Assembly (NCBI GenBank): GCA_039033415.1
Contig: JBCCCR010000012.1
Location: 1 to 64,000 of the forward strand
DNA from: Pseudomonadota bacterium
Lineage (GTDB): Bacteria > Pseudomonadota > Gammaproteobacteria > Xanthomonadales > SZUA-38
Length of the DNA stretch: 64,000 bases
Direction: 5' to 3'
Below are positions 1 through 64,000 of the stretch, in pieces (within the stretch, counting starts at the first letter, position 1; each line of letters opens with the position of its first letter). The notes beneath the pieces were generated by a model. It saw nothing but the letters and a program-made list of their open reading frames with translations. It searched no databases and was not told where the DNA came from. The position numbers were made by a program, and so were the translations under genes.

Positions 1-812
1 AGGGGATGGACGACGATTCACACCGCATGGAGGCGCTGACGCCAAAAGAGAAGAAAGGCCTGTGGCGGTCACTCTGGGCGACGCTGCTGTTCGCTGGCGT
101 GATTGCCCTGATGGTCGTTCCGGAAGGCGCGATACTTCGAAATCAGGCGACGGGCGCCGTCGCTGGTTCACCGTTTTTGAAAGGTATTGTCGCGATTATT
201 TTTGTGTATTTTCTGATGGTGGGCGTTGTCTACGGCCGTACCGTCGGGACCATCAACTCCGACCGAGATGTGATCAACGCCATGGCGCACGCTATGAGCA
301 CGCTCGGGCTCTATATCGCCCTGGTCTTCTTTGCCGCCCAGTTCGTCAAGTTCTTTGGCTGGACGAATCTCGGTGCCATAACGGCCGTGACCGGTGCGAA
401 CTTTCTACAGGGTATCGGGCTGACCGGTCCGCTGCTCTTCTTTCTTTTTATCCTGGTGTGCGCGTTTATCAATCTGATGTTGGGTTCCGCGTCCGCGCAG
501 TGGGCGGTCACTGCCCCCATTTTTGTGCCGATGCTCATGCTGCTTGGGTATGCCCCCGAAGTGATCCAGTCGGCTTACCGAATCGGTGACTCCAGCACCA
601 ACATCATCACCCCCATGATGAGCTACTTCGGGTTGATCATGGCTTTTGTCGCCAGGTACCAACCCAAGGCAGGTGTCGGGACTCTGATCGCCATGATGCT
701 GCCGTATTCCGTGGCGTTTCTCATTTTCTGGTCGGTGTTTTTCTTTCTGTGGACATTTGTCCTCGGCCTACCGGTTGGGCCAGCGTCACCGACCTACTAC
801 AACGTCGGGTAA
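1..812 (+). CDS. AbgT-family transporter, C-terminal part (truncated by window edge)
   Basis: This is the C-terminal half or so of a membrane transporter of the AbgT family (p-aminobenzoyl-glutamate or related antimetabolite transport). The frame is open to the first base, so the first visible ATG at 6 is probably internal. The visible 268 residues hold about six hydrophobic segments. They include the family-like stretches NLMLGSASAQWAVTAPIFVP and IGDSSTNIITPMMSY, which match the conserved Ser/Thr/Asn-rich re-entrant region of AbgT proteins. A RidA-like gene follows 31 bases later on the same strand, so the two may be cotranscribed. The substrate cannot be told from sequence, and some family members export sulfonamides rather than import p-aminobenzoyl-glutamate. 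The family call is firm and the function is not. Confidence 0.88.
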   Translation, partial: GMDDDSHRMEALTPKEKKGLWRSLWATLLFAGVIALMVVPEGAILRNQATGAVAGSPFLKGIVAIIFVYFLMVGVVYGRTVGTINSDRDVINAMAHAMSTLGLYIALVFFAAQFVKFFGWTNLGAITAVTGANFLQGIGLTGPLLFFLFILVCAFINLMLGSASAQWAVTAPIFVPMLMLLGYAPEVIQSAYRIGDSSTNIITPMMSYFGLIMAFVARYQPKAGVGTLIAMMLPYSVAFLIFWSVFFFLWTFVLGLPVGPASPTYYNVG

Positions 813-843
813 GAGACCCGACCGCGAACCCGCTGAGAAAACG

Positions 844-1365
844 ATGAATCGACTGCTCTTGCTGCCCATGATTTTCTGCCTGCTGCTTCCAATGGCGGCC
901 ACCGCTGACGTGGAAGCGAAGCTTCAGGCGATGGGAATCGAACTCTACCCATATGTGGAACCCACCAACCAGTTTGTCTACGTCGTGCAGGCAGGAAACC
1001 TGGCGTTTACGGCGGGACACGGCCCGAAGCGGGCTGACGGGACGTACCTGATCGGACGACTCGGCGACGCCCTGACGGTCGAGGAGGGCGCTCAGGCGGC
1101 TCGTCTGTCGGGCATTGCGCTGCTTTCCAGCCTGAAGCACGAGCTTGGCGATCTCGACCGCATCAAGCGATTTGTGAAGGTGCTGGGCATGGTAAACGCG
1201 ACCGAAGATTTCACTCAGCACTCCGCGGTGATCAACGGATTTTCGGACTTGATCGTCGAAGTGTTCGGTGAAAAGGGTAAACACGCCCGGTCAGCCGTGG
1301 GGATGCAGTCGCTGCCCGTGGGTTTTGCCACAGAAATCGAGGTGGTGGTTGAACTCTATGAGTAG
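844..1365 (+). CDS. Exported RidA/YjgF-family protein
   Basis: 173-residue protein of the RidA (YjgF/YER057c/UK114) fold. The start at 844 is chosen because it gives a clean Sec signal peptide (MNRLLLLPMIFCLLLPMAATA). The upstream in-frame start at 757 would overlap the transporter and add a charged, non-signal extension. The mature part contains the family pattern LAFTAGHGP early, then RLSGIALLSSLK and a C-terminal PVGFATEIEVVVEL. Classical RidA deaminates reactive enamines in the cytoplasm and uses a conserved arginine. A periplasmic copy near a transporter and a kelch protein suggests a different or extracytoplasmic role. Subfamily and substrate are not determinable here. Confidence 0.85.
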   Translation: MNRLLLLPMIFCLLLPMAATADVEAKLQAMGIELYPYVEPTNQFVYVVQAGNLAFTAGHGPKRADGTYLIGRLGDALTVEEGAQAARLSGIALLSSLKHELGDLDRIKRFVKVLGMVNATEDFTQHSAVINGFSDLIVEVFGEKGKHARSAVGMQSLPVGFATEIEVVVELYE

Positions 1366-1401
1366 CGCCGCCGGACCCTGCGATCTACTCGGTTGGGTTT
1401 C

Positions 1402-2439
1402 GTGATCTCGTCAGGCAAAGCCGCTCAGGGGATTTTGGCCTTGGCGTTTGTGTTCGGACTGACAGGTTTCTCCGCCGCTGAGGAGAGCAGTCAAATAACC
1501 TGGTCAGCCGCCGCGCCGCTGCCCTACCGGGTGCAGGAAATCTACCCGGTAGTCCATCAGGGCAAAATCTACGTGGCCGGCGGCTTAAGCCCGGATGTGC
1601 CCGAGCAGCAAATGAACATTTCTGATCAGGTCTGGGCCTATGACCCGGAGCTCGACCGGTGGGTTGCCGCACCGTCTCTCCCTGAGCCTCGGCATCATCC
1701 CTTTTTGGTGTCGTACGAAGACGCCATCTACGCCTTCGGTGGGTTCATCGCCCGCGATGGTGGTCGCTGGCATAACAGCAGTGACGTACTCCGCCTGGTC
1801 GATGGTGGGTCTTCCTGGGAAAAAATTGGGAGTATGCCGAGCCCCCAGGCGGAAACCCTGGCGGTCGTTCTTAAGCACAAGATTCACCTGGCTAGCGGCA
1901 GATCCCCAAGGGGGTCGCAGAACGCTCGCTGGGGCGATCAGATCGATGTTGCTGAACATCGGATTTATGATCCGACGACCGGTTCCTGGGCTCCTGCGCC
2001 GGCTCTTGATGTAGCACGCAACAGTGCGTCGGGCGTCCGCCTGGGGGGCGCCTGGCACGTCATTGCCGGGCGCACCGTTGCCGGTGGCAATCTGCCGACC
2101 CACGAACTTTACGATCTCGAAGCAAACAGCTGGACCCGTAAAGCGCCGCTGCCTCAGGCGCAGGGTGGTCTCGCCGCTGCGGCGCTGCACGGCAAGATTT
2201 ATGTATTCGGCGGCGAGTATTTCGACAACGGCGGCGGCGTGTATGAAGAGGTTTGGGAATACACGCCCGAGACGGACAGGTGGCGGCACGTCAGCGACAT
2301 GCCCGTGCCGCGTCACGGGCTGGGCGCGGTGACGCTGGGTGACGCCATTTATGTGGTCGGCGGTGCCACCGAGGCTGGCGGTGCCGGAACGTCAAATCGC
2401 GTCTCGGTGTTCACGCTTACCGAGGCTACTTCTCCTTAG
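1402..2439 (+). CDS. Exported kelch-repeat protein
   Basis: About 345 residues, with a signal peptide ending near GFSAAEE, then at least five kelch-type blades. The blades are recognised by repeated glycine-rich strands such as GKIYVAGG, DAIYAFGG, GKIYVFGGEY and DAIYVVGG, each followed by the Tyr-Trp pattern (VWAYDPELDRW, VWEYTPETDRW). A six-bladed beta-propeller is expected. Bacterial secreted kelch proteins include N-acetylneuraminate epimerases and galactose-oxidase-like folds, but no copper ligand set was recognised and no sialic-acid genes are nearby. GTG at 1402 is taken as start. TTG at 1393 is the alternative and neither has a strong ribosome site. It follows the RidA-like gene by 36 bases and is probably in the same transcript. 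Confidence 0.82.
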   Translation: MISSGKAAQGILALAFVFGLTGFSAAEESSQITWSAAAPLPYRVQEIYPVVHQGKIYVAGGLSPDVPEQQMNISDQVWAYDPELDRWVAAPSLPEPRHHPFLVSYEDAIYAFGGFIARDGGRWHNSSDVLRLVDGGSSWEKIGSMPSPQAETLAVVLKHKIHLASGRSPRGSQNARWGDQIDVAEHRIYDPTTGSWAPAPALDVARNSASGVRLGGAWHVIAGRTVAGGNLPTHELYDLEANSWTRKAPLPQAQGGLAAAALHGKIYVFGGEYFDNGGGVYEEVWEYTPETDRWRHVSDMPVPRHGLGAVTLGDAIYVVGGATEAGGAGTSNRVSVFTLTEATSP

Positions 2440-2507
2440 GCGACCGGCTCGCCGCGCGGCTCAAGGTCGCGCACAGTGGCCACGGACGCCCAACTCTTGG
2501 CCAATCG

Positions 2508-3620
2508 CTAATGGCGTTTAGCCCTCGTGAGCGTCATGACCAGCGGCAGGTGGTCAGACACGCCACGGCGGTTCTCCAGGTTAAACCGATTCACCGTGCC
2601 GTCGGGGTTGAGCTGGTCTCCGTAACCGTTGGCAATAAAAACGCCACCCTTTGGCATATGCCATCCGTTTTCCGCTTCGCTCTCGGAGAACAAGATCATG
2701 TCGAGAAACGACCAGGTTTGGCCGCGCGACCAATAGTTGGTGCCCAGGCAGCCCTCGCAATCAGCCTCGTGGGCGACGGTCCAAAAGGGTCGAACCCGGT
2801 CGTCCATGATCGAGGTGCCCGTCATTTCGCGAGCCGGCGTATTGAAATCCCCGGCCGCAAACACGGGCTGATCTGCCGGGACACGGGATCGGAGTGTGTT
2901 GAGGTGATCGTAGGCCACTTCCCGCATCTCGATGGGGTGGAACGGTGCCGGGAAATGCACACAAAAGCCCGTCAATCGGCCGCCACCGGGAAGCTGGAAG
3001 GTCGCCTCGAGTACCCCGCGCGTATCCTTGATCCTGTCGGGAAAAGCGGGTGCATCGAAGGCGTGCAGCACCGGTTCTGTGGCCAGCGGGAGTCGGCTTA
3101 AAAATGCAACGTCGATGCCCCGCAGGTCCTGGCCTTCGATGAGAATCGGCTTGCCGTACCCGGCCGCTTGGAGATACTCCTGAGACAGACGGGTCAGGAT
3201 CTCGATGTTTTCGACTTCCTGCAGCGCAAGAATGTCCGGTCCCTTGCCGTCGTTGATCTGAAGAATGGTCTTTCCAAGCTGTCGAAGCTTGAACTCAACA
3301 GCCTCTTCGCTCCAGTCGAGCCCTAGGCAGTCGTTTCGCCAGCGTTCGACTTCGATCGTATTGCAGCGTGTCACGTGTTCGGCGGTGCGCTTGCGACTGA
3401 CGGGCAGGTAGGTGTAGTCGTCTTTGCCGGCGTCATGCGTCGTGTTGAACAGGTTCTCGACGTTGAAGGTCATGACGGTGACCGACGATGATTCGGAGCT
3501 GGGGTTGGCGCCTTTGACGTTCGACGTCTCCTGCGGACTGCATCCTGCGAGCACCATAATCGCTAGGAACGCCGAGACTCGACGTTTCAGTCCGAATAGC
3601 GCTGTGGCTGGCATAGGCAT
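2508..3620 (-). CDS. Endonuclease/exonuclease/phosphatase-family lipoprotein
   Basis: 370 residues. The N-terminus carries a lipobox (VLAGC, Cys27), so the protein is predicted to be lipidated and anchored in the envelope. The EEP (DNase I-like) catalytic pattern is complete. MTFNVENLF gives the first Asn, ALQEVEN the metal-binding Glu, AAGDFNTPA the Asp/Asn pair, and GVSDHLPLVMT the terminal Asp-His pair. Such proteins hydrolyse phosphodiester bonds in nucleic acids or phospholipids. Extracellular nucleic-acid scavenging is plausible but inferred. It is convergent with the kelch gene and divergent from the creatininase gene. I see no transcription signal that links it to either. Confidence 0.87.
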   Translation of the reverse strand: MPMPATALFGLKRRVSAFLAIMVLAGCSPQETSNVKGANPSSESSSVTVMTFNVENLFNTTHDAGKDDYTYLPVSRKRTAEHVTRCNTIEVERWRNDCLGLDWSEEAVEFKLRQLGKTILQINDGKGPDILALQEVENIEILTRLSQEYLQAAGYGKPILIEGQDLRGIDVAFLSRLPLATEPVLHAFDAPAFPDRIKDTRGVLEATFQLPGGGRLTGFCVHFPAPFHPIEMREVAYDHLNTLRSRVPADQPVFAAGDFNTPAREMTGTSIMDDRVRPFWTVAHEADCEGCLGTNYWSRGQTWSFLDMILFSESEAENGWHMPKGGVFIANGYGDQLNPDGTVNRFNLENRRGVSDHLPLVMTLTRAKRH

Positions 3621-3765
3621 TCAGTGTGACCGATGAGGGGAAACCGGCGAGCAGCCTAGCACAGCGTCATGTCGGGTTTGCGTCGATTCCACCGCTTGAA
3701 CAGACGCATCCGAGGTAGAATCTTTTCCCGTCGCCGAACCCGGCGTTTGCACAAGGAATCTCATC

Positions 3766-4518
3766 ATGGAGCTCAGGTTCAGCACCTGGCCGGAGGTCGA
3801 GGGTTATCTCAAGGGCAGCCACGCCATCGTGTTGCCCATCGGTTCGACCGAGCAACATGGGCCCAATGGCCTCATCGGCACCGATGCGCTGTGTCCAGAG
3901 GCCCTCGCGCTAGAGCTGGGGAAACAGACAGGCGCGCTCATCGCACCGACCATTTCGGTCGGTATGGCGCAGCACCATCTGGGGTTTCCTGGATCGATCA
4001 CGCTGAAACCGTCGACGCTGATTCTAGTCATCCGCGATACGGTCAACTCCCTGGTCCAGCACGGTTTCCGACGTTTCTATTTCCTGAATGGTCACGGCGG
4101 CAACGTGGCGACCGTCACCGCCGCGTTTTCTGAGCTATACGCGCAAACGAGTCTCGGGGAGCAGCCGGGGGCACCGGGTGGCATTCGCTGCATTCTGCGA
4201 AACTGGTGGGAGGCCAACGGCGTGATGGCGCTGAGCCGATCGCTGTTTGGGGATGCCGACGGCAGCCATGCGACCTGCGGGGAGGTATCGCTCACGCAGT
4301 ACGCCTACCCCGACAGCCGCAAGACGGCCGAGATGAACCCGCCGATTGCCCCGAACGGCCCAATTTACGACGCCGCCGACTATCGACGCCGCTTTCCGGA
4401 CGGGCGAATCGGTTCTAACCCGTCGCTCGCAAACCCCGAGGCGGGTAAGAAGCTGTTCGATCTGGCGCTGGAGGGGATCGCTGCCGACTTCCAGAAGTTT
4501 TCTACTGCCGGTCAATAA
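3766..4518 (+). CDS. Creatininase-family amidohydrolase
   Basis: 250 residues, close to the usual length of the creatininase (creatinine amidohydrolase) family. Metal-binding motifs are intact: GSTEQHGPNG (Glu and His), then GTDAL (Asp), the family hallmark NGHGGN, and a Glu in HATCGEVSL. The start is supported by an AAGGAA ribosome site eight bases upstream. Members open cyclic amides such as creatinine or act on formamide groups in riboflavin/F420 and mycofactocin pathways. No pathway partner is adjacent, so the substrate is unassigned. It is cytoplasmic (no signal peptide), and is followed 138 bases later by the exported Asp-box protein, which has its own promoter-like sequence. Confidence 0.85.
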   Translation: MELRFSTWPEVEGYLKGSHAIVLPIGSTEQHGPNGLIGTDALCPEALALELGKQTGALIAPTISVGMAQHHLGFPGSITLKPSTLILVIRDTVNSLVQHGFRRFYFLNGHGGNVATVTAAFSELYAQTSLGEQPGAPGGIRCILRNWWEANGVMALSRSLFGDADGSHATCGEVSLTQYAYPDSRKTAEMNPPIAPNGPIYDAADYRRRFPDGRIGSNPSLANPEAGKKLFDLALEGIAADFQKFSTAGQ

Positions 4519-4564
4519 CTCCTTACGGCAAACGCTTGTTAACGACCGTTCTGGGCTGCGCCGT

Positions 4565-4593
4565 TTGGTGAGTCCCCGGCGGCAATCTATACT
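4565..4593 (+). promoter_or_regulatory. Possible sigma-70 promoter of the Asp-box protein gene
   Basis: TTGGTG at 4565-4570 and TATACT at 4588-4593 are separated by 17 bases and lie about 65 bases before the ATG at 4657. The -10 matches five of six consensus bases and the -35 only three or four, so this is a moderate prediction. Confidence 0.4.
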
Positions 4594-4656
4594 GCCTGGC
4601 AATCCGAAGTTGGCTGTCAGTTTAGGCGGTCAACCGATCCACTTAGGCGACCCTTC

Positions 4657-7600
4657 ATGAGATTCATTTTTTCGCTTGCGAGTCTGGTGCTCGCGCAGTC
4701 CCTTGCCGGTTTTCCGTCAGCTTTTGCCAACGAAGACCGGTCGTTCTTCGACGGTATCGAGGCTCGCATGGTCGGCCCGTTTCGCGGTGGTCGCGCGACG
4801 GTGGCGGTTGGCGTACCCCAGAATCCTCATACTTACTACATGGGGGCCACCGGCGGCGTGTGGAAAACCACCAACGCTGGCGCCAGCTGGCGTGCGGTGT
4901 CGGACGATGATTTTGGCACGGCGGCGGTGGGCGCCATCGCGGTGGCACCCTCGGATCCGAATGTCGTTTATGTCGGCATGGGTGAGTCGCCCTTTCGTAA
5001 CATCGCCTCGTCGCAGGGGGATGGGGTTTACCGGTCTACTGATGCCGGCGAAAGCTGGGTCCACGTGGGATTCCGCGACGTTAAGCAAATCGGCGAGATC
5101 CGTGTTCATCCGAATGACCCCGACACGGTTTGGGTTGCGGCGCAGGGCAACGCGTACCGACCCGCGGATGACGGGGGTATCTTCAAGAGCAGCGACGGTG
5201 GTGCTACCTGGCGACGGGTGCTGACTCCCGAAAACGAATCGACGGGCGCCGTCGACCTGGCGCTGGATATGCAGAATCCGCGCATTCTCTATGCCGCCTT
5301 GTGGGACAACCAGCGTACTCCGTGGGCGCTGCGCTCGGGAGGGCCAGGCAGTGGCATCTGGCGCACCGTTGACGGTGGCGAAGCCTGGGAACGGCTTAGC
5401 GACGGCCTGCCAGACGGTATGGGCAAGATCGGTGTCGCCGCTTCACCGGCCAGGCCAGGTCTGGTCTGGGCCATTGTGGAGGCCGAGGGAGACAAGGGTG
5501 GCCTCTACCGATCCGACGATGGCGGCGATTCCTGGAAGCAGGTCAACAAGGCACGAGTCCTTCGCGCGCGATCGTGGTACTACATGCACATCTTTGCTGA
5601 TCCGAGTGACGCCGACACCGTGTACGTGTTGAACGCGCCGCTGCTCAAGTCGGTGGACGGCGGTAAGAGTTTTGCCAACGTGCCCGTGCCACACGGCGAT
5701 AACCACTACCTGTGGATCAGCCCGCAGGACTCCAAGCGGATGATCAATGCCAACGACGGCGGCGCCAACGTCTCCTTCGACGGGGGCGCAAGCTGGTCCC
5801 GGCAGGACAACCAGCCGACGGCGCAGTTTTATCGAGTGAATACGGACAATCTATTTGAGTACCGGATCTACGGGGGGCAGCAGGATAACTCGACGGTGGC
5901 TATCCGAAGTCGCTCGCGCGACGGCGGCATCGGCCGCGACGACTGGGAGATTCAAGGCGGCTGCGAGAGCGCCCACGTGGCGTTTGACGCAGACGACCCG
6001 AGGTACACCTACGCGGGCTGCTACCTGGGTCTGATTCAGGAATTTGACACCGTCACCCGTACGGCGCGATCGGTCAAAGCGTACGAAGAGCTTGGGCTTG
6101 GCGTCGAGGCCAAAGATCAGAAGCTGCGATTCAACTGGAACGCGCCGATCCACGTGTCCGAGCACAACAGCGCTGTGATCTACCATGCCGGCAACGTGGT
6201 CCTTCGCTCTGAGGATCGCGGCTACAGCTGGCGTACCGTCAGCCCGGACCTTACCCGCAACGAAGCGGACAAACAGGGGCCGGGGTCGGGCCCATATACC
6301 AACGAAAATATTGAGGTGTACAACACGATCTTTGCGCTCGAGGAAAGTCCGCACGAAGCGTCCACGTTGTGGGCCGGCACCGACGATGGGCTCCTCCATA
6401 TCACGCGTAACGGCGGAGAGACCTGGGACGATGTCACGCCGCGTGGCGTGGGTCGCGGTCTGATCAACGCCATCGACGTGTCGCCGCACGACCCGGCGGT
6501 CACTTACGTTACGGTGATGAAATACAAGGAGGGTGACAACAAGCCTTATTTATACCGAACGGCCAACTATGGGCGCAGCTGGAAGCGGATCAGCGACAAC
6601 CTCCCGCAGGAACACTTCGCCCGGGTCGTGCGCGAGGACCCGCAGCGGGAGGGGCTGCTGTTTGCCGGGATGGAGCGCGGCATTTACGTGTCCTTTAATG
6701 CCGGTGAGGACTGGCAGTCGCTTCAGCTCAATTTGCCCGTTGTGCCGGTAACGGATCTGATGGTTCGCCGCGGTGATCTGGTACTGTCGACTCAGGGGAG
6801 AGGCTTCTGGGTGATCGATGACATCAGCCCGCTGCGGCAGCATGCCGCAGCCCAGCAAACCTCCGTGCACCTGTACGACCCGAGGGCCGCTTACCGCCTC
6901 ACCCCCACTCGCGGGCGACCCAGCGGCGGCGAGAACTATGCGCCTAGCGCACCGGCAGGTGCGGTCATCTATTACTCACTACCCGATGAGCTCGATCTGG
7001 CTGAGGAGACCGTAAAGCTCGAAATCCTCGATGACGATGGCAAAGTGATCCGGACCCTCACGACCGAGACCGAAAGAGGCGTGGAGGGCGGAGGCCGCGG
7101 TGTTGCTTACGCGCTGCCTGCGGAAAAAGGCAGCAATCGTGCGGTATGGGATTTGCGGCGGAAAGCGACCCCCGAAATCGACTATCGATTTTTATTCGGC
7201 GCGGCGCGAGGCGCCAAGTCATTCAGCGGGCACGTTGTCGGGCCCGGCACCTACGGACTGCGGCTGACGGTGGGTGAGGAAGTACGCGAAGCCAGCGTTC
7301 AGGTGCTTTGGGACCCGATCAACGACTACGACGAGGATGCGATCACTGAGCAGCAGGTCATGTTGTCGAAGATTTACGGCATGCTGGAGGGCTTGTACGA
7401 GCGCATCGACACGCTGCTGGCGATAAAAGAGCAGGTTGAGCTGCGCCAGAGGCTTGCCAAGAAGGCAGACGACAACGATCAGGCGGAGGCTGCGGCAGCG
7501 GTGCTGGAGAAGCTGGAAGCGTGGCAGAACGGCGTCAGCACCCCGCAGCGCACCAACAACCAGGACGTGCTGAACTTCGCCGCCAAGCTGGACGCGTTTC

Positions 7601-7785
7601 TGTCCAACTTATATACCCAGGTGGATGCTGCGGTGCTGGGAGTCACGCAGGGGCAGCGGGATCGTTTGGCTGACCTGGAAGCACAGTGGCAAGAGGCGAT
7701 GGAATCCTGGGAAAAGATGATCGAGGAAGACGTCTCAGCCTACAGTCAACAGGCCGGGCCAGCGGTGGTTGTGCCCGAGCATTGA
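4657..7785 (+). CDS. Large exported Asp-box (BNR/VPS10-like) protein
   Basis: 1042 residues with a Sec signal peptide (cleavage near SAFA/NED). The body is two stacked propeller-like regions marked by about eleven Asp-box turns of pattern SxDxGxxW: TTNAGASW, STDAGESW, SSDGGATW, TVDGGEAW, SDDGGDSW, SFDGGASW, SEDRGYSW, TRNGGETW, TANYGRSW and degenerate copies. Beyond about residue 740 is a beta-rich domain, then a long helical C-terminus rich in Glu, Gln and Lys that may form a coiled coil. This layout matches a widespread bacterial family annotated as glycosyl hydrolase or sortilin/VPS10 domain protein. The Asp-boxes are structural, so glycosidase activity should not be assumed. Probable location is periplasm or cell surface. 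Confidence 0.87.
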   Translation: MRFIFSLASLVLAQSLAGFPSAFANEDRSFFDGIEARMVGPFRGGRATVAVGVPQNPHTYYMGATGGVWKTTNAGASWRAVSDDDFGTAAVGAIAVAPSDPNVVYVGMGESPFRNIASSQGDGVYRSTDAGESWVHVGFRDVKQIGEIRVHPNDPDTVWVAAQGNAYRPADDGGIFKSSDGGATWRRVLTPENESTGAVDLALDMQNPRILYAALWDNQRTPWALRSGGPGSGIWRTVDGGEAWERLSDGLPDGMGKIGVAASPARPGLVWAIVEAEGDKGGLYRSDDGGDSWKQVNKARVLRARSWYYMHIFADPSDADTVYVLNAPLLKSVDGGKSFANVPVPHGDNHYLWISPQDSKRMINANDGGANVSFDGGASWSRQDNQPTAQFYRVNTDNLFEYRIYGGQQDNSTVAIRSRSRDGGIGRDDWEIQGGCESAHVAFDADDPRYTYAGCYLGLIQEFDTVTRTARSVKAYEELGLGVEAKDQKLRFNWNAPIHVSEHNSAVIYHAGNVVLRSEDRGYSWRTVSPDLTRNEADKQGPGSGPYTNENIEVYNTIFALEESPHEASTLWAGTDDGLLHITRNGGETWDDVTPRGVGRGLINAIDVSPHDPAVTYVTVMKYKEGDNKPYLYRTANYGRSWKRISDNLPQEHFARVVREDPQREGLLFAGMERGIYVSFNAGEDWQSLQLNLPVVPVTDLMVRRGDLVLSTQGRGFWVIDDISPLRQHAAAQQTSVHLYDPRAAYRLTPTRGRPSGGENYAPSAPAGAVIYYSLPDELDLAEETVKLEILDDDGKVIRTLTTETERGVEGGGRGVAYALPAEKGSNRAVWDLRRKATPEIDYRFLFGAARGAKSFSGHVVGPGTYGLRLTVGEEVREASVQVLWDPINDYDEDAITEQQVMLSKIYGMLEGLYERIDTLLAIKEQVELRQRLAKKADDNDQAEAAAAVLEKLEAWQNGVSTPQRTNNQDVLNFAAKLDAFLSNLYTQVDAAVLGVTQGQRDRLADLEAQWQEAMESWEKMIEEDVSAYSQQAGPAVVVPEH

Positions 7786-7819
7786 GCAGACCGATCGCCA
7801 GTCGATAGTTCGGTTGTAC

Positions 7820-7848
7820 CGACGGGTTTCCGAGCCGGAAACCCGTCG
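7820..7848. terminator. Strong hairpin between convergent genes
   Basis: A perfect 12-bp inverted repeat (arms CGACGGGTTTCC at 7820-7831 and GGAAACCCGTCG at 7837-7848) with a five-base loop. It lies between the convergent stops at 7785 and 7861. No U-tract follows on either strand, so it may stabilise 3' ends or act as a bidirectional terminator with help rather than as a textbook intrinsic terminator. Confidence 0.6.
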
Positions 7849-7860
7849 TGACGTTGCAGG

Positions 7861-8727
7861 CTAGAGCGCTCGCTCAAACATCGCCAGCGTTCGCGCCCAG
7901 GCCTTTTCGGCTGGGTCATGGTTGTAAACTCGCGAGTCGAGCACACACCAGCCGTGCATGGCACCCTCGTAAACCTCGATTTCGGCCTTCAGCCCATTTT
8001 TCGCGAACTCTTCGCGCAAGACCTTTTTTGCTTGCGGGTCGCGCTCATCGTCGTTGTCGGCCACCGCGATCAGCAGCTGGGCTTTCATCTGCGGGATGAG
8101 CAGATGCGGGCTGTCGGGCCGGTCGGTCACGAGGCCGCCGCCGTGGTAAGAGCCTGCAGCTCCGATGCGATCGGGTACCGCTGCGGCCGTACGCATAATA
8201 ATCGGACCACCCATGCAGTAACCCATCGTGCCAACTTTGCGGCCGGTGTCGACGGGTGACTGTTCGTCGAGCCAGGCGACAAAAGCCTTGGCGTCGGTCT
8301 GATGCGTTTGCGCTGACAGGTTGCGGTACATCGGCATGACTTTCTCACGCGTTGCCTGGTCGCCAAAGCTTTCACCTTCCGCCACTACCGGCGACTTGGC
8401 GTCGCGATAGTACGGGTTGACGCAAAGCACGGCGTAACCGCTTTCGGCGAGGCGAGTCGCCATTTTCCGGAACGCCGGGCGCAGGGCGAGAATGTCGGGC
8501 CACATCAGCACCGCAGGGTGTTGACCTTCAGCTGGATGGACAAACAGCGCGTCACAAACGCCGTCCGGCGTCTCGATTTCCACGTCGGTGCTGGTGACCG
8601 CCAGCGCGTTGGCGGCGCGGGGCAGCATCATGGCCATCGCGCTGCCGGCGGCGAGCGCAGTGAACTCGCGGCGAGACAGTTTGCCAAGGTATTCGTCGGA
8701 TTCTTTGATGGTGTTCTCATCACACAT
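7861..8727 (-). CDS. Tat-exported dienelactone hydrolase-family protein
   Basis: 288 residues. Residues 18-42 form a twin-arginine signal (SRREFTALAAG followed by a hydrophobic run and an Ala-rich end), so export in folded form is predicted. The alpha/beta-hydrolase core has the dienelactone hydrolase triad. The nucleophile is Cys in GYCMGG (in place of the usual Ser), the Asp is in VADNDDERD, and the His is in GAMHGW. Characterised members hydrolyse dienelactone in chloroaromatic breakdown, but most envelope members have unknown substrates. It is convergent with the Asp-box gene. The next gene upstream (at 8919) points away from it. Confidence 0.88.
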   Translation of the reverse strand: MCDENTIKESDEYLGKLSRREFTALAAGSAMAMMLPRAANALAVTSTDVEIETPDGVCDALFVHPAEGQHPAVLMWPDILALRPAFRKMATRLAESGYAVLCVNPYYRDAKSPVVAEGESFGDQATREKVMPMYRNLSAQTHQTDAKAFVAWLDEQSPVDTGRKVGTMGYCMGGPIIMRTAAAVPDRIGAAGSYHGGGLVTDRPDSPHLLIPQMKAQLLIAVADNDDERDPQAKKVLREEFAKNGLKAEIEVYEGAMHGWCVLDSRVYNHDPAEKAWARTLAMFERAL

Positions 8728-8918
8728 GGTGATTGTTCCTCTGCGGTGTCAGGTTGCGATGACCGAGCGACGCGGTTGGTGCGCCGGGCCTACAAACGGG
8801 TCTGGAGAGTGTAGGGCGCCTGTGCCGGCAATTACAACGATTGTCTTCGTGGTTCTGTGAGCAGACGGCTTGCCACGAACGTTTATACTGCCCGTCCCCA
8901 AGGTTACAAGGAAAGGGT

Positions 8919-9149
8919 TTGAAACGGCCCCGTAGCGCAAAGACGATCTGGATTCGCCGCCTCACAGTGGCGGTTTTCCTGCTTAACCTGCTGGCCGTCA
9001 CTTGGCCTGTCCTTAAGTTTTTTAGACAAGCTGATCCTCGCTTCCTAGGCCTTCCGCTTTCGATGGCGTGGCCGGTGGGATGGATTGTCGTCGGCTGGAT
9101 CATGCTGCTGCTGCTTGACTATTTTGAGCGGCGGGAGGAAGACGGCTGA
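8919..9149 (+). CDS. Small membrane protein, DUF3311-like symporter partner
   Basis: About 76 residues with two hydrophobic helices (VFLLNLLAVTWPVLKFF and WPVGWIVVGWIMLLLLDYF), the shape of DUF3311/YhdT-type proteins encoded just ahead of sodium:solute symporters. The TTG at 8919 is preferred as start because AAGGAAAGG lies just upstream. The longer frame from 8841 also uses TTG and lacks such a site. Its stop overlaps the symporter start by one base (TGATG), indicating translational coupling. By analogy it probably assists or stabilises the symporter, but no direct function is established. Confidence 0.75.
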   Translation: MKRPRSAKTIWIRRLTVAVFLLNLLAVTWPVLKFFRQADPRFLGLPLSMAWPVGWIVVGWIMLLLLDYFERREEDG

Positions 9150-10648
9150 TGCCCCAGTGGGTGGTGGTGAGTTCCCTGATCCTTGCTTATCTGGCGCTGA
9201 CCCTTTGGGTGGGGCTGCGCGCCGGTCGCGGAACGTCTTCGACGGTTGACGGCTTTGTCGCGGGCGATCGAAACTTTGGGTTTCTGGTGATGTACTTTGT
9301 CACCGGCGCCACCGTCTTTTCCGCTTTTGCCTTTCTGGGCGGGCCGGGCTGGGCCTACTCACGGGGCGCTGCCGCATTTTATATCCTGTCCTACGGCGTG
9401 CTGGGTATGTTGCCCTGGTACGCGATTGGGCCGAGGGTCGCACGGATTGGGCGTCAGCTGGGGCAGGTCACCCAGGCTCAGTTTTTGACCGGTCGCTTTC
9501 GCTCCCGATGGCTGTCCGTTCTGATTGCCCTTATCAGCGTCGCTGCGTTGATCCCGTACATCACCCTGCAGATGCGCGGCGCCGGCATCGTGATCGAAGC
9601 GGTCACCGAGGGGCATGTGCCTCTCTGGCTCGGCGCAGCGATCGCGTACGGCATTGTGCTGATCTACGTGCTTGTAAGCGGCGTTGCGGCTGTCGGCTGG
9701 ACCAACACGCTGCAGGGCGTGTTTATGGTTGTGATCGCCTGGTCGCTTGGCCTGTACCTCCCTTTTGCCCTGTATGGCGGAGTCGGGCCGATGTTCGACG
9801 CCATTGCTCTCGAGCGCCCCGAGTTGCTGGAGCTGCCGGGCCTGGGGGCGAACGGCGAGCCCTGGAGCTGGGCCGGCTACAGCAGCGCTATCCTGGTCAG
9901 CGCCATCGGGATCACCATGTGGCCGCATCTGTTTATGAAGGCTTTCACCGCCCGCAGCGAGCGCATCATTCGGCAAACGGTGGTCTGGTTCCCGACCTTT
10001 CAGCTCTTTTTGGTGCCGGTGTTCCTCATCGGCTTCGCCGGCGTACTGTTTGTGGAAACGCTGGATCAGCCGGACTTCATCCTGCCGTACCTGATCCTGA
10101 ACGTGGACCTGCCGGTTGTGGTGGTGGGCCTGTTCTGCGCCGGAGCGCTTTCCGCCTCGATGTCGACGGGGGACGCGCTGATGCACGCAACCGCCTCGGT
10201 GGCGGTGGAAGACGGCATCCGGCCGTTCGCCCACTTAAGCGTGGCGCAGCAGCGCCAGCTGATTCGCCTCCTGATTGTTGTTGCCGGTGCGGTGTCGTAC
10301 TTCTTTGCTGTCTCGGAGGGCGCATCGCTGGTTGTGCTGCTCCTTACGTCTTACGGCATTATTGCCCAGCTTGCGCCGCCGGTTGTTGCTGCCCTGTTCT
10401 GGCGGCGAGCCACGACGCCCGGCGTCATTGCGGGGCTGGTCGCGGGGGGCGCAACCGCTCTCACGTGCTTTTTTGTGCCGGAGCTGAAACCTATCGACAT
10501 GCACGAAGGCATTTTTGGACTGCTTGTTCACGTGCCCGTGCTTATTGTGGTGTCGCTGCTGACCCCGGCCGAAGATCCCGACCGGATCGAAGCGTATGTA
10601 AACCCGTTCTCTGAGCCGCAAGACGTTGGCTCGGCTTTACCGGAGTAA
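9149..10648 (+). CDS. Sodium:solute symporter (SSS family)
   Basis: 499 residues with about thirteen hydrophobic segments and the SSS (LeuT-fold) organisation. The N-terminal DGFVAGDRNFGF, GATVFSAFAFLGGPG and GALSASMSTGDALMHATASV stretches are typical of the family (sodium-site Ser/Thr in the last). It would move a solute into the cell with Na+. It is coupled to the small membrane protein before it and followed four bases later by an M20 deacetylase, so the three form one operon. That context suggests import of an acylated amino acid or related compound. PanF-type (pantothenate) transport is a competing reading. Confidence 0.9.
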   Translation: MPQWVVVSSLILAYLALTLWVGLRAGRGTSSTVDGFVAGDRNFGFLVMYFVTGATVFSAFAFLGGPGWAYSRGAAAFYILSYGVLGMLPWYAIGPRVARIGRQLGQVTQAQFLTGRFRSRWLSVLIALISVAALIPYITLQMRGAGIVIEAVTEGHVPLWLGAAIAYGIVLIYVLVSGVAAVGWTNTLQGVFMVVIAWSLGLYLPFALYGGVGPMFDAIALERPELLELPGLGANGEPWSWAGYSSAILVSAIGITMWPHLFMKAFTARSERIIRQTVVWFPTFQLFLVPVFLIGFAGVLFVETLDQPDFILPYLILNVDLPVVVVGLFCAGALSASMSTGDALMHATASVAVEDGIRPFAHLSVAQQRQLIRLLIVVAGAVSYFFAVSEGASLVVLLLTSYGIIAQLAPPVVAALFWRRATTPGVIAGLVAGGATALTCFFVPELKPIDMHEGIFGLLVHVPVLIVVSLLTPAEDPDRIEAYVNPFSEPQDVGSALPE

Positions 10649-10652
10649 AACC

Positions 10653-11819
10653 ATGTCCTCGCTGAATTCCATCGACATGCTCGCCCGTCTGGTTGCTTTT
10701 CCGACCGTTTCGCGCGATTCCAACCTGCCGCTCATCGACTGGGTGGAAGATTATCTCGGCGCATTCGGGGCCCGCTGCCGTCGTACCTGGAATGATGACG
10801 GCGACAAGGCCAACCTGTTTGCGGCTATCGGCCCAGACGTGCCAGGTGGTGTTGTGCTTTCCGGACACACGGACGTCGTGCCGATCGATGATCAGGACTG
10901 GCATACAGAACCGTTTAAGCTCACCGAGCGCGATGGGCTCCTGTATGGCCGGGGCAGCTCCGACATGAAAGGCTTCTCCGCGGTGTTTTTGTCGCGCCTG
11001 GCAGAACTGGATCGGTCGGCGTTGGAACGCCCGCTTTACCTAGCCCTCTCCTATGATGAAGAGGTCGGCTGTCTCGGCATCGATCGCATGGTTGATGACG
11101 CGCTGGACGCATTTGCAAAGCCGGACTTTGCGATTATTGGTGAACCCACCACGATGCAGATCGTTCGGGTCCACAAGTCGCTGAACACCTTCCGCACCGT
11201 GGTCACCGGAAAGGCGGCGCACTCCAGTCAGCCCCATCGGGGCGCCGGCGCCATATTGGCCGCGGCTCGTATCATGGAGCACCTGGATTCGCTTGGTCGC
11301 CAGCGTCGCGCTCAAGGCTCCAGCTCCGGCTGCGAACCGCCTTGGACCACGGTGCAGGTCGGCACCATTCAGGGAGGTACGGCCGCCAACATCCTTCCCA
11401 GCCACTGTGAGTTTGTCTGGGAATATCGCGGGCTGCCGGATGAGGGCCCGGACGACATCCTCAACGCGATGAATCAATTCATCGAGCAGCGGGTGCTCCC
11501 GGACCTGCGGGAATTTGCGCCGGAGGCAACCATTGAAACCACATCGTTGGCTCGCGTGCAGCCGCTCATGCCTGATCCGGCGGCCCGCGCTGATACCTGG
11601 GTACAAGGGTTGGCCGGCGTGCGGGAAGGGGGTTCGGGGGCGGTGTCGTTTGCCACCGAGGCCGGCAGCTTTCAGCGGGCCGGCATCAGCAGCGTGGTCT
11701 GCGGACCGGGCTCGATCAATCAGGCTCACCAGCCCAATGAATTTATTGACCCCGCCGAGCTGAAACGCTGCGAGGCCATGGTAGACGACGTGTTTGCCTA
11801 TCTTTGCCGGAAAAACTAA
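10653..11819 (+). CDS. argE: M20-family amidohydrolase, acetylornithine deacetylase type
   Basis: 388 residues, the normal length of ArgE. The di-zinc M20 motifs are in order: SGHTDVVPID (His72, Asp74), GRGSSDMKGF (bridging Asp), SYDEEVGCLG (Glu-Glu), a small ferredoxin-like lid domain, and C-terminal CGPGSINQAHQPNEFI (last His). ATG at 10653 is chosen over the in-frame start at 10626 because it avoids overlap with the symporter and gives the family's N-terminus. ArgE removes acetyl from N-acetylornithine in arginine synthesis. No other arg gene is present, and coupling to a symporter makes scavenging of an N-acyl amino acid equally plausible. The symbol is by family resemblance. Confidence 0.78.
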   Translation: MSSLNSIDMLARLVAFPTVSRDSNLPLIDWVEDYLGAFGARCRRTWNDDGDKANLFAAIGPDVPGGVVLSGHTDVVPIDDQDWHTEPFKLTERDGLLYGRGSSDMKGFSAVFLSRLAELDRSALERPLYLALSYDEEVGCLGIDRMVDDALDAFAKPDFAIIGEPTTMQIVRVHKSLNTFRTVVTGKAAHSSQPHRGAGAILAAARIMEHLDSLGRQRRAQGSSSGCEPPWTTVQVGTIQGGTAANILPSHCEFVWEYRGLPDEGPDDILNAMNQFIEQRVLPDLREFAPEATIETTSLARVQPLMPDPAARADTWVQGLAGVREGGSGAVSFATEAGSFQRAGISSVVCGPGSINQAHQPNEFIDPAELKRCEAMVDDVFAYLCRKN

Positions 11820-11827
11820 GGCGTTCG

Positions 11828-11844
11828 GGCTGGCCACGCCAGCC
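11828..11844 (+). terminator. Hairpin after the M20 gene
   Basis: GGCTGGC and GCCAGCC arms with a three-base loop, followed by AAATTTCTTC, lie nine bases after the stop of the deacetylase gene and before the convergent HupE-like gene. The stem is short and the T-run interrupted. Confidence 0.45.
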
Positions 11845-11869
11845 AAATTTCTTCAGAGGCCAGGGTGAA

Positions 11870-12451
11870 TCACCAGAATCGAGTCTCGACCATCAGCATG
11901 GCGGCAATGCCCGCTGCGGCGCCGGAGATAAACAGATTCCACTCGCGATGCTTGACGCTAAAAACGTTGAGGAACAGATACGCGGTACCAACAATGAACG
12001 CGACCACTAGCAGCTGACCCAGCTCGATGCCAACATTGAACGCAAGGAGCGGTATGGCAACAGAGGAGTCGCCCATCAGCAGCGCTCGAAAGTAGTTCGA
12101 AAAGCCCATGCCGTGGATCAACCCAAAAAACAGCGCCATGGCGTAGGTCGGCCCCATCTTTGACGGGCCGTTTGCCGGGCGCCGAACCACGTTGTGAATC
12201 GCGGTGAGCAGAATGGTTGTCGGGATAAGGAACTCGATGATGTCTGACGGAATGGTCACCGCCTCAAGCGACGCCAGCGCGAGCGTGATGCTATGCCCGA
12301 CGGTGAAGGCCGTCACCAGGATAATGATGCTTTTCCACTGCTCCATCCGATACACGGCGCAAAGCGCAATCAGGAACAGAATGTGGTCGAACCCGCTCAG
12401 ATCGGAGATATGTTCAAAGCCAAGCTGCAGATAAAAGGCAAATGGATGCAT
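11870..12451 (-). CDS. HupE/UreJ-like integral membrane protein
   Basis: 193 residues with about six hydrophobic helices and conserved polar positions typical of the HupE/UreJ-2 group: GFEHISDLSGFDHILFL near the N-terminus, AFTVGHSITLALAS, and LIHGMGFS. The repeated His/Asp within helices is compatible with metal (nickel or cobalt) permeation, which is the role proposed for HupE/UreJ proteins. Many stand-alone members are of unknown use. It begins one base after the stop of a secreted small protein, so the two are cotranscribed. That pairing is common for this family. No urease or hydrogenase genes are in the window. Confidence 0.8.
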   Translation of the reverse strand: MHPFAFYLQLGFEHISDLSGFDHILFLIALCAVYRMEQWKSIIILVTAFTVGHSITLALASLEAVTIPSDIIEFLIPTTILLTAIHNVVRRPANGPSKMGPTYAMALFFGLIHGMGFSNYFRALLMGDSSVAIPLLAFNVGIELGQLLVVAFIVGTAYLFLNVFSVKHREWNLFISGAAAGIAAMLMVETRFW

Positions 12452-12452
12452 A

Positions 12453-12974
12453 TCAAAAAGTGAGCTGGTGCACAGGCGTCTCTTTGTTGAGCATCAGGCT
12501 CCTCGAGTCGTTGTCCACATGTACATACACAATGTTGCTCTGATCGTAGAACAGGTCAGTGAAAACCGCGTTTTTAATTTCCATAGAGGTAATCGGCGGG
12601 TCTAACTGCTGCTCAAAGACCACTTCCAGCGCGGTATTTCCGCCTTCGCCGCTCAGCCTTTTGCGTTTGATACTCAGCTGGACGTTTTCTCCGTTGATCC
12701 TGACGTAGAAAAACCCGCTGAGGTAGTCGAGCAGCATTCCCTCGGCGTTGGGCGCCTCGTTGGGCTCACAAAACGCCAGCAGATTACTGTCAGGATCGAA
12801 AACCAACGCCTCGTTTACGTCAGTCAAAAACAGCCTGAGGCTAATGGTCAACAGCCGCAGCGTTGACGAATACTCGATTTCGCTTAGCGAGAGTTTCAGG
12901 GGATGGGCGCCAGCCCCAGCGTGCGGCCCGAGCAGGACGCACAGCAAAAGACATCGAGTGATCGCCTTTAGCAT
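12453..12974 (-). CDS. Exported DUF6702-like protein paired with HupE-like protein
   Basis: 173 residues with a signal peptide ending at GAGA. The mature N-terminus HPLKLSLSEIEYS, followed by a beta-rich body, resembles the DUF6702 type of periplasmic proteins that accompany HupE-like membrane proteins. The leading His-Pro after cleavage could bind a metal, but this is inference. It sits in a three-gene minus-strand run (dipeptidase lipoprotein, this protein, HupE-like protein) with gaps of six bases and one base. No enzymatic motif is visible. Confidence 0.65.
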   Translation of the reverse strand: MLKAITRCLLLCVLLGPHAGAGAHPLKLSLSEIEYSSTLRLLTISLRLFLTDVNEALVFDPDSNLLAFCEPNEAPNAEGMLLDYLSGFFYVRINGENVQLSIKRKRLSGEGGNTALEVVFEQQLDPPITSMEIKNAVFTDLFYDQSNIVYVHVDNDSRSLMLNKETPVHQLTF

Positions 12975-12980
12975 GCCGGA

Positions 12981-14288
12981 TCACGCCGACGCGTCGGCCT
13001 GCATTTCGTCGGCGACTGCCCGTACCTCGCGAAAGACCCGCATCAGATTGCCGCTCCAGATTTTTTCGATCTGCTCTTCGGTATAGCCCCGGCGAACCAG
13101 TTCGATCGTGATGTTCATAACCTCACTGGCATCGAACACGCCGTCGATCCCGCCACCGCCATCGAAATCGCAGCCAATGCCAACGTGGTCAATGCCGGCG
13201 ACCTCAACGATATGATCAATGTGATCTACCGCATTCTGTACGGTTGCCGATGGGTTGGGGTATTTTTCGTTGATCTCATTGAAGGCCTGCCTCATGGCTT
13301 TCCGTTCTTCCATGGTCATTTCGCTCGCCGGCTTCATGTTCGCGCGAAGCTCCTCAAGGGCTGCCTTGCGCTCGGGGTTGTCCGGAGGTGTACGCAGATA
13401 GTCAGACAGCATTGTCAGCTGGACCACGCCGCCGTTTTCCGCCATGAGCTTTAGCATCTCGTCGGTCATGTTGCGCTGATTGTCCACCAGGGCGCGCGCA
13501 TTGGAGTGACTCGCGATAATGGGCGCCTTGGACATGGCAATCGCGTCGTAGAACACCTCATCGCTGCCGTGGGAAACATCAACCATGATGCCCAGACGAT
13601 TCATTTCCTGAACAACCTGCTCGCCCAGCTCACTGATACCGCCGTGCTCTGGGCCCTTGGAATCGGTGGCCGAGTCCGCCAGGTCGTTGTTGCTCGAATG
13701 TACGAGCGTGATGTATCGGACGCCTTTGTCGTAGTAAAGCTCCACGTTGGCGATATCGTTGCCGACGGGATAGCCGTTTTCGATGCCCAGGTAGATGGCC
13801 CGCTTGCCGGCCTTCTCTAGCTCATAGGCATCCTCCGGTGTCAGTGCCAGCCCAGCCATCGAAGAATTTTGCGCTGCGGACTCGGTCACGGCGTCGATCA
13901 TCTGCAGAACCAGGGCCTTCGCCCGGCTGTTGCCGTCATCATCACGGATGTCCTGAGCAACAAAGGCGGCGAGAAAGATTGCGTCGAGTCCGCCCTCTTT
14001 CATGCGCGGATAGTCCACCTTCGACCCAGTTTCCCGCGGATCATGCCGCTCGGCCATGTCAAAGCCCGGCTCGATCATCCGCAGCGGCGTGTCGGCATGG
14101 GTATCCAGCGTGAGAATGCGATCGTGGATTTCGAGTGCTCGCGCGACCAGTTCCTGCTCGGTCTCTGCAGCATCCTCAGCCGTTTCGGGTTCTGCGGTTT
14201 CGCCAACCGCTTCGGGTTCTGACGAACAGCCGGCGAGAAGAAACACGAGAAGCAAAACGAGTGAAGTGAGTTTTTGTGTGTGCGACAT
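12981..14288 (-). CDS. M19 membrane dipeptidase-family lipoprotein
   Basis: About 435 residues. ATG at 14288 is preferred because it begins directly with a lipoprotein signal (VFLLAGCSSEP). The longer frame to 14300 would use TTG and add four residues. A Glu/Ala-rich linker leads to a renal-dipeptidase (M19) barrel with zinc-site patterns LDTHADTP, the bridging Glu in YLGIENGYP, LVHSSNN, ASHSNAR and the Asp in GIGCDFDGGGG. Enzymes of this family cleave dipeptides and some D-amino-acid-containing or beta-lactam substrates at the cell surface. The gene heads a tight operon with the DUF6702-like and HupE-like genes. Confidence 0.9.
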   Translation of the reverse strand: MSHTQKLTSLVLLLVFLLAGCSSEPEAVGETAEPETAEDAAETEQELVARALEIHDRILTLDTHADTPLRMIEPGFDMAERHDPRETGSKVDYPRMKEGGLDAIFLAAFVAQDIRDDDGNSRAKALVLQMIDAVTESAAQNSSMAGLALTPEDAYELEKAGKRAIYLGIENGYPVGNDIANVELYYDKGVRYITLVHSSNNDLADSATDSKGPEHGGISELGEQVVQEMNRLGIMVDVSHGSDEVFYDAIAMSKAPIIASHSNARALVDNQRNMTDEMLKLMAENGGVVQLTMLSDYLRTPPDNPERKAALEELRANMKPASEMTMEERKAMRQAFNEINEKYPNPSATVQNAVDHIDHIVEVAGIDHVGIGCDFDGGGGIDGVFDASEVMNITIELVRRGYTEEQIEKIWSGNLMRVFREVRAVADEMQADASA

Positions 14289-14589
14289 GTCAATGGCCAA
14301 AGTTGGATTGGGTTACGGATTCGGGTCGTTGGCTCTGAGAAGCCACTGCGTCCCTTTTTGGGCGACGCTGCATGATCACCCACCGGCCTCGGATTGCCAA
14401 CCCGCGGACGCTATATTTGCCGAAATAGCCATGCCACACGCTCTCAAATAAATGCTGAGATGGCTGCCGCGATGGTCTAACTTGAAAGAACAACCCGAGG
14501 CAAAGTAACCGGCATCGGCAACCGCGGTTGTTGATGCGGACGTCAGCCTTTGAGCAGTCGCTTCTTTTTGCAGTGGCGTGAAATGGTCA

Positions 14590-15855
14590 TTAATTCTGGC
14601 CCGTTGATTCAAACGAATTTTTGAATATGGGATCGGGAAGATTCACGTTGACCACTAGATAAGGGTTCCCGGAATAAGAACCTGGCGAAACCTGCATCAC
14701 CTGCCCGGAAACGGGAATTGGAAATGGTCCGATGCTTATTGACGGCGAACGACTCAAAAGCGCGTCTTGCAGCAGGTAATCGGCAGAGATGATTTCGATG
14801 GATGAAATTTCTCGGCGGGAGACTAGATCCATGAAGCCCGTCAACGGGTCGGAATAGGACGCAGTGCCATCCGAGTCTTTAAGAATCACCGCTATGGGTT
14901 GACGCGGCATTCGTCTTACGCCGCCACTGAACGTTACCTCTTGTTCACTAGCACGCATTCGGAAGGTCTCGTCTTCGATCGTAATCACATAGACGGTTGG
15001 TTCCGACCAAACGCAAGGTTCGACGCGCAAGAGTAACGAGCTTCGAGATTCCGCCTCTATCCAAGTGTTTTCATCGCCTGTCTCGCAAAGGTCAATTACC
15101 TGTTCTGGTGTCAGCGACGGATCATCAATTCGCCTCCCCATGTCAAAGGTCGCTACTCGAAAGCCGGCTGTGTCAACATTTCTTGTGATTTTGTATCGGC
15201 CAATTCTATGGCCCGGAAGCGCGATCCAGTCGACATCGTTCGGGGAGTGAAAAGTCAGCGGGACAACCGCGCTGCCTCCAAGGACTTGTCTCGAAACACC
15301 CTCGAATGGCGTGAAAATTGGGAACCGTGCTCCTTCGTTGCGCTCGCCATCATCTCTTGGCCAGTCGTTGAAAAGGTAAACGAAGCCATCGGTGGACTCG
15401 CCCTCGACGATTCCAATGTCATTGGCGCCGAGGAAAGTTGTATCTAATACCTGAACGGAAGTCGGCGGCCGGAACGCTAAAGCAGGTCTAAAGTGTGCTG
15501 AAGTGAATCTCAACTCTCCGAGTGGTCCCGATAAAATCTGGGTGGGTTCATTTGCGAAGAGGTTGATAGTTACTTCAATTAGTCCTTGATCTGGGTAATC
15601 GACACAAATGAGCCGACTTTCACCAACGTCCCGGGTCAAAAAAAAACTGCAGTCGTTGGCTGGCTGAATCCGTCTGGGGTCGTATCGCAGTGACGCCGCT
15701 GCTCGGCGCACGTCCATGGCCCCGTCGTCGAAATGAAGCGAAAGCGAAAACTCTGTGTCATCCGTGCTGGCAGTACTTCCAACAATAAACGACGGCTGAG
15801 CGGAAACGAGGCAGGAATGGGTCAACAACATTCCTATTAAGAGAAAGTGTCGCAT
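14590..15855 (-). CDS. Exported protein of unknown function ending in FE tail
   Basis: About 421 residues. ATG at 15855 gives a signal peptide ending in LVSAQP. The N-terminal ~130 residues (FSLSLHFDD...AAASLRYDP...LGELRFTSA) resemble a cohesin-like or alternating beta-sandwich domain with the pattern of dockerin-binding folds, but I cannot assign a family firmly. The rest is beta-rich. The C-terminus DPIFKNSFESTGQN matches the short F-x-[DNS]-[GS]-F-E tail also found at the ends of three other exported proteins in this window. No catalytic motif was seen. The neighbouring minus-strand genes also encode exported proteins, but gaps of 170 bases or more separate them. Confidence 0.65.
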   Translation of the reverse strand: MRHFLLIGMLLTHSCLVSAQPSFIVGSTASTDDTEFSLSLHFDDGAMDVRRAAASLRYDPRRIQPANDCSFFLTRDVGESRLICVDYPDQGLIEVTINLFANEPTQILSGPLGELRFTSAHFRPALAFRPPTSVQVLDTTFLGANDIGIVEGESTDGFVYLFNDWPRDDGERNEGARFPIFTPFEGVSRQVLGGSAVVPLTFHSPNDVDWIALPGHRIGRYKITRNVDTAGFRVATFDMGRRIDDPSLTPEQVIDLCETGDENTWIEAESRSSLLLRVEPCVWSEPTVYVITIEDETFRMRASEQEVTFSGGVRRMPRQPIAVILKDSDGTASYSDPLTGFMDLVSRREISSIEIISADYLLQDALLSRSPSISIGPFPIPVSGQVMQVSPGSYSGNPYLVVNVNLPDPIFKNSFESTGQN

Positions 15856-16037
15856 AGCGGCGGTCAATCCGTCGGTCGGGCCCGATGGACTTCAAGACGT
15901 TTGCGTCGACTCTTTTCCCCCAAAAAGACCAGGCGGTTGTTACCCGCGGCACACGTCCATCGAGTCGTTTCGCATTATGCATAATTACGTGCCATTACCT
16001 CTGAGCCAGAGGAACGCCGACGGGGCTCGTCAATCCA

Positions 16038-16640
16038 TCAGTCTGCTTTTTTCTCTTTGAAGGACGATGAGCAATTGTGAACAGCATAGTCATAGCTATG
16101 CTCAAAGCACTTGAGAAGTCCGTCGACGACGTTGAGGTTTGGCGGCCACCTGATTTCGATCGGCTTCCCGAAAGAATCGACAGGATCGAAGTTCTCAGGG
16201 CGCGGGACAGCGGTTAGTTGTGCCCGGGCGTTTCGAAGGCGCGCCTTGTCGCGTCTAAGGAAGGCGATGGTTGCGTCAACGTAGTAATTCCATCCGTATC
16301 GATCGGGCTTGTTTGCCGGTGTGTAGGTACGTTCCAGCAGGGCGATCGCCGGCTGTGTGTCGCCACCCATGGCCCTCATCTGACCTTCGTGAAAGGTCAT
16401 CATGATTCCTTCCTCACCGTTTGCGTTGATATAGGCTCTGATCAGATTAGCCGCAGCGGTTCGACAACCCGGTTGCTGATACAGCTGTCGCCAACCGATA
16501 TTTGGATCCTGGTCGAAATCTCGCTGGTTCAGCGAGAGCATTTCTGCCATATCGACGTCGCACGTAGGTTCGGTTTCAGCTAGCGCTGTCGTTGCCGCGA
16601 GGAGAGTTCCCAAAATTACAACCGTTCTAGTTCTCATCAT
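16038..16640 (-). CDS. Small exported protein of unknown function
   Basis: 200 residues with a signal peptide (VVILGTLLAATTALA) and four cysteines in the mature chain, which may form disulfides in the periplasm. The middle part (QPAIALLERTY and YVDATIAFLRRDKARLRNARAQL) is helical and has a tetratricopeptide-like look without a clear repeat. ATG at 16640 overlaps the stop of the upstream gene (ATGA), so the two proteins are translationally coupled and are probably used together. I do not recognise a family. Confidence 0.65.
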   Translation of the reverse strand: MMRTRTVVILGTLLAATTALAETEPTCDVDMAEMLSLNQRDFDQDPNIGWRQLYQQPGCRTAAANLIRAYINANGEEGIMMTFHEGQMRAMGGDTQPAIALLERTYTPANKPDRYGWNYYVDATIAFLRRDKARLRNARAQLTAVPRPENFDPVDSFGKPIEIRWPPNLNVVDGLLKCFEHSYDYAVHNCSSSFKEKKAD

Positions 16641-17980
16641 GGGATTCGATATCCATAGATGGTACGTGAACCACGAATAACGTTTTCTGCTGCCCGTACC
16701 GGGCCATCCGATGAAGCCGTGATTCTGTTGATGCCAATGTCTCGTGCGTGGAAAGAGAATATGGGCTGCCATAGGTCTACGGGTATTGCTGGGTCGTCCA
16801 CCAGGGCGCAGAAGGGTACGGCGATTGTGTCGTCATCGTCGATGCAAGCAAGCTGCAATTCCTCGCCGGTTTCTACCTGGGTGAACGTCATTGTGAGCAC
16901 GATGCTTGGGGAAGCTTCTGCAGGAGGATCGAAGCAGCAAGCTACGTCGTAGATTTGGACGAAAGTGCTTTGCTCGTTGTCGTGGGGTGAGGCGAAAACC
17001 CAGCGTCCTGATAAGTCCGGTAGCAGCGGCGCACCGAGCTGTGGGTCGACTTCACCAAGCTCAATCGTATCGGTTGCAAACCAAAATGAACGAATCGGAA
17101 CTGCCGGCTCTAAGCCAAGGCGCATCCTGGCTGAGTCCGAAGACGTGAACTCAAACGTTGCCACCTGTTGTGCCGTGAGCTCAGGCGACTGAAACGGGCA
17201 GTTGAAGCACGCGCCGTCTGTCGCCGAAAAAAGCGGTGCGACGACGACGCTGTCCTGAAGCTGTCCACTACCGACCAGCCATTGAGCCTGTCCGTTCTGA
17301 TCAAATCCGTATACCGCGGCGGTGACCATGTCTCCCTGGCGGTCGATGGTCACACCGCTTCCAGGTCTTGTGGGGTTCCACCACAGACCGGTGTTGGGCG
17401 GAGGTGTCCGATCGGTCTCCGCAATTTGCCGAAGGTAAACGTCATCAGCAAACACGGAACGAGGCTCTGCTACTCCCTCGTCTTTAGACACCAGCAGGAG
17501 CACTTCGACCGATCGAATATCCGGACCCGCATCAAATCGACCGCGCAGTTTCTGCCAATACTCGCCGGCTCCTTCGGTGGCGACGCTGGGAAATTCTGAC
17601 CTCGATCGGGTGTCCACTCGGCATTCGGGCTGGGTAAAGGCATTCAGGTTGACCAAGCCGCGAGTATTGCCCTCGGTTTCGTGGGCCGGGACATAGACGC
17701 TGGCACCATATTCCAAAGAGGTCTCCGGCTCGATGTTCACACACTGAGTTAAAACGATATACCGCCCTCCCCCAATAGGGCGCCAGGCGATCAGCTCGAC
17801 GGAGCCGGAGCCAATGTCTCGCGAGTAGTCCAAACGCCGGGGGTCGGGCGGCAGAATGTAGGGGTTTCCCCAGCCCTGATAGGAGCCCGTAAAGCTGGCA
17901 TTGACGAGCAGGTTGCCGCTGCCGTTTGCCGAAACAGCGAGCGAGAGCCCAACGAGCAACAAAGCAAATAGGATTCGCAT
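16637..17980 (-). CDS. Exported protein with N-terminal carbohydrate-binding-like domain and WWNP domain
   Basis: 447 residues from ATG 17980, which directly begins a signal peptide (LFALLLVGLSLAVSANG). The longer frame to 18178 is unlikely because it runs through the MarR promoter. Residues ~25-180 (NLLVNASFTGSYQGW onward) look like a carbohydrate-binding beta-sandwich. From ~205 comes NTGLWWNPTRPGSGVTID, followed by AAVYGFDQNGQAQWLVGSG, the signature of a recurrent exported-protein domain. A second copy of this WxNPxxPGxG motif is found in the gene at 34822-35685. The function is unknown. Binding of a surface glycan is a guess from the N-terminal domain. It overlaps the next minus-strand gene by four bases. 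Confidence 0.7.
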   Translation of the reverse strand: MRILFALLLVGLSLAVSANGSGNLLVNASFTGSYQGWGNPYILPPDPRRLDYSRDIGSGSVELIAWRPIGGGRYIVLTQCVNIEPETSLEYGASVYVPAHETEGNTRGLVNLNAFTQPECRVDTRSRSEFPSVATEGAGEYWQKLRGRFDAGPDIRSVEVLLLVSKDEGVAEPRSVFADDVYLRQIAETDRTPPPNTGLWWNPTRPGSGVTIDRQGDMVTAAVYGFDQNGQAQWLVGSGQLQDSVVVAPLFSATDGACFNCPFQSPELTAQQVATFEFTSSDSARMRLGLEPAVPIRSFWFATDTIELGEVDPQLGAPLLPDLSGRWVFASPHDNEQSTFVQIYDVACCFDPPAEASPSIVLTMTFTQVETGEELQLACIDDDDTIAVPFCALVDDPAIPVDLWQPIFSFHARDIGINRITASSDGPVRAAENVIRGSRTIYGYRIP

Positions 17981-18084
17981 CGGCACCCGCTTGGTTCGAC
18001 GGTAGCTGGAATTTACCGACCAAACCTGTTCGTCGATTGGCTGCATATCCGCATTATGAAGAAAGTCCCGGTCGATTTGCCAGC

Positions 18085-18129
18085 CAATTATAATTGATGT
18101 ATTTACATCATGCAGATACACCGTATAGA
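18085..18129 (+). promoter_or_regulatory. MarR-gene promoter with overlapping operator palindromes
   Basis: TGATGTA-TT-TACATCA (18095-18110, seven-base perfect arms) overlaps a perfect 12-bp palindrome CAATTATAATTG (18085-18096). A likely -35 TTTACA at 18102-18107 and -10 TATAGA at 18124-18129 are 16 bases apart and lie just before the MarR ATG at 18138. The operator therefore covers the promoter, fitting autoregulation by the MarR protein. Confidence 0.6.
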
Positions 18130-18137
18130 ATCTAAGG

Positions 18138-18560
18138 ATGAACCTACCTTGTGCCTGCACAACCGTGCGAAAAGCCAATCGAGCGCTGTTTCGCTTTTAT
18201 GAACACGCTATGGATGGGTCGGGCGTATCCATTACGCAATTTGCGATTCTCCGCGCGTTGGACCGCAACGGAGAAACGCCGTTGTCGCGATTGGCGGATG
18301 AACTGGTGATGGAACGGACGTCCTTGTACCGGACGATTGCGCCCTTGGTTGAGGCCGGAGCGGTCGAGCTCACCGCCGCGCCAAAAGGTCGAACCAAGCT
18401 CGCTGCCGTGACCCGCGAGGGCAGGGCGCTCATGCACGCGGCCGCCCCGAACTGGGACGCCGCCCAGGCAAGCGTTGTGGGTGCCTTGGGTCCGGAAAAC
18501 TGGAAGGCACTGTCGGAAACGCTGCTGCAAATCCCTCACTTGCTCAAGGAAGAAAGCTAA
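18138..18560 (+). CDS. MarR-family transcriptional regulator
   Basis: 140 residues, typical MarR length. The winged helix spans roughly residues 30-95: ITQFAILRALDRNGETPLSRLADELVM is the helix-turn-helix approach, RTSLYRTIAPLVEAGAV the recognition helix, and PKGRTKLAAVTREGRALM the wing. MarR dimers bind short palindromes and release them on binding a phenolic or other small ligand. The palindrome at 18095-18110 is a natural site. Its stop overlaps the start of the decarboxylase gene by one base (TAATG), so the regulator and enzyme are made from one message and the decarboxylase is the probable target. Possible ligands (an aromatic amino acid or amine) are inference. Confidence 0.88.
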   Translation: MNLPCACTTVRKANRALFRFYEHAMDGSGVSITQFAILRALDRNGETPLSRLADELVMERTSLYRTIAPLVEAGAVELTAAPKGRTKLAAVTREGRALMHAAAPNWDAAQASVVGALGPENWKALSETLLQIPHLLKEES

Positions 18561-20041
18561 TGCCAATCCCTGTATCCGGCGTCAAACACGACTCGCTCGA
18601 TCCGAGTGACTGGCATGAAGCCCGTCGGGTGGCTCATCAGGTTGTCGACGATATTGTTGACTACCTGGAGACGATCAGAGAAAGACCTGCCTGGCAGTCG
18701 GTTCCCGAACACGTCAAACAAGCGCTTGACCAGGATTTGCCCCTCGAGGGTGCACCCCTTGGAGAGGTGTATCAGGAGTTCAAAGAAAACATCCTTCCTT
18801 ATCCCACGGGGAACCTACATCCAGGATTTTTCGGTTGGGTTATGGGGACCGGGACGTTCACCGGCGTGATTGCCGATGCGCTGATGGCGACCATGAATGC
18901 TCACGTGGCCGGTTATGATCAGTCTGCCGGGGTTGTCGAGCGCAAGGTGATCTCCTGGCTGGCTGAGCTGGTCGGCTTTCCGAAAGACTCGTCGGGTCTT
19001 CTGGTTACCGGCGGGACGATGGCGAACCTGAACGGATTAGCTGTCGCAAGGCACGAAAAAGCGGGCTTCGACATTCGGCGAGACGGTCTGCAGGGGATGG
19101 GGTCGCAACGGCTTCGTGTGTACGGCAGCGTTGAAACCCACAGCTGGATTTACCGGGCCTGCGAACTGATGGGTCTTGGTCGCGATTCTTTTCGGGCTGT
19201 ACCCGTAAACGAACACTTCCAGATGAACTTGGCCGCGTGTCGACAGATGATTGAGGCCGATATCGCGCGCGGAGACAAACCGTTTTGTATTCTTGGAACC
19301 GTTGGATCGGTGAATACCGGAGCAATCGATGACCTCGTCGCTATCAGAAACCTCGCGGATCGGTTTGATTTGTGGTTTCACATCGATGGTGCATTCGGAA
19401 CCCTGGCGGCTTGGGCTGAAGACGCCCGCTTTCTCGTTGAAGATCAGGCGCTGGCGGATTCCATTGCCTTCGATCTGCATAAATGGGGCTACATGCCGTA
19501 CGACGTGGGGTGCGTGTTGACCAAAAATCCTGAGGCCCAAAACGAAGCGTTCGGGCAAAGCGCGTCGTATCTTTCTCCCACCTCTCGCGGCTTAGCGGTT
19601 GGCACAACCTACTTTGCCGACAAGGGCATCCAGCTTTCCCGAAGCTTTCGCGCACTCAAAGTTTGGATGTCGCTCAAAGAGCAGGGGGTGTCTCGAATCG
19701 GGCGTGCAATCTCCAAAAATATTTCCCAGGCCCGCTATCTGGAACGAAAGGCGAGATCAGCCCCAGAAATCGAACTCCTGGCACCGGTGTCGCTCAACGT
19801 TGTTTGCCTTCGCTTTCTCGACAACCGGCTAAGTGAAGCAGAATTGAATGAGCTCAATCAGGAAATTCTGCTGCGTATTCAGGAGAGCGGCACGGCCGTA
19901 CCGTCCCATACGGTGATCGACGAGAGCTTCGCCATTCGGGTTTGTATCACTAACCATCGAACCGAAAACTCTGATCTGGACCGACTCATCACTTCCATCC
20001 GGAATTTCGGACAACAGATTGTCGGGGAGCGAGCCGCTTAG
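18560..20041 (+). CDS. PLP-dependent aromatic-L-amino-acid decarboxylase family
   Basis: 493 residues, the usual length for group II decarboxylases (aromatic amino acid, histidine or glutamate type). It has TGGTMANLNGLAVAR in the cofactor region, FHIDGAFGTLAAW with the cofactor-ring Asp, and FDLHKWGYMPYDVGC with the PLP lysine (about residue 308). The family decarboxylates amino acids such as tryptophan, tyrosine, DOPA or phenylalanine to amines, in the cytoplasm. Sequence alone does not distinguish decarboxylase from the related aldehyde-synthase or tyrosine/aspartate enzymes. Translational coupling to a MarR regulator suggests ligand-induced expression. It is convergent with the TetR gene. 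Confidence 0.88.
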   Translation: MPIPVSGVKHDSLDPSDWHEARRVAHQVVDDIVDYLETIRERPAWQSVPEHVKQALDQDLPLEGAPLGEVYQEFKENILPYPTGNLHPGFFGWVMGTGTFTGVIADALMATMNAHVAGYDQSAGVVERKVISWLAELVGFPKDSSGLLVTGGTMANLNGLAVARHEKAGFDIRRDGLQGMGSQRLRVYGSVETHSWIYRACELMGLGRDSFRAVPVNEHFQMNLAACRQMIEADIARGDKPFCILGTVGSVNTGAIDDLVAIRNLADRFDLWFHIDGAFGTLAAWAEDARFLVEDQALADSIAFDLHKWGYMPYDVGCVLTKNPEAQNEAFGQSASYLSPTSRGLAVGTTYFADKGIQLSRSFRALKVWMSLKEQGVSRIGRAISKNISQARYLERKARSAPEIELLAPVSLNVVCLRFLDNRLSEAELNELNQEILLRIQESGTAVPSHTVIDESFAIRVCITNHRTENSDLDRLITSIRNFGQQIVGERAA

Positions 20042-20068
20042 CCGCGTTTAGTCTCGTTGTCGGCAGAA

Positions 20069-20776
20069 CTAGCCAACGGCATCCAGCCGGTCGGCGACCC
20101 TCTCGAGTCTGTCCACGATCGGAGCGATCGCGTCCGTCGCCGTTGATTGAGCCGGTTTGGCGCCAACTCCCCGCTGCAGCAGGTCAATCACGTTGGTGAC
20201 GATGACTTGGATTTCGTCGTCGGGCGCGTTCTTTAGTATGTGCGTGCGCATGGCGTATTCGAGCGAGCCGAAAAACAGATCGCGGATGATCCAGTGGGGT
20301 ACGTCGTCCCGGAGCTCCCTCTTATGGATGGCGGCACGAACGACGCGATCAAAAACGGCGACGTAGGATTTGTTGTACTCGTACGGCATGTCGCTCTGGT
20401 ATTCGCTGACCTCACGAAAGCGAGCGATCATCAGCTCCAGGATCCGCCAGTCGGCCAGGCAGCGTTCGATGTGGTGGTTGGCGAGAAACGTGAGACGCGC
20501 GTACGTGTCTTTTGTGTCTTTGATTCCATCCTCGGCCCCTCTTGTTAGCTCCTGGTAAAACCGGCCGATGACCGCCAGCAAGAGTGCGTTTTTGTTCTTG
20601 AAATACAGATAGACGGTTCCCTCAGCCACACCCGCTAGCCGGGCAATATCGGCCATCTTTGTGCCTTCAAAGCCGTTTTTGACAAACGCATCGTGAGCAA
20701 CGGCAACAATGGCCGCTTCGCGTTCTTCGAGGCGTTGCCGGCGGGTTTTAGTTTGCTGTACTTGAGCGTCGGCCAT
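20069..20776 (-). CDS. TetR-family regulator (AtuR/LiuR-like context)
   Basis: 235 residues. The N-terminal helix-turn-helix is clear (KMADIARLAGVAEGTVYLYFKNKNALL, about residues 41-67), followed by a variable ligand-binding helical domain. It begins two bases after the stop of the acyl-CoA dehydrogenase gene, so both are cotranscribed. Opposite is the atuA/carboxylase operon. The divergent control region (21922-22013) contains two copies of ATGAG-N5-CTCAT, the most likely operators. In Pseudomonas, the TetR protein AtuR represses the acyclic terpene genes by binding two inverted repeats between atuR and atuA, and the arrangement here is analogous. An acyl-CoA ligand is inferred. Confidence 0.85.
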   Translation of the reverse strand: MADAQVQQTKTRRQRLEEREAAIVAVAHDAFVKNGFEGTKMADIARLAGVAEGTVYLYFKNKNALLLAVIGRFYQELTRGAEDGIKDTKDTYARLTFLANHHIERCLADWRILELMIARFREVSEYQSDMPYEYNKSYVAVFDRVVRAAIHKRELRDDVPHWIIRDLFFGSLEYAMRTHILKNAPDDEIQVIVTNVIDLLQRGVGAKPAQSTATDAIAPIVDRLERVADRLDAVG

Positions 20777-20778
20777 CG

Positions 20779-21921
20779 CTAGAGCCCCATCTGCCGGGCC
20801 GCGAGATCACGCATGATCTCTTCGGAGCCGCCGCCAATCGCCATGACCTTCACCTCACGGTAAAGCCGTTCAACGGGATTGCCGCGGAGGTACCCGGCGC
20901 CTCCTAAAATCTGCATGGCCTCGCTGGCGCAAAACTCCAAGGCCTTAGTCGAGAAGAACTTGGCTTTGCAGATTTCGGCGATTGGCAGGTCACCTTCATT
21001 TACCGCCCAGCAGATGTGCTGGATGTAGGACTCAACGACGTCAGCCCTCGCGGACATCTCTGATAGCTTGTGGCGAATGACCTGATGTTCGATCAGGTGT
21101 TTGCCGAAGGTTTTCCGTTCGCGAGCCCACGCCAGCGATTCGTCGATCAGCACTTTCATCATGCCGAGCGCCTGCGCCGCCATGAACAGTCGCTCCATGT
21201 TGAAGTTATTCATGATGGCGATGAAACCGCGGTTTTCGTCTCCGAGCAGACTCTCCGCCGGCACGCGACAGTTGTCGAAATAGAGCGTCGCCTGGTCTGA
21301 GCACCACCAGCCCATTTTCTTACCCATTTCAGTGCGACTGAAGCCAGGTGTCTCAACATTCACCAAAAATAGTGAGATGCCCGTCAGCCCTTCGCCTCCG
21401 GTTCGGGCAGCAACCACGAAATGATCGGAGTTCATGCCGCCGGTGATGAAAGTCTTGCTGCCGTTGATGACGTACTCCCCGCCGTCGCGCTGAGCCGAGG
21501 TCTGAATGTTCGCGACGTCGGAGCCTCCGGAGGGTTCGGTGATCGCCAGCGAGGAGCCAACGTGGCCCGAAACGATGTCTGGGAGAAGCTGTTGCTTCAC
21601 CGATTCGGAGGCCAGCGTGTGGATCGGGCCAATCGAGATAACGCGTCCACCAAGCGCGGCACCGACACCGGTAGCGCCACATTTGGCGATTTCCTCCGCC
21701 CAGGCGGCTCGCATGAACGCATCGTCAAAGCCCAGACCACCGTAAGTCTCGTCAACGGCAAAGCCAAAGACGCCGAGGGCGCCGATCTTCTGGTGAAGCT
21801 CCCAGGGAATTGCACCGGCCTCTTCCCATTGATCCACAAAGGGCGTGATTTCCTGCGCCACAAAGCGCCACACGGTGTCGCGAAATGCCGCTCGCTCCTC
21901 GGTTTCGAATGGATTTTTCAC
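20779..21921 (-). CDS. Acyl-CoA dehydrogenase (AtuD/isovaleryl-type)
   Basis: 380 residues, standard length. FAD and substrate motifs include SLAITEPSGGSDVANIQT, GSKTFITGGMNSDHFVVAART, QILGGAGYLRGNPVERLYREVKVMAIGGGSEEIMRDL. The Glu in NMERLFMAAQALG is placed as in isovaleryl/long-chain-type enzymes, where the catalytic base is in helix G rather than near the C-terminus. The enzyme introduces an alpha,beta double bond into an acyl-CoA and passes electrons to ETF. Next to AtuA and acyl-CoA carboxylase genes it could serve as citronellyl-CoA dehydrogenase (AtuD) or act on another branched acyl-CoA, but specificity is unproven. It is first in the minus-strand transcript with the TetR gene. Confidence 0.9.
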   Translation of the reverse strand: MKNPFETEERAAFRDTVWRFVAQEITPFVDQWEEAGAIPWELHQKIGALGVFGFAVDETYGGLGFDDAFMRAAWAEEIAKCGATGVGAALGGRVISIGPIHTLASESVKQQLLPDIVSGHVGSSLAITEPSGGSDVANIQTSAQRDGGEYVINGSKTFITGGMNSDHFVVAARTGGEGLTGISLFLVNVETPGFSRTEMGKKMGWWCSDQATLYFDNCRVPAESLLGDENRGFIAIMNNFNMERLFMAAQALGMMKVLIDESLAWARERKTFGKHLIEHQVIRHKLSEMSARADVVESYIQHICWAVNEGDLPIAEICKAKFFSTKALEFCASEAMQILGGAGYLRGNPVERLYREVKVMAIGGGSEEIMRDLAARQMGL

Positions 21922-21946
21922 GGTTTCTGTCTGACCCTGTCACAAA

Positions 21947-21981
21947 ATGAGGTTGACTCATTTATTATGAGTTGTTCTCAT
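21947..21981. promoter_or_regulatory. Twin operator-like inverted repeats between acyl-CoA dehydrogenase and atuA
   Basis: Two copies of ATGAG-N5-CTCAT, at 21947-21961 and 21967-21981 (the second extends to TATGAG-N5-CTCATA), with centres 20 bases apart, about two helical turns. TTGACT within the first could be a -35 of the rightward operon. The repeats are the expected binding sites of the TetR protein at 20069-20776. Confidence 0.65.
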
Positions 21982-22013
21982 AGTGTACCGAGACGAGAGC
22001 CTTCACGCCAACG

Positions 22014-23813
22014 ATGACCAGCAAAATAATTCGCATTGGCGGTGCCACCGGCTTCTGGGGAGAGTCGGTTCTCGCCATGGATGATTTGCTTAAACACGGC
22101 GATCTCGACTACCTGGTTTTCGATTTCCTGGCGGAGATCACCATGTCCATCATGGCCCGCGCGCGGATGGCCAACGCCGATGCAGGCTACGCCCTTGATT
22201 TTGTCTCAACCTTTATCGAGCCGAGGCTGGAAGAGATTGCCAAACGAGGCGTCAAGGTCATCGCCAACGCGGGTGGCGTGAACGCTACGGCCTGCGGAGC
22301 CGCGCTTCGCGATGCGGTCGCCCAGCACGGTCTGAATCTCAAGGTGGCGGTGGTGACCGGTGATGATCTTTCTCACCGCGTGGACGAGCTCGCCGGCCAA
22401 AAGGTTACCGAGATGTTTTCTGGCGAACGGTTCCCGGCGCCGGACAAGATTGCGAGCAGCAATGCCTATCTTGGGGCATATCCGATTGCGCAGGCGCTGG
22501 CTTCCGGGGCGGACATCGTGGTCACCGGGCGAGTGGTGGACAGTGCGGTCACGCTCGGGGCGTGTATCCACGAGTTTGACCTGAATCCTGACGATCTTTC
22601 TGCTCTCGCCGGTGCGAGCCTCGCAGGACATATCTTGGAATGTACGGCGCAGGCGACCGGCGGCAACTTTACCGACTGGGAGCTGGTCGCTGACAACTAT
22701 GAAAGCGTTGGCCATCCGATCGCCGAGGTGTCGGCAGACGGGTCCTTCATTTGCACCAAGCCGCCGGGGACCGGCGGCATCGTCACGCCGCACACGGTGG
22801 GTGAGCAGATGCTCTACGAAATCGGGGACCCGCAGGCGTACATCCTGCCCGACGTGGTCTGTGACTTCTCCTCGGTGACCCTCGAGCAGGTTGGGCCCAA
22901 CCGAGTGCTGGTCAAGGGAGCAGAAGGCGCTCCCGCGCCTGATACGTACAAAGTGAGCGCAACCTTTGCTGACGGGTATCGGGGCGGGCAGGTAGTTTTC
23001 TTCTACGGCGCCGAAGCCGATCGTAAGGCCCGCCGATTCGCCGAGGCGACTATCGCTCGAACCAATCGCCGTCTGCGAGAGCTTGGCCTCGTCGACCTTA
23101 CGGAAACCTGTGTGGAGATCATCGGCGACGAAAGTCACTACGGAGCGCGGCGTCAGGTAAGCGGGTCGCGGGAGGTGGCGCTCAAAATTGCGGCGAAGCA
23201 TCCGACCTCAAAGGGCATCAGCGTCATGCTCAAGGAGCTTATCGGTTTGGCGCTAGCCTCGCCGCCAGGGCTTTCCATGTTCGCTGGCGGGCGGCCCAAG
23301 CCCACACCTGTTGTTCGCCTGTTTTCCTTTTTGATCGCTAAGGACGAGGTCCCTGTTGCCATCGAGGTGGAGGGACAAACGTTCGACGCTGATCAGATCA
23401 CTGGCCAGGCCTTCGACGCTGGCAACATCCAGCGACCCTCGCCGCCGAATCCACCGGCAAATCCCAGTGTCGAGATGAGACAGGTGCCGCTGATCAAGCT
23501 GGCGGTCGGGCGCAGCGGTGACAAAGGCAACAACGCCAATATCGGCATCCTGGCCCGCAGGCCAGAGTATTTGCCTCATATTTGGGGTTCGCTGACAGAA
23601 CAGGTTGTCAGAGACGGGTTTGCCCATTTCATCGAGGGCCCGGTTGAGCGATTTCTCCTGCCCGGAAGCCACTCCATCAATTTCCTTTTGCATGACGTGC
23701 TCGGCGGTGGCGGCGTGGCCAGTCTGCGCAATGACCCCCAGGGGAAGGGTTATGCGCAGCTGCTGCTCGACTTTCCGATTGCGGTGCCGGCAGCCATGGC
23801 GGAGGCGCTTTAG
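22014..23813 (+). CDS. atuA: AtuA-family (DUF1446) acyclic terpene utilization protein
   Basis: 599 residues, matching AtuA proteins. The N-terminal DUF1446 domain starts IRIGGATGFWGES and carries the recurrent GGVNATACGAALRD and VVTGRVVDSAVTLGACIHEF patterns. A C-terminal AtuA-like ferredoxin-fold domain begins near VPLIKLAVGRSGDKGNNANIGI (in full: residues ~490-590), often a separate protein elsewhere. AtuA is required for growth on citronellol/geraniol in Pseudomonas, but its reaction is not established. Linkage to ActD-type hydration has been suggested only by context. It is the first gene of a plus-strand operon with carboxylase subunits (next gene starts at the base after its stop). The symbol is by family and context. 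Confidence 0.85.
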   Translation: MTSKIIRIGGATGFWGESVLAMDDLLKHGDLDYLVFDFLAEITMSIMARARMANADAGYALDFVSTFIEPRLEEIAKRGVKVIANAGGVNATACGAALRDAVAQHGLNLKVAVVTGDDLSHRVDELAGQKVTEMFSGERFPAPDKIASSNAYLGAYPIAQALASGADIVVTGRVVDSAVTLGACIHEFDLNPDDLSALAGASLAGHILECTAQATGGNFTDWELVADNYESVGHPIAEVSADGSFICTKPPGTGGIVTPHTVGEQMLYEIGDPQAYILPDVVCDFSSVTLEQVGPNRVLVKGAEGAPAPDTYKVSATFADGYRGGQVVFFYGAEADRKARRFAEATIARTNRRLRELGLVDLTETCVEIIGDESHYGARRQVSGSREVALKIAAKHPTSKGISVMLKELIGLALASPPGLSMFAGGRPKPTPVVRLFSFLIAKDEVPVAIEVEGQTFDADQITGQAFDAGNIQRPSPPNPPANPSVEMRQVPLIKLAVGRSGDKGNNANIGILARRPEYLPHIWGSLTEQVVRDGFAHFIEGPVERFLLPGSHSINFLLHDVLGGGGVASLRNDPQGKGYAQLLLDFPIAVPAAMAEAL

Positions 23814-25436
23814 ATGCCTGGATTTCAATCAAAGATTGACGTGACGGCCGACTCGTTCGCTGAGAACCGTGCGGACATGGTCCAGCTGGTTAAGCAGCTG
23901 CGCGGCCTGGAAGCACGAGCTGCGAGCCTGTCGGAAAAACGCCGGCCACGTTTTGAGCAGCGCGGCCAGCTCACGCCTCGCGAACGGCTGTCACGGCTAC
24001 TGGATCCCGGCATGCCCTTTCTTGAGCTCTACAACCTTGCCAACTATCTGGTAGAGGATTCCAACCGAGAAACCAGCATTCCCGGCGCCAATATGTTGGT
24101 CGGCATCGGGTTTGTCAGCGGCGTTCGTTCGATGATTCTGGTCGACGATAGCGGCATTAACGCGGGCGCCATGACGCCGCGCAGCGTCAACAAGGCGGTG
24201 GGGGCACTGGGACTATCTCGAAAGCTGAACCTGCCTTTTGTGCACCTCGTGGAAAGCGCGGGCGCCAACCTGATGCAGTACGAGGTTGAGCTTTGGGCCT
24301 ACGGCGGTGCCATGTTTCACGGCCTGGCCAAGCTGAGCGCCGCGGGTATCCCCACCGTCACCGTACTGCATGGCCCTTCCACCGCGGGCGGGGCGTACCA
24401 GCCTGGGATGAGCGATTACGTGATCGGTGTTCGGAAAAACGGCATGGCGGCCCTCGCCGGTGCGGCGCTGACGCGCGCTGCAACAGGAGAGATTGCTGAC
24501 GAGGCTGAGCTCGGCGGTGCTGAGATGCATGCCACCGTGTCTGGGCTGGTCGAATATCTTGCTGATGACGACGCGCAGGGCATCCTCATGGCCCGAGACG
24601 TGATGCGGCGGCTGGCCTGGAATGAGCGCTGTGCAGCAGCAACGCCAAGACGCTTTTCAGAGCCACGCTACAGCACTGACGAGATCGCTGGGGTGGTGCC
24701 CGTGGATTACCGAACGCCTTACGACGTGCGCGAGGTGATGGCCCGCATCGTCGACGATTCCGATCTCCTGGATTTCAAACCCGGCTACGGGGCAGCGACC
24801 GTTTGCACCCAGGCCAGCATTCACGGACATGCCTGCGGTCTGATCGGTAACAACGGGCCGATCGACCCGAGCGGGGCAACCAAGGCCGCTCAGTTTATGC
24901 AGCTTTGCGATCAGTCCGATGTGCCGCTGGTTTTTCTCAACAATACAACCGGCTATATGGTCGGCACAAAATACGAACAGGGCGGCATGATCAAACACGG
25001 CTCAAAAATGATTCAGGCCGTGTCCAACGTTCGAGTGCCAAAACTGACGCTCTATATTGGCGCCAGCTTCGGCGCCGGCAACTACGGCATGTGCGGTTTT
25101 TCGTATGAGCCCGACTTTCTGTTTTCCTGGCCCAACGCGATGACCGGCGTCATGGGTGGTGAGCAGGCGGCGTTGACCATGGAACAGGTGGCCCGGGTGT
25201 CAGCTGAGCGTCGCGGCCACCCCGTCGACGAGGAAAAGCTCGTAAAACAGCGAGCCGCCATAACGGCTCATTTCGACAACCAGTCCGACGCGTTCTATAC
25301 ATCGGGGCGGGTGCTTGACCATGGCGTCATCGATCCGCGCGATACGCGTCGGGTGCTGGGGTTTGCGCTAGAAACCTGCTGGGAGGCACGCCACCGGAAG
25401 CTGCAGCCAAACAGCTTCGGCGTTGCGCGTTTGTAG
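23814..25436 (+). CDS. Acyl-CoA carboxylase, carboxyltransferase (beta) subunit
   Basis: 540 residues, the length of methylcrotonyl/geranyl/propionyl-CoA carboxylase beta subunits. It has the crotonase-like N and C carboxyltransferase halves: GPSTAGGAYQPGMSDYVIGV, LFLELYNLANYLVED near the N-terminus, and FLNNTTGYMVGTKYEQGGMIKHG with ASFGAGNYGMCG in the second half. The last two are classical biotin-carboxyl transfer and acyl-CoA sites. It starts immediately after atuA and precedes the biotin carboxylase gene, forming one enzyme. Placement beside atuA favours geranyl-CoA carboxylase (AtuC role), while methylcrotonyl-CoA carboxylase (LiuB role) is the alternative. The substrate cannot be settled by eye. 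Confidence 0.9.
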   Translation: MPGFQSKIDVTADSFAENRADMVQLVKQLRGLEARAASLSEKRRPRFEQRGQLTPRERLSRLLDPGMPFLELYNLANYLVEDSNRETSIPGANMLVGIGFVSGVRSMILVDDSGINAGAMTPRSVNKAVGALGLSRKLNLPFVHLVESAGANLMQYEVELWAYGGAMFHGLAKLSAAGIPTVTVLHGPSTAGGAYQPGMSDYVIGVRKNGMAALAGAALTRAATGEIADEAELGGAEMHATVSGLVEYLADDDAQGILMARDVMRRLAWNERCAAATPRRFSEPRYSTDEIAGVVPVDYRTPYDVREVMARIVDDSDLLDFKPGYGAATVCTQASIHGHACGLIGNNGPIDPSGATKAAQFMQLCDQSDVPLVFLNNTTGYMVGTKYEQGGMIKHGSKMIQAVSNVRVPKLTLYIGASFGAGNYGMCGFSYEPDFLFSWPNAMTGVMGGEQAALTMEQVARVSAERRGHPVDEEKLVKQRAAITAHFDNQSDAFYTSGRVLDHGVIDPRDTRRVLGFALETCWEARHRKLQPNSFGVARL

Positions 25437-25470
25437 AGCTATGACGCATTTACCCAACGGCAGGAACCCG

Positions 25471-27462
25471 ATGACCATTGACTGTGTGCTCATCGCCAAT
25501 CGAGGCGAAATTGCGTGTCGAGTGATTCGTACCGTCAAAGCCTTGGGTATGCGGGCCATCGCCGTCTATTCAGACGCGGACGCCAACGCGCCGCACGTGA
25601 TGCTGGCGGATGACGCCGTCGGAATCGGGCCACCGGCAGCGCAAGATTCTTATCTCAACATCGAGAAAATCCTGGAGGCCGCGCAACAATCCGACGCAAA
25701 CGCTGTGCATCCGGGCTATGGTTTTCTGTCCGAAAACGACTCGTTTGCTCAAGCCTGCGAGCAAGCCGGCCTCGTCTTCATTGGCCCAACGCCCGAGGCG
25801 ATTGCGTTGATGGGCAACAAAGCCGCGGCCAAGCGCCACATGATCTCCGCCGGTGTTCCCTGTGTGCCAGGTTACGAAGGCGAGGATCAGTCGGACGAGG
25901 CTCTGATGACCGCAGCGGACGAGATTGGCTATCCGATTATGGTCAAAGCGGCTGCCGGTGGCGGCGGGCGAGGGATGCGGCTGGTTCACCGGTCCGAAGA
26001 TCTCGTCGCTGAACTCGAACTGGCGAGGTTCGAGGCGGCTAGTGCGTTTGGGTCGGATGAGCTGATTTTGGAAAAGGCCATCCTGAGGCCGCGGCATGTC
26101 GAGATACAGGTTTTTGCAGATACGCAGGGCAACGTCATCCATCTTGGGGAACGCGACTGTTCGGTGCAGCGCCGACACCAGAAAGTCGTGGAAGAATCGC
26201 CCTGTCCGGTGCTGACCGACGGACTTCGCGAAAAAATGGGCGCAGCGGCCGTGGAAGCTGCTCGAAGCATCAGCTACCGCGGTGCCGGTACCGTCGAGTT
26301 TCTGCTCGACGATACCCATCAGTTTTATTTTCTGGAGATGAACACGCGCCTGCAGGTGGAGCACCCGGTCACCGAACTGGTCACGGGGCTAGACCTGGTG
26401 GCGCTTCAGCTTAAGGTCGCCAGCGGCGAACCGCTGGGCATTGAGCAGGCTGATGTGCAGCTAAGTGGTCACGCCATCGAGGTGCGGCTCTGCGCTGAGG
26501 ACGTCGCCAAAGGTTTTCAGCCCAGCGCCGGCCGGATTGACCTTTGGTGCCCGGCAGCGGCGGACTGCGTGCGAATCGATGCGGGAATCGAAACCGGCCA
26601 GGAGGTATCCCCCTTCTACGATTCGATGCTCGCCAAGGTGATTACCTGGGGTGAAACACGAGAATCAGCTCGGCGACGCCTGATTGCAGCGATGACAGAT
26701 ACGGGGTTCTTTGGCCCTGCGAGCAATCGGGATTTTCTGATCGATGTGCTGGAGACTGAAGCCTTTATTCAAGGCGAAGCCACCACCGCGCTGATCGAAG
26801 AATCCTTTGATGTCGAAACGCTGGGTCAAACTCCGGCCTCCTTCGAACACGCGGCGGCGGCAGCGGTCCTGGCCCATCGTGACGCGCGCGAAACTGCGCA
26901 CCGTCAATCGGTGATCGTCTCAGCACCTCTGCTGAACTGGAGCAGTGGCGGCACGCTGCGCACATCCTATTTGTTCGACTGCGAGGGTATTTCGTTCGAG
27001 CTGGATGTTCATCCGACCGGCATTAATGGCTACCGCATTTCCGGCGACGATGAGTGCCATATCGAAGTGATTTCCTTCGAACCGCCAAACGCGCAGCTCA
27101 GCATCAACGGCCGCCGCGTCGATGTGCTGTTCGTCCAGAAAAGCCGTGGCGAGCTGGCGGTGGCCCTGGGCCGTCATCAGGCCGATTTTCAGAATCGTCT
27201 GGCGGATTTCGGTGCCAACGACGAAACGGACACCGGCGGCCGCGTGACTGCACCCATGCATGGCCTGCTGCAGGACGTCTTGGTGAAAGAAGGAGATCGC
27301 GTCGAGAAAGGATCACCATTGTTTGTCTTGGAGGCGATGAAGATGCAGCATCGTGTCCTGGCTGACGTGCCGGGAACGGTCGAACGGGTTTGTTATGCGC
27401 CTGGGGATCAGGTCGATGCTGGCGCTTTGCTCCTTGAGATCATCCCGGTCGAGAGTAGCTGA
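25471..27462 (+). CDS. Acyl-CoA carboxylase, biotin carboxylase/carrier (alpha) subunit
   Basis: About 663 residues. ATG at 25471 is chosen because AGGAA lies six bases ahead and the protein then begins close to VLIANRGEIACRVIRT as in the family. ATG 25441 and TTG 25423 are in-frame alternatives. Domains are biotin carboxylase (ATP-grasp; VKAAAGGGGRGMRLV, EMNTRLQVEHPVTELVTG, about 1-450), a linker/BT domain, and a C-terminal biotinyl domain with VLEAMKMQHRV carrying the biotin lysine. It supplies carboxybiotin to the preceding beta subunit. The 34-base spacing and shared strand indicate one operon. It is the AtuF/LiuD counterpart. Confidence 0.93.
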   Translation: MTIDCVLIANRGEIACRVIRTVKALGMRAIAVYSDADANAPHVMLADDAVGIGPPAAQDSYLNIEKILEAAQQSDANAVHPGYGFLSENDSFAQACEQAGLVFIGPTPEAIALMGNKAAAKRHMISAGVPCVPGYEGEDQSDEALMTAADEIGYPIMVKAAAGGGGRGMRLVHRSEDLVAELELARFEAASAFGSDELILEKAILRPRHVEIQVFADTQGNVIHLGERDCSVQRRHQKVVEESPCPVLTDGLREKMGAAAVEAARSISYRGAGTVEFLLDDTHQFYFLEMNTRLQVEHPVTELVTGLDLVALQLKVASGEPLGIEQADVQLSGHAIEVRLCAEDVAKGFQPSAGRIDLWCPAAADCVRIDAGIETGQEVSPFYDSMLAKVITWGETRESARRRLIAAMTDTGFFGPASNRDFLIDVLETEAFIQGEATTALIEESFDVETLGQTPASFEHAAAAAVLAHRDARETAHRQSVIVSAPLLNWSSGGTLRTSYLFDCEGISFELDVHPTGINGYRISGDDECHIEVISFEPPNAQLSINGRRVDVLFVQKSRGELAVALGRHQADFQNRLADFGANDETDTGGRVTAPMHGLLQDVLVKEGDRVEKGSPLFVLEAMKMQHRVLADVPGTVERVCYAPGDQVDAGALLLEIIPVESS

Positions 27463-27480
27463 GGGGATACGGGAGGACGC

Positions 27481-28617
27481 ATGAAGTCGGAGCTATGCAC
27501 TAAGCTGGGAATCGAATTTCCGCTGTTTGCCTTCAGCCACTGCCGCGATGTTGTGGCGGAGGTCACGCGGGCCGGCGGTATGGGGGTCTTTGGTGTGGTC
27601 ACCCTGCCGCCGGAACAGCTGGAGCAAGAACTACAGTGGATCGATGACCGCGTCGACGGCAAACCCTATGGCGTAGACCTGCTTGTGCCCAATAATTTTG
27701 AAGGCAAATCAGACGCTCTGGATGAGCGACAGCTGCTGGCAGGCCTTCCCGAGGAACACCTTGCTTTTGCCTCACAGCTTTTAAAACAGCACGACATTGA
27801 CCCAAGCACCATGGACGAAGACAGGCGTTCCCATCTGCGCTTTGCTAGAAATCTTCAGGATTTTGGCGCAGCCGAGATGCTCGATGTGGCGTTGTCTCAT
27901 CCGGTCGGCTTGATCGCCAACGCGTTGGGTGTCCCGCCGCCAATCATGCTGGAAAAAGCCAGGGAGAAAGGCGTGCCGGTTGCTGCGCTGGTTGGCGCGC
28001 CGAAACACGCGGTTCGTCAGGCACAGGCTGGGGTCGACATTCTGGTGGCTGCTGGCGGGGAAGCCGGCGGGCATTGCGGCGACGTGTCCACGCTGGTGCT
28101 CGTACCCGAAATCATCGAGGCGGTGAAACCGTTTGGCAACGTGCCGGTGTTGGCCGCCGGAGGGATTGTGACGGGTCGACAGATGGCCGGCTGTATGGCC
28201 ATGGGGGCTGCCGGTGCGTGGTGCGGCTCGGTGTGGTTGACGACAACCGAAGCGGAAACAACGCCCGCCATGAGAGAAAAGATGCTGCGGGCTTCATCCC
28301 GCGACACCGTCCGATCCCGAAGCCGAACCGGCAAGTTTTCGCGGCAGCTCCGGTCTACCTGGACCGACGCCTGGGAGGAGTCCGGCCCGAAGCCGCTACC
28401 CATGCCGCTGCAGTCTCTGGTCGCCGAGCCCGCGCTTGCGCAGATCGACAAGCTGTCGCAGGGTGGCCACGCGGGCGCCGAAGACCTAGCGACCTATTGG
28501 GTGGGGCAGGGCGTCGGGTTGATGAATGAACTTAAGTCCGTACGTACGCTGATGCAGGAGTTTCAGGAAGACTTTCTAGAGGCATGCGAGCGCCTCCAAA
28601 CGGTCCTGGGAGACTAA
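27481..28617 (+). CDS. Nitronate monooxygenase-like FMN protein
   Basis: 378 residues. A TIM-barrel flavoprotein of the nitronate monooxygenase (2-nitropropane dioxygenase) family, shown by LGIEFPLFAFSHCRDVVAEVTRAGGMG at the N-terminus, VDILVAAGGEAGGHCGDVSTL (FMN phosphate region with the family His), and PVLAAGGIVTGRQMAGCMAMGA. A GGGAGG ribosome site fixes the ATG at 27481, 19 bases after the biotin carboxylase stop. Such proteins oxidise alkyl nitronates. Within Atu/Liu-like operons a homologue is frequently present but its role is unclear. Enoyl reductases of FabK type are a related alternative. Confidence 0.85.
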   Translation: MKSELCTKLGIEFPLFAFSHCRDVVAEVTRAGGMGVFGVVTLPPEQLEQELQWIDDRVDGKPYGVDLLVPNNFEGKSDALDERQLLAGLPEEHLAFASQLLKQHDIDPSTMDEDRRSHLRFARNLQDFGAAEMLDVALSHPVGLIANALGVPPPIMLEKAREKGVPVAALVGAPKHAVRQAQAGVDILVAAGGEAGGHCGDVSTLVLVPEIIEAVKPFGNVPVLAAGGIVTGRQMAGCMAMGAAGAWCGSVWLTTTEAETTPAMREKMLRASSRDTVRSRSRTGKFSRQLRSTWTDAWEESGPKPLPMPLQSLVAEPALAQIDKLSQGGHAGAEDLATYWVGQGVGLMNELKSVRTLMQEFQEDFLEACERLQTVLGD

Positions 28618-28619
28618 GG

Positions 28620-29417
28620 GTGTTTCAGGAAGCGACCGACTTTCGTGAGGAGAGTGAGGCCCTCTACGTCATATTGAAGGACCTCGATGACAACGCGCTT
28701 AGGACGCCCACGCTGTTTAAAGGCTGGACGTTTGACGACGTACTGGGCCATCTCCACTTCTGGAACCGTGCAGCAGTGATGTCGGTGGAAGATGAAGCCA
28801 CACTCGTGGCGCTCTTAGGTCGCGCTGCCTCGGAGATTCCCACGGGAGGCCTGCGGGGGTTTGAAGACCAACAGCTTGATCACATACATGGCAAGGAATT
28901 GCGCGAAGCGTGGCGTGATGGATTTCTGGCCACGGCCGAACGGCTTGGCTCCGCCGACCCAAAGAAGCGGGTGAAATGGGCCGGCCCGCCGATGAGCGTC
29001 CGGTCTAGCGTAACGGCGAGGCTGATGGAAACCTGGGCGCATGGTCAGGCTATCTATGACGCTCTCGGTCTGATGCGTGAAGACACCGACCGCATCAAAG
29101 GCATTGCGTTCTTGGGTATCAACACCTTCGTATGGACCTTCGCCAACCGCGGGCTTGAGGTTCCGAATCCCCCTCCCCTGGTTAGGCTTGAAGCGCCAAG
29201 TGGCAAGATCTGGGAGTGGAACGGGCCAAACGATGTTGACAGTATTACCGGCAGCGCGGCCGAGTTTTGCCAAGTCGTCACACAAACTCGGAACATCGCC
29301 GATACTCAATTACTTCTAGTTGGCGAGACAGCAAAACGATGGATGGAAATCGCGCAGTGTTTCGCCGGACCGCCGACGGCCCCGCCGAGGCGTGGTGACC
29401 GTTTCGTTTCACGCTGA
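28620..29417 (+). CDS. TIGR03084-like DinB/mycothiol-isomerase-fold protein
   Basis: About 265 residues. A four-helix DinB-like N-terminal domain (FREESEALYVILKDLDDN...TLFKGWTFDDVLGHLHFWNR) with metal-type histidines, followed by RLMETWAHGQAIYDALG and a C-terminal beta-rich half, matches the TIGR03084 group. GTG at 28620 with GGGAG seven bases ahead is preferred; the upstream ATG 28584 would overlap the previous gene by 34 bases. Related proteins bind a divalent metal and often sit beside AtuA-type genes in actinobacteria. The family function is unknown. Being last in the operon suggests participation in the same branched acyl-CoA pathway. Confidence 0.75.
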   Translation: MFQEATDFREESEALYVILKDLDDNALRTPTLFKGWTFDDVLGHLHFWNRAAVMSVEDEATLVALLGRAASEIPTGGLRGFEDQQLDHIHGKELREAWRDGFLATAERLGSADPKKRVKWAGPPMSVRSSVTARLMETWAHGQAIYDALGLMREDTDRIKGIAFLGINTFVWTFANRGLEVPNPPPLVRLEAPSGKIWEWNGPNDVDSITGSAAEFCQVVTQTRNIADTQLLLVGETAKRWMEIAQCFAGPPTAPPRRGDRFVSR

Positions 29418-29432
29418 TGTAAGTCGGGAGCC

Positions 29433-29450
29433 GAACACCTGCAGGTGTTC
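29433..29450. repeat. Perfect 18-bp palindrome after the atu-like operon
   Basis: GAACACCTGCAGGTGTTC is a perfect palindrome without a loop, 16 bases after the stop at 29417 and 64 bases before the next gene. There is no T-run, so a protein-binding site is as likely as a terminator. Confidence 0.6.
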
Positions 29451-29513
29451 AGCTTAGCGGTAGCTCTCGATCTGATGCGCAAGCGTTGTGTCCGCGGTAG
29501 AATCTTGAGGTAA

Positions 29514-30968
29514 ATGCGTTGTCAGCAAAGCTATATCGACGTGTGCCCGCTCACTGAGCATACGTCCCCTATTCCGGCCCGGCTCGGTTTTTTCTTCGCT
29601 GCTCTCCTACTCCTCGTTACGGTCCGCGCTACGGCCGTATCGATTCTGGTCACTACAACCATCGACGAGATTTCCGTCAACGGGCAGTGTAGCCTTCGCG
29701 AGGCCGTCCAGGCTGCTAACTCTGACCTTCCTGTAGATGTTTGCGCCGCCGGAAATGGGGCAGACCTAATCTTGCTCGGCTCGGGTACCTACACCCTTGA
29801 AATCGTTGGTCGGGAAGAGGACGAAAATCTGACTGGTGATCTGGATTTAACCGCGTCATTGACCATGGTCGGTACGGGGCAGGACCAAACGATCATCGAC
29901 GGTGGCTCCCTGGATCGAGTTATCAATGTGGATCCAGGGAGCATCGGCGTCTCGGTATCCATCGAAGGCTTAACGATTCGTGGCGGTGACGCAGAAAGGA
30001 ACACCGGTTTACGAGAGGACTTCGGAGGGGGAATTCGAAACCATGGTGAGTTGACGCTCCGCGACGTCACGCTGCGAAACAATATTGCCTTCTCAGGGGG
30101 CGCAATCGAGAATCGCGGTGTGCTAACGCTGCAACGGACGGTGCTGGTTGAGAATATCGCCACCTGGGATGGCGGCGGGGTATTCATTGCACCAGGCGCT
30201 ACCACAACTATTGAAGACTCTAGAATTCTCCGTAATAGCGCGGTCTCAAGCTTTGGTGGGGGCATTGGCAACCAAGGCACTTTGGCCCTATACCGATCCG
30301 AATTATCTGACAACAACGCCCTGGCCGAAGGCGGTGGTTTATTCTCAGATAGCATGCTGCAGGTGGAGTCGAGTTTGGTGGCCAGTAATGGCTCAGACAT
30401 TGGTGGCGGGATCTTCATTCAAAGCGGCACGTCAACGCTGACGAACGTCACGATCAGCGGCAACGAATCTCGGATCCTTGGCAATGGTGGTGGACTTGCC
30501 GCCTCTGGGACCGGCACGCCAAACGTAACGCTGCTACATGTCACGATCACCGATAATTTCCCGGACGGAATTTTTGTTGACGGCAGTGGCGTATCCAGTA
30601 CGGTCGCAAACACCATTATTGCCGGTAATCAGGTTGCCGACTGTGTCAGTATTGAGAATAGCCTTATGTCCGAAGGGCACAACCTGGACAGCGATGGCAG
30701 CTGCGTCACCGATGGAATCAATGGCGATCTAACTCGCGCCGATCCTGGACTTGGACCTTTGGCTAGCAATGAAGGGCCGCTATCGACGCACGCGCTCGTC
30801 GATGGCAGTCCCGCGATTGATTCTGGCAACAACGATCGTTGTGCCGCCAGCGATCAGCGCGGCATCGAACGTCCGCTCGACGGTGACGGCGACGGCCAAA
30901 TTTCTTGTGATATCGGGGCCTTCGAGGTCAGTCGAGATCTAATCCTTGCTGATGGCTTCGAGGACTGA
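29514..30968 (+). CDS. Exported CSLREA/beta-helix protein with FE tail
   Basis: 484 residues. A longish N-terminus leads to a hydrophobic signal (ARLGFFFAALLLLVTVRATA). Then comes the CSLREA motif (NGQCSLREAVQAANS) that marks a class of exported right-handed beta-helix proteins. Repeated coils rich in GGGIRNHG, GGAIENRG, GGGVFIAPG, GGGIGNQG, GGGLFSDS, GGGIFIQSG build the helix. The last ~70 residues resemble the choice-of-anchor Q region (HALVDGSPAIDSGNNDRCAASDQRG...DIGAFEV). The protein ends LILADGFED, one of four FE tails in this window. Surface adhesion or polysaccharide interaction is typical speculation. No lyase residues were recognised. Confidence 0.8.
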   Translation: MRCQQSYIDVCPLTEHTSPIPARLGFFFAALLLLVTVRATAVSILVTTTIDEISVNGQCSLREAVQAANSDLPVDVCAAGNGADLILLGSGTYTLEIVGREEDENLTGDLDLTASLTMVGTGQDQTIIDGGSLDRVINVDPGSIGVSVSIEGLTIRGGDAERNTGLREDFGGGIRNHGELTLRDVTLRNNIAFSGGAIENRGVLTLQRTVLVENIATWDGGGVFIAPGATTTIEDSRILRNSAVSSFGGGIGNQGTLALYRSELSDNNALAEGGGLFSDSMLQVESSLVASNGSDIGGGIFIQSGTSTLTNVTISGNESRILGNGGGLAASGTGTPNVTLLHVTITDNFPDGIFVDGSGVSSTVANTIIAGNQVADCVSIENSLMSEGHNLDSDGSCVTDGINGDLTRADPGLGPLASNEGPLSTHALVDGSPAIDSGNNDRCAASDQRGIERPLDGDGDGQISCDIGAFEVSRDLILADGFED

Positions 30969-31061
30969 GGCCCTAGTTCAATTTTTTGGCCGTAAACAGA
31001 CTTCGATACCCCGCAGCTGAATTAAAGAGGGCGTAAAACCTCAGACAGAGACTCGACACGT

Positions 31062-32384
31062 TCAGTCGTCGAATTCGAAGCCGTCGCTGAACAACCCCGG
31101 TAGCTTGAGAAAGCGACCGCGGATGCTGAGAGGGTCGCTGTCGCCGACAAACGAATGCCAGACGATCATGAGACGACCGTCCCTGTCGCTGGAAACTGCC
31201 GGGTAGCGTTGGAAATTGTTGGTTGTATCGTTGACGCGAAACTCGTCGCCGACAAAGGTGCCTTCCTTCAGAATTCGCCGAGCCCAGATCTCACGATCAT
31301 TGCCAGTGGGCGCCGGGCTTTCCCACACCACAAGAAACCCGCCTCGCCCGTCGGCAGCAACATCCAGGTTCTCCTGGCTGCCAGTCGTATTTTGGTTGAC
31401 GCTCAGCTCGTCCGTCAGCGGTGTGCCGTCTTCGGCATAGATTCGTGCCCTCACGTCCGGTACGCGAGTGTCTCGGTCGGACGGGAATGACGAGAAATCG
31501 TTTTCCCAGGCGATCAAAAAAACGCCGTCGGTGTCTGCGCCGACCGCTGCGTTGTGCTGACTGTGCGGTTCCGTCTGATTAACCTGCTGCTCGCCACCTA
31601 AGGGCGTGCCGTCTGCGGCGTACCGTTGGAAGACCACGGCCCGCCAATCGGCGTCTACGTCTCGGCTTTCCCAGACCGCTACGAAGCCATCCGACAGGCC
31701 GGACATCTTTACTTCGTTCTGCCAGGACTGCGAGGTGGTATTGATTCGGAACTCTGGCCCCGGCTGCCCTGAGGTGTCGTAGATCCGGCCATAGATCTCA
31801 CCGGCCAAGACGCTAGGCTGCTGGCCGTCGTTCCGGGGTTGCTCATCACTTTCCCAGGCCACCATAAGATTTCCAGCTGCGTCGAAGGCGGAAAACGGGT
31901 CGGATTGGTCGTTCTGAGTGTAGATGTTGACTCGGAACTCGTCGCCGACCGGTGTTGCGTCTCGGTTGAGCCTCTGTCCGTAAACGCCGAAGTCGCTGCC
32001 GTCCTGATCGCGACTCCGCCAGAAGACCACAAAAGATCCGTCGGGCGCGACGGCTACGGTCGGCTGGCTCTGCACGCTGGCCGTCTCGGTATTGACGATG
32101 ACCTCGGGGCCTAGCGGGTCTCCGCTAGCGTCATAAAGCTGGGCGGCAACGGCGTGCTGATCGCCGTCTTGCCCGATGCTCTCCCAGGCGACGAGCACCC
32201 GACCGCTACGGGCCATCGCGAGCCGGGGAAACCCCTGGTTCTCTGGAAAGTAGCTGTTGACCCGAAACTCGCCGCTGTCGAAAACTATTCCGCTGTTCCC
32301 GAGCGTCGTTTGAGCAACCGAAGACAGTGCTGTAGACAAGCCGGCAATCAGCGTAAGCATCAGCCCGCGAATAGGTGGCGTCAT
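31062..32384 (-). CDS. Exported seven-repeat propeller-like protein with FE tail
   Basis: 440 residues, signal peptide MLTLIAGLSTALSSVAQ. Seven tandem repeats of about 55-60 residues each begin with [EV][FV][RI][VI]N and end with [VI][AV]WES (for example EFRVNIYTQNDQSDP...NLMVAWES). This predicts a seven-bladed propeller in which the blade edges carry the Gly-Asp-Glu-Phe-Arg-Val-Asn motif. It ends LPGLFSDGFEFDD, matching the FE tail of other exported proteins here. No enzymatic residues are evident. Its neighbour on the left is the convergent CSLREA protein, which also carries the tail. Confidence 0.75.
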   Translation of the reverse strand: MTPPIRGLMLTLIAGLSTALSSVAQTTLGNSGIVFDSGEFRVNSYFPENQGFPRLAMARSGRVLVAWESIGQDGDQHAVAAQLYDASGDPLGPEVIVNTETASVQSQPTVAVAPDGSFVVFWRSRDQDGSDFGVYGQRLNRDATPVGDEFRVNIYTQNDQSDPFSAFDAAGNLMVAWESDEQPRNDGQQPSVLAGEIYGRIYDTSGQPGPEFRINTTSQSWQNEVKMSGLSDGFVAVWESRDVDADWRAVVFQRYAADGTPLGGEQQVNQTEPHSQHNAAVGADTDGVFLIAWENDFSSFPSDRDTRVPDVRARIYAEDGTPLTDELSVNQNTTGSQENLDVAADGRGGFLVVWESPAPTGNDREIWARRILKEGTFVGDEFRVNDTTNNFQRYPAVSSDRDGRLMIVWHSFVGDSDPLSIRGRFLKLPGLFSDGFEFDD

Positions 32385-32567
32385 CGTCCCTGAAGTCCCT
32401 GTAGAGCACGGAAAAGCGCTTGAATTCCCTTCAACTTACTGTTTTCTAAGTCTTGTGGCTGTGACTAGCCGCACGAATCCAGTGCGTGGTGCCGTCCGAG
32501 GTTTGCAGGTTTTGGTTTGCTGGGGTGTTTCTTTCGTCGGATGTTGGGAAGTACGCCTGCTGCTAGC

Positions 32568-33518
32568 ATGAAGACGATGAGAGCCATTCATACATTCATG
32601 ATTGCGCCGCTCCTCTTCGCAGGGCTGGTGCCGTCGCTTGGAGCCGAGGAAGGGAATCTCATGCCGAGCGTCTTTGATTACGATCGGGTGCTAGTTACGC
32701 CGACTTTGATGAACGGCGATTCGCTACGGTTTTATACCGATTCTGGCGGTGGCTTTAATGCCATCAAACGGTCTGTGGCCGACAAGCTTGGTGCTGCCTC
32801 TGCCAGCGAAGTTATCGACCTACCGAGTTTCGTCGATGGCTCGTCGATTCCAGCCAATCCGATCTTCAAAAACGGCCAGCTTCAGGTGGTCGAAGACGAT
32901 GTCCTTAGCCAGCACTACGACGGCTTTCTTGGCGGTCGGTGGTTTGGCAATCGTATCTGGGAATTCGACTACGAAACAAAACGGCTGATATTGCACGACA
33001 AGTTGCCGATCGCTGTTACTGAGCCAATGGCGGGGTTGTCGCTCGGTTTCCAGGTTGGGGAGGATCGCCTTCGAACCATGCACTTTCCGAGGCTGCCGGT
33101 TTCGATAGACGGCAAAGAAATCCAGGTGCTGTTTGATACAGGCGCCACGGCCACGCTTACGGACAGCTCGGCGGACTATTTTGATCGAGCAGCGGGGGAC
33201 GGCATCGGCATAAGCTTTATGTGCCAGGAGGTTTTTGATCAATGGCGATCAGATCACCCGGACTGGCCTTACCTTGAACGCGCGGACGCGGTGGGTCGAG
33301 GTAAGCTCCCCATGATTCAGGTGGCTGAAGTGGAAATGGCGGGTCTGGTCAGCGGACCGGTGTGGTTCGCGAAGCGTCCCAACTCAGCCTTCAAACGTTA
33401 CATGACGCAATTCATGGACCAAGAGGTCTGCGGCGCGATCGGCGGATCAGCTCTCAAGTATTTTCATCTCGTGATCGACTACCCCGCGGCGAATCTTTGG
33501 CTGCGTCTTACTGATTAG
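32568..33518 (+). CDS. Exported protein with two aspartyl-protease-like motifs
   Basis: About 316 residues. ATG at 32568 begins a signal peptide (HTFMIAPLLFAGLVPSLGAE). The mature chain holds two candidate aspartic-protease signatures, YTDSGGGFNAI near residue 60 and VLFDTGATATLTDSS near residue 190. The order recalls two-lobe pepsins in one chain, whereas bacterial relatives usually have one retropepsin-like motif. DSG followed by GGGF is a departure from DSGS/DTGS, so activity is uncertain. The C-terminal ALKYFHLVIDYPAANLWLRL resembles retropepsin-like family endings. Its last 11 bases overlap tail-to-tail with the convergent membrane protein gene. No strong ribosome site was found. Confidence 0.65.
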   Translation: MKTMRAIHTFMIAPLLFAGLVPSLGAEEGNLMPSVFDYDRVLVTPTLMNGDSLRFYTDSGGGFNAIKRSVADKLGAASASEVIDLPSFVDGSSIPANPIFKNGQLQVVEDDVLSQHYDGFLGGRWFGNRIWEFDYETKRLILHDKLPIAVTEPMAGLSLGFQVGEDRLRTMHFPRLPVSIDGKEIQVLFDTGATATLTDSSADYFDRAAGDGIGISFMCQEVFDQWRSDHPDWPYLERADAVGRGKLPMIQVAEVEMAGLVSGPVWFAKRPNSAFKRYMTQFMDQEVCGAIGGSALKYFHLVIDYPAANLWLRLTD

Positions 33519-34005
33519 ACGATCCATGCTCCGAGTTTCGCAGCGGCACAATGAAGGCAATAATTAAGCCGCTGATTAGCGCAATTGACCAGGCCTCAGC
33601 GCTCATGAGCAACACGACGTCTGCCGGGTTTCCCACCACAAAGTTCATCACCGGCATTCGAATGAGTGAGTGGTCCAGCCCAAGAAGTAAGATTCCGTAG
33701 CTGAGGCCTTTCAAGAATGGGTTCCGGCCCGGCAGCAGATGACCGGCCCAATAGTAAATCAGTACCTTAAATGCATAGGGGATTAGTGCGGTCACGAAAG
33801 CGATTGCCACGATTGGTAATGGCAATGGCTCGGAAACGAGGGAGTCCAGCCGGCCGGCCTGGGCAGCGCGCTGAATATAGTCCTGTAAAACGCCCTCGCC
33901 ATAAATCACGTGGATCGAAAAACCAACAGCCGTTGCGACTAGTGTCGCCAGGCTCGCGCGAATCAGGAAGCTTCGCCTCGATTGCTGGTGATCCAGGTTA
34001 CTCAT
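33508..34005 (-). CDS. Small integral membrane protein of unknown function
   Basis: 165 residues from ATG 34005, with an N-terminal QSRRSFLIRASLATLVATAV segment that could be a signal anchor, then helices around ALIPYAFKVLIYYWAGHLL and ALISGLIIAFIVPL. The start lies eight bases inside the end of the upstream methyltransferase gene, so they are coupled. The twin Arg near the N-terminus does not have the full Tat pattern. I do not recognise a family. Confidence 0.6.
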   Translation of the reverse strand: MSNLDHQQSRRSFLIRASLATLVATAVGFSIHVIYGEGVLQDYIQRAAQAGRLDSLVSEPLPLPIVAIAFVTALIPYAFKVLIYYWAGHLLPGRNPFLKGLSYGILLLGLDHSLIRMPVMNFVVGNPADVVLLMSAEAWSIALISGLIIAFIVPLRNSEHGSSNQ

Positions 34006-34759
34006 CGTCGAGCTGTGGACGGCGTGCGACAACCGCCCGTACGCGAGTATGGCTACGGTGCGAAGAATCAGCGAGACAGTGCAGAAACCGTTCGGTGAAT
34101 CCCCGCGATGTCATGGATTGAAGGCGCGGCATACGCGATAGCCGCCTACGCCAGGCATTAAGCACTTGATCACTCGCTGGACCGTCGAAACAGAGTTCCA
34201 GGTCATCGAGGTCGGCTGACCAGGTTATGGAAAGGCCTGATCCAACGATCCAGTCGTCGAGGCGGTGTGCGGCGTCGAACCAGTACCTTCCTGACAAGCG
34301 TGCGTCGTCGACAAATCCCGCGATCGCTTCTCGGTCCGATATCCCGAGCGGCTCATGGTTCAGGAGATCAGCCATCTCTACAACGGCGATCCATCCGCCC
34401 GGCGAGAGACTCTGACGAACGCGAGTCAGCCAGGCAACGGGGTCTTCGACATAGGCGATTGCAAACGATGACCAGATTCCGTCGATTTGCCGACCGGATG
34501 AGAGGTCCAAATCGCCAAAATTGGCGCACATCCAGTTGACGCCACCCGGGTCGAGACGGGCCTCCTGGACGAGATCTGCGTCCCCATCAACAGCGGTAAC
34601 CTCCGCGCCTTGTTGAGATAAGGACCGGGCAACGAACCCTGAACCTGCGCCCAGGTCCAGGATCCGTTTTCCCTCAATAGCCCCAAGACGGCGAAAGACA
34701 CGGTCGAACGAGCGCCAACTCCGTTGAGCTTCATACTGTTGGTACAGACTCGTTTTCAT
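33998..34759 (-). CDS. Class I SAM-dependent methyltransferase
   Basis: 253 residues. The start at 34759 is fixed by a strong AGGAGG site eight bases ahead. The longer frame to 34813 is discarded. The Rossmann-fold SAM motif RILDLGAGSGFVARSL is at about residues 32-47, followed by an acidic strand (EVTAVDGDADLV) and the post-motif IDGIWSSFAIAYVEDPVAWL. The substrate is unknown. It shares its transcript with the small membrane protein downstream. A WxNPxxPGxG exported protein lies upstream on the same strand. Confidence 0.82.
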   Translation of the reverse strand: MKTSLYQQYEAQRSWRSFDRVFRRLGAIEGKRILDLGAGSGFVARSLSQQGAEVTAVDGDADLVQEARLDPGGVNWMCANFGDLDLSSGRQIDGIWSSFAIAYVEDPVAWLTRVRQSLSPGGWIAVVEMADLLNHEPLGISDREAIAGFVDDARLSGRYWFDAAHRLDDWIVGSGLSITWSADLDDLELCFDGPASDQVLNAWRRRLSRMPRLQSMTSRGFTERFLHCLADSSHRSHTRVRAVVARRPQLDDE

Positions 34760-34821
34760 TGGTGCTGCCTCCTGGTTGACCTTCTTATGGTCGCCTGGGC
34801 CACATCGACCCAAGCCTAGCG

Positions 34822-35685
34822 CTAATCGTTGCAGTTATCGGCAGAGTCCACCGGAAAAATCGGAAAAACTCCGCGCAGACCGTTCGTAAACTCGTAACTT
34901 GCCGTGCCTGAGTCGCAAGTCTCCAGCTCAACGATGAGCGTCCCCACGCTGCCCGGTGGTGATGGAAGCACGGGCTCAGGTGAATCGAAGGCCCCTCCAC
35001 GAACACTCGCAAGATCGAGCTCAGCCCTCGAGCCCACAATTGGGCCAAAAGCTGTCATCCAATGGGGATCCGGCTCCCCAAGCGGCCCGTCCTCAAGGGT
35101 AAACGTAAACCAACCGACAAACAGTGCGCTGCCGCCGTTGACGACATCAAAAAACAGACCCTGCCCCGGCGTTTCGGGATTGAACCAAGCACCCTCAGAG
35201 ACCGAGTGAATTCCGAACTTCGGTGGCTGGCTCAGCTCGGCGGATACCGTGTAGTTCCAAAAGCAGATACTGCCCCGCGTGTTGGCGATCCACGCCTCGA
35301 CATCGTCTTCGACCAGTTGTGGATTACCGTCGCAGAGTTCGATCGCAAAATCGCCGAAGCCCTCCACCTCGTCCACATGCCAGCTCCATAGTGGCTGGTC
35401 GGGATCTAGCTGATTGCGGTTGAAGCCATCTGTGTCTGCGGCGATCTTCGCCGAGATGATCGAGCCGCCCGCTGCCGGGCCGAGATCAATAAGCTGTCTC
35501 GCATGATCGATATGCGAGGGGTCTTTTAGTGGTAGGAGGTAGGACAGCTGCCGATTGCCCTGAATAGGTGAGACGACAAACCAGGTCGCATCCTCGGATT
35601 GTGTGGCACGAGACTGAAGGGCCGCGCCGAGCAATATCGGGATCATCGCGATATGGATGACGAATCGAATCTGACTGCGTTGCAT
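34822..35685 (-). CDS. Exported WxNPxxPGxG-domain protein
   Basis: About 287 residues from ATG 35685, with a hydrophobic signal (RFVIHIAMIPILLGAALQSRA). Residues ~165-260 contain EGAWFNPETPGQGLFFDVVN and LFVGWFTFTLEDGP, the same domain type as in the gene at 16637-17980 (GLWWNPTRPGSGVTID and YGFDQNGQAQWLVG). Four cysteines may pair in the periplasm. The C-terminus ends in SADNCND, not the FE tail. No function is known to me. It lies 62 bases upstream of the methyltransferase gene on the same strand, so cotranscription is possible. Confidence 0.7.
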   Translation of the reverse strand: MQRSQIRFVIHIAMIPILLGAALQSRATQSEDATWFVVSPIQGNRQLSYLLPLKDPSHIDHARQLIDLGPAAGGSIISAKIAADTDGFNRNQLDPDQPLWSWHVDEVEGFGDFAIELCDGNPQLVEDDVEAWIANTRGSICFWNYTVSAELSQPPKFGIHSVSEGAWFNPETPGQGLFFDVVNGGSALFVGWFTFTLEDGPLGEPDPHWMTAFGPIVGSRAELDLASVRGGAFDSPEPVLPSPPGSVGTLIVELETCDSGTASYEFTNGLRGVFPIFPVDSADNCND

Positions 35686-36010
35686 GAGTTGACTCCATGA
35701 ATTGGCTGAACAATGGGTGACGCTTTTTTTGCGTCGATCGAAACCGAACTGCGTCACTCGTAGCGTTCATACGAGACGCGGCAAAAAAGTTGATCATCAC
35801 CTCGAAGAATCATCACAAGCTGAATCGCCAAACTACGGCTTAAGGGCTGATCAGCTTTTCGTCGGAAATCCGTATGGGTCTGATGTACAGATGCTGAGAG
35901 AGCATGATGCTCAAATGTTTAACCCTCCGGGCAGGTCGACGCCCGATTGTCCGGAGAAGCCACGTCGGCTTCGCTGGCTGTTCATCCATGGTTAATGCTC
36001 GGTACGTAGC
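35686..36010. other. 325-base stretch without a supported gene
   Basis: Divergent spacer between the exported protein (minus strand) and the methyltransferase-like gene (plus strand). An open frame at 35702-35995 has no start site or protein-like composition. I saw no hairpin, palindrome or clear promoter. Confidence 0.5.
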
Positions 36011-36916
36011 ATGACCAGCATGTTGAATTGGCACCCAAAATCGGGGATCAAAAAGGCGATTGTGAAAGCCGGAGGGATCCGAGATGAGGTATTGACGGCG
36101 CACCCCAACGGGCATTTCTACTCCCCCGTTGTGAATCCCTCGAGCCTTTCTGGAGATCTCTGGAGTGACCGTAGCGGCGTTGCTGGAATCGACTTTTGCT
36201 CCGACCGGCATCGCCTGCTGCTCAGCGATTGGTTTCCAAGACATCTTCCCCATTTTGACTATCCCTTTGATGAGCCTGAGGACCCGTCGCGTTACTTTGT
36301 CGGTAACTCACAGTTTTCCTGGCTGGACGCAAGGACGCTATTCGTGTTCCTGCGGGAGCTCAGACCCAAAAGGATGGTTGAGGTGGGTTCCGGGTTCTCG
36401 TCGCTGCTCTCCGCAGATGTGAATCATCGCTTCCTGAACGATGAGATGGATTTGACCTGCATCGAGCCCTTTCCGCGTCCATTTCTAACGACAGCAATTG
36501 CGGGGCTTAATCGGGTGGTGACGGAAAAGGTTGAAAACGTTGATCTGACGCTGTTCGGCCAGTTGGAAAGCGGCGACATCCTGTTCATCGACTCGTCCCA
36601 TGTCGCGAAGACGGGAAGCGACGTCAACCATCTCTTTTTTGAAGTGATACCCCGATTGTCTGCCGGTGTCTTTTTCCACATTCACGATATCTTTTTGCCC
36701 GGTGAGTACCCAAGAGAATGGGTGGTGAACGAAAACAGAAGCTGGAATGAGCAGTATCTTCTGCAGGCGTTCCTGATGTTCAATCAAAGCTTCGAGGTGT
36801 TTTTCGGCTGCAGCTATGCCCACCGGTCGTTCCCGGATCTGGTCGGAGCTGCGCTCGGACTGGGCGGCCAGTCTTTTGGTGGCGGGAGCATGTGGATCAG
36901 GCGAACCAGTACTTAG
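36011..36916 (+). CDS. SAM-methyltransferase-fold protein of the Methyltransf_24 type
   Basis: 301 residues. The centre carries MVEVGSGFSSLLSADVN (a variant SAM motif), then LTCIEPFP, and ESGDILFIDSSHVAK at the expected post-binding strand, and HIHDIFLPGEYP. This pattern is seen in class I methyltransferases of glycan or polysaccharide-modification loci. No ribosome site precedes ATG 36011; ATG at 36020 is an alternative. The N-terminal ~90 residues are unassigned. The gene converges on the minus-strand methyltransferase at 36960. Confidence 0.72.
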   Translation: MTSMLNWHPKSGIKKAIVKAGGIRDEVLTAHPNGHFYSPVVNPSSLSGDLWSDRSGVAGIDFCSDRHRLLLSDWFPRHLPHFDYPFDEPEDPSRYFVGNSQFSWLDARTLFVFLRELRPKRMVEVGSGFSSLLSADVNHRFLNDEMDLTCIEPFPRPFLTTAIAGLNRVVTEKVENVDLTLFGQLESGDILFIDSSHVAKTGSDVNHLFFEVIPRLSAGVFFHIHDIFLPGEYPREWVVNENRSWNEQYLLQAFLMFNQSFEVFFGCSYAHRSFPDLVGAALGLGGQSFGGGSMWIRRTST

Positions 36917-36959
36917 CCGGAACAGCCTTAGTCATCGGCAAGATCTGGACCGTCGCTGG

Positions 36960-37781
36960 CTAGGGCTTAACGCCTCGGCAGATCACATACTCACCAGGAA
37001 TGGAGAAACCCTCAGCGATCCGGTAGGGACTAATTGACCTTAGGTAGGCGATCCGTACGCGCCGCTTAGTTGCCGACTCAAATCGACTGTAGGCAAGTGC
37101 AACCGGCCCGCCCAACAGCGCAGCATCCGCAGCGCTTCTGGCGTCCTTATAGGGCAGGGTGCATTGAATTCGGCGCTGTCGAACGCCTGAAAAACCTGCC
37201 TCCATCATTTGCCCGGCCAAGGTGTCCTCAGCCCCGAGCTGAAAGAACATCGGGCAAACCGTGGACTGGACCTCAGCATCGACTATGGGAAATATCTCGG
37301 CCCATCCGCAGTTGCGGCGATCTCCCCACACGGCAAAAACCGCTCGACCGCCCGGTCTTAAAGCGCGAAATGCTTCGCGAATTGCGTTGAGCGGATTCGG
37401 GCAATACATCAGACCCAGGGCGCAGGTCACGAGGTCAAACGTCTCGTTTCCTATCGCGGTCAAGGATTCGGCGTCTGCGCGAAAGGCCTCGACCTGAAGG
37501 TGATAGTCCTCTTGAGCAACCCGGCGTACGGCGGCCACCATCCTGTCGGACAGGTCCGTGGCCACAACCCGGCCATCCGGTCCAACAGCGTCCGCAATCG
37601 GAAACGTCACCATACCTGTCCCACACGCGATGTCGATTACCGATTCACCGAGTCGGGGCTCAGCAAGCCGCAGGAGTTCTTGATGCGCCGGCGCAAGCGG
37701 CTTTTCCCAGCCCGCTTCATAGAACGGGGCGGCTTTGTCCCATCCATAGCGCTGAATACGTCGTTGAAAACGTTCGTTCAT
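36960..37781 (-). CDS. UbiE-type class I methyltransferase
   Basis: 273 residues. ATG at 37781 overlaps the stop of the OsmC gene (ATGA), so translation is coupled. SAM motif SVIDIACGTGMVTFPIADAV lies at about residues 46-65, followed by VVATDLSDRMV and LVTCALGLMYCPNPLNAIREA. These are typical of small-molecule methyltransferases of the UbiE/Methyltransf_11 group. It is the last gene of a minus-strand run with two OsmC proteins, a flavin monooxygenase and a homocysteine methyltransferase. A sulfur or other soft nucleophile as methyl acceptor is a hypothesis from that context only. Confidence 0.82.
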   Translation of the reverse strand: MNERFQRRIQRYGWDKAAPFYEAGWEKPLAPAHQELLRLAEPRLGESVIDIACGTGMVTFPIADAVGPDGRVVATDLSDRMVAAVRRVAQEDYHLQVEAFRADAESLTAIGNETFDLVTCALGLMYCPNPLNAIREAFRALRPGGRAVFAVWGDRRNCGWAEIFPIVDAEVQSTVCPMFFQLGAEDTLAGQMMEAGFSGVRQRRIQCTLPYKDARSAADAALLGGPVALAYSRFESATKRRVRIAYLRSISPYRIAEGFSIPGEYVICRGVKP

Positions 37782-38308
37782 CGAGCTGTCTCTTGGGTCA
37801 AAATTACTTTCACACAGGTTTCGATAGGAGTTCGACACCGGACCGCATCCAGCATCGGGCTAAGCGTCAGAGACTGTTGAACCACCGCTTTGACCGCATC
37901 GGGCGTCTCGCAGGAGTAGACGCTGATTTGGAGCCGGCCGGCCTCAAAGCCTGGCGCAGCGCTCGCGCATACCCCGAGCTGGCCGCGGGCGTCGACATCG
38001 GTCTCGAATCGAACCTGAACCTGTTCAACTTCAACTTCCGCTCGAATCGCAAAGCTCCTGATGCCAATCGCCACGCAGCTCGCCATCGCGGCACGCAGCA
38101 AACAGGAGGGGGATGGACCTTGATCGGTTCCGCCCATCCCTGGCGGCACGTCGGCAATCAGGTCATGGTGCTTTTCCCGAATCAAACACTCCATACTGCC
38201 GTTCAACGTCGCCGTTGCGTAATAGGTTCGCTGCCCAAAGGCCGGCCTTTCCGCAACCAGCCGGGCTGCGCGATCCAGCGCGGTTTTGGTGTCCTTAAGG
38301 TTTTGCAT
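37778..38308 (-). CDS. OsmC-family protein (copy 1)
   Basis: 176 residues, OsmC fold. The helix GPSPSCLLRAAMASCVAIGIR carries the first reactive-Cys position, while the second family Cys (usually Cys-Pro in the C-terminal helix) is replaced in TLSPMLDAV. OsmC proteins reduce organic peroxides with paired cysteines, and variants lacking the pair may act on other substrates. It lies 20 bases after the flavin monooxygenase gene and overlaps the methyltransferase gene by four bases. A second OsmC gene is at 39657. Confidence 0.8.
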   Translation of the reverse strand: MQNLKDTKTALDRAARLVAERPAFGQRTYYATATLNGSMECLIREKHHDLIADVPPGMGGTDQGPSPSCLLRAAMASCVAIGIRSFAIRAEVEVEQVQVRFETDVDARGQLGVCASAAPGFEAGRLQISVYSCETPDAVKAVVQQSLTLSPMLDAVRCRTPIETCVKVILTQETAR

Positions 38309-38328
38309 GACGTCACTCCGCGATTGGT

Positions 38329-39579
38329 TCAGGCGACCTGCGTTCTGGAGTCGTTCAAATAGCCCACCAGATGAGCCGCCAGCGCCTTTGCATCATCTGC
38401 GGCTCCGTCGATCAGGCTGGATTTCCGGGTGCGCATAAAGGGCAGCCCGAGCACGTACACACCCGGCGCGCCGACCACGCCGCCGTCATGCATCAGCCGT
38501 CCGCGAGCATCAAACACCGGCAGATCTAAAAACGAATAGTCCGGCTTCAACCCGGTGGCCCAGAGAATTGAGTCGATGCCGGCCGCTTTCAGGTCGAGAA
38601 CCAGCTCAGGGTTGTCGGGCACCAGCGTCGGATTCGGAAAAGCACCGCCCAGGGATCGACTCTGCGGCAACGACTCGTCGATCCACGCGTCCAAGGTTCG
38701 GAGCAGACGCTGCATCTTTAGGTCTGCCAGGCGGCAGACGTTATGGAGGTTGCCAGAGAACAAGGCCCTGCCCCCGCGAAAAGCCGTCAAGCGTCCGACA
38801 ATTTTTACTCCAAGCTTCTGCAGCCGATTCAGGTCGACGCTACGACCGGTAGTGCTGCCGACCAGCTGAAACGACGGCAGCGTTCGGACACGCGACAGGT
38901 CGTCAACGTCCGCGATGCTGTGATCAAAATAGCCGGCGGCATTCATGAGCCAAAGGATGTCATGCCCTCGGTAACGGCGAGGGACCCGGACATGTTCTCC
39001 CACCGACAGAAAAACGTTGCGGCCTGCCAGGGCAAGCTCCTCAGCAAGCTGCACGCCGCTCGCTGAGGCGCCGACAATCAAAACCGAAGCGCCGACGATG
39101 TCGCAAGGACGCTTGTAGTCAGGGATAGCCAAAGACTGCAGGCAAGACGGCCGGTCGGCCGCAACCTCGGGCAGTGCAGGGAGCGTCATTGCCCCATTGG
39201 CCAGCACCAGGCATAGGCACTCCCAGTCGCCGCGATCGGTCTGGACTCGATAGCCATTTCGAAGACGTTTGACCGAGAGCACCGTCGTCAGAGTCTCAAT
39301 CGGGGCGCCGGTCTTCCTAGCATAGTCGTCGAAGAATCTGATGGTCTCGATCAATGTGCGGAAACCGTGGGGATCTGTCCCATGGTACTCATGACCCGGC
39401 AGTCGGCTTTGCCAGTTGGGCGTCAAAAGCCGGAGCGAGTTCCATCGTTCGGTGCGCCAGGTGTTTGCCACACGGCCGCGCTCCAAAATGACATGCTCGA
39501 CAGATTGCCTAGCCAGACTGTGACTCATGGCCAAGCCGGACTGACCGGCGCCAATGATGATCGTGGTGACTCTTTTCAT
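38329..39579 (-). CDS. FAD/NAD(P)-dependent flavin monooxygenase
   Basis: 416 residues with two Rossmann signatures: TTIIIGAGQSGLAMSHSLAR at the N-terminus (FAD) and VLIVGASASGVQLAEEL near residue 160 (NADPH). Between and after them are family elements GHEYHGTDPHGF and ILWATGLKPDYSFLDLPVFD. This is the CzcO/flavin-containing monooxygenase type, oxygenating soft nucleophiles such as sulfur or nitrogen. Flanked by OsmC genes, it may handle sulfur compounds, though this is inference. A strong inverted repeat (39609-39639) separates it from the upstream OsmC gene. Confidence 0.85.
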   Translation of the reverse strand: MKRVTTIIIGAGQSGLAMSHSLARQSVEHVILERGRVANTWRTERWNSLRLLTPNWQSRLPGHEYHGTDPHGFRTLIETIRFFDDYARKTGAPIETLTTVLSVKRLRNGYRVQTDRGDWECLCLVLANGAMTLPALPEVAADRPSCLQSLAIPDYKRPCDIVGASVLIVGASASGVQLAEELALAGRNVFLSVGEHVRVPRRYRGHDILWLMNAAGYFDHSIADVDDLSRVRTLPSFQLVGSTTGRSVDLNRLQKLGVKIVGRLTAFRGGRALFSGNLHNVCRLADLKMQRLLRTLDAWIDESLPQSRSLGGAFPNPTLVPDNPELVLDLKAAGIDSILWATGLKPDYSFLDLPVFDARGRLMHDGGVVGAPGVYVLGLPFMRTRKSSLIDGAADDAKALAAHLVGYLNDSRTQVA

Positions 39580-39608
39580 GGTTGTAAATCCCTGGCAGCG
39601 AACCTTGG

Positions 39609-39639
39609 GACGTCCCCAGCTCTGGCGGCTGGGGACGTC
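39609..39639 (-). repeat. Perfect 12-bp hairpin between OsmC and monooxygenase genes
   Basis: GACGTCCCCAGC at 39609-39620 and GCTGGGGACGTC at 39628-39639 with a seven-base loop, between the OsmC stop (39657) and the monooxygenase start (39579). No T-run follows in the direction of transcription. It may be an attenuator, mRNA stability element or repeat unit. Its stability should reduce downstream readthrough. Confidence 0.65.
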
Positions 39640-39656
39640 GATTTGGCCGCTGGCGA

Positions 39657-40226
39657 TCAGGAATGAACCGTCACAAAAACGTTTGTGGGATTCGTGATGA
39701 TGTCGAACACGGCCGACCGCTTTTGGGACTGGGCGACCAACGCTTCGATGTCCTCAGTGCTGGCCTCGGCGTCGATGTTGTAGGTGACTCGAATGGCGTT
39801 AAATCCGTTACGTACCTTGGGGTCGATGCCGAGAATTCCGTGAAGGTTCATGTCGCCTTCAACCACCGCCTCAACCGAGCGCAGTTCGATGGCGCGGTTT
39901 TCCGCTACGGAGGCAATTCCGGCGGACAAGCATCCGGCAAGGCCGGCCAAGACCAGCTCCACGGGGGTCGGCGCTGCGTCGGGAGCAGCAAATACTTCCG
40001 GGTGATCGGAATCGACGATAAACGTCTTGCTGCGGCTCTGTGGCTCACCGAGACCAAAAAACTGGTCGATCTCCATGCGGGTATGCACGCCGTTGAGCCA
40101 CTGACTACGTGCCGCAAAGCGAAAGTTCGCCGCGTCCGGCGCGGCCTCTAGAGCTTCGCGAGCCTCCAAGATTGCGGCGACGTTGACGCCATTGAGCTGT
40201 GTGTCAGAGGAAATTTGTTCACTCAT
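39657..40226 (-). CDS. OsmC-family protein (copy 2)
   Basis: 189 residues from ATG 40226, which has AGGAGA nearby upstream. The extra N-terminal frame to 40250 is discarded. The first OsmC Cys lies in PVELVLAGLAGCLSAGIASVAE. The second family Cys is replaced in KRSAVFDIITN. It is otherwise the usual OsmC length and beta-alpha architecture. Cooperation with the downstream monooxygenase and the other OsmC copy is likely from gene order. The substrate is unknown. Confidence 0.82.
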   Translation of the reverse strand: MSEQISSDTQLNGVNVAAILEAREALEAAPDAANFRFAARSQWLNGVHTRMEIDQFFGLGEPQSRSKTFIVDSDHPEVFAAPDAAPTPVELVLAGLAGCLSAGIASVAENRAIELRSVEAVVEGDMNLHGILGIDPKVRNGFNAIRVTYNIDAEASTEDIEALVAQSQKRSAVFDIITNPTNVFVTVHS

Positions 40227-40349
40227 TATGTTTCTCCTTTTCATGTGCATGTGGCGCAGCCGACGACTGCCCTCGGCGGGGCGATCGCGCTGCTAGATAG
40301 AGGTTTGCTTGTGAGGCGCCGAACCCGATCGGGCCGGCACCGGTTCTGG

Positions 40350-41327
40350 CTAGGAGGCCTTTAGCCCGATGAGCTCAGAGCTCTTGCCGAGGCAGACGCG
40401 TCCGATTGCGCCGACATGGCGGTGATCAGTACCGCAGCATCCTCCGAAAACACGTAGCTTAGGTAGGTACGCCATCAGCTCCTTGTGCTGCTGGGCCAGC
40501 TCGAGGGGATTTCCTTCGTCCAGCGTCTCTGCCTCGTCCAACTCAGCATGGCTTTTGCGCGACGCGTTGGTTCGGAGCCCACCAATCCTGCTTCGCCACT
40601 TTTCGTTGCTTTCAAGCACCGGTCGAAAGTGGTCGGGGTGAGCGCAGTTGATCATGTAATACGCCGGGCCTCTGGACAGATCTGCGTCCACCTCGTCAAT
40701 GGCATCGCCAAGCGATTGACCGGAAGGCAGCCGGCCGTCAGTTTCCACCGTAAACGAGAGCACAAGGGGAACACCTCGACGGGCGCAGGCTCGATTGATT
40801 CCGATCGCTTCGCCCGTGTGGGTCATCGTGATGGCGCTGATCATGTCAACACCAGCGTGAGCAAAGGTTTCAATCTGGGCGCTGTGATAGTCGGCCGCAT
40901 CTTGCGGGTCCAGCAGTTCATCGGGTGCATAGCCATCACCATAGGGTCCAACATTGCCGCTGACGACAAACGGTCGGTCATCCTCAAATGCCTCGCGGAG
41001 CTCAAAAAGCATCTCGATGCTCTGCTGATTGGCTTTCACGAGATCCTGCTGGCTGTATCCGAGCTGGCTACCCCAGCGTTCACTTGCTCGCCAGGTGGGG
41101 CTATCGAGAATCAGCCCAAGGTTCTGCGAACGGGCAACCTTGATGTAGCTCTCGTAATAGAGACGAAGCGCGGTCTGTCCCCAGTCGGATCGCAACAGCG
41201 TAAAGGCAGCAAATAAGGGCAAATCCAGGCCGTAGTGGAAAATCATCGTCGTTTCCAGGCCGCCGTCGGTCAGCAGATACTCGTCATTGAGCTGAGGCAG
41301 GCAGCGCCGATATTTTGGGTTTTCCAT
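40350..41327 (-). CDS. Homocysteine S-methyltransferase-family protein
   Basis: 325 residues. N-terminal LTDGGLETTMIFHYGLDLP, middle MINCAHPDHFRPVLE, and C-terminal VFGGCCGTDHRHVGAIG form the zinc-binding cysteines of the pcl02574 (MmuM/BhmT) barrel: Cys in INCAHP and the GGCCGT pair. It would transfer a methyl group to homocysteine or a related thiol from S-methylmethionine, betaine or another donor. No cobalamin domain is present. ATG at 41327 is preferred over the GTG at 41330. An AraC regulator precedes it on the same strand. Confidence 0.85.
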   Translation of the reverse strand: MENPKYRRCLPQLNDEYLLTDGGLETTMIFHYGLDLPLFAAFTLLRSDWGQTALRLYYESYIKVARSQNLGLILDSPTWRASERWGSQLGYSQQDLVKANQQSIEMLFELREAFEDDRPFVVSGNVGPYGDGYAPDELLDPQDAADYHSAQIETFAHAGVDMISAITMTHTGEAIGINRACARRGVPLVLSFTVETDGRLPSGQSLGDAIDEVDADLSRGPAYYMINCAHPDHFRPVLESNEKWRSRIGGLRTNASRKSHAELDEAETLDEGNPLELAQQHKELMAYLPKLRVFGGCCGTDHRHVGAIGRVCLGKSSELIGLKAS

Positions 41328-41452
41328 CACTTCTTCTCGCTATTTCTCTGTTCGTTGCTCTAAGTTACTTGCGGCCCAGCAATCCGCGAATGATCGTTGC
41401 GCCGCAAATCATGACCAAACCGCCAGCGGTCGATCGGCAAGCTGGCGGATGC

Positions 41453-42445
41453 TCATGCGGACTTGCGCCAGTCTGCCGGCGATAGACCGGTTCTTCGCTT
41501 GAAGGCGCGCGAAAACGCTTCCGGCGCGCTGTACCCTACGCGGTACGCGACCTCTGACGCGCTCAGGCCGGTGTCTCTAAGCAGTGAGGACGCCGCGTCC
41601 AGCCGCTGTGCCTGCAGATAGGCGCGCGGGCCGATTCCCATTACGTCGGTAAAGCGGTCCACAAAAGCGGACCGTGACATGGCAACCGAGCGGGCGAGAT
41701 CCTCAATACGGGGTGGCTCCGAGAGATTCTGATGAATCACGCTCAGCGCCCGTGCGATACGAGGATCGGCTAGCCCTGCCAGCCAACCTTGAGGCTGGGG
41801 ATGGCGCTCGACATGCGCTCGAAGCGCTTCGATCAAGAGCAGGCGGCACAAGCTGGAAACGAAATCTGCGCCGACGGCTCGCCCGCGCCCGAGTTCGCGA
41901 GCGGCCATAGCCATAGATGCCTGAATCCAGTCGCGCATCGGCAGGCTGTCAATATGAATGACCAGTAGCTCCGGCAAGCAATCCAGCAATGGGAATGGTT
42001 GTGAGCCCGTCGCCATGAATCCGCACAGCATTCTTGTTGGTGTGCCACCGCCACCGTACCGGATCTGGAGAAGCCCGTCCGGCTCAGCGGGAATCAGTAA
42101 ATCGTCGCCAGACACGGGCGGCACGCCGGTTTCGCTGGCTAGTACATGCAATGCGTTAGACGGCAGAAAAATAATGTCCCCGCGCGTTGCGCGGCAGTGT
42201 TCTCGGTAGCCATCGCCCGCGTCCATCGAGACCAATAGCTCTCCTTCAGTGACGATGTGATACGCAATCACTTGACATGGTTCCATCACCCAAGGCTGAC
42301 AGTCCTCTTTTGTGACGTGGGCCGAGATGGCCCACGGTGCGGTGAATTCACCCTCGAGGAAGACAGAGCCCTTTAGGTCGAGTGCCCCAATGATCTTCGC
42401 CAAGGGGTCGGAAGCCGACGGGTTGCTTTCGAACACGGATTTCAT
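41453..42445 (-). CDS. AraC-family regulator with cupin sensor
   Basis: About 330 residues. The first ~180 residues are a cupin sensor (WAISAHVTKEDCQPWV, VIAYHIVTEGELLVSM, RATRGDIIFLP), the arrangement of AraC/cupin-6 regulators. The C-terminal ~100 residues have two HTH motifs: RIEDLARSVAMSRSAFVDRFTDVMG and SASEVAYRVGYSAPEAFSRAFKRRTGLSP, the last being the AraC hallmark. ATG at 42445 is preferred to the longer frame. It sits 125 bases upstream of the homocysteine methyltransferase gene and is a likely activator of the following run. The ligand is unknown. Confidence 0.88.
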   Translation of the reverse strand: MKSVFESNPSASDPLAKIIGALDLKGSVFLEGEFTAPWAISAHVTKEDCQPWVMEPCQVIAYHIVTEGELLVSMDAGDGYREHCRATRGDIIFLPSNALHVLASETGVPPVSGDDLLIPAEPDGLLQIRYGGGGTPTRMLCGFMATGSQPFPLLDCLPELLVIHIDSLPMRDWIQASMAMAARELGRGRAVGADFVSSLCRLLLIEALRAHVERHPQPQGWLAGLADPRIARALSVIHQNLSEPPRIEDLARSVAMSRSAFVDRFTDVMGIGPRAYLQAQRLDAASSLLRDTGLSASEVAYRVGYSAPEAFSRAFKRRTGLSPADWRKSA

Positions 42446-42867
42446 GGGCAGACAGACGTAACGACTGTGGTTTGCTTCTCGCACGCATGTTGCAATTCCT
42501 GACTTTTACTGCACTTTCCCGCCCTGCAGAGGCTTGCTTGCGTCCGTATGCCCTCTCGCTTGCTGGGTTTGATCAAGGATGAAGCTAGGAGAGACAAATT
42601 GAGCTTGCGTGCGTCTGTGCCCCTGTCGAAACGTTTTTTGATCTGAAAAAGCTGATTGAGTGCATTCTCGAAGTTCTGACAGTTGGCCACGATTTTCCGT
42701 CCATTTGGCGCCAAGAGCTCGGCAAAGGCTCAAGACATTTGATGGGTCCACGTAGCTTTCATACGCAATCGAGCTTGATACTCCGTCACGATCAGCGGAA
42801 CAACAAATCTCTAGGGGGTTTGCCGCGGGTCATCGTCTGACGACGGCGATTATCGGAATAAGCGGCT
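42446..42867. other. 422-base intergenic stretch without a supported gene
   Basis: Divergent spacer between the AraC regulator and the protein kinase. Open frames on the minus strand (around 42442-42751) lack start sites and domain signatures. I saw no strong palindrome or terminator. It should contain both promoters, but no convincing -35/-10 pair was found. Confidence 0.5.
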
Positions 42868-45318
42868 ATGGAAATTGAACAAACTGAATCGGATCTATTG
42901 CTTGAGCGAGACCGACGGGTACACGCCGGCCGGCTCCGCAGGCTTTTTGACAGCTACTGGGACGCGGATCCTTCCGACCGAGCCCAGCTGTTTGCCGACG
43001 TTGAAGCCATCGATCCGCTGCTGGCAGACCGCCTTAGAGGTTTGATATCGGCTGAGGCGGAGTCACCGGCGGCCAGCGAAACGTCGAATCAAGATCTGGC
43101 CGCAGGGCGAGACTTTGGCGCTTATCGCGTCGTTGAACGACTGGGCGCGGGCGGCATGGGGCAGGTATTCCTGGCCAAGCAGGAGTCGCCTGTCCGGCGT
43201 CAGGTTGCCTTGAAAGTTATGCCCTGGCACGCCGCGCTTGATCCGGAGCAACGCGCAAGGTTCACCGCTGAGCGTCAGGCGTTGGCGAGCCTCTCGCATC
43301 CGAACGTGGCCAACTTCTATGCAGCCGGTGAGACGGATAATGGTCTTGCGTATTTTGCGATGGAGCACGTGGAAGGTCACCATATCGATCACCATTGTGA
43401 GGCGCAGTCGCTGGATTATCGGCGGCGGCTTGAGCTGCTGCTGCAGGTGTGCGCCGGGGTCTCCCACGCCCACCGCAAAGGACTTGTACACCGGGATCTG
43501 AAACCCTCCAACATCCTGGTGACCACCGATGGCGCTGACCCGCTGGTGAAGATCATCGATTTTGGTATTGCCAAGGCGGCGACCGCAGGACTCCGTCCGG
43601 AAACGTTTGAAACGCATGCCGGACGCATTGTTGGCACGGTTAACTACATGAGCCCCGAGCAGGCGCGTGGCAACGAATTGGTTGATACACGAGCGGATGT
43701 CTACGCGATCGGCGTCCTTCTCTACCGGCTTTTAACCGGACGAACGCCGTTTGCGTTCCAAACGGGAGAGCTAGCGCTATCCCAGATTTTTCGACGCCTC
43801 GACCAGGAGGATCCGAAGCGACCATCCGAGTTGACCTCCGGCCCCGAGCGGGCGTTTCTCCAGGGCGATCTGGATTGGATTTGCAGCAAAGCGGTAGCCC
43901 GAAACCCGAGGCGTCGCTACGCTTCCGTGGACGCGCTGGCGCGAGACCTGGAGGCATTTCTTGAACGAAGGCCCGTAGAGGCGAGACCGCCGACTCTCGC
44001 GTATCGGTCAGCGAAGTTTATCTCGCGCCACCGTGCGGGGGTTGCGGCCTTCGGATCGATCTTGCTGGCAGCATTGTTTACAACCCTTTGGTCAGTCCAC
44101 CAGGCCAGACGAGTTGAGGTGGAAGCCAAAACGGCAAACGAGGTCATCACGCTGCTACGAGAAGCGTTTTCTGCCGCGGATCCCAGTCAGGGGCAATCGC
44201 TTACGGTGCTGGACGTCCTCGATCAGGCCGCTGGCAATCTTGACGGTTTGGCCACCGAAAACCCGGTTCGGGCCCGCCTTTCCATGGAGCTGGCAGACGT
44301 ATACATGAATCTTGGGCAGCCAGTACAAGCCCTCGAACTCTGGAACGCGGCGTTAGAACTTGAGCTCGAACGGAACGGCGACGAGAGTGATGGTTCGCGG
44401 CGCGCGCTGGTCGGAAAGGCGATAGCTCACAGGGAGCTCTCGCAGTTTGATGACTCAGAGGACGCGCTACGGCGGGTGCTCAAGCTGGAGGAAAAGCTCA
44501 ACGGCCACAACAGCTCACAGGCACTGCTGGCGCGCAGCAACCTCGCGGCACATTACCTCGCCCAACATCGCCATGATCTGGCGCTGCCGCTGTTTGAGCA
44601 GGCCTTCGTGGATTCGCTGGAAATCCACGGTCCGGAGCATGCTAATACGCTTAAGATTGCCGCCAACCTGGCGTTGAGTCTTCGCGACGTTGACCTCGGT
44701 CGTGCGATCGATTTGGCTGAGCTTGCATTGAACGGCTTGAATTCTGTACCTGGATCCGACGCCATCATGCTGGTAGGCCTTGAGTACAACCTGCTGACGA
44801 TGCTCGGGCAGGCGAATCGAATTGACGAAGCCAAGGTTCGAATCTCGGATCTCTATGGCCGAGCAGAGAAGTTGCTGGGGGCGTCACATCCGCTCACCCA
44901 ATCCATTTGGGAATCCGAGGGGAATTTAGCCCTTGCCTCCGGAGATCTCGATCGAGGTGTCGCGATTCTGGAATTGGCGTTGGCAAAGCGTGTTGAAGAA
45001 CTCGGGCCAGAGCACCTTCAATCGATTCGCCTTCAGTCCAATCTTTTGTCCGCGAAGTTCGACCGGGGTGACGACCCAGAATTGTTGCGCCCCGCGGTCG
45101 ACGAGCTGGTTAAGAGAACGCGAGAATTCCTGGAGCCCGACAGCCGGATCAGCATTCAAAGCATTGGATTAGCCATTGAGATCACCCTCGCAGCCGGGCG
45201 GGCCGCTGACGCGCGGGCGATACTCGATGGAAACGAACTGCCGGAGGACGTGCGCGACCGTCTGCTTAAGCTCGAGTCCTGGGCTGGTAGCAAGAAAGTC
45301 AGCGCAATCAGTCGTTAG
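42868..45318 (+). CDS. Membrane Ser/Thr protein kinase with TPR sensor domain
   Basis: 816 residues. A ~85-residue leader precedes a Hanks-type kinase domain: ATP loop LGAGGMGQVFLAKQ, Lys116 in RQVALKVM, catalytic Asp210 in VHRDLKPSN, DFG Asp231 in IIDFGIAK, and SPEQARG. A single hydrophobic helix (about 391-412, AGVAAFGSILLAALFTTLW) separates the kinase from a long extracytoplasmic helical region with TPR-like repeats rich in Leu/Glu/Ala. This architecture is common in gammaproteobacteria and planctomycetes beside TIGR02999-type ECF sigma factors. The sigma gene here lies nine bases away, in the opposite direction. The sensed signal is unknown. Confidence 0.92.
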   Translation: MEIEQTESDLLLERDRRVHAGRLRRLFDSYWDADPSDRAQLFADVEAIDPLLADRLRGLISAEAESPAASETSNQDLAAGRDFGAYRVVERLGAGGMGQVFLAKQESPVRRQVALKVMPWHAALDPEQRARFTAERQALASLSHPNVANFYAAGETDNGLAYFAMEHVEGHHIDHHCEAQSLDYRRRLELLLQVCAGVSHAHRKGLVHRDLKPSNILVTTDGADPLVKIIDFGIAKAATAGLRPETFETHAGRIVGTVNYMSPEQARGNELVDTRADVYAIGVLLYRLLTGRTPFAFQTGELALSQIFRRLDQEDPKRPSELTSGPERAFLQGDLDWICSKAVARNPRRRYASVDALARDLEAFLERRPVEARPPTLAYRSAKFISRHRAGVAAFGSILLAALFTTLWSVHQARRVEVEAKTANEVITLLREAFSAADPSQGQSLTVLDVLDQAAGNLDGLATENPVRARLSMELADVYMNLGQPVQALELWNAALELELERNGDESDGSRRALVGKAIAHRELSQFDDSEDALRRVLKLEEKLNGHNSSQALLARSNLAAHYLAQHRHDLALPLFEQAFVDSLEIHGPEHANTLKIAANLALSLRDVDLGRAIDLAELALNGLNSVPGSDAIMLVGLEYNLLTMLGQANRIDEAKVRISDLYGRAEKLLGASHPLTQSIWESEGNLALASGDLDRGVAILELALAKRVEELGPEHLQSIRLQSNLLSAKFDRGDDPELLRPAVDELVKRTREFLEPDSRISIQSIGLAIEITLAAGRAADARAILDGNELPEDVRDRLLKLESWAGSKKVSAISR

Positions 45319-45327
45319 ACGCCGCTA

Positions 45328-45969
45328 TCAGCTCGGTGTTAGACCATCACCTGCGGCAGGCATACCACCCAGGTGATCGATCAGCCACGCCCTCGCAAAG
45401 CGCCAGTCGCGAGTGGCGGTGGCCGTCGAGACGCCGGCAACCTCCGCTGCTTCTTCAAGGCTGAGCCCGCCAAAGTAACGAAGTTCAACGATGTTGGCAG
45501 CCCGCTCGCTTTCCTCCGCGAGCTTTTCGACGGCGACACTGAGATCAAAGATTTCGAAATCATTCGGTTCACCGGCGATCCTGGCCTCGTCATAGTCCAC
45601 GCGTTGCTGATCGCCGCCGCGCTTCTCACTCGCGCGGCGCCGCGCGTAGTCGGCCAGGAGTTGCCTTAGTCCCGTCGCGCAGGCGCCGAAGAAATGTCGT
45701 CGGTTTTCAAATTTGTGGGCTGAGCCTTCGAGCTTCAGATAGAGCTCGGAGATCAGCTCAGTCGGCTGCAGCGTCACGGGCGAGCGGCGTAGCCACGAAG
45801 CTGCCTGCTGCCTCAACTCGCCGTAGACCCGCCGATACAGCGCTTCCAGGCCATCGCCCTCTTCGGCGATGCGCTGGAGCAATATCGTCACGTCACCGGC
45901 TTCGGGCTTTCCTGCAGAGTGTGGACCGTCGTTCACCAATCGCTCCAGTTCGAACGAAGATTGAACCAC
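45328..45969 (-). CDS. ECF-type sigma factor (TIGR02999/ECF43-like)
   Basis: 213 residues. Region 2 contains TLQPTELISELYLKLEG and FENRRHFFGACATGLRQLL, followed by ADYARRRASEKRGG. Region 4 contains VELRYFGGLSLEEAAEVAGV and STATATRDWRFARAWL with the HTH. The pattern is that of TIGR02999 sigma factors. In Vibrio parahaemolyticus the related EcfP is active only when the kinase PknT phosphorylates a threonine in region 2. Here the adjacent kinase could do the same, with a candidate Thr in the PVTLQPTEL stretch. GTG at 45969 is the start; no ATG is available in the right place. No anti-sigma gene is adjacent, which agrees with kinase control. Confidence 0.88.
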   Translation of the reverse strand: MVQSSFELERLVNDGPHSAGKPEAGDVTILLQRIAEEGDGLEALYRRVYGELRQQAASWLRRSPVTLQPTELISELYLKLEGSAHKFENRRHFFGACATGLRQLLADYARRRASEKRGGDQQRVDYDEARIAGEPNDFEIFDLSVAVEKLAEESERAANIVELRYFGGLSLEEAAEVAGVSTATATRDWRFARAWLIDHLGGMPAAGDGLTPS

Positions 45970-46062
45970 GCGATTCTTGCTCCCGCAATTGGCGTTCGCT
46001 CCAGCGCTTCCGGTTTCCGATGATAAACGGTCGTCTAATCCGTGTGTCGCTCATTCCTATGA

Positions 46063-46088
46063 CCCGCCCGTGCGCACGGCGGGCGGGC
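46063..46088 (+). terminator. GC-rich hairpin upstream of the sigma gene
   Basis: CCCGCC/GGCGGG arms around an inner CGTGCGCACG, followed on the plus strand by GGTTTTGATTT. It lies between the minus-strand secreted-protein stop (46119) and the sigma start (45969). The T-rich side suggests plus-strand polarity although no plus-strand gene ends here. Confidence 0.45.
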
Positions 46089-46118
46089 TTGGTTTTGATT
46101 TAAGCATTCCTCCTGGTG

Positions 46119-47249
46119 CTACTCGAAGGATGAGGCAAACACCACGTCGATCTGCGCGGGCTCTTCACCCACCCGTAACCCAGCCGGCCCGCCAGCGGTC
46201 TCCAGCAGCAGGGGCAGCTGCTCTGGAGAGGTCGACGGAGCCTGCGCGGTCGGAATGATCGCCAGCTCCGGCAGGCCGGCTCCGGCGAGCGCAACCAGGT
46301 CGACTCGCTCGCCGGCCTCATACAGACCAAGGTCCGCGCCACCTTTGCTGCTTGGTAGCACCAGCCGGTAGGGTGAGCCGCGGTCCAGCTCCTCCGGTGG
46401 CAGCGTCACAGCGATCAGCACTACCGGCGGTTCAGGCACCAGGATGGCGCCTTCGGTGACCGGCGCCGTCAGCCATCCTTGAACCGTATCTTCGGTGTAA
46501 ACAATCGGTATAGGTTCGAGTGCTGGATCAACAAAGGTGGGTCCGCCGGCTAGAAACGCAGTCTCCCCGGTTTCGACAGCCATCTCCGCGGACAGACGAA
46601 GGGACCACTGGCTGTCGGTCGGGAGCTCAAATCGCCAGTTGATTCGCGTCGTGGTGAGGGCCCTAGGTGATCGGGCAATCGAGTCCTGGAAGCTAGCAAA
46701 GTTGCTACCGGAAAAGGACGCGCTGATGCCTGAGAAGTTCGGTCCGGTGCCGGTGAATCGCGACTCGGTCTTGAGCCAGGCTAACGCGGATTGGGATAAA
46801 GATCCCTGGAATCCGTCAAATTGTTCGACCAAGAAACCCGTAGCGGTATCCTGACTGAATTCCGATATGTCGATCTCGCCGCTGAGTCCCGCATTCAGAA
46901 CGGTGCTTCGCCGCTGTGACAGGATCTGTGGGCTTGTTGCCAAGAAGAAGTCCAGCTCTGCCTCAAGAAAACAGTTTGCGGTTACCGGTGCAAAGAGGTT
47001 TCCAACGCCGGCGCTAAAAGCCAGGAGCAACTCGTATTCACCGGCGGGCAGATCGACAGCTTGATCTCCAGACCAGTCCAAATCAACGTCACCGTTCCAA
47101 GTCTGCTCAAAGGCTTGCGATAGGGTCGAGAAGTTGTACAGAGAAACCTCGACGGAATGACACAGGTTTATCTGAGATCGGGCGACGCCTGAGTACAGCG
47201 CGGCCGCAAGTAGTGACACGAAAACGTGTATCGGCTTTGTCATTTTCAT
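46119..47249 (-). CDS. Exported protein of unknown function ending in FE tail
   Basis: 376 residues, signal peptide KPIHVFVSLLAAALYSGVARSQ. The chain is beta-rich and low in charge, with Ser/Thr/Asn-rich stretches (NFSGISASFSGSNFASFQ) and a proline-rich centre. No domain was recognised. The C-terminus QIDVVFASSFE is the fourth example in the window of a hydrophobic-F-x-[DNS]-[GS]-F-E ending, here at the extreme terminus. It lies upstream of the sigma factor on the same strand with a 149-base gap, so it might share a regulator with the kinase/sigma pair. Start ATG at 47249 or 47243. Confidence 0.65.
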   Translation of the reverse strand: MKMTKPIHVFVSLLAAALYSGVARSQINLCHSVEVSLYNFSTLSQAFEQTWNGDVDLDWSGDQAVDLPAGEYELLLAFSAGVGNLFAPVTANCFLEAELDFFLATSPQILSQRRSTVLNAGLSGEIDISEFSQDTATGFLVEQFDGFQGSLSQSALAWLKTESRFTGTGPNFSGISASFSGSNFASFQDSIARSPRALTTTRINWRFELPTDSQWSLRLSAEMAVETGETAFLAGGPTFVDPALEPIPIVYTEDTVQGWLTAPVTEGAILVPEPPVVLIAVTLPPEELDRGSPYRLVLPSSKGGADLGLYEAGERVDLVALAGAGLPELAIIPTAQAPSTSPEQLPLLLETAGGPAGLRVGEEPAQIDVVFASSFE

Positions 47250-47481
47250 TGGCGGGTTTTCCGACTGGTTACCGTTGAAAGGACTGCCGAGGTCCTAATC
47301 GCACATTGTTGCAGCATGAGTCGAACGCAGGAGCTACGAAAAAAGGCGTTCTGCGTATTCTGGAAAAGAGCCGTAGTATCCAGGCAGCCATGTCTCAAAA
47401 AAGTTAGGGGTCGCCGTGCGATTCCGTTTTGCTGCGGCGTTTTAGGGGTTACTGAAACTGAATGATTAAAGCGGAAGCGAG

Positions 47482-47556
47482 ATGGCAGACACGCAAGACG
47501 AGAGCTGTATTCTAGCGTACGCAAAGGCCAACGCTGATGAGCATCTACGGGCGTAG
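47482..47556 (+). other. Short open frame resembling an ECF sigma N-terminus
   Basis: 24 codons (MADTQDESCILAYAKANADE...) with GGAAGCGAG ahead. The beginning resembles the first residues of RpoE-type sigma factors, but the frame stops and does not continue in another frame. A decayed gene or coincidence; it overlaps the start of the next gene. Confidence 0.25.
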
Positions 47557-48313
47557 GCCAGCTCATCGGCGAGGCCGTGATCCGAGGCTGACCGACAGCC
47601 AGGAGCGGGCGTTTTCGAAGGCGATGGACAAGAGCTTTCGTGAAAGCCTTCGATCAGACCCCGGCAGTATTGCGGTGGCGACGACGACAATGGCAGTGAG
47701 CTATGCCTTGGTCGCCCGAGCCATTATTCAGGGTGAAATCGGACTACGCTACGTGGTGCTGCCCTGGGTGATCGAGTTTCTAGCGATTATGTGGGTGGGA
47801 GTGATTCTCACACGTACCTGGGTGCGCGAGCCGGTATTTAGAGCGATCAGCGGCAGCGTTCGGGTGGCGCTCGGTTGGACGATTGTTTTGGGGCTGCCGT
47901 TTTTTGTGCTCCTGATTTTGAAAACCGGTTTCGATGTGACCGCCATGCGCAGCGGCGTCGCCGATGCAATAGGTCGGCTTCTTAGTTCCGGTATGGCATG
48001 GGCCTGCGGCGCCGTGCTGCTGGGGCTGGTGCTGGACACCCAGCGCGATGTAGCCGCCTGGCGCCGCGAGGGCGGCACCTTTGTCTGGCCGGCTACGCAT
48101 CGATTTGGCCTTCGTTTTGCGGCGCTCCTGGTCATGCTTTTTGTTGGATACTTCGGTCTGTGGTTGCTGCTCGCAATCAGCGACGCTGTCGGGCTTGAAT
48201 TGCTACCGAAAAGTAACTCGCCGGCGTGGCTAGGGTGGGGCTTTCTGCTGGCTACCGATGTTCTGGTGTTGGTTGGCGGCGTCATATTGCATCGACACCT
48301 AGGCTCCCAATGA
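47537..48313 (+). CDS. Multi-helix membrane protein of unknown function
   Basis: 258 residues from ATG 47537 (ATG 47624 is an alternative that removes a basic N-terminal stretch). It has about five hydrophobic helices: YVVLPWVIEFLAIMWVGVIL, VALGWTIVLGLPFFVLLIL, ACGAVLLGLVLD, LLVMLFVGYFGLWLLLAI, LATDVLVLVGGVIL. No sensor or transport motif was recognised. It is followed after 177 bases by two more small membrane proteins on the same strand, suggesting a loose group with unknown function. Confidence 0.6.
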   Translation: MSIYGRRPAHRRGRDPRLTDSQERAFSKAMDKSFRESLRSDPGSIAVATTTMAVSYALVARAIIQGEIGLRYVVLPWVIEFLAIMWVGVILTRTWVREPVFRAISGSVRVALGWTIVLGLPFFVLLILKTGFDVTAMRSGVADAIGRLLSSGMAWACGAVLLGLVLDTQRDVAAWRREGGTFVWPATHRFGLRFAALLVMLFVGYFGLWLLLAISDAVGLELLPKSNSPAWLGWGFLLATDVLVLVGGVILHRHLGSQ

Positions 48314-48490
48314 GGCGGCGCACCAAGAATTGGGTTACGCGCCCCGCTTGGTTCCGAAGGTGTCACCGTCTCGGGCTGGAATCTGAACCGTTTAATCAAA
48401 CGGAGCCCGTTTCTTACCTGTCGTCATAAAGCGACCACGAACCACCTGTGGATTTCACTGAGATCGCGCGTTGTAAGATATACCGGTGAC

Positions 48491-48889
48491 GTGCAGCAAT
48501 CAGACAACTTACAAATGACTGACCTCGGCACCAAAATAGCGATGGTCCTCTTGGGGGCAGTTGTCTTTGCTTTCGCGACAATGCTCGTGTTGCCCAATGC
48601 CTGGCTGTTGGTTTCGGGCCGGGAACAAGTTGCGTTGTGGCATGTGCCGTTTTTTGGTGTCGCCTGGGGCGTAGCCGGATGGATTCCTGGTCGAAAGCTG
48701 CCTCGACAGGGATTGCTCAGTGGCTTCCTTGCGGGGCTCCTCGGCGCATTTTTCGTGGCGACGCTTGGTCTTATCAATCCGATTGACAAGACGGCGGTGA
48801 TTCCATTGGCTGTGGTGCTCCTGGTTGGTGTTTGCCTGGCCGGTACCGGTGGGTGGCTGAGCGGGCTGGCGGCGCGAGAGTCAACATGA
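48491..48889 (+). CDS. Small four-helix membrane protein of unknown function
   Basis: 132 residues if started at GTG 48491; ATG 48515 is an alternative and neither has a strong ribosome site. Four hydrophobic helices (AMVLLGAVVFAFATMLVLPNA, ALWHVPFFGVAWGVAGWIPG, GLLSGFLAGLLGAFFVATLGLI, ALAVVLLVGVCLAGTGG-like end) fill the protein. It resembles small DUF membrane proteins but I cannot name a family. Confidence 0.6.
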   Translation: MQQSDNLQMTDLGTKIAMVLLGAVVFAFATMLVLPNAWLLVSGREQVALWHVPFFGVAWGVAGWIPGRKLPRQGLLSGFLAGLLGAFFVATLGLINPIDKTAVIPLAVVLLVGVCLAGTGGWLSGLAAREST

Positions 48890-48908
48890 TTCGATCCTCG
48901 TCGGTGTC

Positions 48909-49229
48909 ATGAAAGCCTGCCCAAACTGCGGCAATACACCGATTCGATTCAGTCAATGGAATTCAGGCCTGTCGGCCTTCAGCCACAGCTGCAACGCATG
49001 TATGACTCCGTTGAAGGCGAATCGCACAACCTGGGTTTGCTTCTTCGGGACGGGAGCTCTGGCGATTGCGGTTCTCGCGGTCGCTCACCTCTACTTTGAT
49101 ATCACCTTCGAAAGAAAAGGGTTTATGACATTTCTGCTGGCCGCTGTGCCTGTGTTGCTGGGTTCTGGCGCAGCTTACTGGCTCGGCGGCTATGAGTTGG
49201 ACAACGGTACCGGTGCCGCCAAGGACTGA
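48909..49229 (+). CDS. Small membrane protein with N-terminal zinc ribbon
   Basis: 106 residues. Cys4 and Cys7 (CPNCGNTPIRF) pair with Cys28 and Cys31 (CNACMTPL), a zinc-ribbon arrangement of two CxxC knuckles in the cytoplasmic N-terminus, followed by two hydrophobic helices. Such proteins are common in proteobacteria and unassigned. It starts 19 bases after the preceding membrane protein gene and probably shares its transcript. Confidence 0.65.
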   Translation: MKACPNCGNTPIRFSQWNSGLSAFSHSCNACMTPLKANRTTWVCFFGTGALAIAVLAVAHLYFDITFERKGFMTFLLAAVPVLLGSGAAYWLGGYELDNGTGAAKD

Positions 49230-49506
49230 CCCAAGTCTTACTCCAGTTTGAGGTTTGCTCCTGAGCTGAATCCCTAGGATTCAGGATCCTGTCGCTGTGC
49301 CGAATGGCTGCTGACGCCGTCAACTCATTGATATTCAGAAATCTTCAGGCTTCTTCACGTGACGCGGGCTGGAAAGGCCCTGCAAGATCTCATCTCGCTC
49401 GCGATCGGAGTTGGTTGGTTTGTTGGGGTGGGCAAAACCCTCTGCCCAAACAATCCGAGCTGAATGCGACAAATTCTTGAAAAAGCCAAGCAAAGGAATT
49501 GAGTCC

Positions 49507-51237
49507 ATGTATCCAGACAGTTCTAGTAAAGAGGCCGCCGTCACCGAGACATCGATACGACGAGCTTGGTCGATCTGGAATGTCATATCTTTCCTGCTTT
49601 TCTGTCTGTCCGGGCTCCAGTTTGCCGTCGCAAACGAAGGCCGGAATTTCGTTGAGGACGAAGGAATGACGAGCGCCGTCCACGAGAACAGCGTTGGCAG
49701 GCTCATCTTCACCAACGGTCTCGTTCGACCCAATGAGCAAACACCGAGCCGCTGGCTAGACTCCTTCGTGCTTTCTCCGGACGAAAATCTGGCTTTCACC
49801 GCATTTTTCGATGCCTCCCTGACCAATCAATTGCATCAGCTGGATAAAGCGCTCTCACCAGCCGAGCTGGTCAAAATCGGCAACTATCAGTTTTCCTTTT
49901 TTATCGACGGCGAACACTTCTACACCGAGCAACTCAATCCGGGTGCCGGGCTCGCGGCCGACAAAAATTCCAACACGGTGCTTATGGGGCCTCTTCACAG
50001 CAATCGGCAGGAGGACTACTGGAGCCGCTTTTTGTGGGCTCGGTTTTTCTTCAGGGAAGGCGGAGCAACGGCGTTTGAGGATGGTACACGCCAACTCAGG
50101 ATTGAGGTTCGTCCGTATCTCCAACAGGGTGATCAGGTTTCCGTGGGAGACCTCATGGCTGAAGGCGAGATTGCACTATCTTTTCCCCAACCTGAAGATT
50201 TAGAGATTGCCGACCTGTCGGTTGCGGAAATAGCTCGGCATCCAGATTGGGAGGCATCCGACGCTCCGTTCGATGTCAAGCTCATCAAACAGCTGAAGAC
50301 GAAAATAGCGCAGCAGCAGTTTCGAAAGATCACGAGTCTTGTGGTCGTAAAAGACGGCAAGCTGCTGGTTGAGGAGTACTTCAACGGTGCGGGTCGCTCA
50401 ACCTTGCACGACACCCGATCGGTCGGAAAGACCTTTGCGTCTGCGCTGGCAGGGATGGCCATTCAGGATGGCCACATCAAAAGCGTCAATCAATCGCTCA
50501 GTGATTTCTATCGGCTGACAGAGTTTGCTAACCCTTCAGCGGCAAAAGAAAACGTGAGCCTCAAGAGTCTCCTGACGATGAGCTCCGGCTTTGCTGGTTC
50601 TGACCAGGACTCGGACTCTCCCGGTAATGAAGAAAAAATGTATCCGACGGACAACTGGGTCGAATTCGCGCTCAATCTGCCGATGGATAGCTCCAAGACC
50701 ATGGGAGAAACCTGGGACTATTTCACGGCAGGCGTCGTCGTGCTGGGTGATGTTCTCCATCAGTCGGTGCCCGGCGGGTTAGAAACGTATGCCGAGAAGC
50801 GCTTGTTTGCACCCCTCGGCATCACGCAGCTTGAGTGGCAGTACACACCGCAGGGCGTTGTTAATACGGCAGGCGGTCTGCATTTGTCATCCCTCGATCT
50901 GGCAAAATTTGGCCAGCTGTACAAGAACAGCGGCAGTTGGAACGGGACTCAGGTTCTGTCCAGCGGTTGGGTGAAAGATAGCTTCACCGACTATTTTGCT
51001 GCCGACGACAACCTCATGGGGTACGGTTATCTTTTCTGGAAGCAGCAATACACGGCCTTAGGAAGCAGCCACGAGGCGTTTGCGGCTTCGGGCAATGGCG
51101 GCAACAAGGTATTCATTTTCACGGGGCTGCCGCTGGTAGTTGTCGTTACGGCGACCGCCTACAACGAGCCCTACGCGCACTCGCAGGTTGACAGAATAAT
51201 GCGAGAATTTGTCCTGCCGGCCGCACTCATTCATTAA
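49507..51237 (+). CDS. Exported serine hydrolase (class C beta-lactamase-like)
   Basis: About 576 residues from ATG 49507, which has AAAGGAATTGAG ahead and is followed by a signal-anchor-like helix (VISFLLFCLSGLQFAVA). The first ~240 residues are beta-rich and unassigned. The catalytic part has the S-x-x-K pair (Ser305 and Lys308 in RSVGKTF) in a beta-lactamase/penicillin-binding-protein fold, the second motif Tyr in WDYFTAGVVVLG (YxN is not kept as Asn) and SGNGGNKVF in the third-motif position. It may hydrolyse esters, amides or peptides in the periplasm. No antibiotic-resistance claim is warranted. Confidence 0.85.
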   Translation: MYPDSSSKEAAVTETSIRRAWSIWNVISFLLFCLSGLQFAVANEGRNFVEDEGMTSAVHENSVGRLIFTNGLVRPNEQTPSRWLDSFVLSPDENLAFTAFFDASLTNQLHQLDKALSPAELVKIGNYQFSFFIDGEHFYTEQLNPGAGLAADKNSNTVLMGPLHSNRQEDYWSRFLWARFFFREGGATAFEDGTRQLRIEVRPYLQQGDQVSVGDLMAEGEIALSFPQPEDLEIADLSVAEIARHPDWEASDAPFDVKLIKQLKTKIAQQQFRKITSLVVVKDGKLLVEEYFNGAGRSTLHDTRSVGKTFASALAGMAIQDGHIKSVNQSLSDFYRLTEFANPSAAKENVSLKSLLTMSSGFAGSDQDSDSPGNEEKMYPTDNWVEFALNLPMDSSKTMGETWDYFTAGVVVLGDVLHQSVPGGLETYAEKRLFAPLGITQLEWQYTPQGVVNTAGGLHLSSLDLAKFGQLYKNSGSWNGTQVLSSGWVKDSFTDYFAADDNLMGYGYLFWKQQYTALGSSHEAFAASGNGGNKVFIFTGLPLVVVVTATAYNEPYAHSQVDRIMREFVLPAALIH

Positions 51238-51315
51238 CACAGTATCTGATGGGCGGGACAGAAGTATGCCCAGTCCCCTCCAGCCTCAGCTTGTGCTTGG
51301 CGGCCTCGCGGAAGC

Positions 51316-51435
51316 CTACAGCTTGGTGACGTTAAGGTCGTGTACCTTCGCGTAGTCGGCCAGCGTTTGATCCGCATCATTGGCAGCGACCCAATGCGCC
51401 TTCCAGCGCCGCTCATTTTCCGTCAGTTCGTCCAT
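51316..51435 (-). pseudogene. Possible remnant of IS66-type transposase accessory gene
   Basis: A 39-residue open frame (MDELTENERRWKAHWVAAND...LNVTKL) resembles the N-terminus of IS66 TnpA-like proteins (an Arg-Trp-x-x-H start followed by an HTH leading to LYxW). A one-base shift after LNVTKL would give LYGFREAAKHKL, the expected continuation. Homology is by eye. It lies between the serine hydrolase and the A/T-rich region. Confidence 0.4.
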
Positions 51436-51713
51436 GGAGATCTGCCTCGCAAGTTTGCCAGCCTTTTCCCGCAACCTGGCCGCGCGCTAGTCCTTTTTCG
51501 TTGATCGCCCACATTGGTCTAATGGAATCTTTCGTTTGCGGTACGCCAACTTCGTGTGAACCAAATTTATAGTCCAAATTGCCTGTGATTTGGCGTCGAA
51601 CGCGACACTACGTTGTAGGCTCAACGGAGTTGACGGATTCCATAACCTTTCATTTTTGATTGGTTGGCTAGTTAATTTGAGATTGGCGTGGGCGGCCGCG
51701 GAGCTAGAGAAAT

Positions 51714-51730
51714 AGTCCACAGAATGGACT
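51714..51730. promoter_or_regulatory. Inverted repeat with MocR-type box upstream of the DUF1579-like gene
   Basis: AGTCCA-CAGAA-TGGACT has six-base perfect arms. The left arm sits in TAGTCCAC (51713-51720), the reverse complement of GTGGACTA, which is also found in the MocR promoter at 61399-61406. It lies about 60 bases before ATG 51789. Confidence 0.4.
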
Positions 51731-51788
51731 GTAAATGCGGGCTGTTGGTGTTCCTTGGGCGACCAGCTGGTGAGGTCAGGATTTGTTA

Positions 51789-52985
51789 ATGAGAATATAC
51801 GCTTTAAAAAAACCGCGGATGCTTAGCGTCGCTGCGATGCTGGGAGTTTTCATCTCGTCTGTCCAACCAAGTAGCGCGGAACGGTCGGACGCTAATCCTA
51901 GCTGGGGTGATTCCCTAGCGGCGCAGGTTTCACAAGATTGGGCTGACCCGAAGTATCGAGCTTTTGACTTCTGGATTGGCGAGTGGGAAATGGTTTGGCG
52001 TAGTCGGGCTAAAGGTTCACTTCTCTTCGAGCAGAGTGGCGAAGCGATGCACCACCGCGTCTTTTCCGTACTTGATGGTAAAGCAATCATCGAGCTAGCG
52101 TGGGATCCAAATGCTGAGCGTAACCGAGCCTCAGGCCGCGGCTTCTCAATTCGGTACTTTAGTGACGACCTCAATCGTTGGGTTATGGCTCAGAACTGGC
52201 CACAACCTGGAAATGTCGGGATGGCGTTCACAGACCAGCTTGTCGGAGTCTCTGATCATGGTCGGCAGGTCATGTATTCGACGGTTGTTCAAGAGATTGA
52301 GGGCTTGGAGCCGAAAACATTGATCAGACGATACAACTTTGCCGATATCCGTGATGGTGCGTTTCGCTGGGATGGCTCTAGCTCCGAGGATCATGGCGAA
52401 CGGTGGTCAACCTGGGCGGTTGTCCGGGCAAATAGGAAGCGTTCTCTTGATCCGTTCGGGGCGTCAGGGGAAGCGTGGCCCGACGTTTCCGGTCGCAACC
52501 TCTGCACCGGGAGGCCTTACGACCAGCTGGATAAATTTGAGGGGTATTGGCAGGGTACTGCGAGACAAGCTAATCGGAAGCCTATACCGGCGAGTCTAGG
52601 TGTCGGCAGGATTCTGGATGGTTGCGGAATTGCATTGTCGATCTCGCGTGCGGATGAGCTTAATGTGCTCAAGTTGCTGTCGTACTCCAAAGCTATGGGC
52701 AAATGGGTGATTTACTCCCTAGACGACCGACGCGGCACCACACACCACTACGAGTGGGCGGCAGAGCTAGCAAGCGAAACCGTGTTCTTGCATGCACCGG
52801 ACTACGCCATTAGGGATGAGTATGTTGCGATTCCCCATGCCAAAACTCCCAATCGATCTCTGGCTAAGAAGAAGTCAAGTTGGTCGGCCTCGGAGGACTT
52901 AGGTTTCCGCATGACCGAATACGTGTTCGAAGACTCGCAATGGCAATTCTCAACGGAATACGAGTTTTCTCCCACTGAGGAATGA
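51789..52985 (+). CDS. Exported DUF1579-like protein, two-domain
   Basis: About 398 residues from ATG 51789. Hydrophobic N-terminus (RMLSVAAMLGVFISSVQPSSAE) is a signal peptide. The first half carries FDFWIGEWEMVWRS and the second half LDKFEGYWQGTARQANRKP, the two strands that mark a DUF1579/DUF1794-like lipocalin-type barrel, so the protein may be a tandem of the fold. A single-domain relative (FDFLLGTWRVTHHRL) is encoded at 56769-57293. It would bind a hydrophobic ligand, but this is inference. The region around it is A/T-rich. It ends shortly before the start of the large peptidase-like gene. Confidence 0.65.
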   Translation: MRIYALKKPRMLSVAAMLGVFISSVQPSSAERSDANPSWGDSLAAQVSQDWADPKYRAFDFWIGEWEMVWRSRAKGSLLFEQSGEAMHHRVFSVLDGKAIIELAWDPNAERNRASGRGFSIRYFSDDLNRWVMAQNWPQPGNVGMAFTDQLVGVSDHGRQVMYSTVVQEIEGLEPKTLIRRYNFADIRDGAFRWDGSSSEDHGERWSTWAVVRANRKRSLDPFGASGEAWPDVSGRNLCTGRPYDQLDKFEGYWQGTARQANRKPIPASLGVGRILDGCGIALSISRADELNVLKLLSYSKAMGKWVIYSLDDRRGTTHHYEWAAELASETVFLHAPDYAIRDEYVAIPHAKTPNRSLAKKKSSWSASEDLGFRMTEYVFEDSQWQFSTEYEFSPTEE

Positions 52986-53239
52986 GTTACCCAGTGTTCG
53001 CCGCTGGTCGACGCATCATCGTCCGGTATTTCGAATCGCCTTTCTCAGTTTCTAATTTTTGCCTTCCTCCAATTGGTCTCTCGGAAATCACCGAAACCGG
53101 CTCATCCAATCGTGCCTGTTCGCAGCTAAATTTGTCGATGCGGTATTTCGGAGATTACTCGGGTCGCGGGAAAAGCCTACCAGGCATTGGACAACGCTTC
53201 CGCAGATTGAGCGACTCAGGGTCGATTGGGAGAGAACAG

Positions 53240-55840
53240 ATGATGTGGCTAAGACGAATAATTGCGCTTCAGGTGTTGGCGATCTTGATCTGCTTAGTGT
53301 TCCCATCTGGGGTGGCTCTGTCCCAGACCGGGCCGACTCATAACATACCCGTCACGCAAAGATTGGATGTAGAGCATGTCTCGCTAGATCTTCGGTTTCG
53401 AAGCGATGCAAAGGAGGCGGTCGGCACGGCAACGATACGCCTGAGCACCGAGAAACCTGCCTCGACAGTGACGCTCAACTCAGTTGGGTTGGATATTGAA
53501 TCAGTAGAGATCATTGGACGTGGCCCCGCGGAATTTTCGATCGTTGATTCGTATCAGGACGGCGGCCTCGAAATTGATCTTGGGAGTACCTACCTACCCG
53601 GTGAAATAGCCGAAATCCAGATTTCCTATCGAACTACGCGGGTTAACGACACTGATCCCAGTAACATCTGGGGAAGCTACGGTAAGGGTCTACGATTTCT
53701 CGGACCTTCGTCCTCGGATCACCGTCGACGTATTCAAATATGGTCCTCAGGTATGCCCGGCTCCAATAGACGTTGGTTTCCATCGTACGATCAGCCGGAT
53801 GATCTGCGCACGTTCGAAATTATTGCAACCGTCGACGCGGGCTTAACAGCGATTTCCAATGGTCGGTTGGTGGACGAAGTCATTAACAACGACGGGACTA
53901 AGTCTTTTCATTGGAGGGAGGCCGTGGAACACCAAAACCACCGATCATCGATCGTCATAGGCAGTTTCGAGAAGATGCAGGAATCCTCGGAATCGATCGT
54001 GCTTTACAACTTCGGCTATCCGGATGAAATGGTCGGGGTCAAGGCGAGCATCGATCGGCTATCTGACATGGCAAATTTCATGGAGGAAACCATCGGAACC
54101 TCCTATCCGTTTGCTTCGTATTCTCAGGTGTTTGTCCAAGAGCTTCCCTGGGGTTTATCCAACAGTGGCTTGGCAATTCTTACCGAGAATTTTGTTGATA
54201 GTGCCGAGGTTCATCGCGATTTCTTGTATCTCTGGGACGACTTAGAAGCACAGAGCCTCGCAGAGCAATGGTTTGGAAATGCCATTGGAACCAAAGGCTG
54301 GGAACATACGTGGGTTGCTAAGGGGCTTCCACGATATCTGGCGACCCTATACAACGAAGCCAGAAATGGTGAAGCAGAAATATTGCTATCCAGTTATCAC
54401 GTGCCCGGTGACCTAGCAACAATCCATAGCGATCAGCAAAACGGTCGTAGCAGCAAAATTGTCCCCGCCAAGGTTACTGATCCAAGCAGCTTCTTTGTGG
54501 GAAATGCCTCTGCGATTCGTGCGACCGTAGCACTAAGGACGCTCGAAGGAGAGATCGGCAGAGATGCGCTATTGCGTGCCATAAAGCGATTTGCCAATGA
54601 ATATCACGGAAAGCTGGTCTCGACTAGCGACTTCGAGCGTGCCGTAGCGCGTGAGGCGGGACAGGAATTGGGTTGGTTCTTCGATCAATGGTTTAGACGC
54701 CTAGAATTCCCCGTACTGGAAGTAGCGCACACATATGATCAATCGCGCGGTGTGGCCAGAGTGCAGATCAAGCAACATGTCGATTCGACTGCGAAGGCAT
54801 TCTTCAGAGGTGCCATGACGCTTGAGTTGGGCGAACGGGTGGAACGGGTGACTCTCGCGCCACAGCACAACAATGAGTTTGAGATAGCCGTAGATCGAAA
54901 GCCCGAGTTTCTGAATGCTGATTTCAAGTCGATGTGGTTGGCAAAGAAAGAGCACCGGATGTCGACCACGGAGATGATCAGTCTCGCCAAAAAGAGCAAA
55001 GATATTCTCGCTCGAAGTGTGGCTCTACGGGAGCTCGCCAAGATCGCCTCGAACGCCGAGACGGCATCGAACGAGCGTCAGAATATTCTGCAACTCTTCA
55101 GCTCCATTTTGGAAAGTGACGAATACTGGCGTCTCAAAATGGTTGCTATGTTTCAGCTTCGACAAGTCTTAAGCGAGAACGGTAATGCGCCCAATGCCGG
55201 ACTCAACGGTCAGGTGTCCGAAGCTTTAGTGCGAATAATAAACGGCAAAAATAGAGATGAGGCATGGATTCGTTTCGCGGCACTTGGTTGGTTGGGAGAG
55301 CTCCGCAATAACACTCACGCAGATTTATATATCAACCTGCTTCGTGATCCTAGCGATAGGGTAATCAACGCGGCAGCAATCGCTTTGGGCAAGAGCAAGG
55401 ATGCGCGCGCTTTTGGCGAGTTGGTCAGGCTTGAAGCCCACCCATCCTGGAAAAATCAAAGCCGTATCAGCATGCTTAACGGACTTGCTGAGCTTGGCGA
55501 TATTCGTGGAGTGTCGATTGCAGAACGGGCGCTCATGTCCCTAGGAGATGCTCGCTGGACGCTGATCACGCCTGTTTGGGATTATCGACTCGCCGCGGCG
55601 CATACTCTTCGGCGACTTGAGTCGCAGGAAAGGGGGTTTGATTTTGTCTACCGGATGTTTAATCAGGCAGTGAGCGAGAACCATGTCAACGACATGGTTT
55701 ACAACCTCCATCTGATGGTGGCGTTGGCTGACCCGCGGGCACTAGAAGCAGTTGAGCTGGCCAGGAGTAGATTCGCGGAAAACGACGATGTTCTAAAAGC
55801 TATCGACAGCATTGATTCCCAGCTCGACGCCGCGCTTTGA
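53240..55840 (+). CDS. M1-aminopeptidase-like protein with lost zinc site and HEAT-like C-terminus
   Basis: About 866 residues. ATG at 53240 or 53243 has GGGAGAGAACAG ahead and begins a signal peptide (IALQVLAILICLVFPSGVALS). The open frame continues upstream to 52982. The M1 N-terminal beta domain and catalytic core are recognisable, but zinc-site residues are replaced. GxMEN is WGLSN, HELAHQW is QSLAEQW (about residues 338-344), and the downstream NEGF Glu is AKGL. The usual shape is kept (WFGNAIGTKGW). The last ~200 residues are helical repeats resembling HEAT. This predicts a periplasmic pseudo-enzyme that may bind peptides or proteins. Follows the DUF1579-like protein on the same strand. 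Confidence 0.78.
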   Translation: MMWLRRIIALQVLAILICLVFPSGVALSQTGPTHNIPVTQRLDVEHVSLDLRFRSDAKEAVGTATIRLSTEKPASTVTLNSVGLDIESVEIIGRGPAEFSIVDSYQDGGLEIDLGSTYLPGEIAEIQISYRTTRVNDTDPSNIWGSYGKGLRFLGPSSSDHRRRIQIWSSGMPGSNRRWFPSYDQPDDLRTFEIIATVDAGLTAISNGRLVDEVINNDGTKSFHWREAVEHQNHRSSIVIGSFEKMQESSESIVLYNFGYPDEMVGVKASIDRLSDMANFMEETIGTSYPFASYSQVFVQELPWGLSNSGLAILTENFVDSAEVHRDFLYLWDDLEAQSLAEQWFGNAIGTKGWEHTWVAKGLPRYLATLYNEARNGEAEILLSSYHVPGDLATIHSDQQNGRSSKIVPAKVTDPSSFFVGNASAIRATVALRTLEGEIGRDALLRAIKRFANEYHGKLVSTSDFERAVAREAGQELGWFFDQWFRRLEFPVLEVAHTYDQSRGVARVQIKQHVDSTAKAFFRGAMTLELGERVERVTLAPQHNNEFEIAVDRKPEFLNADFKSMWLAKKEHRMSTTEMISLAKKSKDILARSVALRELAKIASNAETASNERQNILQLFSSILESDEYWRLKMVAMFQLRQVLSENGNAPNAGLNGQVSEALVRIINGKNRDEAWIRFAALGWLGELRNNTHADLYINLLRDPSDRVINAAAIALGKSKDARAFGELVRLEAHPSWKNQSRISMLNGLAELGDIRGVSIAERALMSLGDARWTLITPVWDYRLAAAHTLRRLESQERGFDFVYRMFNQAVSENHVNDMVYNLHLMVALADPRALEAVELARSRFAENDDVLKAIDSIDSQLDAAL

Positions 55841-56028
55841 GCGAGACATGGCAAGTTTTGGGATAAACATTGCTTGCTCGCCGACTACCCCCGAACTGGC
55901 AACCCATCGCTTATACACGAAGCGCAGACGACTCGAAGCAGGTGTCCCCAATAGGTATGCCGAAAAAGCGCAGCGAAATTCCGGCAAAGCCAAGCCAAAC
56001 CGAATTGTCCCCAATATCTGATCGCGGT

Positions 56029-56036
56029 GTGGACCA
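56029..56036 (+). promoter_or_regulatory. GTGGACCA box before the GST gene
   Basis: Identical to the GTGGACCA core at 61360-61367 in the MocR control region. It overlaps the left arm of the inverted repeat at 56034-56056. A single 8-mer is weak alone. It is recorded because three other non-coding stretches of this region carry the same core. Confidence 0.35.
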
Positions 56037-56056
56037 ATAAATAACTAATTTATTGG
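56034..56056. repeat. AT-rich inverted repeat upstream of the GST gene
   Basis: CCAATAAAT and ATTTATTGG with a five-base loop, nine-base perfect arms. It is followed by CCCATCTTTTG. It is either a weak terminator of the peptidase-like gene or an operator for the GST operon at 56125. Confidence 0.5.
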
Positions 56057-56124
56057 CCCATCTTTTGTTTGGGCCGATTCGTTATCTTTCATTAACTCGC
56101 TGAGTCGGAGATTGATGAAAGGTA

Positions 56125-56772
56125 ATGAAACTCTACATTGGTAATAAGAATTACTCTTCTTGGTCGCTGAGAGTATGGCTTGCCTTGAGGGTCAAAAATA
56201 TTCCCTTCGAGGAAGCGCTTCGACCCTTCGACGTCGAAAACGACTACGCGGACTTCTTTGAGTTTTCCCCGTCAGGGAAGGTCCCCGTTCTACATTCAGA
56301 CGGCCAAGCCATCTGGGAATCGCTATCGATACTGGAATTTGTTGCCGAGAAATATCCGGACAGAGGCTTATGGCCGATGGACGTCAAAATTCGATCGAAA
56401 GCTCGCAGCATTGCGCACGAAATGCACGGCGGATTTATGAGTCTTCGGTCTGCGTGCCCGATGAATATTCGCCGACGAGTTGAATCTATCGATGTGGGGG
56501 CTGGCGTGCTGAAAGACGTTCGTCGAGTCGAACAGATTTGGGAAGACTGCCTAACTGAATCTGGAGGGCCATTCCTCTTTGGTGACTTTTCCATTGCAGA
56601 TTCAATGTATGCGCCAATCGTTAATCGACTCGAGGTTTACGAACTGAGTCAAGCGGATAGCGTCCTGAAATTCTCAGAGGCCATTAAATCGTTGCCCGCA
56701 TGGGATCAGTGGGTTGAAGCGGCAGTAGCAGAGGAGTGGGTCGTGGATATCGATGAGGTTTACCGGCCGTGA
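56125..56772 (+). CDS. Glutathione S-transferase
   Basis: 215 residues. Thioredoxin-like N-domain with the active Ser in NYSSWSLRVWLALRVK, the cis-proline element GKVPVLHSDGQAIWESLSILEFVAE that binds the gamma-glutamyl group, and an all-helical C-domain (LFGDFSIADSMYAPIVNRLE). The enzyme conjugates or isomerises electrophiles with glutathione, in the cytoplasm. It is the first gene of a run (GST, DUF1579-like, exported protein, zinc-finger-like protein, unknown, GNAT) on the plus strand. The GTGA overlap with the next gene indicates coupled translation. AGGT/GAAAGG precedes the ATG. Confidence 0.92.
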   Translation: MKLYIGNKNYSSWSLRVWLALRVKNIPFEEALRPFDVENDYADFFEFSPSGKVPVLHSDGQAIWESLSILEFVAEKYPDRGLWPMDVKIRSKARSIAHEMHGGFMSLRSACPMNIRRRVESIDVGAGVLKDVRRVEQIWEDCLTESGGPFLFGDFSIADSMYAPIVNRLEVYELSQADSVLKFSEAIKSLPAWDQWVEAAVAEEWVVDIDEVYRP

Positions 56773-57293
56773 GCAACGTTGATCTTTCGGGCGTGCGCGA
56801 TTTCGATTTTCTTCTCGGGACCTGGAGGGTTACGCATCACCGATTAGTTGGGCGACTGACTGGTGCCACGGAGTGGGATACGGGTTACGGAATTGACATC
56901 ATTCGGCCCGCGTTTAATGGGCTGGGGAACATCGGATGTTTTCGCCGAGATTTGAATGGGGAGCACTATGAAGGTGCGCCAATTAGATTGTACGACCCAA
57001 GAGACGGATTGTGGCGAATCTATTGGCTGGATACGGCCGAATACCGAATGGAACCTCCGGTAGTGGGCCGTTTCGTCGAGGGCGAGGGAGAGTTTATTGG
57101 AGATGATGTTCTTCGCGAGATGCCGATCAAAGTCCGCTATCGATGGACGCTTATCACGACCAATTCGGCGACATGGGATCAATCGTATTCCGCCGACGAA
57201 GGAAAAACGTGGGAGCAGAATTCGATCATGGAGTTCAAACGTGACGACTTAGTCTGTGACGACATGCGACCGCCATTTGGACCTTACGAATGA
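56769..57293 (+). CDS. DUF1579-like lipocalin-fold protein
   Basis: 174 residues with the DUF1579 start FDFLLGTWRVTHHRLVGR and later strands IRLYDPRDGLWRIYWLD and GEGEFIGDDVL. No signal peptide, so it is cytoplasmic. GTG 56769 overlaps the GST stop (GTGA), so it is translated with the GST. The two-domain exported relative is at 51789-52985. A ligand-binding barrel is likely; the ligand is unknown. Confidence 0.75.
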   Translation: MSNVDLSGVRDFDFLLGTWRVTHHRLVGRLTGATEWDTGYGIDIIRPAFNGLGNIGCFRRDLNGEHYEGAPIRLYDPRDGLWRIYWLDTAEYRMEPPVVGRFVEGEGEFIGDDVLREMPIKVRYRWTLITTNSATWDQSYSADEGKTWEQNSIMEFKRDDLVCDDMRPPFGPYE

Positions 57294-57336
57294 ATACCTA
57301 TGAGACCAACTGGATGATTAATGGAGGAGATTTGAC

Positions 57337-58068
57337 GTGAACAATCTCAACTTAGTGAACCTTCGTTCCCGCATCGGATTGAGCTTGCTTGGGTGCTCGC
57401 TGCTAGTGTCGTCTAGTTTGGCGGACGATGGGGACGTGCCCCCAATTCTGCCGGAGGCATGCGAGGTTTCGCTGGCGAAGAGTGCTGCACCCGATTACCT
57501 ACAAGATGACGTCACCGTTTTTGTGTTGACGCGTGACGGTTACGAACAGCGAATCACCGGCTCAAGCAATTTCTCATGCATCGTGAATCGCGACCACCCA
57601 AATGTTCTCAAGCCGACCTGTTTCGATGCGGAAGGGTCCGCCACCATCATTCCAAAAATCAAATATTTCGGGTCCCAGCTGCTGCTGGGTAAGTCAGTCG
57701 CGGAAATCAACAACGATGTTGCGCAACGATTTGATGCGGGAGAGTTTCACGAGGTTCGACGACCGGGAGTCGCGTATATGTTGTCCAAATACAATCGTCC
57801 TGTGAATGGCCAGACAGGATTGCTAGCGTGGTTTCCGCCCCATGTAATGTTTTACGCGCCCAACCTGACAAATGAAGATATTGGGCACGATCATGCCCGG
57901 AATACGCGCGGCCTGCGGTTGCCAATGATCGGATACCAGGGTCCGCATGGCTACATGATCGTGACTGTCGGAGACGACAGCGAGCGTTCGCGGAGCGACC
58001 TGGTGGGTTGCCCAGATTGGGTCCATGACGACAATCATCGCGTTTTCACTCCTGAACCAAAAAGCTAA
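57337..58068 (+). CDS. Exported protein of unknown function
   Basis: 243 residues from GTG 57337, with GGAGGAG about eight bases ahead. The signal peptide is clear (RIGLSLLGCSLLVSSSLADD). The mature chain has conserved-looking stretches SNFSCIVNRDHPNVLKPTCFD, GLLAWFPPHVMFYAPN and GPHGYMIVTVGDD, with histidines and cysteines that could bind a metal. I do not recognise a family. It stands between the DUF1579-like gene and a zinc-finger-like gene in the same strand run. Confidence 0.65.
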   Translation: MNNLNLVNLRSRIGLSLLGCSLLVSSSLADDGDVPPILPEACEVSLAKSAAPDYLQDDVTVFVLTRDGYEQRITGSSNFSCIVNRDHPNVLKPTCFDAEGSATIIPKIKYFGSQLLLGKSVAEINNDVAQRFDAGEFHEVRRPGVAYMLSKYNRPVNGQTGLLAWFPPHVMFYAPNLTNEDIGHDHARNTRGLRLPMIGYQGPHGYMIVTVGDDSERSRSDLVGCPDWVHDDNHRVFTPEPKS

Positions 58069-58071
58069 GTT

Positions 58072-58740
58072 GTGGCGTCGGTGGAAGGTGACTCAACCAT
58101 CAATCAGATTTGCCCTTGGTCCGGCGATCCGGTCTCTCCGGATTCGATCACGACTTACCGGGGAGTGAATGTTGGATTCTGTAATCCTGGCTGCCGGGAC
58201 AAGTTTCGTCAGGCGACAAGCGCTTTCGATGCGGAAATTGTCGGCGCGCCGTCATGGCTGAAGACCTTGCTCGAGTTTGTAATAACTGGGTCAAGGGTCG
58301 ACGACGGGGAAAAAGCGTCTTGGGTGATAGACAGCAACGATTGTGCGCTAGGTCTGGCTCTTCCTGACCGACTCCGGCCTTGCCTGGATCGTTTCGCGTC
58401 GATTACCGAGATAGAACGAAAGTCCCTTCGACGGCTCGCCGATGCCTTGGGCGCACCCGAAACGTCGAATAGTCTTCGAGGAACTTTCATGGCGCATCCC
58501 GAGCGCGACGGTTCGGCACCCTCTTACGACGAACTTTTGGACGAGTCGCGACGCATGGACCGCGCAATAGAGTGTCTCTTCGTCGAAGTATTCGAAAACA
58601 CGAACCAAACGCTGAAAGCGGGTGATGAAATTCAGGATGGTCGTCTGATTTCTGAGGTGATTCAATTTGTGACTGCTGCTGTGAACAGAAAAACAACAGC
58701 CTGGCATATCGCTGGATTAGTTAACTGTGTCATTAAGTGA
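58072..58740 (+). CDS. Protein with YHS/TRASH-like Cys motif
   Basis: 222 residues from GTG 58072, three bases after the previous stop. The N-terminal ICPWSGDPVSPDSITTYRG and GVNVGFCNPGCRDKFRQA pattern (Cys-x2-x-x, then FCNPGC) resembles YHS/TRASH metal-binding motifs found in some thiol-handling proteins. The remaining ~150 residues, with LRRLADALGAPE and HPERDGSAPSYDEL, are unassigned. Cytoplasmic. Because it lies in a run with a GST, a role near glutathione or metal is a plausible guess. Confidence 0.55.
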   Translation: MASVEGDSTINQICPWSGDPVSPDSITTYRGVNVGFCNPGCRDKFRQATSAFDAEIVGAPSWLKTLLEFVITGSRVDDGEKASWVIDSNDCALGLALPDRLRPCLDRFASITEIERKSLRRLADALGAPETSNSLRGTFMAHPERDGSAPSYDELLDESRRMDRAIECLFVEVFENTNQTLKAGDEIQDGRLISEVIQFVTAAVNRKTTAWHIAGLVNCVIK

Positions 58741-58768
58741 AACAAGGTAAATGCTAGCTGGTTAGGCT

Positions 58769-59236
58769 ATGAGCGAGTTAAAGAGCTATGAGCCCAGAGT
58801 ATTTGATCACCTGGGAAGACACAGAATCGGTGTCACCGAGATGAAGACATATTCGATTCGGGCGAAGTCGAATACGTTGGCTGTCACCCACACTGTTAGC
58901 GCAGCGTTGAGCTATGTTTCCGACGAGCTTCCAAAGGCGGTTGAAGAAGAGGGCGGCGGTCATGGTGCCGGCTATGTCATTGTGCACTTTGGAGAGGTGG
59001 CAACTTGGTTGCTCATACACTGGTGGGCTCACCAGGATATCTGTCTGAGTATGCTCGCGGCTGCGGGCGTGAACGACAGCGTGTTTAAGTCGATGGATCA
59101 TCGGAGGTTTCACGCGTGTATCTGGGAGCAGAAGGTTATTTCTCACGAGAGTGAGGCCTGGATCCGCACCTTATCGTGTCCAAATCCCGACATCGGTGGC
59201 TATCTCGGAGATGTCCTTCGCGATGGAAACTACTGA
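58769..59236 (+). CDS. Protein of unknown function
   Basis: 155 residues, no signal peptide. Features are a helical middle (TVSAALSYVSDELPKAVEEEG), an aromatic stretch (VATWLLIHWWAHQDICLSMLA) and several histidines. I recognise no family. Its last bases overlap the start of the GNAT gene, so both are likely translated from one message. A TAAATG context precedes the ATG at 58769. Confidence 0.55.
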   Translation: MSELKSYEPRVFDHLGRHRIGVTEMKTYSIRAKSNTLAVTHTVSAALSYVSDELPKAVEEEGGGHGAGYVIVHFGEVATWLLIHWWAHQDICLSMLAAAGVNDSVFKSMDHRRFHACIWEQKVISHESEAWIRTLSCPNPDIGGYLGDVLRDGNY

Positions 59237-59696
59237 AACGGTAATCGTACGTCCATTTTGCCGGGAAGATGTGCCGCAGCTTTACGCATTTATGCGGGCG
59301 CTCGCAGAATTCGAAGGATACATCGACCGATTTCGGGTGGCCGAAAAGGACTTGATTAAGCATGGTCTTGGTAAGCGTCGGAAATTTGCCTCATACGTTG
59401 CGGTGAACCCGCACGAGCCGACCGTCCTGCTGGGAATGGCGGTTACCTATGCGGTTGGGTGGACGTATGAAATGCGGCCGACCATCGTTCTGAAAGAGCT
59501 CTACGTTCGCGCGCAAAGCCGAGGGATGGGTATTGGAAAGAGGCTAATGGCGGAGGTTCGGCGCGAGGCGAAGGTGCTAGGTGCTGCCAAGGTGTGCTGG
59601 ACGGTACTCCATGGAAATTCGGCAGCGGAAGCTTTCTATCGTGAAATCGGAGGCGAACCAGATGTTAATTGGAACAACTGGATTATGTCGCTTTGA
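59223..59696 (+). CDS. GNAT-family N-acetyltransferase
   Basis: 157 residues from ATG 59223 (59211 is an alternative). GNAT signature: IVRPFCREDVPQLYAFMRAL, strand LKELYVRAQSRGMGIGKRLM with the acetyl-CoA loop (R/Q-x-x-G-x-G), and HGNSAAEAFYREIGGEP. It transfers acetyl from acetyl-CoA to an amine of unknown identity. It is last in the plus-strand run and overlaps the previous gene by 14 bases. It converges with the MocR gene. Confidence 0.88.
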   Translation: METTETVIVRPFCREDVPQLYAFMRALAEFEGYIDRFRVAEKDLIKHGLGKRRKFASYVAVNPHEPTVLLGMAVTYAVGWTYEMRPTIVLKELYVRAQSRGMGIGKRLMAEVRREAKVLGAAKVCWTVLHGNSAAEAFYREIGGEPDVNWNNWIMSL

Positions 59697-59845
59697 GGTT
59701 TTCGAGAATAAACATCACAGCGCAAGGCTCAGCGGACAACGCATTAGCTGATGATCCTGCAAGATAGACCCGCGTCGTGCCGGTAAAGGATCTCGCCCCG
59801 TTGGCAGTCCAGATGTCGGGGTCTCATCGTTGAAGCAGATAACCG

Positions 59846-61342
59846 TCAGTTAGGGTCGCGAACTCGGTTCCTCTTTGCCAACCGCGATGACGATGCCAAA
59901 GCTGATACGACATCGACAATCTCATGACTCTCGAGGGCACCGTATCCGATAACCAATGAATGGTCGGCGCCGTTTTCATTCTCGTAATCATACCGAGTCA
60001 ACGGAGCCATCGAGACGCCCATTCCTCTTGCTTCTCGAGCGACATCCGCAGCTGAAGTCCCGTTCTGCAGTTGGACGAGCGCATTGATTCCCGAGTCAAT
60101 TCCCCGCAGAACCATGTCATTGCCATGGTTGCCGAGTAGGTCTGCGAGCACGGCGCGACGCCTGGCGTAGGTTCTCCTCATGCGGTGCACATGTTTTTCG
60201 TATTCGCCGTCGTCGATAAATTTTGCTAATGCTCTCTGGGTGACAGTATTTGATTGATAGTCCGTAATCGTTCTAAGGCCAGCGATCACTTCAATAATCG
60301 GTTTTGGCGCCACAGCAAAGCCCACTCTGAGGCCTGGATACATGGTTTTAGAAAACGTTCCGAGATAAATCACGTGACCGTCATGGGGAAGAGAGGCTAG
60401 AGGCGGTAATGGGGCCACGTCATAGCGGAACTCGCCGTCGTAATCGTCCTCAAGCAAGAGAACCCGATTCTCTGATGCCCACTCGAGCAGCTCGCAACGC
60501 CTTTGCAGCGACAGTCGGCTGCCCATGGGAAATTGATTAGAGGGGGTTACGTATGCAAGCTGGCAATTCTCACCAATTTTTGAAAGTTCACTTGTCTGCA
60601 TACCTTGCTCATCAACGGGGATATTGACAATTTCTGCTCCGGTCAATCCGAAAACCTGCCTGGCGAGCGGGTACCCGGGATTTTCCATGGCTACAGCACT
60701 CTCGCGGTCTAAATAGGCTGTCGCTAGAAGGTATAAAGCATGTATCGCTCCGTTTGTAACGATTATCTGGCTTGGGTCCGCATCGAACGCCCTGGATCGA
60801 CGAAGATAGTGAGAAATGGATTCGCGCAGATCCCAACTTCCCATCGGATCACCATAGTTGCTTGCGGGACGTGCGCTCGCCGCGAACGACATACAGCGCC
60901 GCCAGACTGGAACCGGAAACTCTGCGACTGAGGGTCTACATGGCTGACAGTTGATTAGGCTGCCGTCATCGCTATCTACGTCAGGAATTATCGAGATCTT
61001 GGGCTGAGGTAGAGGGTTCTTGCCAGATGCGACCGGTACCGTCGTGCTGCGAGCGTCCGGCGAAACGAAGGTGCCGGAGCCTTGCCGTGTTTCAAGCAGT
61101 CCCTCAGCGATAAGAAGCTCTAGCGCAGTGAACGCCGTACCGCGGGCAACTCCGAGGTCAGACGCTAGCTGCCGAGTGGACGCAATTCGATCACCGGGTC
61201 GAAGTATCCCCGATGAAATCGCCTTGCGAAGCTGCCGCGCGATTTCAGCCGACTTATTGGCAAAGTTCTCTCCGATATCTAAGCGCAAGCTTACGGCTGG
61301 GGCCCGAGTTCGGGATCGTGTCCTAGCAGTATGAAGTGGCAT
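59846..61342 (-). CDS. MocR-type GntR/aminotransferase regulator
   Basis: 498 residues from ATG 61342, with AAGGATTCC ahead. The longer frame to 61450 would cover the divergent promoter and is rejected. An N-terminal GntR winged helix (KSAEIARQLRKAISSGILRPGDRI and RQLASDLGVARGTAFTALELL) is joined to a fold-type I aminotransferase domain, with the PLP lysine in GTFSKTMYPGLRVGF. Members (PdxR, GabR, EhuR and many unknowns) bind PLP or an amino acid-PLP adduct. Boxes of the form AAGTGGACTA lie in its own promoter (61358-61406). Divergent SnoaL-like and neighbouring aldehyde dehydrogenase genes are the first candidates for targets. Confidence 0.9.
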   Translation of the reverse strand: MPLHTARTRSRTRAPAVSLRLDIGENFANKSAEIARQLRKAISSGILRPGDRIASTRQLASDLGVARGTAFTALELLIAEGLLETRQGSGTFVSPDARSTTVPVASGKNPLPQPKISIIPDVDSDDGSLINCQPCRPSVAEFPVPVWRRCMSFAASARPASNYGDPMGSWDLRESISHYLRRSRAFDADPSQIIVTNGAIHALYLLATAYLDRESAVAMENPGYPLARQVFGLTGAEIVNIPVDEQGMQTSELSKIGENCQLAYVTPSNQFPMGSRLSLQRRCELLEWASENRVLLLEDDYDGEFRYDVAPLPPLASLPHDGHVIYLGTFSKTMYPGLRVGFAVAPKPIIEVIAGLRTITDYQSNTVTQRALAKFIDDGEYEKHVHRMRRTYARRRAVLADLLGNHGNDMVLRGIDSGINALVQLQNGTSAADVAREARGMGVSMAPLTRYDYENENGADHSLVIGYGALESHEIVDVVSALASSSRLAKRNRVRDPN

Positions 61343-61357
61343 AAAGGAATCCTTGCA

Positions 61358-61417
61358 AAGTGGACCAGCAATACATAGCTCAAAGACTATTATATTTAGT
61401 CCACTTATGGGCTTCAA
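61358..61417 (-). promoter_or_regulatory. MocR promoter with paired PdxR-like boxes
   Basis: Reading the minus strand, TTGAAG (61417-61412), a 17-base spacer and a perfect TATAAT (61394-61389) form a promoter for the MocR gene. The spacer contains AAGTGGACTA (61406-61397). A second box, AAGTGGACCA, lies on the plus strand at 61358-61367. These resemble the AAAGTGGW(-/T)CTA boxes published for PdxR in Corynebacterium. Auto-regulation and control of the divergent gene are predicted. Confidence 0.6.
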
Positions 61418-61437
61418 TCGGACTTGCGTATACACAA

Positions 61438-61824
61438 ATGAGCGTGTCAAAAGAACGAATAGAGGATTTATTGGAAAGGCTTCTGGTCGCTTGGCGGGAC
61501 CAAGATATTGATACCGTCATGTCGCTGTTCACAGAGGACTGCATATACAAGTCGTCTGTTGGACCGGAGCCTGGCGAAACTTGCCAAGGACAAAAGCAAG
61601 TGCGAGGACTCGTGGAGAAAATGTTTCGCGTTGACGACGGCAGTGAAGCGTCTATTGGCAATCTAATTGTGGGTACGGAACAAACCGCCGCCTGGAAATG
61701 GCGCTACCGGTTCAATGATGGAAGGGTCGAGTATGGATGTGATTTCTTCGAGTTTCGGGACGGAAAAATTGCGCAGAAGGATGCTTATCGAAAGGTAGCG
61801 GTCCCGCCGAAAAAAAATCTCTAG
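61438..61824 (+). CDS. SnoaL/NTF2-like protein
   Basis: 128 residues from ATG 61438. A cone-shaped NTF2-like fold is suggested by IEDLLERLLVAWRDQDIDTVMSLFTEDC at the start, the conserved Phe-Thr-Glu-Asp, IGNLIVGTEQTAAWKWRYRF and GRVEYGCDFFEFRDGKI. Such proteins are small isomerases, hydrolases or binding proteins. It is divergent from the MocR gene and convergent with the aldehyde dehydrogenase. The shared CTAG at 61821-61824 supplies both stop codons. Cytoplasmic, no ribosome site was found. Confidence 0.72.
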   Translation: MSVSKERIEDLLERLLVAWRDQDIDTVMSLFTEDCIYKSSVGPEPGETCQGQKQVRGLVEKMFRVDDGSEASIGNLIVGTEQTAAWKWRYRFNDGRVEYGCDFFEFRDGKIAQKDAYRKVAVPPKKNL

Positions 61825-63155
61825 CGACGAATACAAAGCAGCTTGGGTTCGGTGTATTGTTCTATCGCGAATCGAATGCCTTCACGTCCGACCCCGGCCG
61901 AACCATTCCCGCCGAAAGGCATGTTATCAACCCGAAAATCCGTACTGTCGTTGACGATCACCGTTCCGGCGTTAACGGACTCGAAGAATCTGATTATGTT
62001 CGGCAAGCTCACGCTATAGATAGACGCATTGATCATTGGAACACATCGCTTACTAAGCTCGAGAATCTCGTCAAAGTCACTGGCCCTTTCCACGATTGCA
62101 ACCGGTCCGAATATCTCTGTATTAAGAATTGGATGGTTAGCCGGAACAGATGACAGGAGAGTCGGTTGTACGTATCTACCTTCTCCGGAGCCACCATGAA
62201 GAATTTGCGCCCCGCAGCTAAGTGCGCTTGCAATTTGCGAATACACCATCTTGGCGTGTTCGATTGTGGTTAGTGGTCCAACGTCGGTTTCTTCGAGTGT
62301 TTGATCCCCAACTCTGAGTTCTTCCAGTTCGAGCACTAACGCCGCAACGATCGCGTCATAACGATGGCCGTGAATAATGATCCGTTGGGTGTGAATGCAG
62401 TTTTGACCCGCGGCATACGCAATCCCGGATGCAATCTGCTTCGCTATCAATTTCACGTCTAGCTCAAGCGAGCGATCTACAACAGTTGTGTTAACTCCCC
62501 CCAACTCCATCAGGATCCTTTTGCCGGCTGCAGCATGAGCGATGTCGGTGCCACCTGCTTTGCCGCCAGTGAAAGAAACCACGGCCACTTCTGGCATGGC
62601 AACTAATTGTGTAGTTTCCGTTGCCGTGCAGTTGGCCAACTGCACAGAATTTCCAGGAACTCCTGCGCTCACAACCTTGCTGAGAAGCAAGTCTGCAACC
62701 GCTAGTGTTCGCGGATGAGGCTTCACAATCACTGCAGCTCCAACAGCCAGGGCGGGGGCGATTTTGTGAGCAACGAGATTTAGAGGGTCGTTGTAGGGTG
62801 TGATCCCAACGATAATGCCAATCGGTTTTCGTACCCACATGCCAAAGCGATCATGTCCCGCCGGCGATTGATCAAAGGGACACTCCTTGCCGGCAAGAGC
62901 CAAGGCTTCCATCGACGCGAGGTGGAAGGTTTCAGCGCAGCGAGATACTTCAGCTCTTGCTTGTCGAATGGTCTTGCTACCGAAGCGCACGATTAGGTCT
63001 ACGAATTGCTCGGCGTCCTGCTCTACCGCTTGTCCAATGTTTGCTAGCCAGGTCGATCTTGTTTTCCGAGAGCAAACGGAAATCTCTTGATTGGCATCCG
63101 TTGCGTTGGCAATCATCCTTGCAATGATGGCTTGGAATCCCAGTCTTTCCGGCAT
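61821..63155 (-). CDS. Aldehyde dehydrogenase family protein
   Basis: 444 residues, slightly shorter than the usual 480-500. Rossmann part with IVGITPYNDPLNLVAHK and SFTGGKAGGTDIAHAAAG (NAD motif region), the glutamate in RILMELGGVNTTVVD and the catalytic Cys in AGQNCIHTQRI. It oxidises an aldehyde to an acid with NAD(P)+. N-terminal ~70 residues are shorter than in canonical members. Start at ATG 63155. A GTGGACCA box (63242-63249) lies ~87 bases upstream, so the MocR regulator may control it. The substrate is unknown; lactaldehyde-like aldehydes are one option. Confidence 0.9.
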   Translation of the reverse strand: MPERLGFQAIIARMIANATDANQEISVCSRKTRSTWLANIGQAVEQDAEQFVDLIVRFGSKTIRQARAEVSRCAETFHLASMEALALAGKECPFDQSPAGHDRFGMWVRKPIGIIVGITPYNDPLNLVAHKIAPALAVGAAVIVKPHPRTLAVADLLLSKVVSAGVPGNSVQLANCTATETTQLVAMPEVAVVSFTGGKAGGTDIAHAAAGKRILMELGGVNTTVVDRSLELDVKLIAKQIASGIAYAAGQNCIHTQRIIIHGHRYDAIVAALVLELEELRVGDQTLEETDVGPLTTIEHAKMVYSQIASALSCGAQILHGGSGEGRYVQPTLLSSVPANHPILNTEIFGPVAIVERASDFDEILELSKRCVPMINASIYSVSLPNIIRFFESVNAGTVIVNDSTDFRVDNMPFGGNGSAGVGREGIRFAIEQYTEPKLLCIRR

Positions 63156-63241
63156 GATATGCCTGCACCATTAGCGGTCATTAGCCACGATCGTAGTGCG
63201 AATCAATCAGTCGACTAAGGGCCGCAACCCAGATGTACTTT

Positions 63242-63249
63242 TGGTCCAC
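63242..63249 (-). promoter_or_regulatory. GTGGACCA box before the aldehyde dehydrogenase gene
   Basis: The minus strand reads GTGGACCA at this position, matching the plus-strand box of the MocR control region. It lies between the carboxypeptidase stop and the aldehyde dehydrogenase start. As one 8-mer it could be chance. Confidence 0.35.
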
Positions 63250-63368
63250 CTGCACAGTGAACAAAAGTCTAAGAAAGAGGCGGCAACCGACTGCGCCTCC
63301 CCCTGGCCTCTGTCGAATAGGGCCAATGGGTAGCGTTCGAAGAGACGGCCAGTGCCAGGCCGCCAAGC

Positions 63369-64000
63369 CTACTCGATTCGATCGACAACCTGCAGGAGTG
63401 CAGTCAGAACAGCTTCGCCCAAGCGCCCGCAACGGGAAGGGGACCATCCAAATTCCGAGTCAGGCATATTCGCATTGTCCTTGAACGGCATCTCGAGGGT
63501 CATTGCGAGCGCGCCAAAATGATCGGCAAGCCAATTTGTCGCAATGGACATGTCGGCCTCTCCCATCTTAACTGGTGGGTAACCGAATTCTGTCTGAAAG
63601 TCAGGATTCGCCGCCTTCAGTTCGGATTCGAATTCGGCCTGCAATGCCCGATGGTGCTCGGTAACTGATTCAACCCCTTCCGGCCCCGCTATGAAGTTGT
63701 AGGGCAACCCTTCGTCACCATGCACATCCAGCGCGAAATCTAGGCCGGTGGCATTCATTTTTCGTCGAACCTGGTAGACCTCCGGACTGCGCTCCATTGT
63801 CGGTTCTTGCCACTCTCTGTTTAGGTCCGTGCCGACCGCGTTCGTTCTGAGATGGCCGCGTCGGCTCCCATCAGGATTCATGTTTGGCACGATCCAAAGA
63901 TCACATTTCTTGAGTAGCAGCCGTGAAACGGGCTCAGACGATTTGACTAGCCGGTCAATCAATCCATCGATCAGATGCTCCGCCATACTTTCACCGGGGT
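63369..64000 (-). CDS. M14 zinc carboxypeptidase-family protein, C-terminal part (truncated by window edge)
   Basis: At least 210 residues are visible; the gene runs past the right edge. Upstream of the first in-window Met (63986) the frame reads PGES, so the zinc motif (H)PGE of the family is interrupted by the window end. The rest shows LWIVPNMNPDGSRRGHLRTNAVGTDLNREW (cytosolic-carboxypeptidase-like substrate Arg/Asn positions, quoted in part), LDFALDVHGDEG with the third zinc His, and LTLEMPFKDN with the catalytic Glu. Such enzymes trim C-terminal residues from proteins or peptides. No signal peptide can be assessed. The aldehyde dehydrogenase gene follows 213 bases later on the same strand. 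Confidence 0.88.
   Translation of the reverse strand, partial: PGESMAEHLIDGLIDRLVKSSEPVSRLLLKKCDLWIVPNMNPDGSRRGHLRTNAVGTDLNREWQEPTMERSPEVYQVRRKMNATGLDFALDVHGDEGLPYNFIAGPEGVESVTEHHRALQAEFESELKAANPDFQTEFGYPPVKMGEADMSIATNWLADHFGALAMTLEMPFKDNANMPDSEFGWSPSRCGRLGEAVLTALLQVVDRIE

Follow-up and report, generated by a model that had tools for sequence, protein, structure and literature searches.

We found that a short C-terminal tail of about nine residues, with the consensus [DE]-x-[ILV]-F-x-[DSN]-[GS]-F-E-x(0-4), is a real and modular element specific to exported proteins in the genome analyzed here, and that it co-occurs, also within families, with a canonical type II secretion system (T2SS) of the EpsC/OutC type. 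The tail is probably a helix-free sorting tag of Sec-exported proteins for this T2SS, with GspC as the leading candidate for its reader; both secretion and recognition are what we infer from its distribution. As the tail occurs mostly in genomes with this one T2SS, it may serve as a common "address label" for that system.

The analysis started from a 64,000-nucleotide stretch of DNA (the window), which encodes four tail-bearing proteins:

29514..30968, + strand: P0001, right-handed beta-helix protein that is exported, contains CSLREA and choice-of-anchor Q domains and ends in the tail
30741..30929, + strand: choice-of-anchor Q domain (NF041518) of P0001, found by Pfam/NCBIfam search
30939..30965, + strand: tail of P0001, LILADGFED, read from the sequence
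14590..15867, - strand: P0002, exported protein with the tail at its end; alternative ATG start at 15855; no Pfam/NCBIfam match at E<=1
14593..14628, - strand: tail of P0002, IFKNSFESTGQN, read from the sequence
31062..32384, - strand: P0003, exported repeat protein (propeller-like) with the tail at its end; Pfam/NCBIfam matches only below cut-off
31065..31094, - strand: tail of P0003, LFSDGFEFDD, read from the sequence
46119..47249, - strand: P0004, exported protein with the tail at its end; no Pfam/NCBIfam family above cut-off
46122..46145, - strand: tail of P0004, VVFASSFE, read from the sequence

All four signal-peptide proteins named in the original prediction are present with their tails, three of them (P0002, P0003, P0004) on the minus strand; the P0002 frame, however, runs to 15867, and the start given for it at 15855 is an internal ATG. 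The proposed common ending F-x-[DNS]-[GS]-F-E holds for P0002, P0003 and P0004 but not for P0001, which has L-x-D-G-F-E; L replaces the first F in 3 of 48 tails of a 1.26-Mb sample of the same genome. Of the window's 503 stop-to-stop frames with a length of 60 aa or more, a loose form of the motif selected the four proteins and an apparently spurious frame of 70 aa. The choice-of-anchor Q domain stops 12 residues short of the C-terminus of P0001, so that the tail occupies the slot behind the domain. A scan of named genomes with P0001 gave one distant Dyadobacter relative only, with a different C-terminal part. Plasmid records of other bacteria also contain relatives of P0001 and P0003.

In 1.264 Mb of the window's genome the strict motif, counted when at most 14 residues from the C-terminus, was found on 41 of the 325 proteins predicted to be exported vs. 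5 of the 571 others (Fisher p 3e-14, with signal peptides called by a home-made rule and not by SignalP). The predicted enrichment on exported proteins is thus strong, and the counts are likely underestimates because the simple home-made gene caller missed P0002. Core motif copies were C-terminal in 45 of 50 cases among 353,503 residues. A possible signal-peptide start was seen for 42 of the 48 tail proteins as called and for all 48 when 6 were recovered by frame extension or a relaxed class; frame extension gave such a start in 60 of 468 non-tail control genes. The distance from FE to the carboxylate varied from 0 to 13 residues across the sampled tails. A first look at the whole genome yielded 158 tail candidates, of which 66 were scored, and the genome perhaps encodes 160-240 tail-bearing proteins.

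No full-length homology connects the carriers, as had been anticipated: the 48 proteins form 25 BLAST clusters, and the 41 carriers searched match 50 Pfam families, many of them beta-rich. The tail is therefore a separate module on differing mature parts, and a short C-terminus shared by many otherwise unrelated exported proteins per genome is a sorting tag in the wide sense. All 48 tail-encoding 21-mers are distinct and their codons follow the genome's usage, which rules out a DNA repeat and indicates selection on the tail at the protein level. An end signal of outer-membrane barrels was also ruled out: the tail was missing from all 22 exported proteins that are at least 300 aa long and end in F, W or Y. 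A dedicated neighbor gene was set aside as well; recurrent neighbors in the own-genome sample, named from their N-termini alone and compared informally, were kinase-like (13 pairs), response-regulator-like (13 pairs) and sigma-factor-like (4 pairs) groups.

Across the order (151 genomes), matches to the tail profile were mostly either abundant or near absent, a two-state pattern. We scored a genome as tail-positive at 10 or more profile matches at E<=10, a threshold chosen after the distribution was seen; the counts are six-frame matches, with the C-terminal and exported position checked in the stretches and loci that were read. No genome outside the order had more than 3 tail matches in a class-wide draw of 185 genomes, and among the genomes sampled the tail marks one order. 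In one family, f9, the tail takes the form F-x-D-R-F-E, a G to R dialect, in genomes that keep the canonical-type GspC. The tail profile was built from G000 and the R-dialect profile from 6 seeds of three genomes that were also counted (G036, G093, G098). In 200-kb stretches of six relatives, a clear tail excess on exported proteins was seen in G003 alone (6/37 exported vs. 0/87 others). The other stretches gave 2/53 vs. 0/96 (G031), 1/47 vs. 1/98 (G149), 1/57 vs. 0/94 (G036), 1/61 vs. 0/115 (G005) and 0/12 vs. 0/136 (G100), the last carrying no information, with only 12 of 148 genes called exported by the home-made caller.

The original prediction had proposed a search for a protease, transpeptidase or secretion gene co-occurring with the motif, and the canonical T2SS tracks the tail, while rhombosortase and exosortase do not. 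This T2SS is present in the window's genome; its GspC, with T2SSC and PDZ regions, matches OutC, the EpsC PDZ and PulC, and its GspE matches EpsE at 1.4e-183. With GspC scored positive at E<1e-30 (G060, at 6e-21, was scored negative) by a profile whose 13 source sequences came from genomes included in the count, the 151 genomes fell into 59 with both GspC and tails, 23 with GspC only, 5 with tails only and 64 with neither (Fisher p 9e-17), without the R-dialect. Inclusion of the R-dialect, whose profile was applied to 14 of the 69 GspC-negative genomes, changed this to 73/9/5/64, that is 137 of 151 concordant from match lists transcribed by hand, and this concordance was reached in 1 of 20,000 within-family permutations, with kinship taken in at the level of families. 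Canonical-type GspC was thus present in 73 of 78 tail-positive genomes of both dialects. Family f12, with 4 and 20 genomes in the two states, had no exception to the concordance (f2: 1 and 24), and its pattern could be a single gain or loss event. In a search of 26 genomes, all 11 tail-positive ones with this GspC also had a GspG of its type and a GspL that passed the cut-off, and at two of the loci read (G109, G077) tail genes lie near gspC-D-E-F. G019 of family f8, which has few tail matches (3), is without GspC, GspD (E<=1e-100) and GspG.

Exceptions occurred in both directions. Tails without this GspC were seen in G047 (90% complete), G058 (77%) and G117 (94%, 460 contigs), and in G062 and G096 (97-98% complete), which are also without matching GspL and GspG. 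GspC with too few tails was found in G020, G081, G088, G108, G118, G126, G143, G063 (7) and G142 (9), the last two just below the tail threshold, with G006 (13), G010 (11) and G017 (10) barely above it. The order's Xps-type T2SS was ruled out as partner, being found also in tail-negative genomes. G023 (f2) has a second T2SS with GspL and GspG, without GspC of the canonical kind, and no tails, which indicates that the mere presence of a T2SS does not suffice.

Under the sorting-tag explanation, a carrier would be exported by Sec and fold in the periplasm with its C-terminal strand left exposed. This strand would be recognised by the canonical EpsC/OutC-type T2SS, and the protein would then be carried across the outer membrane. 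The putative reader is GspC with its PDZ domain or, alternatively, GspD. PMC12369372 reports that VesB secretion requires the EpsC PDZ and that the OutC PDZ is bound by a disordered PelI loop. The varying distance from FE to the carboxylate is not readily reconciled with a classical PDZ carboxylate contact. It is possible, and we put it forward tentatively, that the tail represents the first case of a linear, portable T2SS signal, read by the PDZ/HR region of a dedicated GspC with which the G and R dialects co-evolve.

The sorting-tag explanation has to be weighed against three others. The tail may be recognized by an enzyme that processes or anchors the carriers (a protease or a sortase-like transpeptidase), with the T2SS only a downstream exporter as in MYXO-CTERM and GlyGly-CTERM, which we consider unlikely. 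As described in PMC11980579, an intramembrane protease cleaves proteins of both these types, which depend on T2SS as well; in P0001 and several relatives, moreover, the tail lies in the slot behind a choice-of-anchor domain. The tail, however, has neither a membrane helix nor a basic cluster by which it could be kept in place for an intramembrane enzyme, and in the candidate search, which covered rhombosortase and exosortase, neither distribution matched that of the tail, so both were ruled out as partners. Of 48 genomes, only 3 had rhombosortase above cut-off, and the window's genome was below it. Exosortase, of which the window's genome has one, was found in 4 of the 27 tested genomes that were not tail-positive but had no match at E<=0.001 in 9 of the 21 tail-positive genomes of either dialect (G016, G002, G008, G010, G036, G050, G012, G109, G149).

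Somewhat less likely still is an indirect link: in lineages that lost this T2SS, lifestyle or genome content would have changed as well, and many exported proteins, carriers included, would have disappeared. Phylogenetic inertia would favor this, and the two states may be concentrated in a small number of lineages, but the association survives within-family shuffling and the G to R change in f9 occurs in genomes keeping this GspC. A structural C-terminal element, e.g., a capping strand common by descent or domain shuffling and without a sorting role, is very improbable: a short beta-strand and turn could be formed by the motif, and many carriers match beta-rich families, yet the families that carriers match are unrelated, 45 of 50 copies lie at the extreme C-terminus, tails in mixed-state families are mostly absent where this T2SS is absent, and, in a single case, the choice-of-anchor Q protein at locus L094 of the tail-poor G106, which is missing this T2SS, has no tail and stops where the domain does.

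Cargo choice by T2SS is a long-standing open question. If the sorting-tag explanation is true, a nine-residue tag tracking one T2SS would make cargo choice directly testable by deletion and grafting, assign a probable destination to a large number of exported proteins that are now hypothetical and provide a short fusion tag for secreting proteins.

Comparison with known C-terminal sorting signals agrees with the earlier statements that the tail has neither transmembrane helix nor Arg cluster and is not known to belong to a named system. Only 1 of 47 tail regions long enough to test was TM-like, and the last 10 residues contain 3.5% K/R and 23% D/E, with no basic cluster. None of the NCBIfam sorting-signal models matched the 42 tail segments or 41 full carriers; the protein model rhombotarget A matched 2 of 42 segments and 3 of 41 carriers, in P0001 far below cut-off. 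No description of the tail was found among the titles and abstracts listed by literature searches. The tripartite PEP-CTERM, GlyGly-CTERM and MYXO-CTERM signals have a helix followed by basic residues, both absent from the tail.

The Por sorting domain of the type IX system (T9SS) is C-terminal, without a membrane helix, present on varied proteins and coupled to a secretion machine. These traits of position, helix-free build and varied carriers are shared with the tail, but Por is a folded domain of about 70 residues vs. about 9, and Por_Secre_tail was matched in one of 41 carriers (E 3e-5), which does not place them with T9SS cargo. PEP-CTERM, according to PMC3237569, marks sets of exported proteins, often twenty or more per genome, with a common C-terminal signal; the tail resembles it in this, whereas the PEP motif, helix and Arg cluster belong to PEP-CTERM only. 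GlyGly-CTERM, described in the same source as a many-to-one C-terminal tag on signal-peptide proteins, has a link to T2SS through VesB, a T2SS substrate (PMC12369372); it is like the tail in both respects and unlike it in its tripartite build with helix and basic end and in its pairing with rhombosortase. MYXO-CTERM with its myxosortase resembles the tail as a short, clade-specific, T2SS-coupled C-terminal tag that dozens of exported proteins carry in a genome (PMC11980579). The Myxococcota signal, however, combines an invariant Cys with a membrane helix and an end rich in Arg; the tail has none of these, and no Cys in its consensus. Like canonical T2SS substrates of EpsC, OutC and PulC systems, the carriers have an N-terminal signal peptide, and their genomes mostly encode a matching T2SS, whose GspC contains T2SSC and PDZ regions and whose GspE is EpsE-like. 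PMC7949064 and PMC12369372 describe no common linear signal for T2SS substrates, whereas the tail carriers have one linear tag in common.

The four C-terminal tails claimed in the original prediction were all found in the window sequence, on the following carriers (proteins ending in the tail):

P0001, 29514-30968, + strand: carrier; beta-helix protein containing CSLREA and choice-of-anchor Q domains
P0002, 14590-15867, - strand: carrier; no family match above cut-off
P0003, 31062-32384, - strand: carrier; no family match above cut-off
P0004, 46119-47249, - strand: carrier; no family match above cut-off

The choice-of-anchor Q domain of P0001 ends 12 residues short of the C-terminus. From the 503 stop-to-stop frames of the window, a loose motif retrieved P0001-P0004 and one 70-aa frame.

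A modular, export-specific tail exists in the window's genome (6.42 Mb, 62 contigs). This was sampled as the window plus six 200-kb stretches (1.264 Mb), for which a home-made gene caller, which missed P0002, gave 896 genes. The strict motif was terminal in 41 of 325 predicted exported proteins vs. 5 of 571 others (Fisher p 3e-14), as expected from the proposed enrichment at exported C-termini, and the core motif lay no more than 14 residues from a C-terminus in 45 of its 50 occurrences (353,503 residues). With a slightly wider pattern we obtained 48 carriers with the consensus [DE]-x-[ILV]-F-x-[DSN]-[GS]-F-E, followed by 0 to 13 residues (0 to 4 in 43 carriers). The calls placed 42 of the 48 in the exported class. 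Of the remaining six, five were unclassified and one was membrane-class; scanning each open frame in full revealed a signal-peptide start in all six and, by the same criterion, in 60 of 468 non-tail genes. Even extrapolation gives about 240 carriers for the whole genome, and a whole-genome profile search returned 158 first-look candidates, 66 of them scored.

Because all 48 tail-coding 21-mers differ and synonymous codons follow genome usage, the tail as a DNA repeat was ruled out. After removal of signal peptide and tail, the carriers fell into 25 BLAST clusters, the two biggest with 12 and 8 members, showing that the tail is a separate module common to unrelated proteins, as predicted, and not a product of full-length homology. 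Matches at E<=0.001 to 50 Pfam and 22 NCBIfam families were obtained for 41 carriers, including beta-propellers, beta-helices, FG-GAP, cadherin-like, ThuA, kumamolisin pro-domain, and choice-of-anchor I and Q. The tail itself matched none of the NCBIfam sorting-signal models; its region is acidic and, as also claimed, lacks a membrane helix (of 47 regions tested, one was TM-like).

Several variants were observed. In a few exported proteins (C5_0696 and C4_0541 of the window's genome, and one in a G149 stretch near 194992) the motif stands directly behind the signal peptide and is not C-terminal (NDVIFIGDFEP, CGEILSDGFEND, PDAIFVNGFELG). Internal copies within the long proteins C2_0224, C2_0226 and C4_0530 of the sample are possibly carrier fusions or mis-called genes. 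A two-cysteine tail, SFEC....LCP, closes the sampled carriers C3_0393 and C5_0711; these may be the two carriers, among 41, with a match to the ELWxxDGT repeat family. Judged by N-termini, some carrier genes in this genome adjoin sigma factor-like and serine/threonine kinase-like genes.

In our sample the tail profile is restricted to one order, presumably Lysobacterales/Xanthomonadales. A class-wide draw of 185 genomes gave 54 scored matches in the window's genome and 1-3 each in 54 of the others; the rest had none (110 matchless genomes are absent from the listing). Of the 184 other genomes, at least two belong to the same order. Across 151 genomes of the order, counts with the 10-column profile, which are six-frame matches with C-terminal position not verified singly, were mostly two-state: mostly tens per genome in families f1, f3, f4, f8 and f11, mostly 0-4 in f2, f7 and f12, and 10-18 in f5, f6 and f10. 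The tail also occurs in dialects. F-x-[DS]-R-F-E (R-dialect) was found in f9, where many genomes seemed tail-negative; direct instances are three proteins of a G036 stretch and three choice-of-anchor loci. Its profile gave 12 to 67 matches in 14 of the 19 seemingly tail-negative f9 genomes, 0-1 in 14 control genomes without T2SS GspC, and 1, 1, 0 and 6 in genomes of the original G-dialect (G000, the window's genome; G050; G064; G003).

A secretin search revealed two kinds of type II secretion system (T2SS) in the order. The first, with a GspE whose best match is PilB and which also matches the XpsE N-terminal domain, fits the presumed placement in Lysobacterales/Xanthomonadales; its full gspE-to-gspD operon is present in the window's genome and G090, and its genes also in tail-negative G022. 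The second is a gspC-gspD-gspE-gspF cluster, often adjoining rho-trxA-rhlB, then ftsE-ftsX, and lying behind gyrB in the window's genome; its GspE is EpsE-like, and its GspC, in which T2SSC and PDZ regions are present, is nearest to OutC, EpsC and PulC.

The tail co-occurs with this second T2SS. The GspC profile split the genomes cleanly (E<1e-35 vs. >1e-11; the sole intermediate, G060, was scored negative). With the G-dialect only, 59 genomes had both, 23 GspC only, 5 the tail only and 64 neither; with either dialect the counts were 73, 9, 5 and 64, and this concordance (137/151) was equalled in 1 of 20,000 within-family shuffles. Agreement was full in f12 (4 and 20) and f2 (1 and 24); f7 was discordant (1 both, 2 GspC only, 2 tail only, 19 neither). 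The most serious discordant genomes, G062 and G096, have tails without this GspC. Among 26 genomes searched, matching GspL and GspG were present in all 11 tail-positive genomes with this GspC and also in tail-less G023. As controls, rhombosortase and exosortase distributions did not track the tail in 48 genomes of the order.

Rhombosortase-like rhomboids above the curated cut-off occur in G013, G052 and G096. A short exosortase-family protein above the Pfam cut-off (G000:C11:136429-136863, in a 188-aa frame) is patchy, being found in the window's genome and 15 others of the 48 tested, both tail-negative and tail-positive, including G062 and G096.

Choice-of-anchor Q matches number 34 in the window's genome, and at 18 of 30 loci read around them an open frame ends in the tail (one, L002, counted by that pattern through neighbouring P0003). 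The relatives of P0001 read from the order included 24 closed frames, counting P0001 itself. In all 22 that come from genomes with this GspC, the C-terminus is the tail or a variant close to it: three carry 13-15 additional residues, two are R-dialect and one is an FQ form. A tail is also present on the relative in G058, a draft 77% complete that lacks this GspC; the relative in G106, likewise without this GspC, stops at the domain, tail-less, a single case.

We infer that the carriers are secreted by this second, canonical T2SS with recognition of the tail. They would cross the inner membrane via Sec and fold, after which an exposed C-terminal strand may be recognized by the T2SS; any surface anchoring is likewise putative. 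The candidate reader is the PDZ or HR domain of GspC, or GspD. GspC is plausible because, according to PMC12369372, VesB secretion requires the EpsC PDZ, and the OutC PDZ is bound by a disordered loop of PelI. The variable distance from F-E to the carboxyl end would speak against the classical end-group contact of PDZ domains and would favour strand addition. T2SS substrates have no common linear signal, according to PMC12369372 and PMC7949064. In the main rival explanation, a candidate processing enzyme would act on the tail upstream of the T2SS, for which the MYXO-CTERM pathway, as described in PMC11980579, is a precedent.
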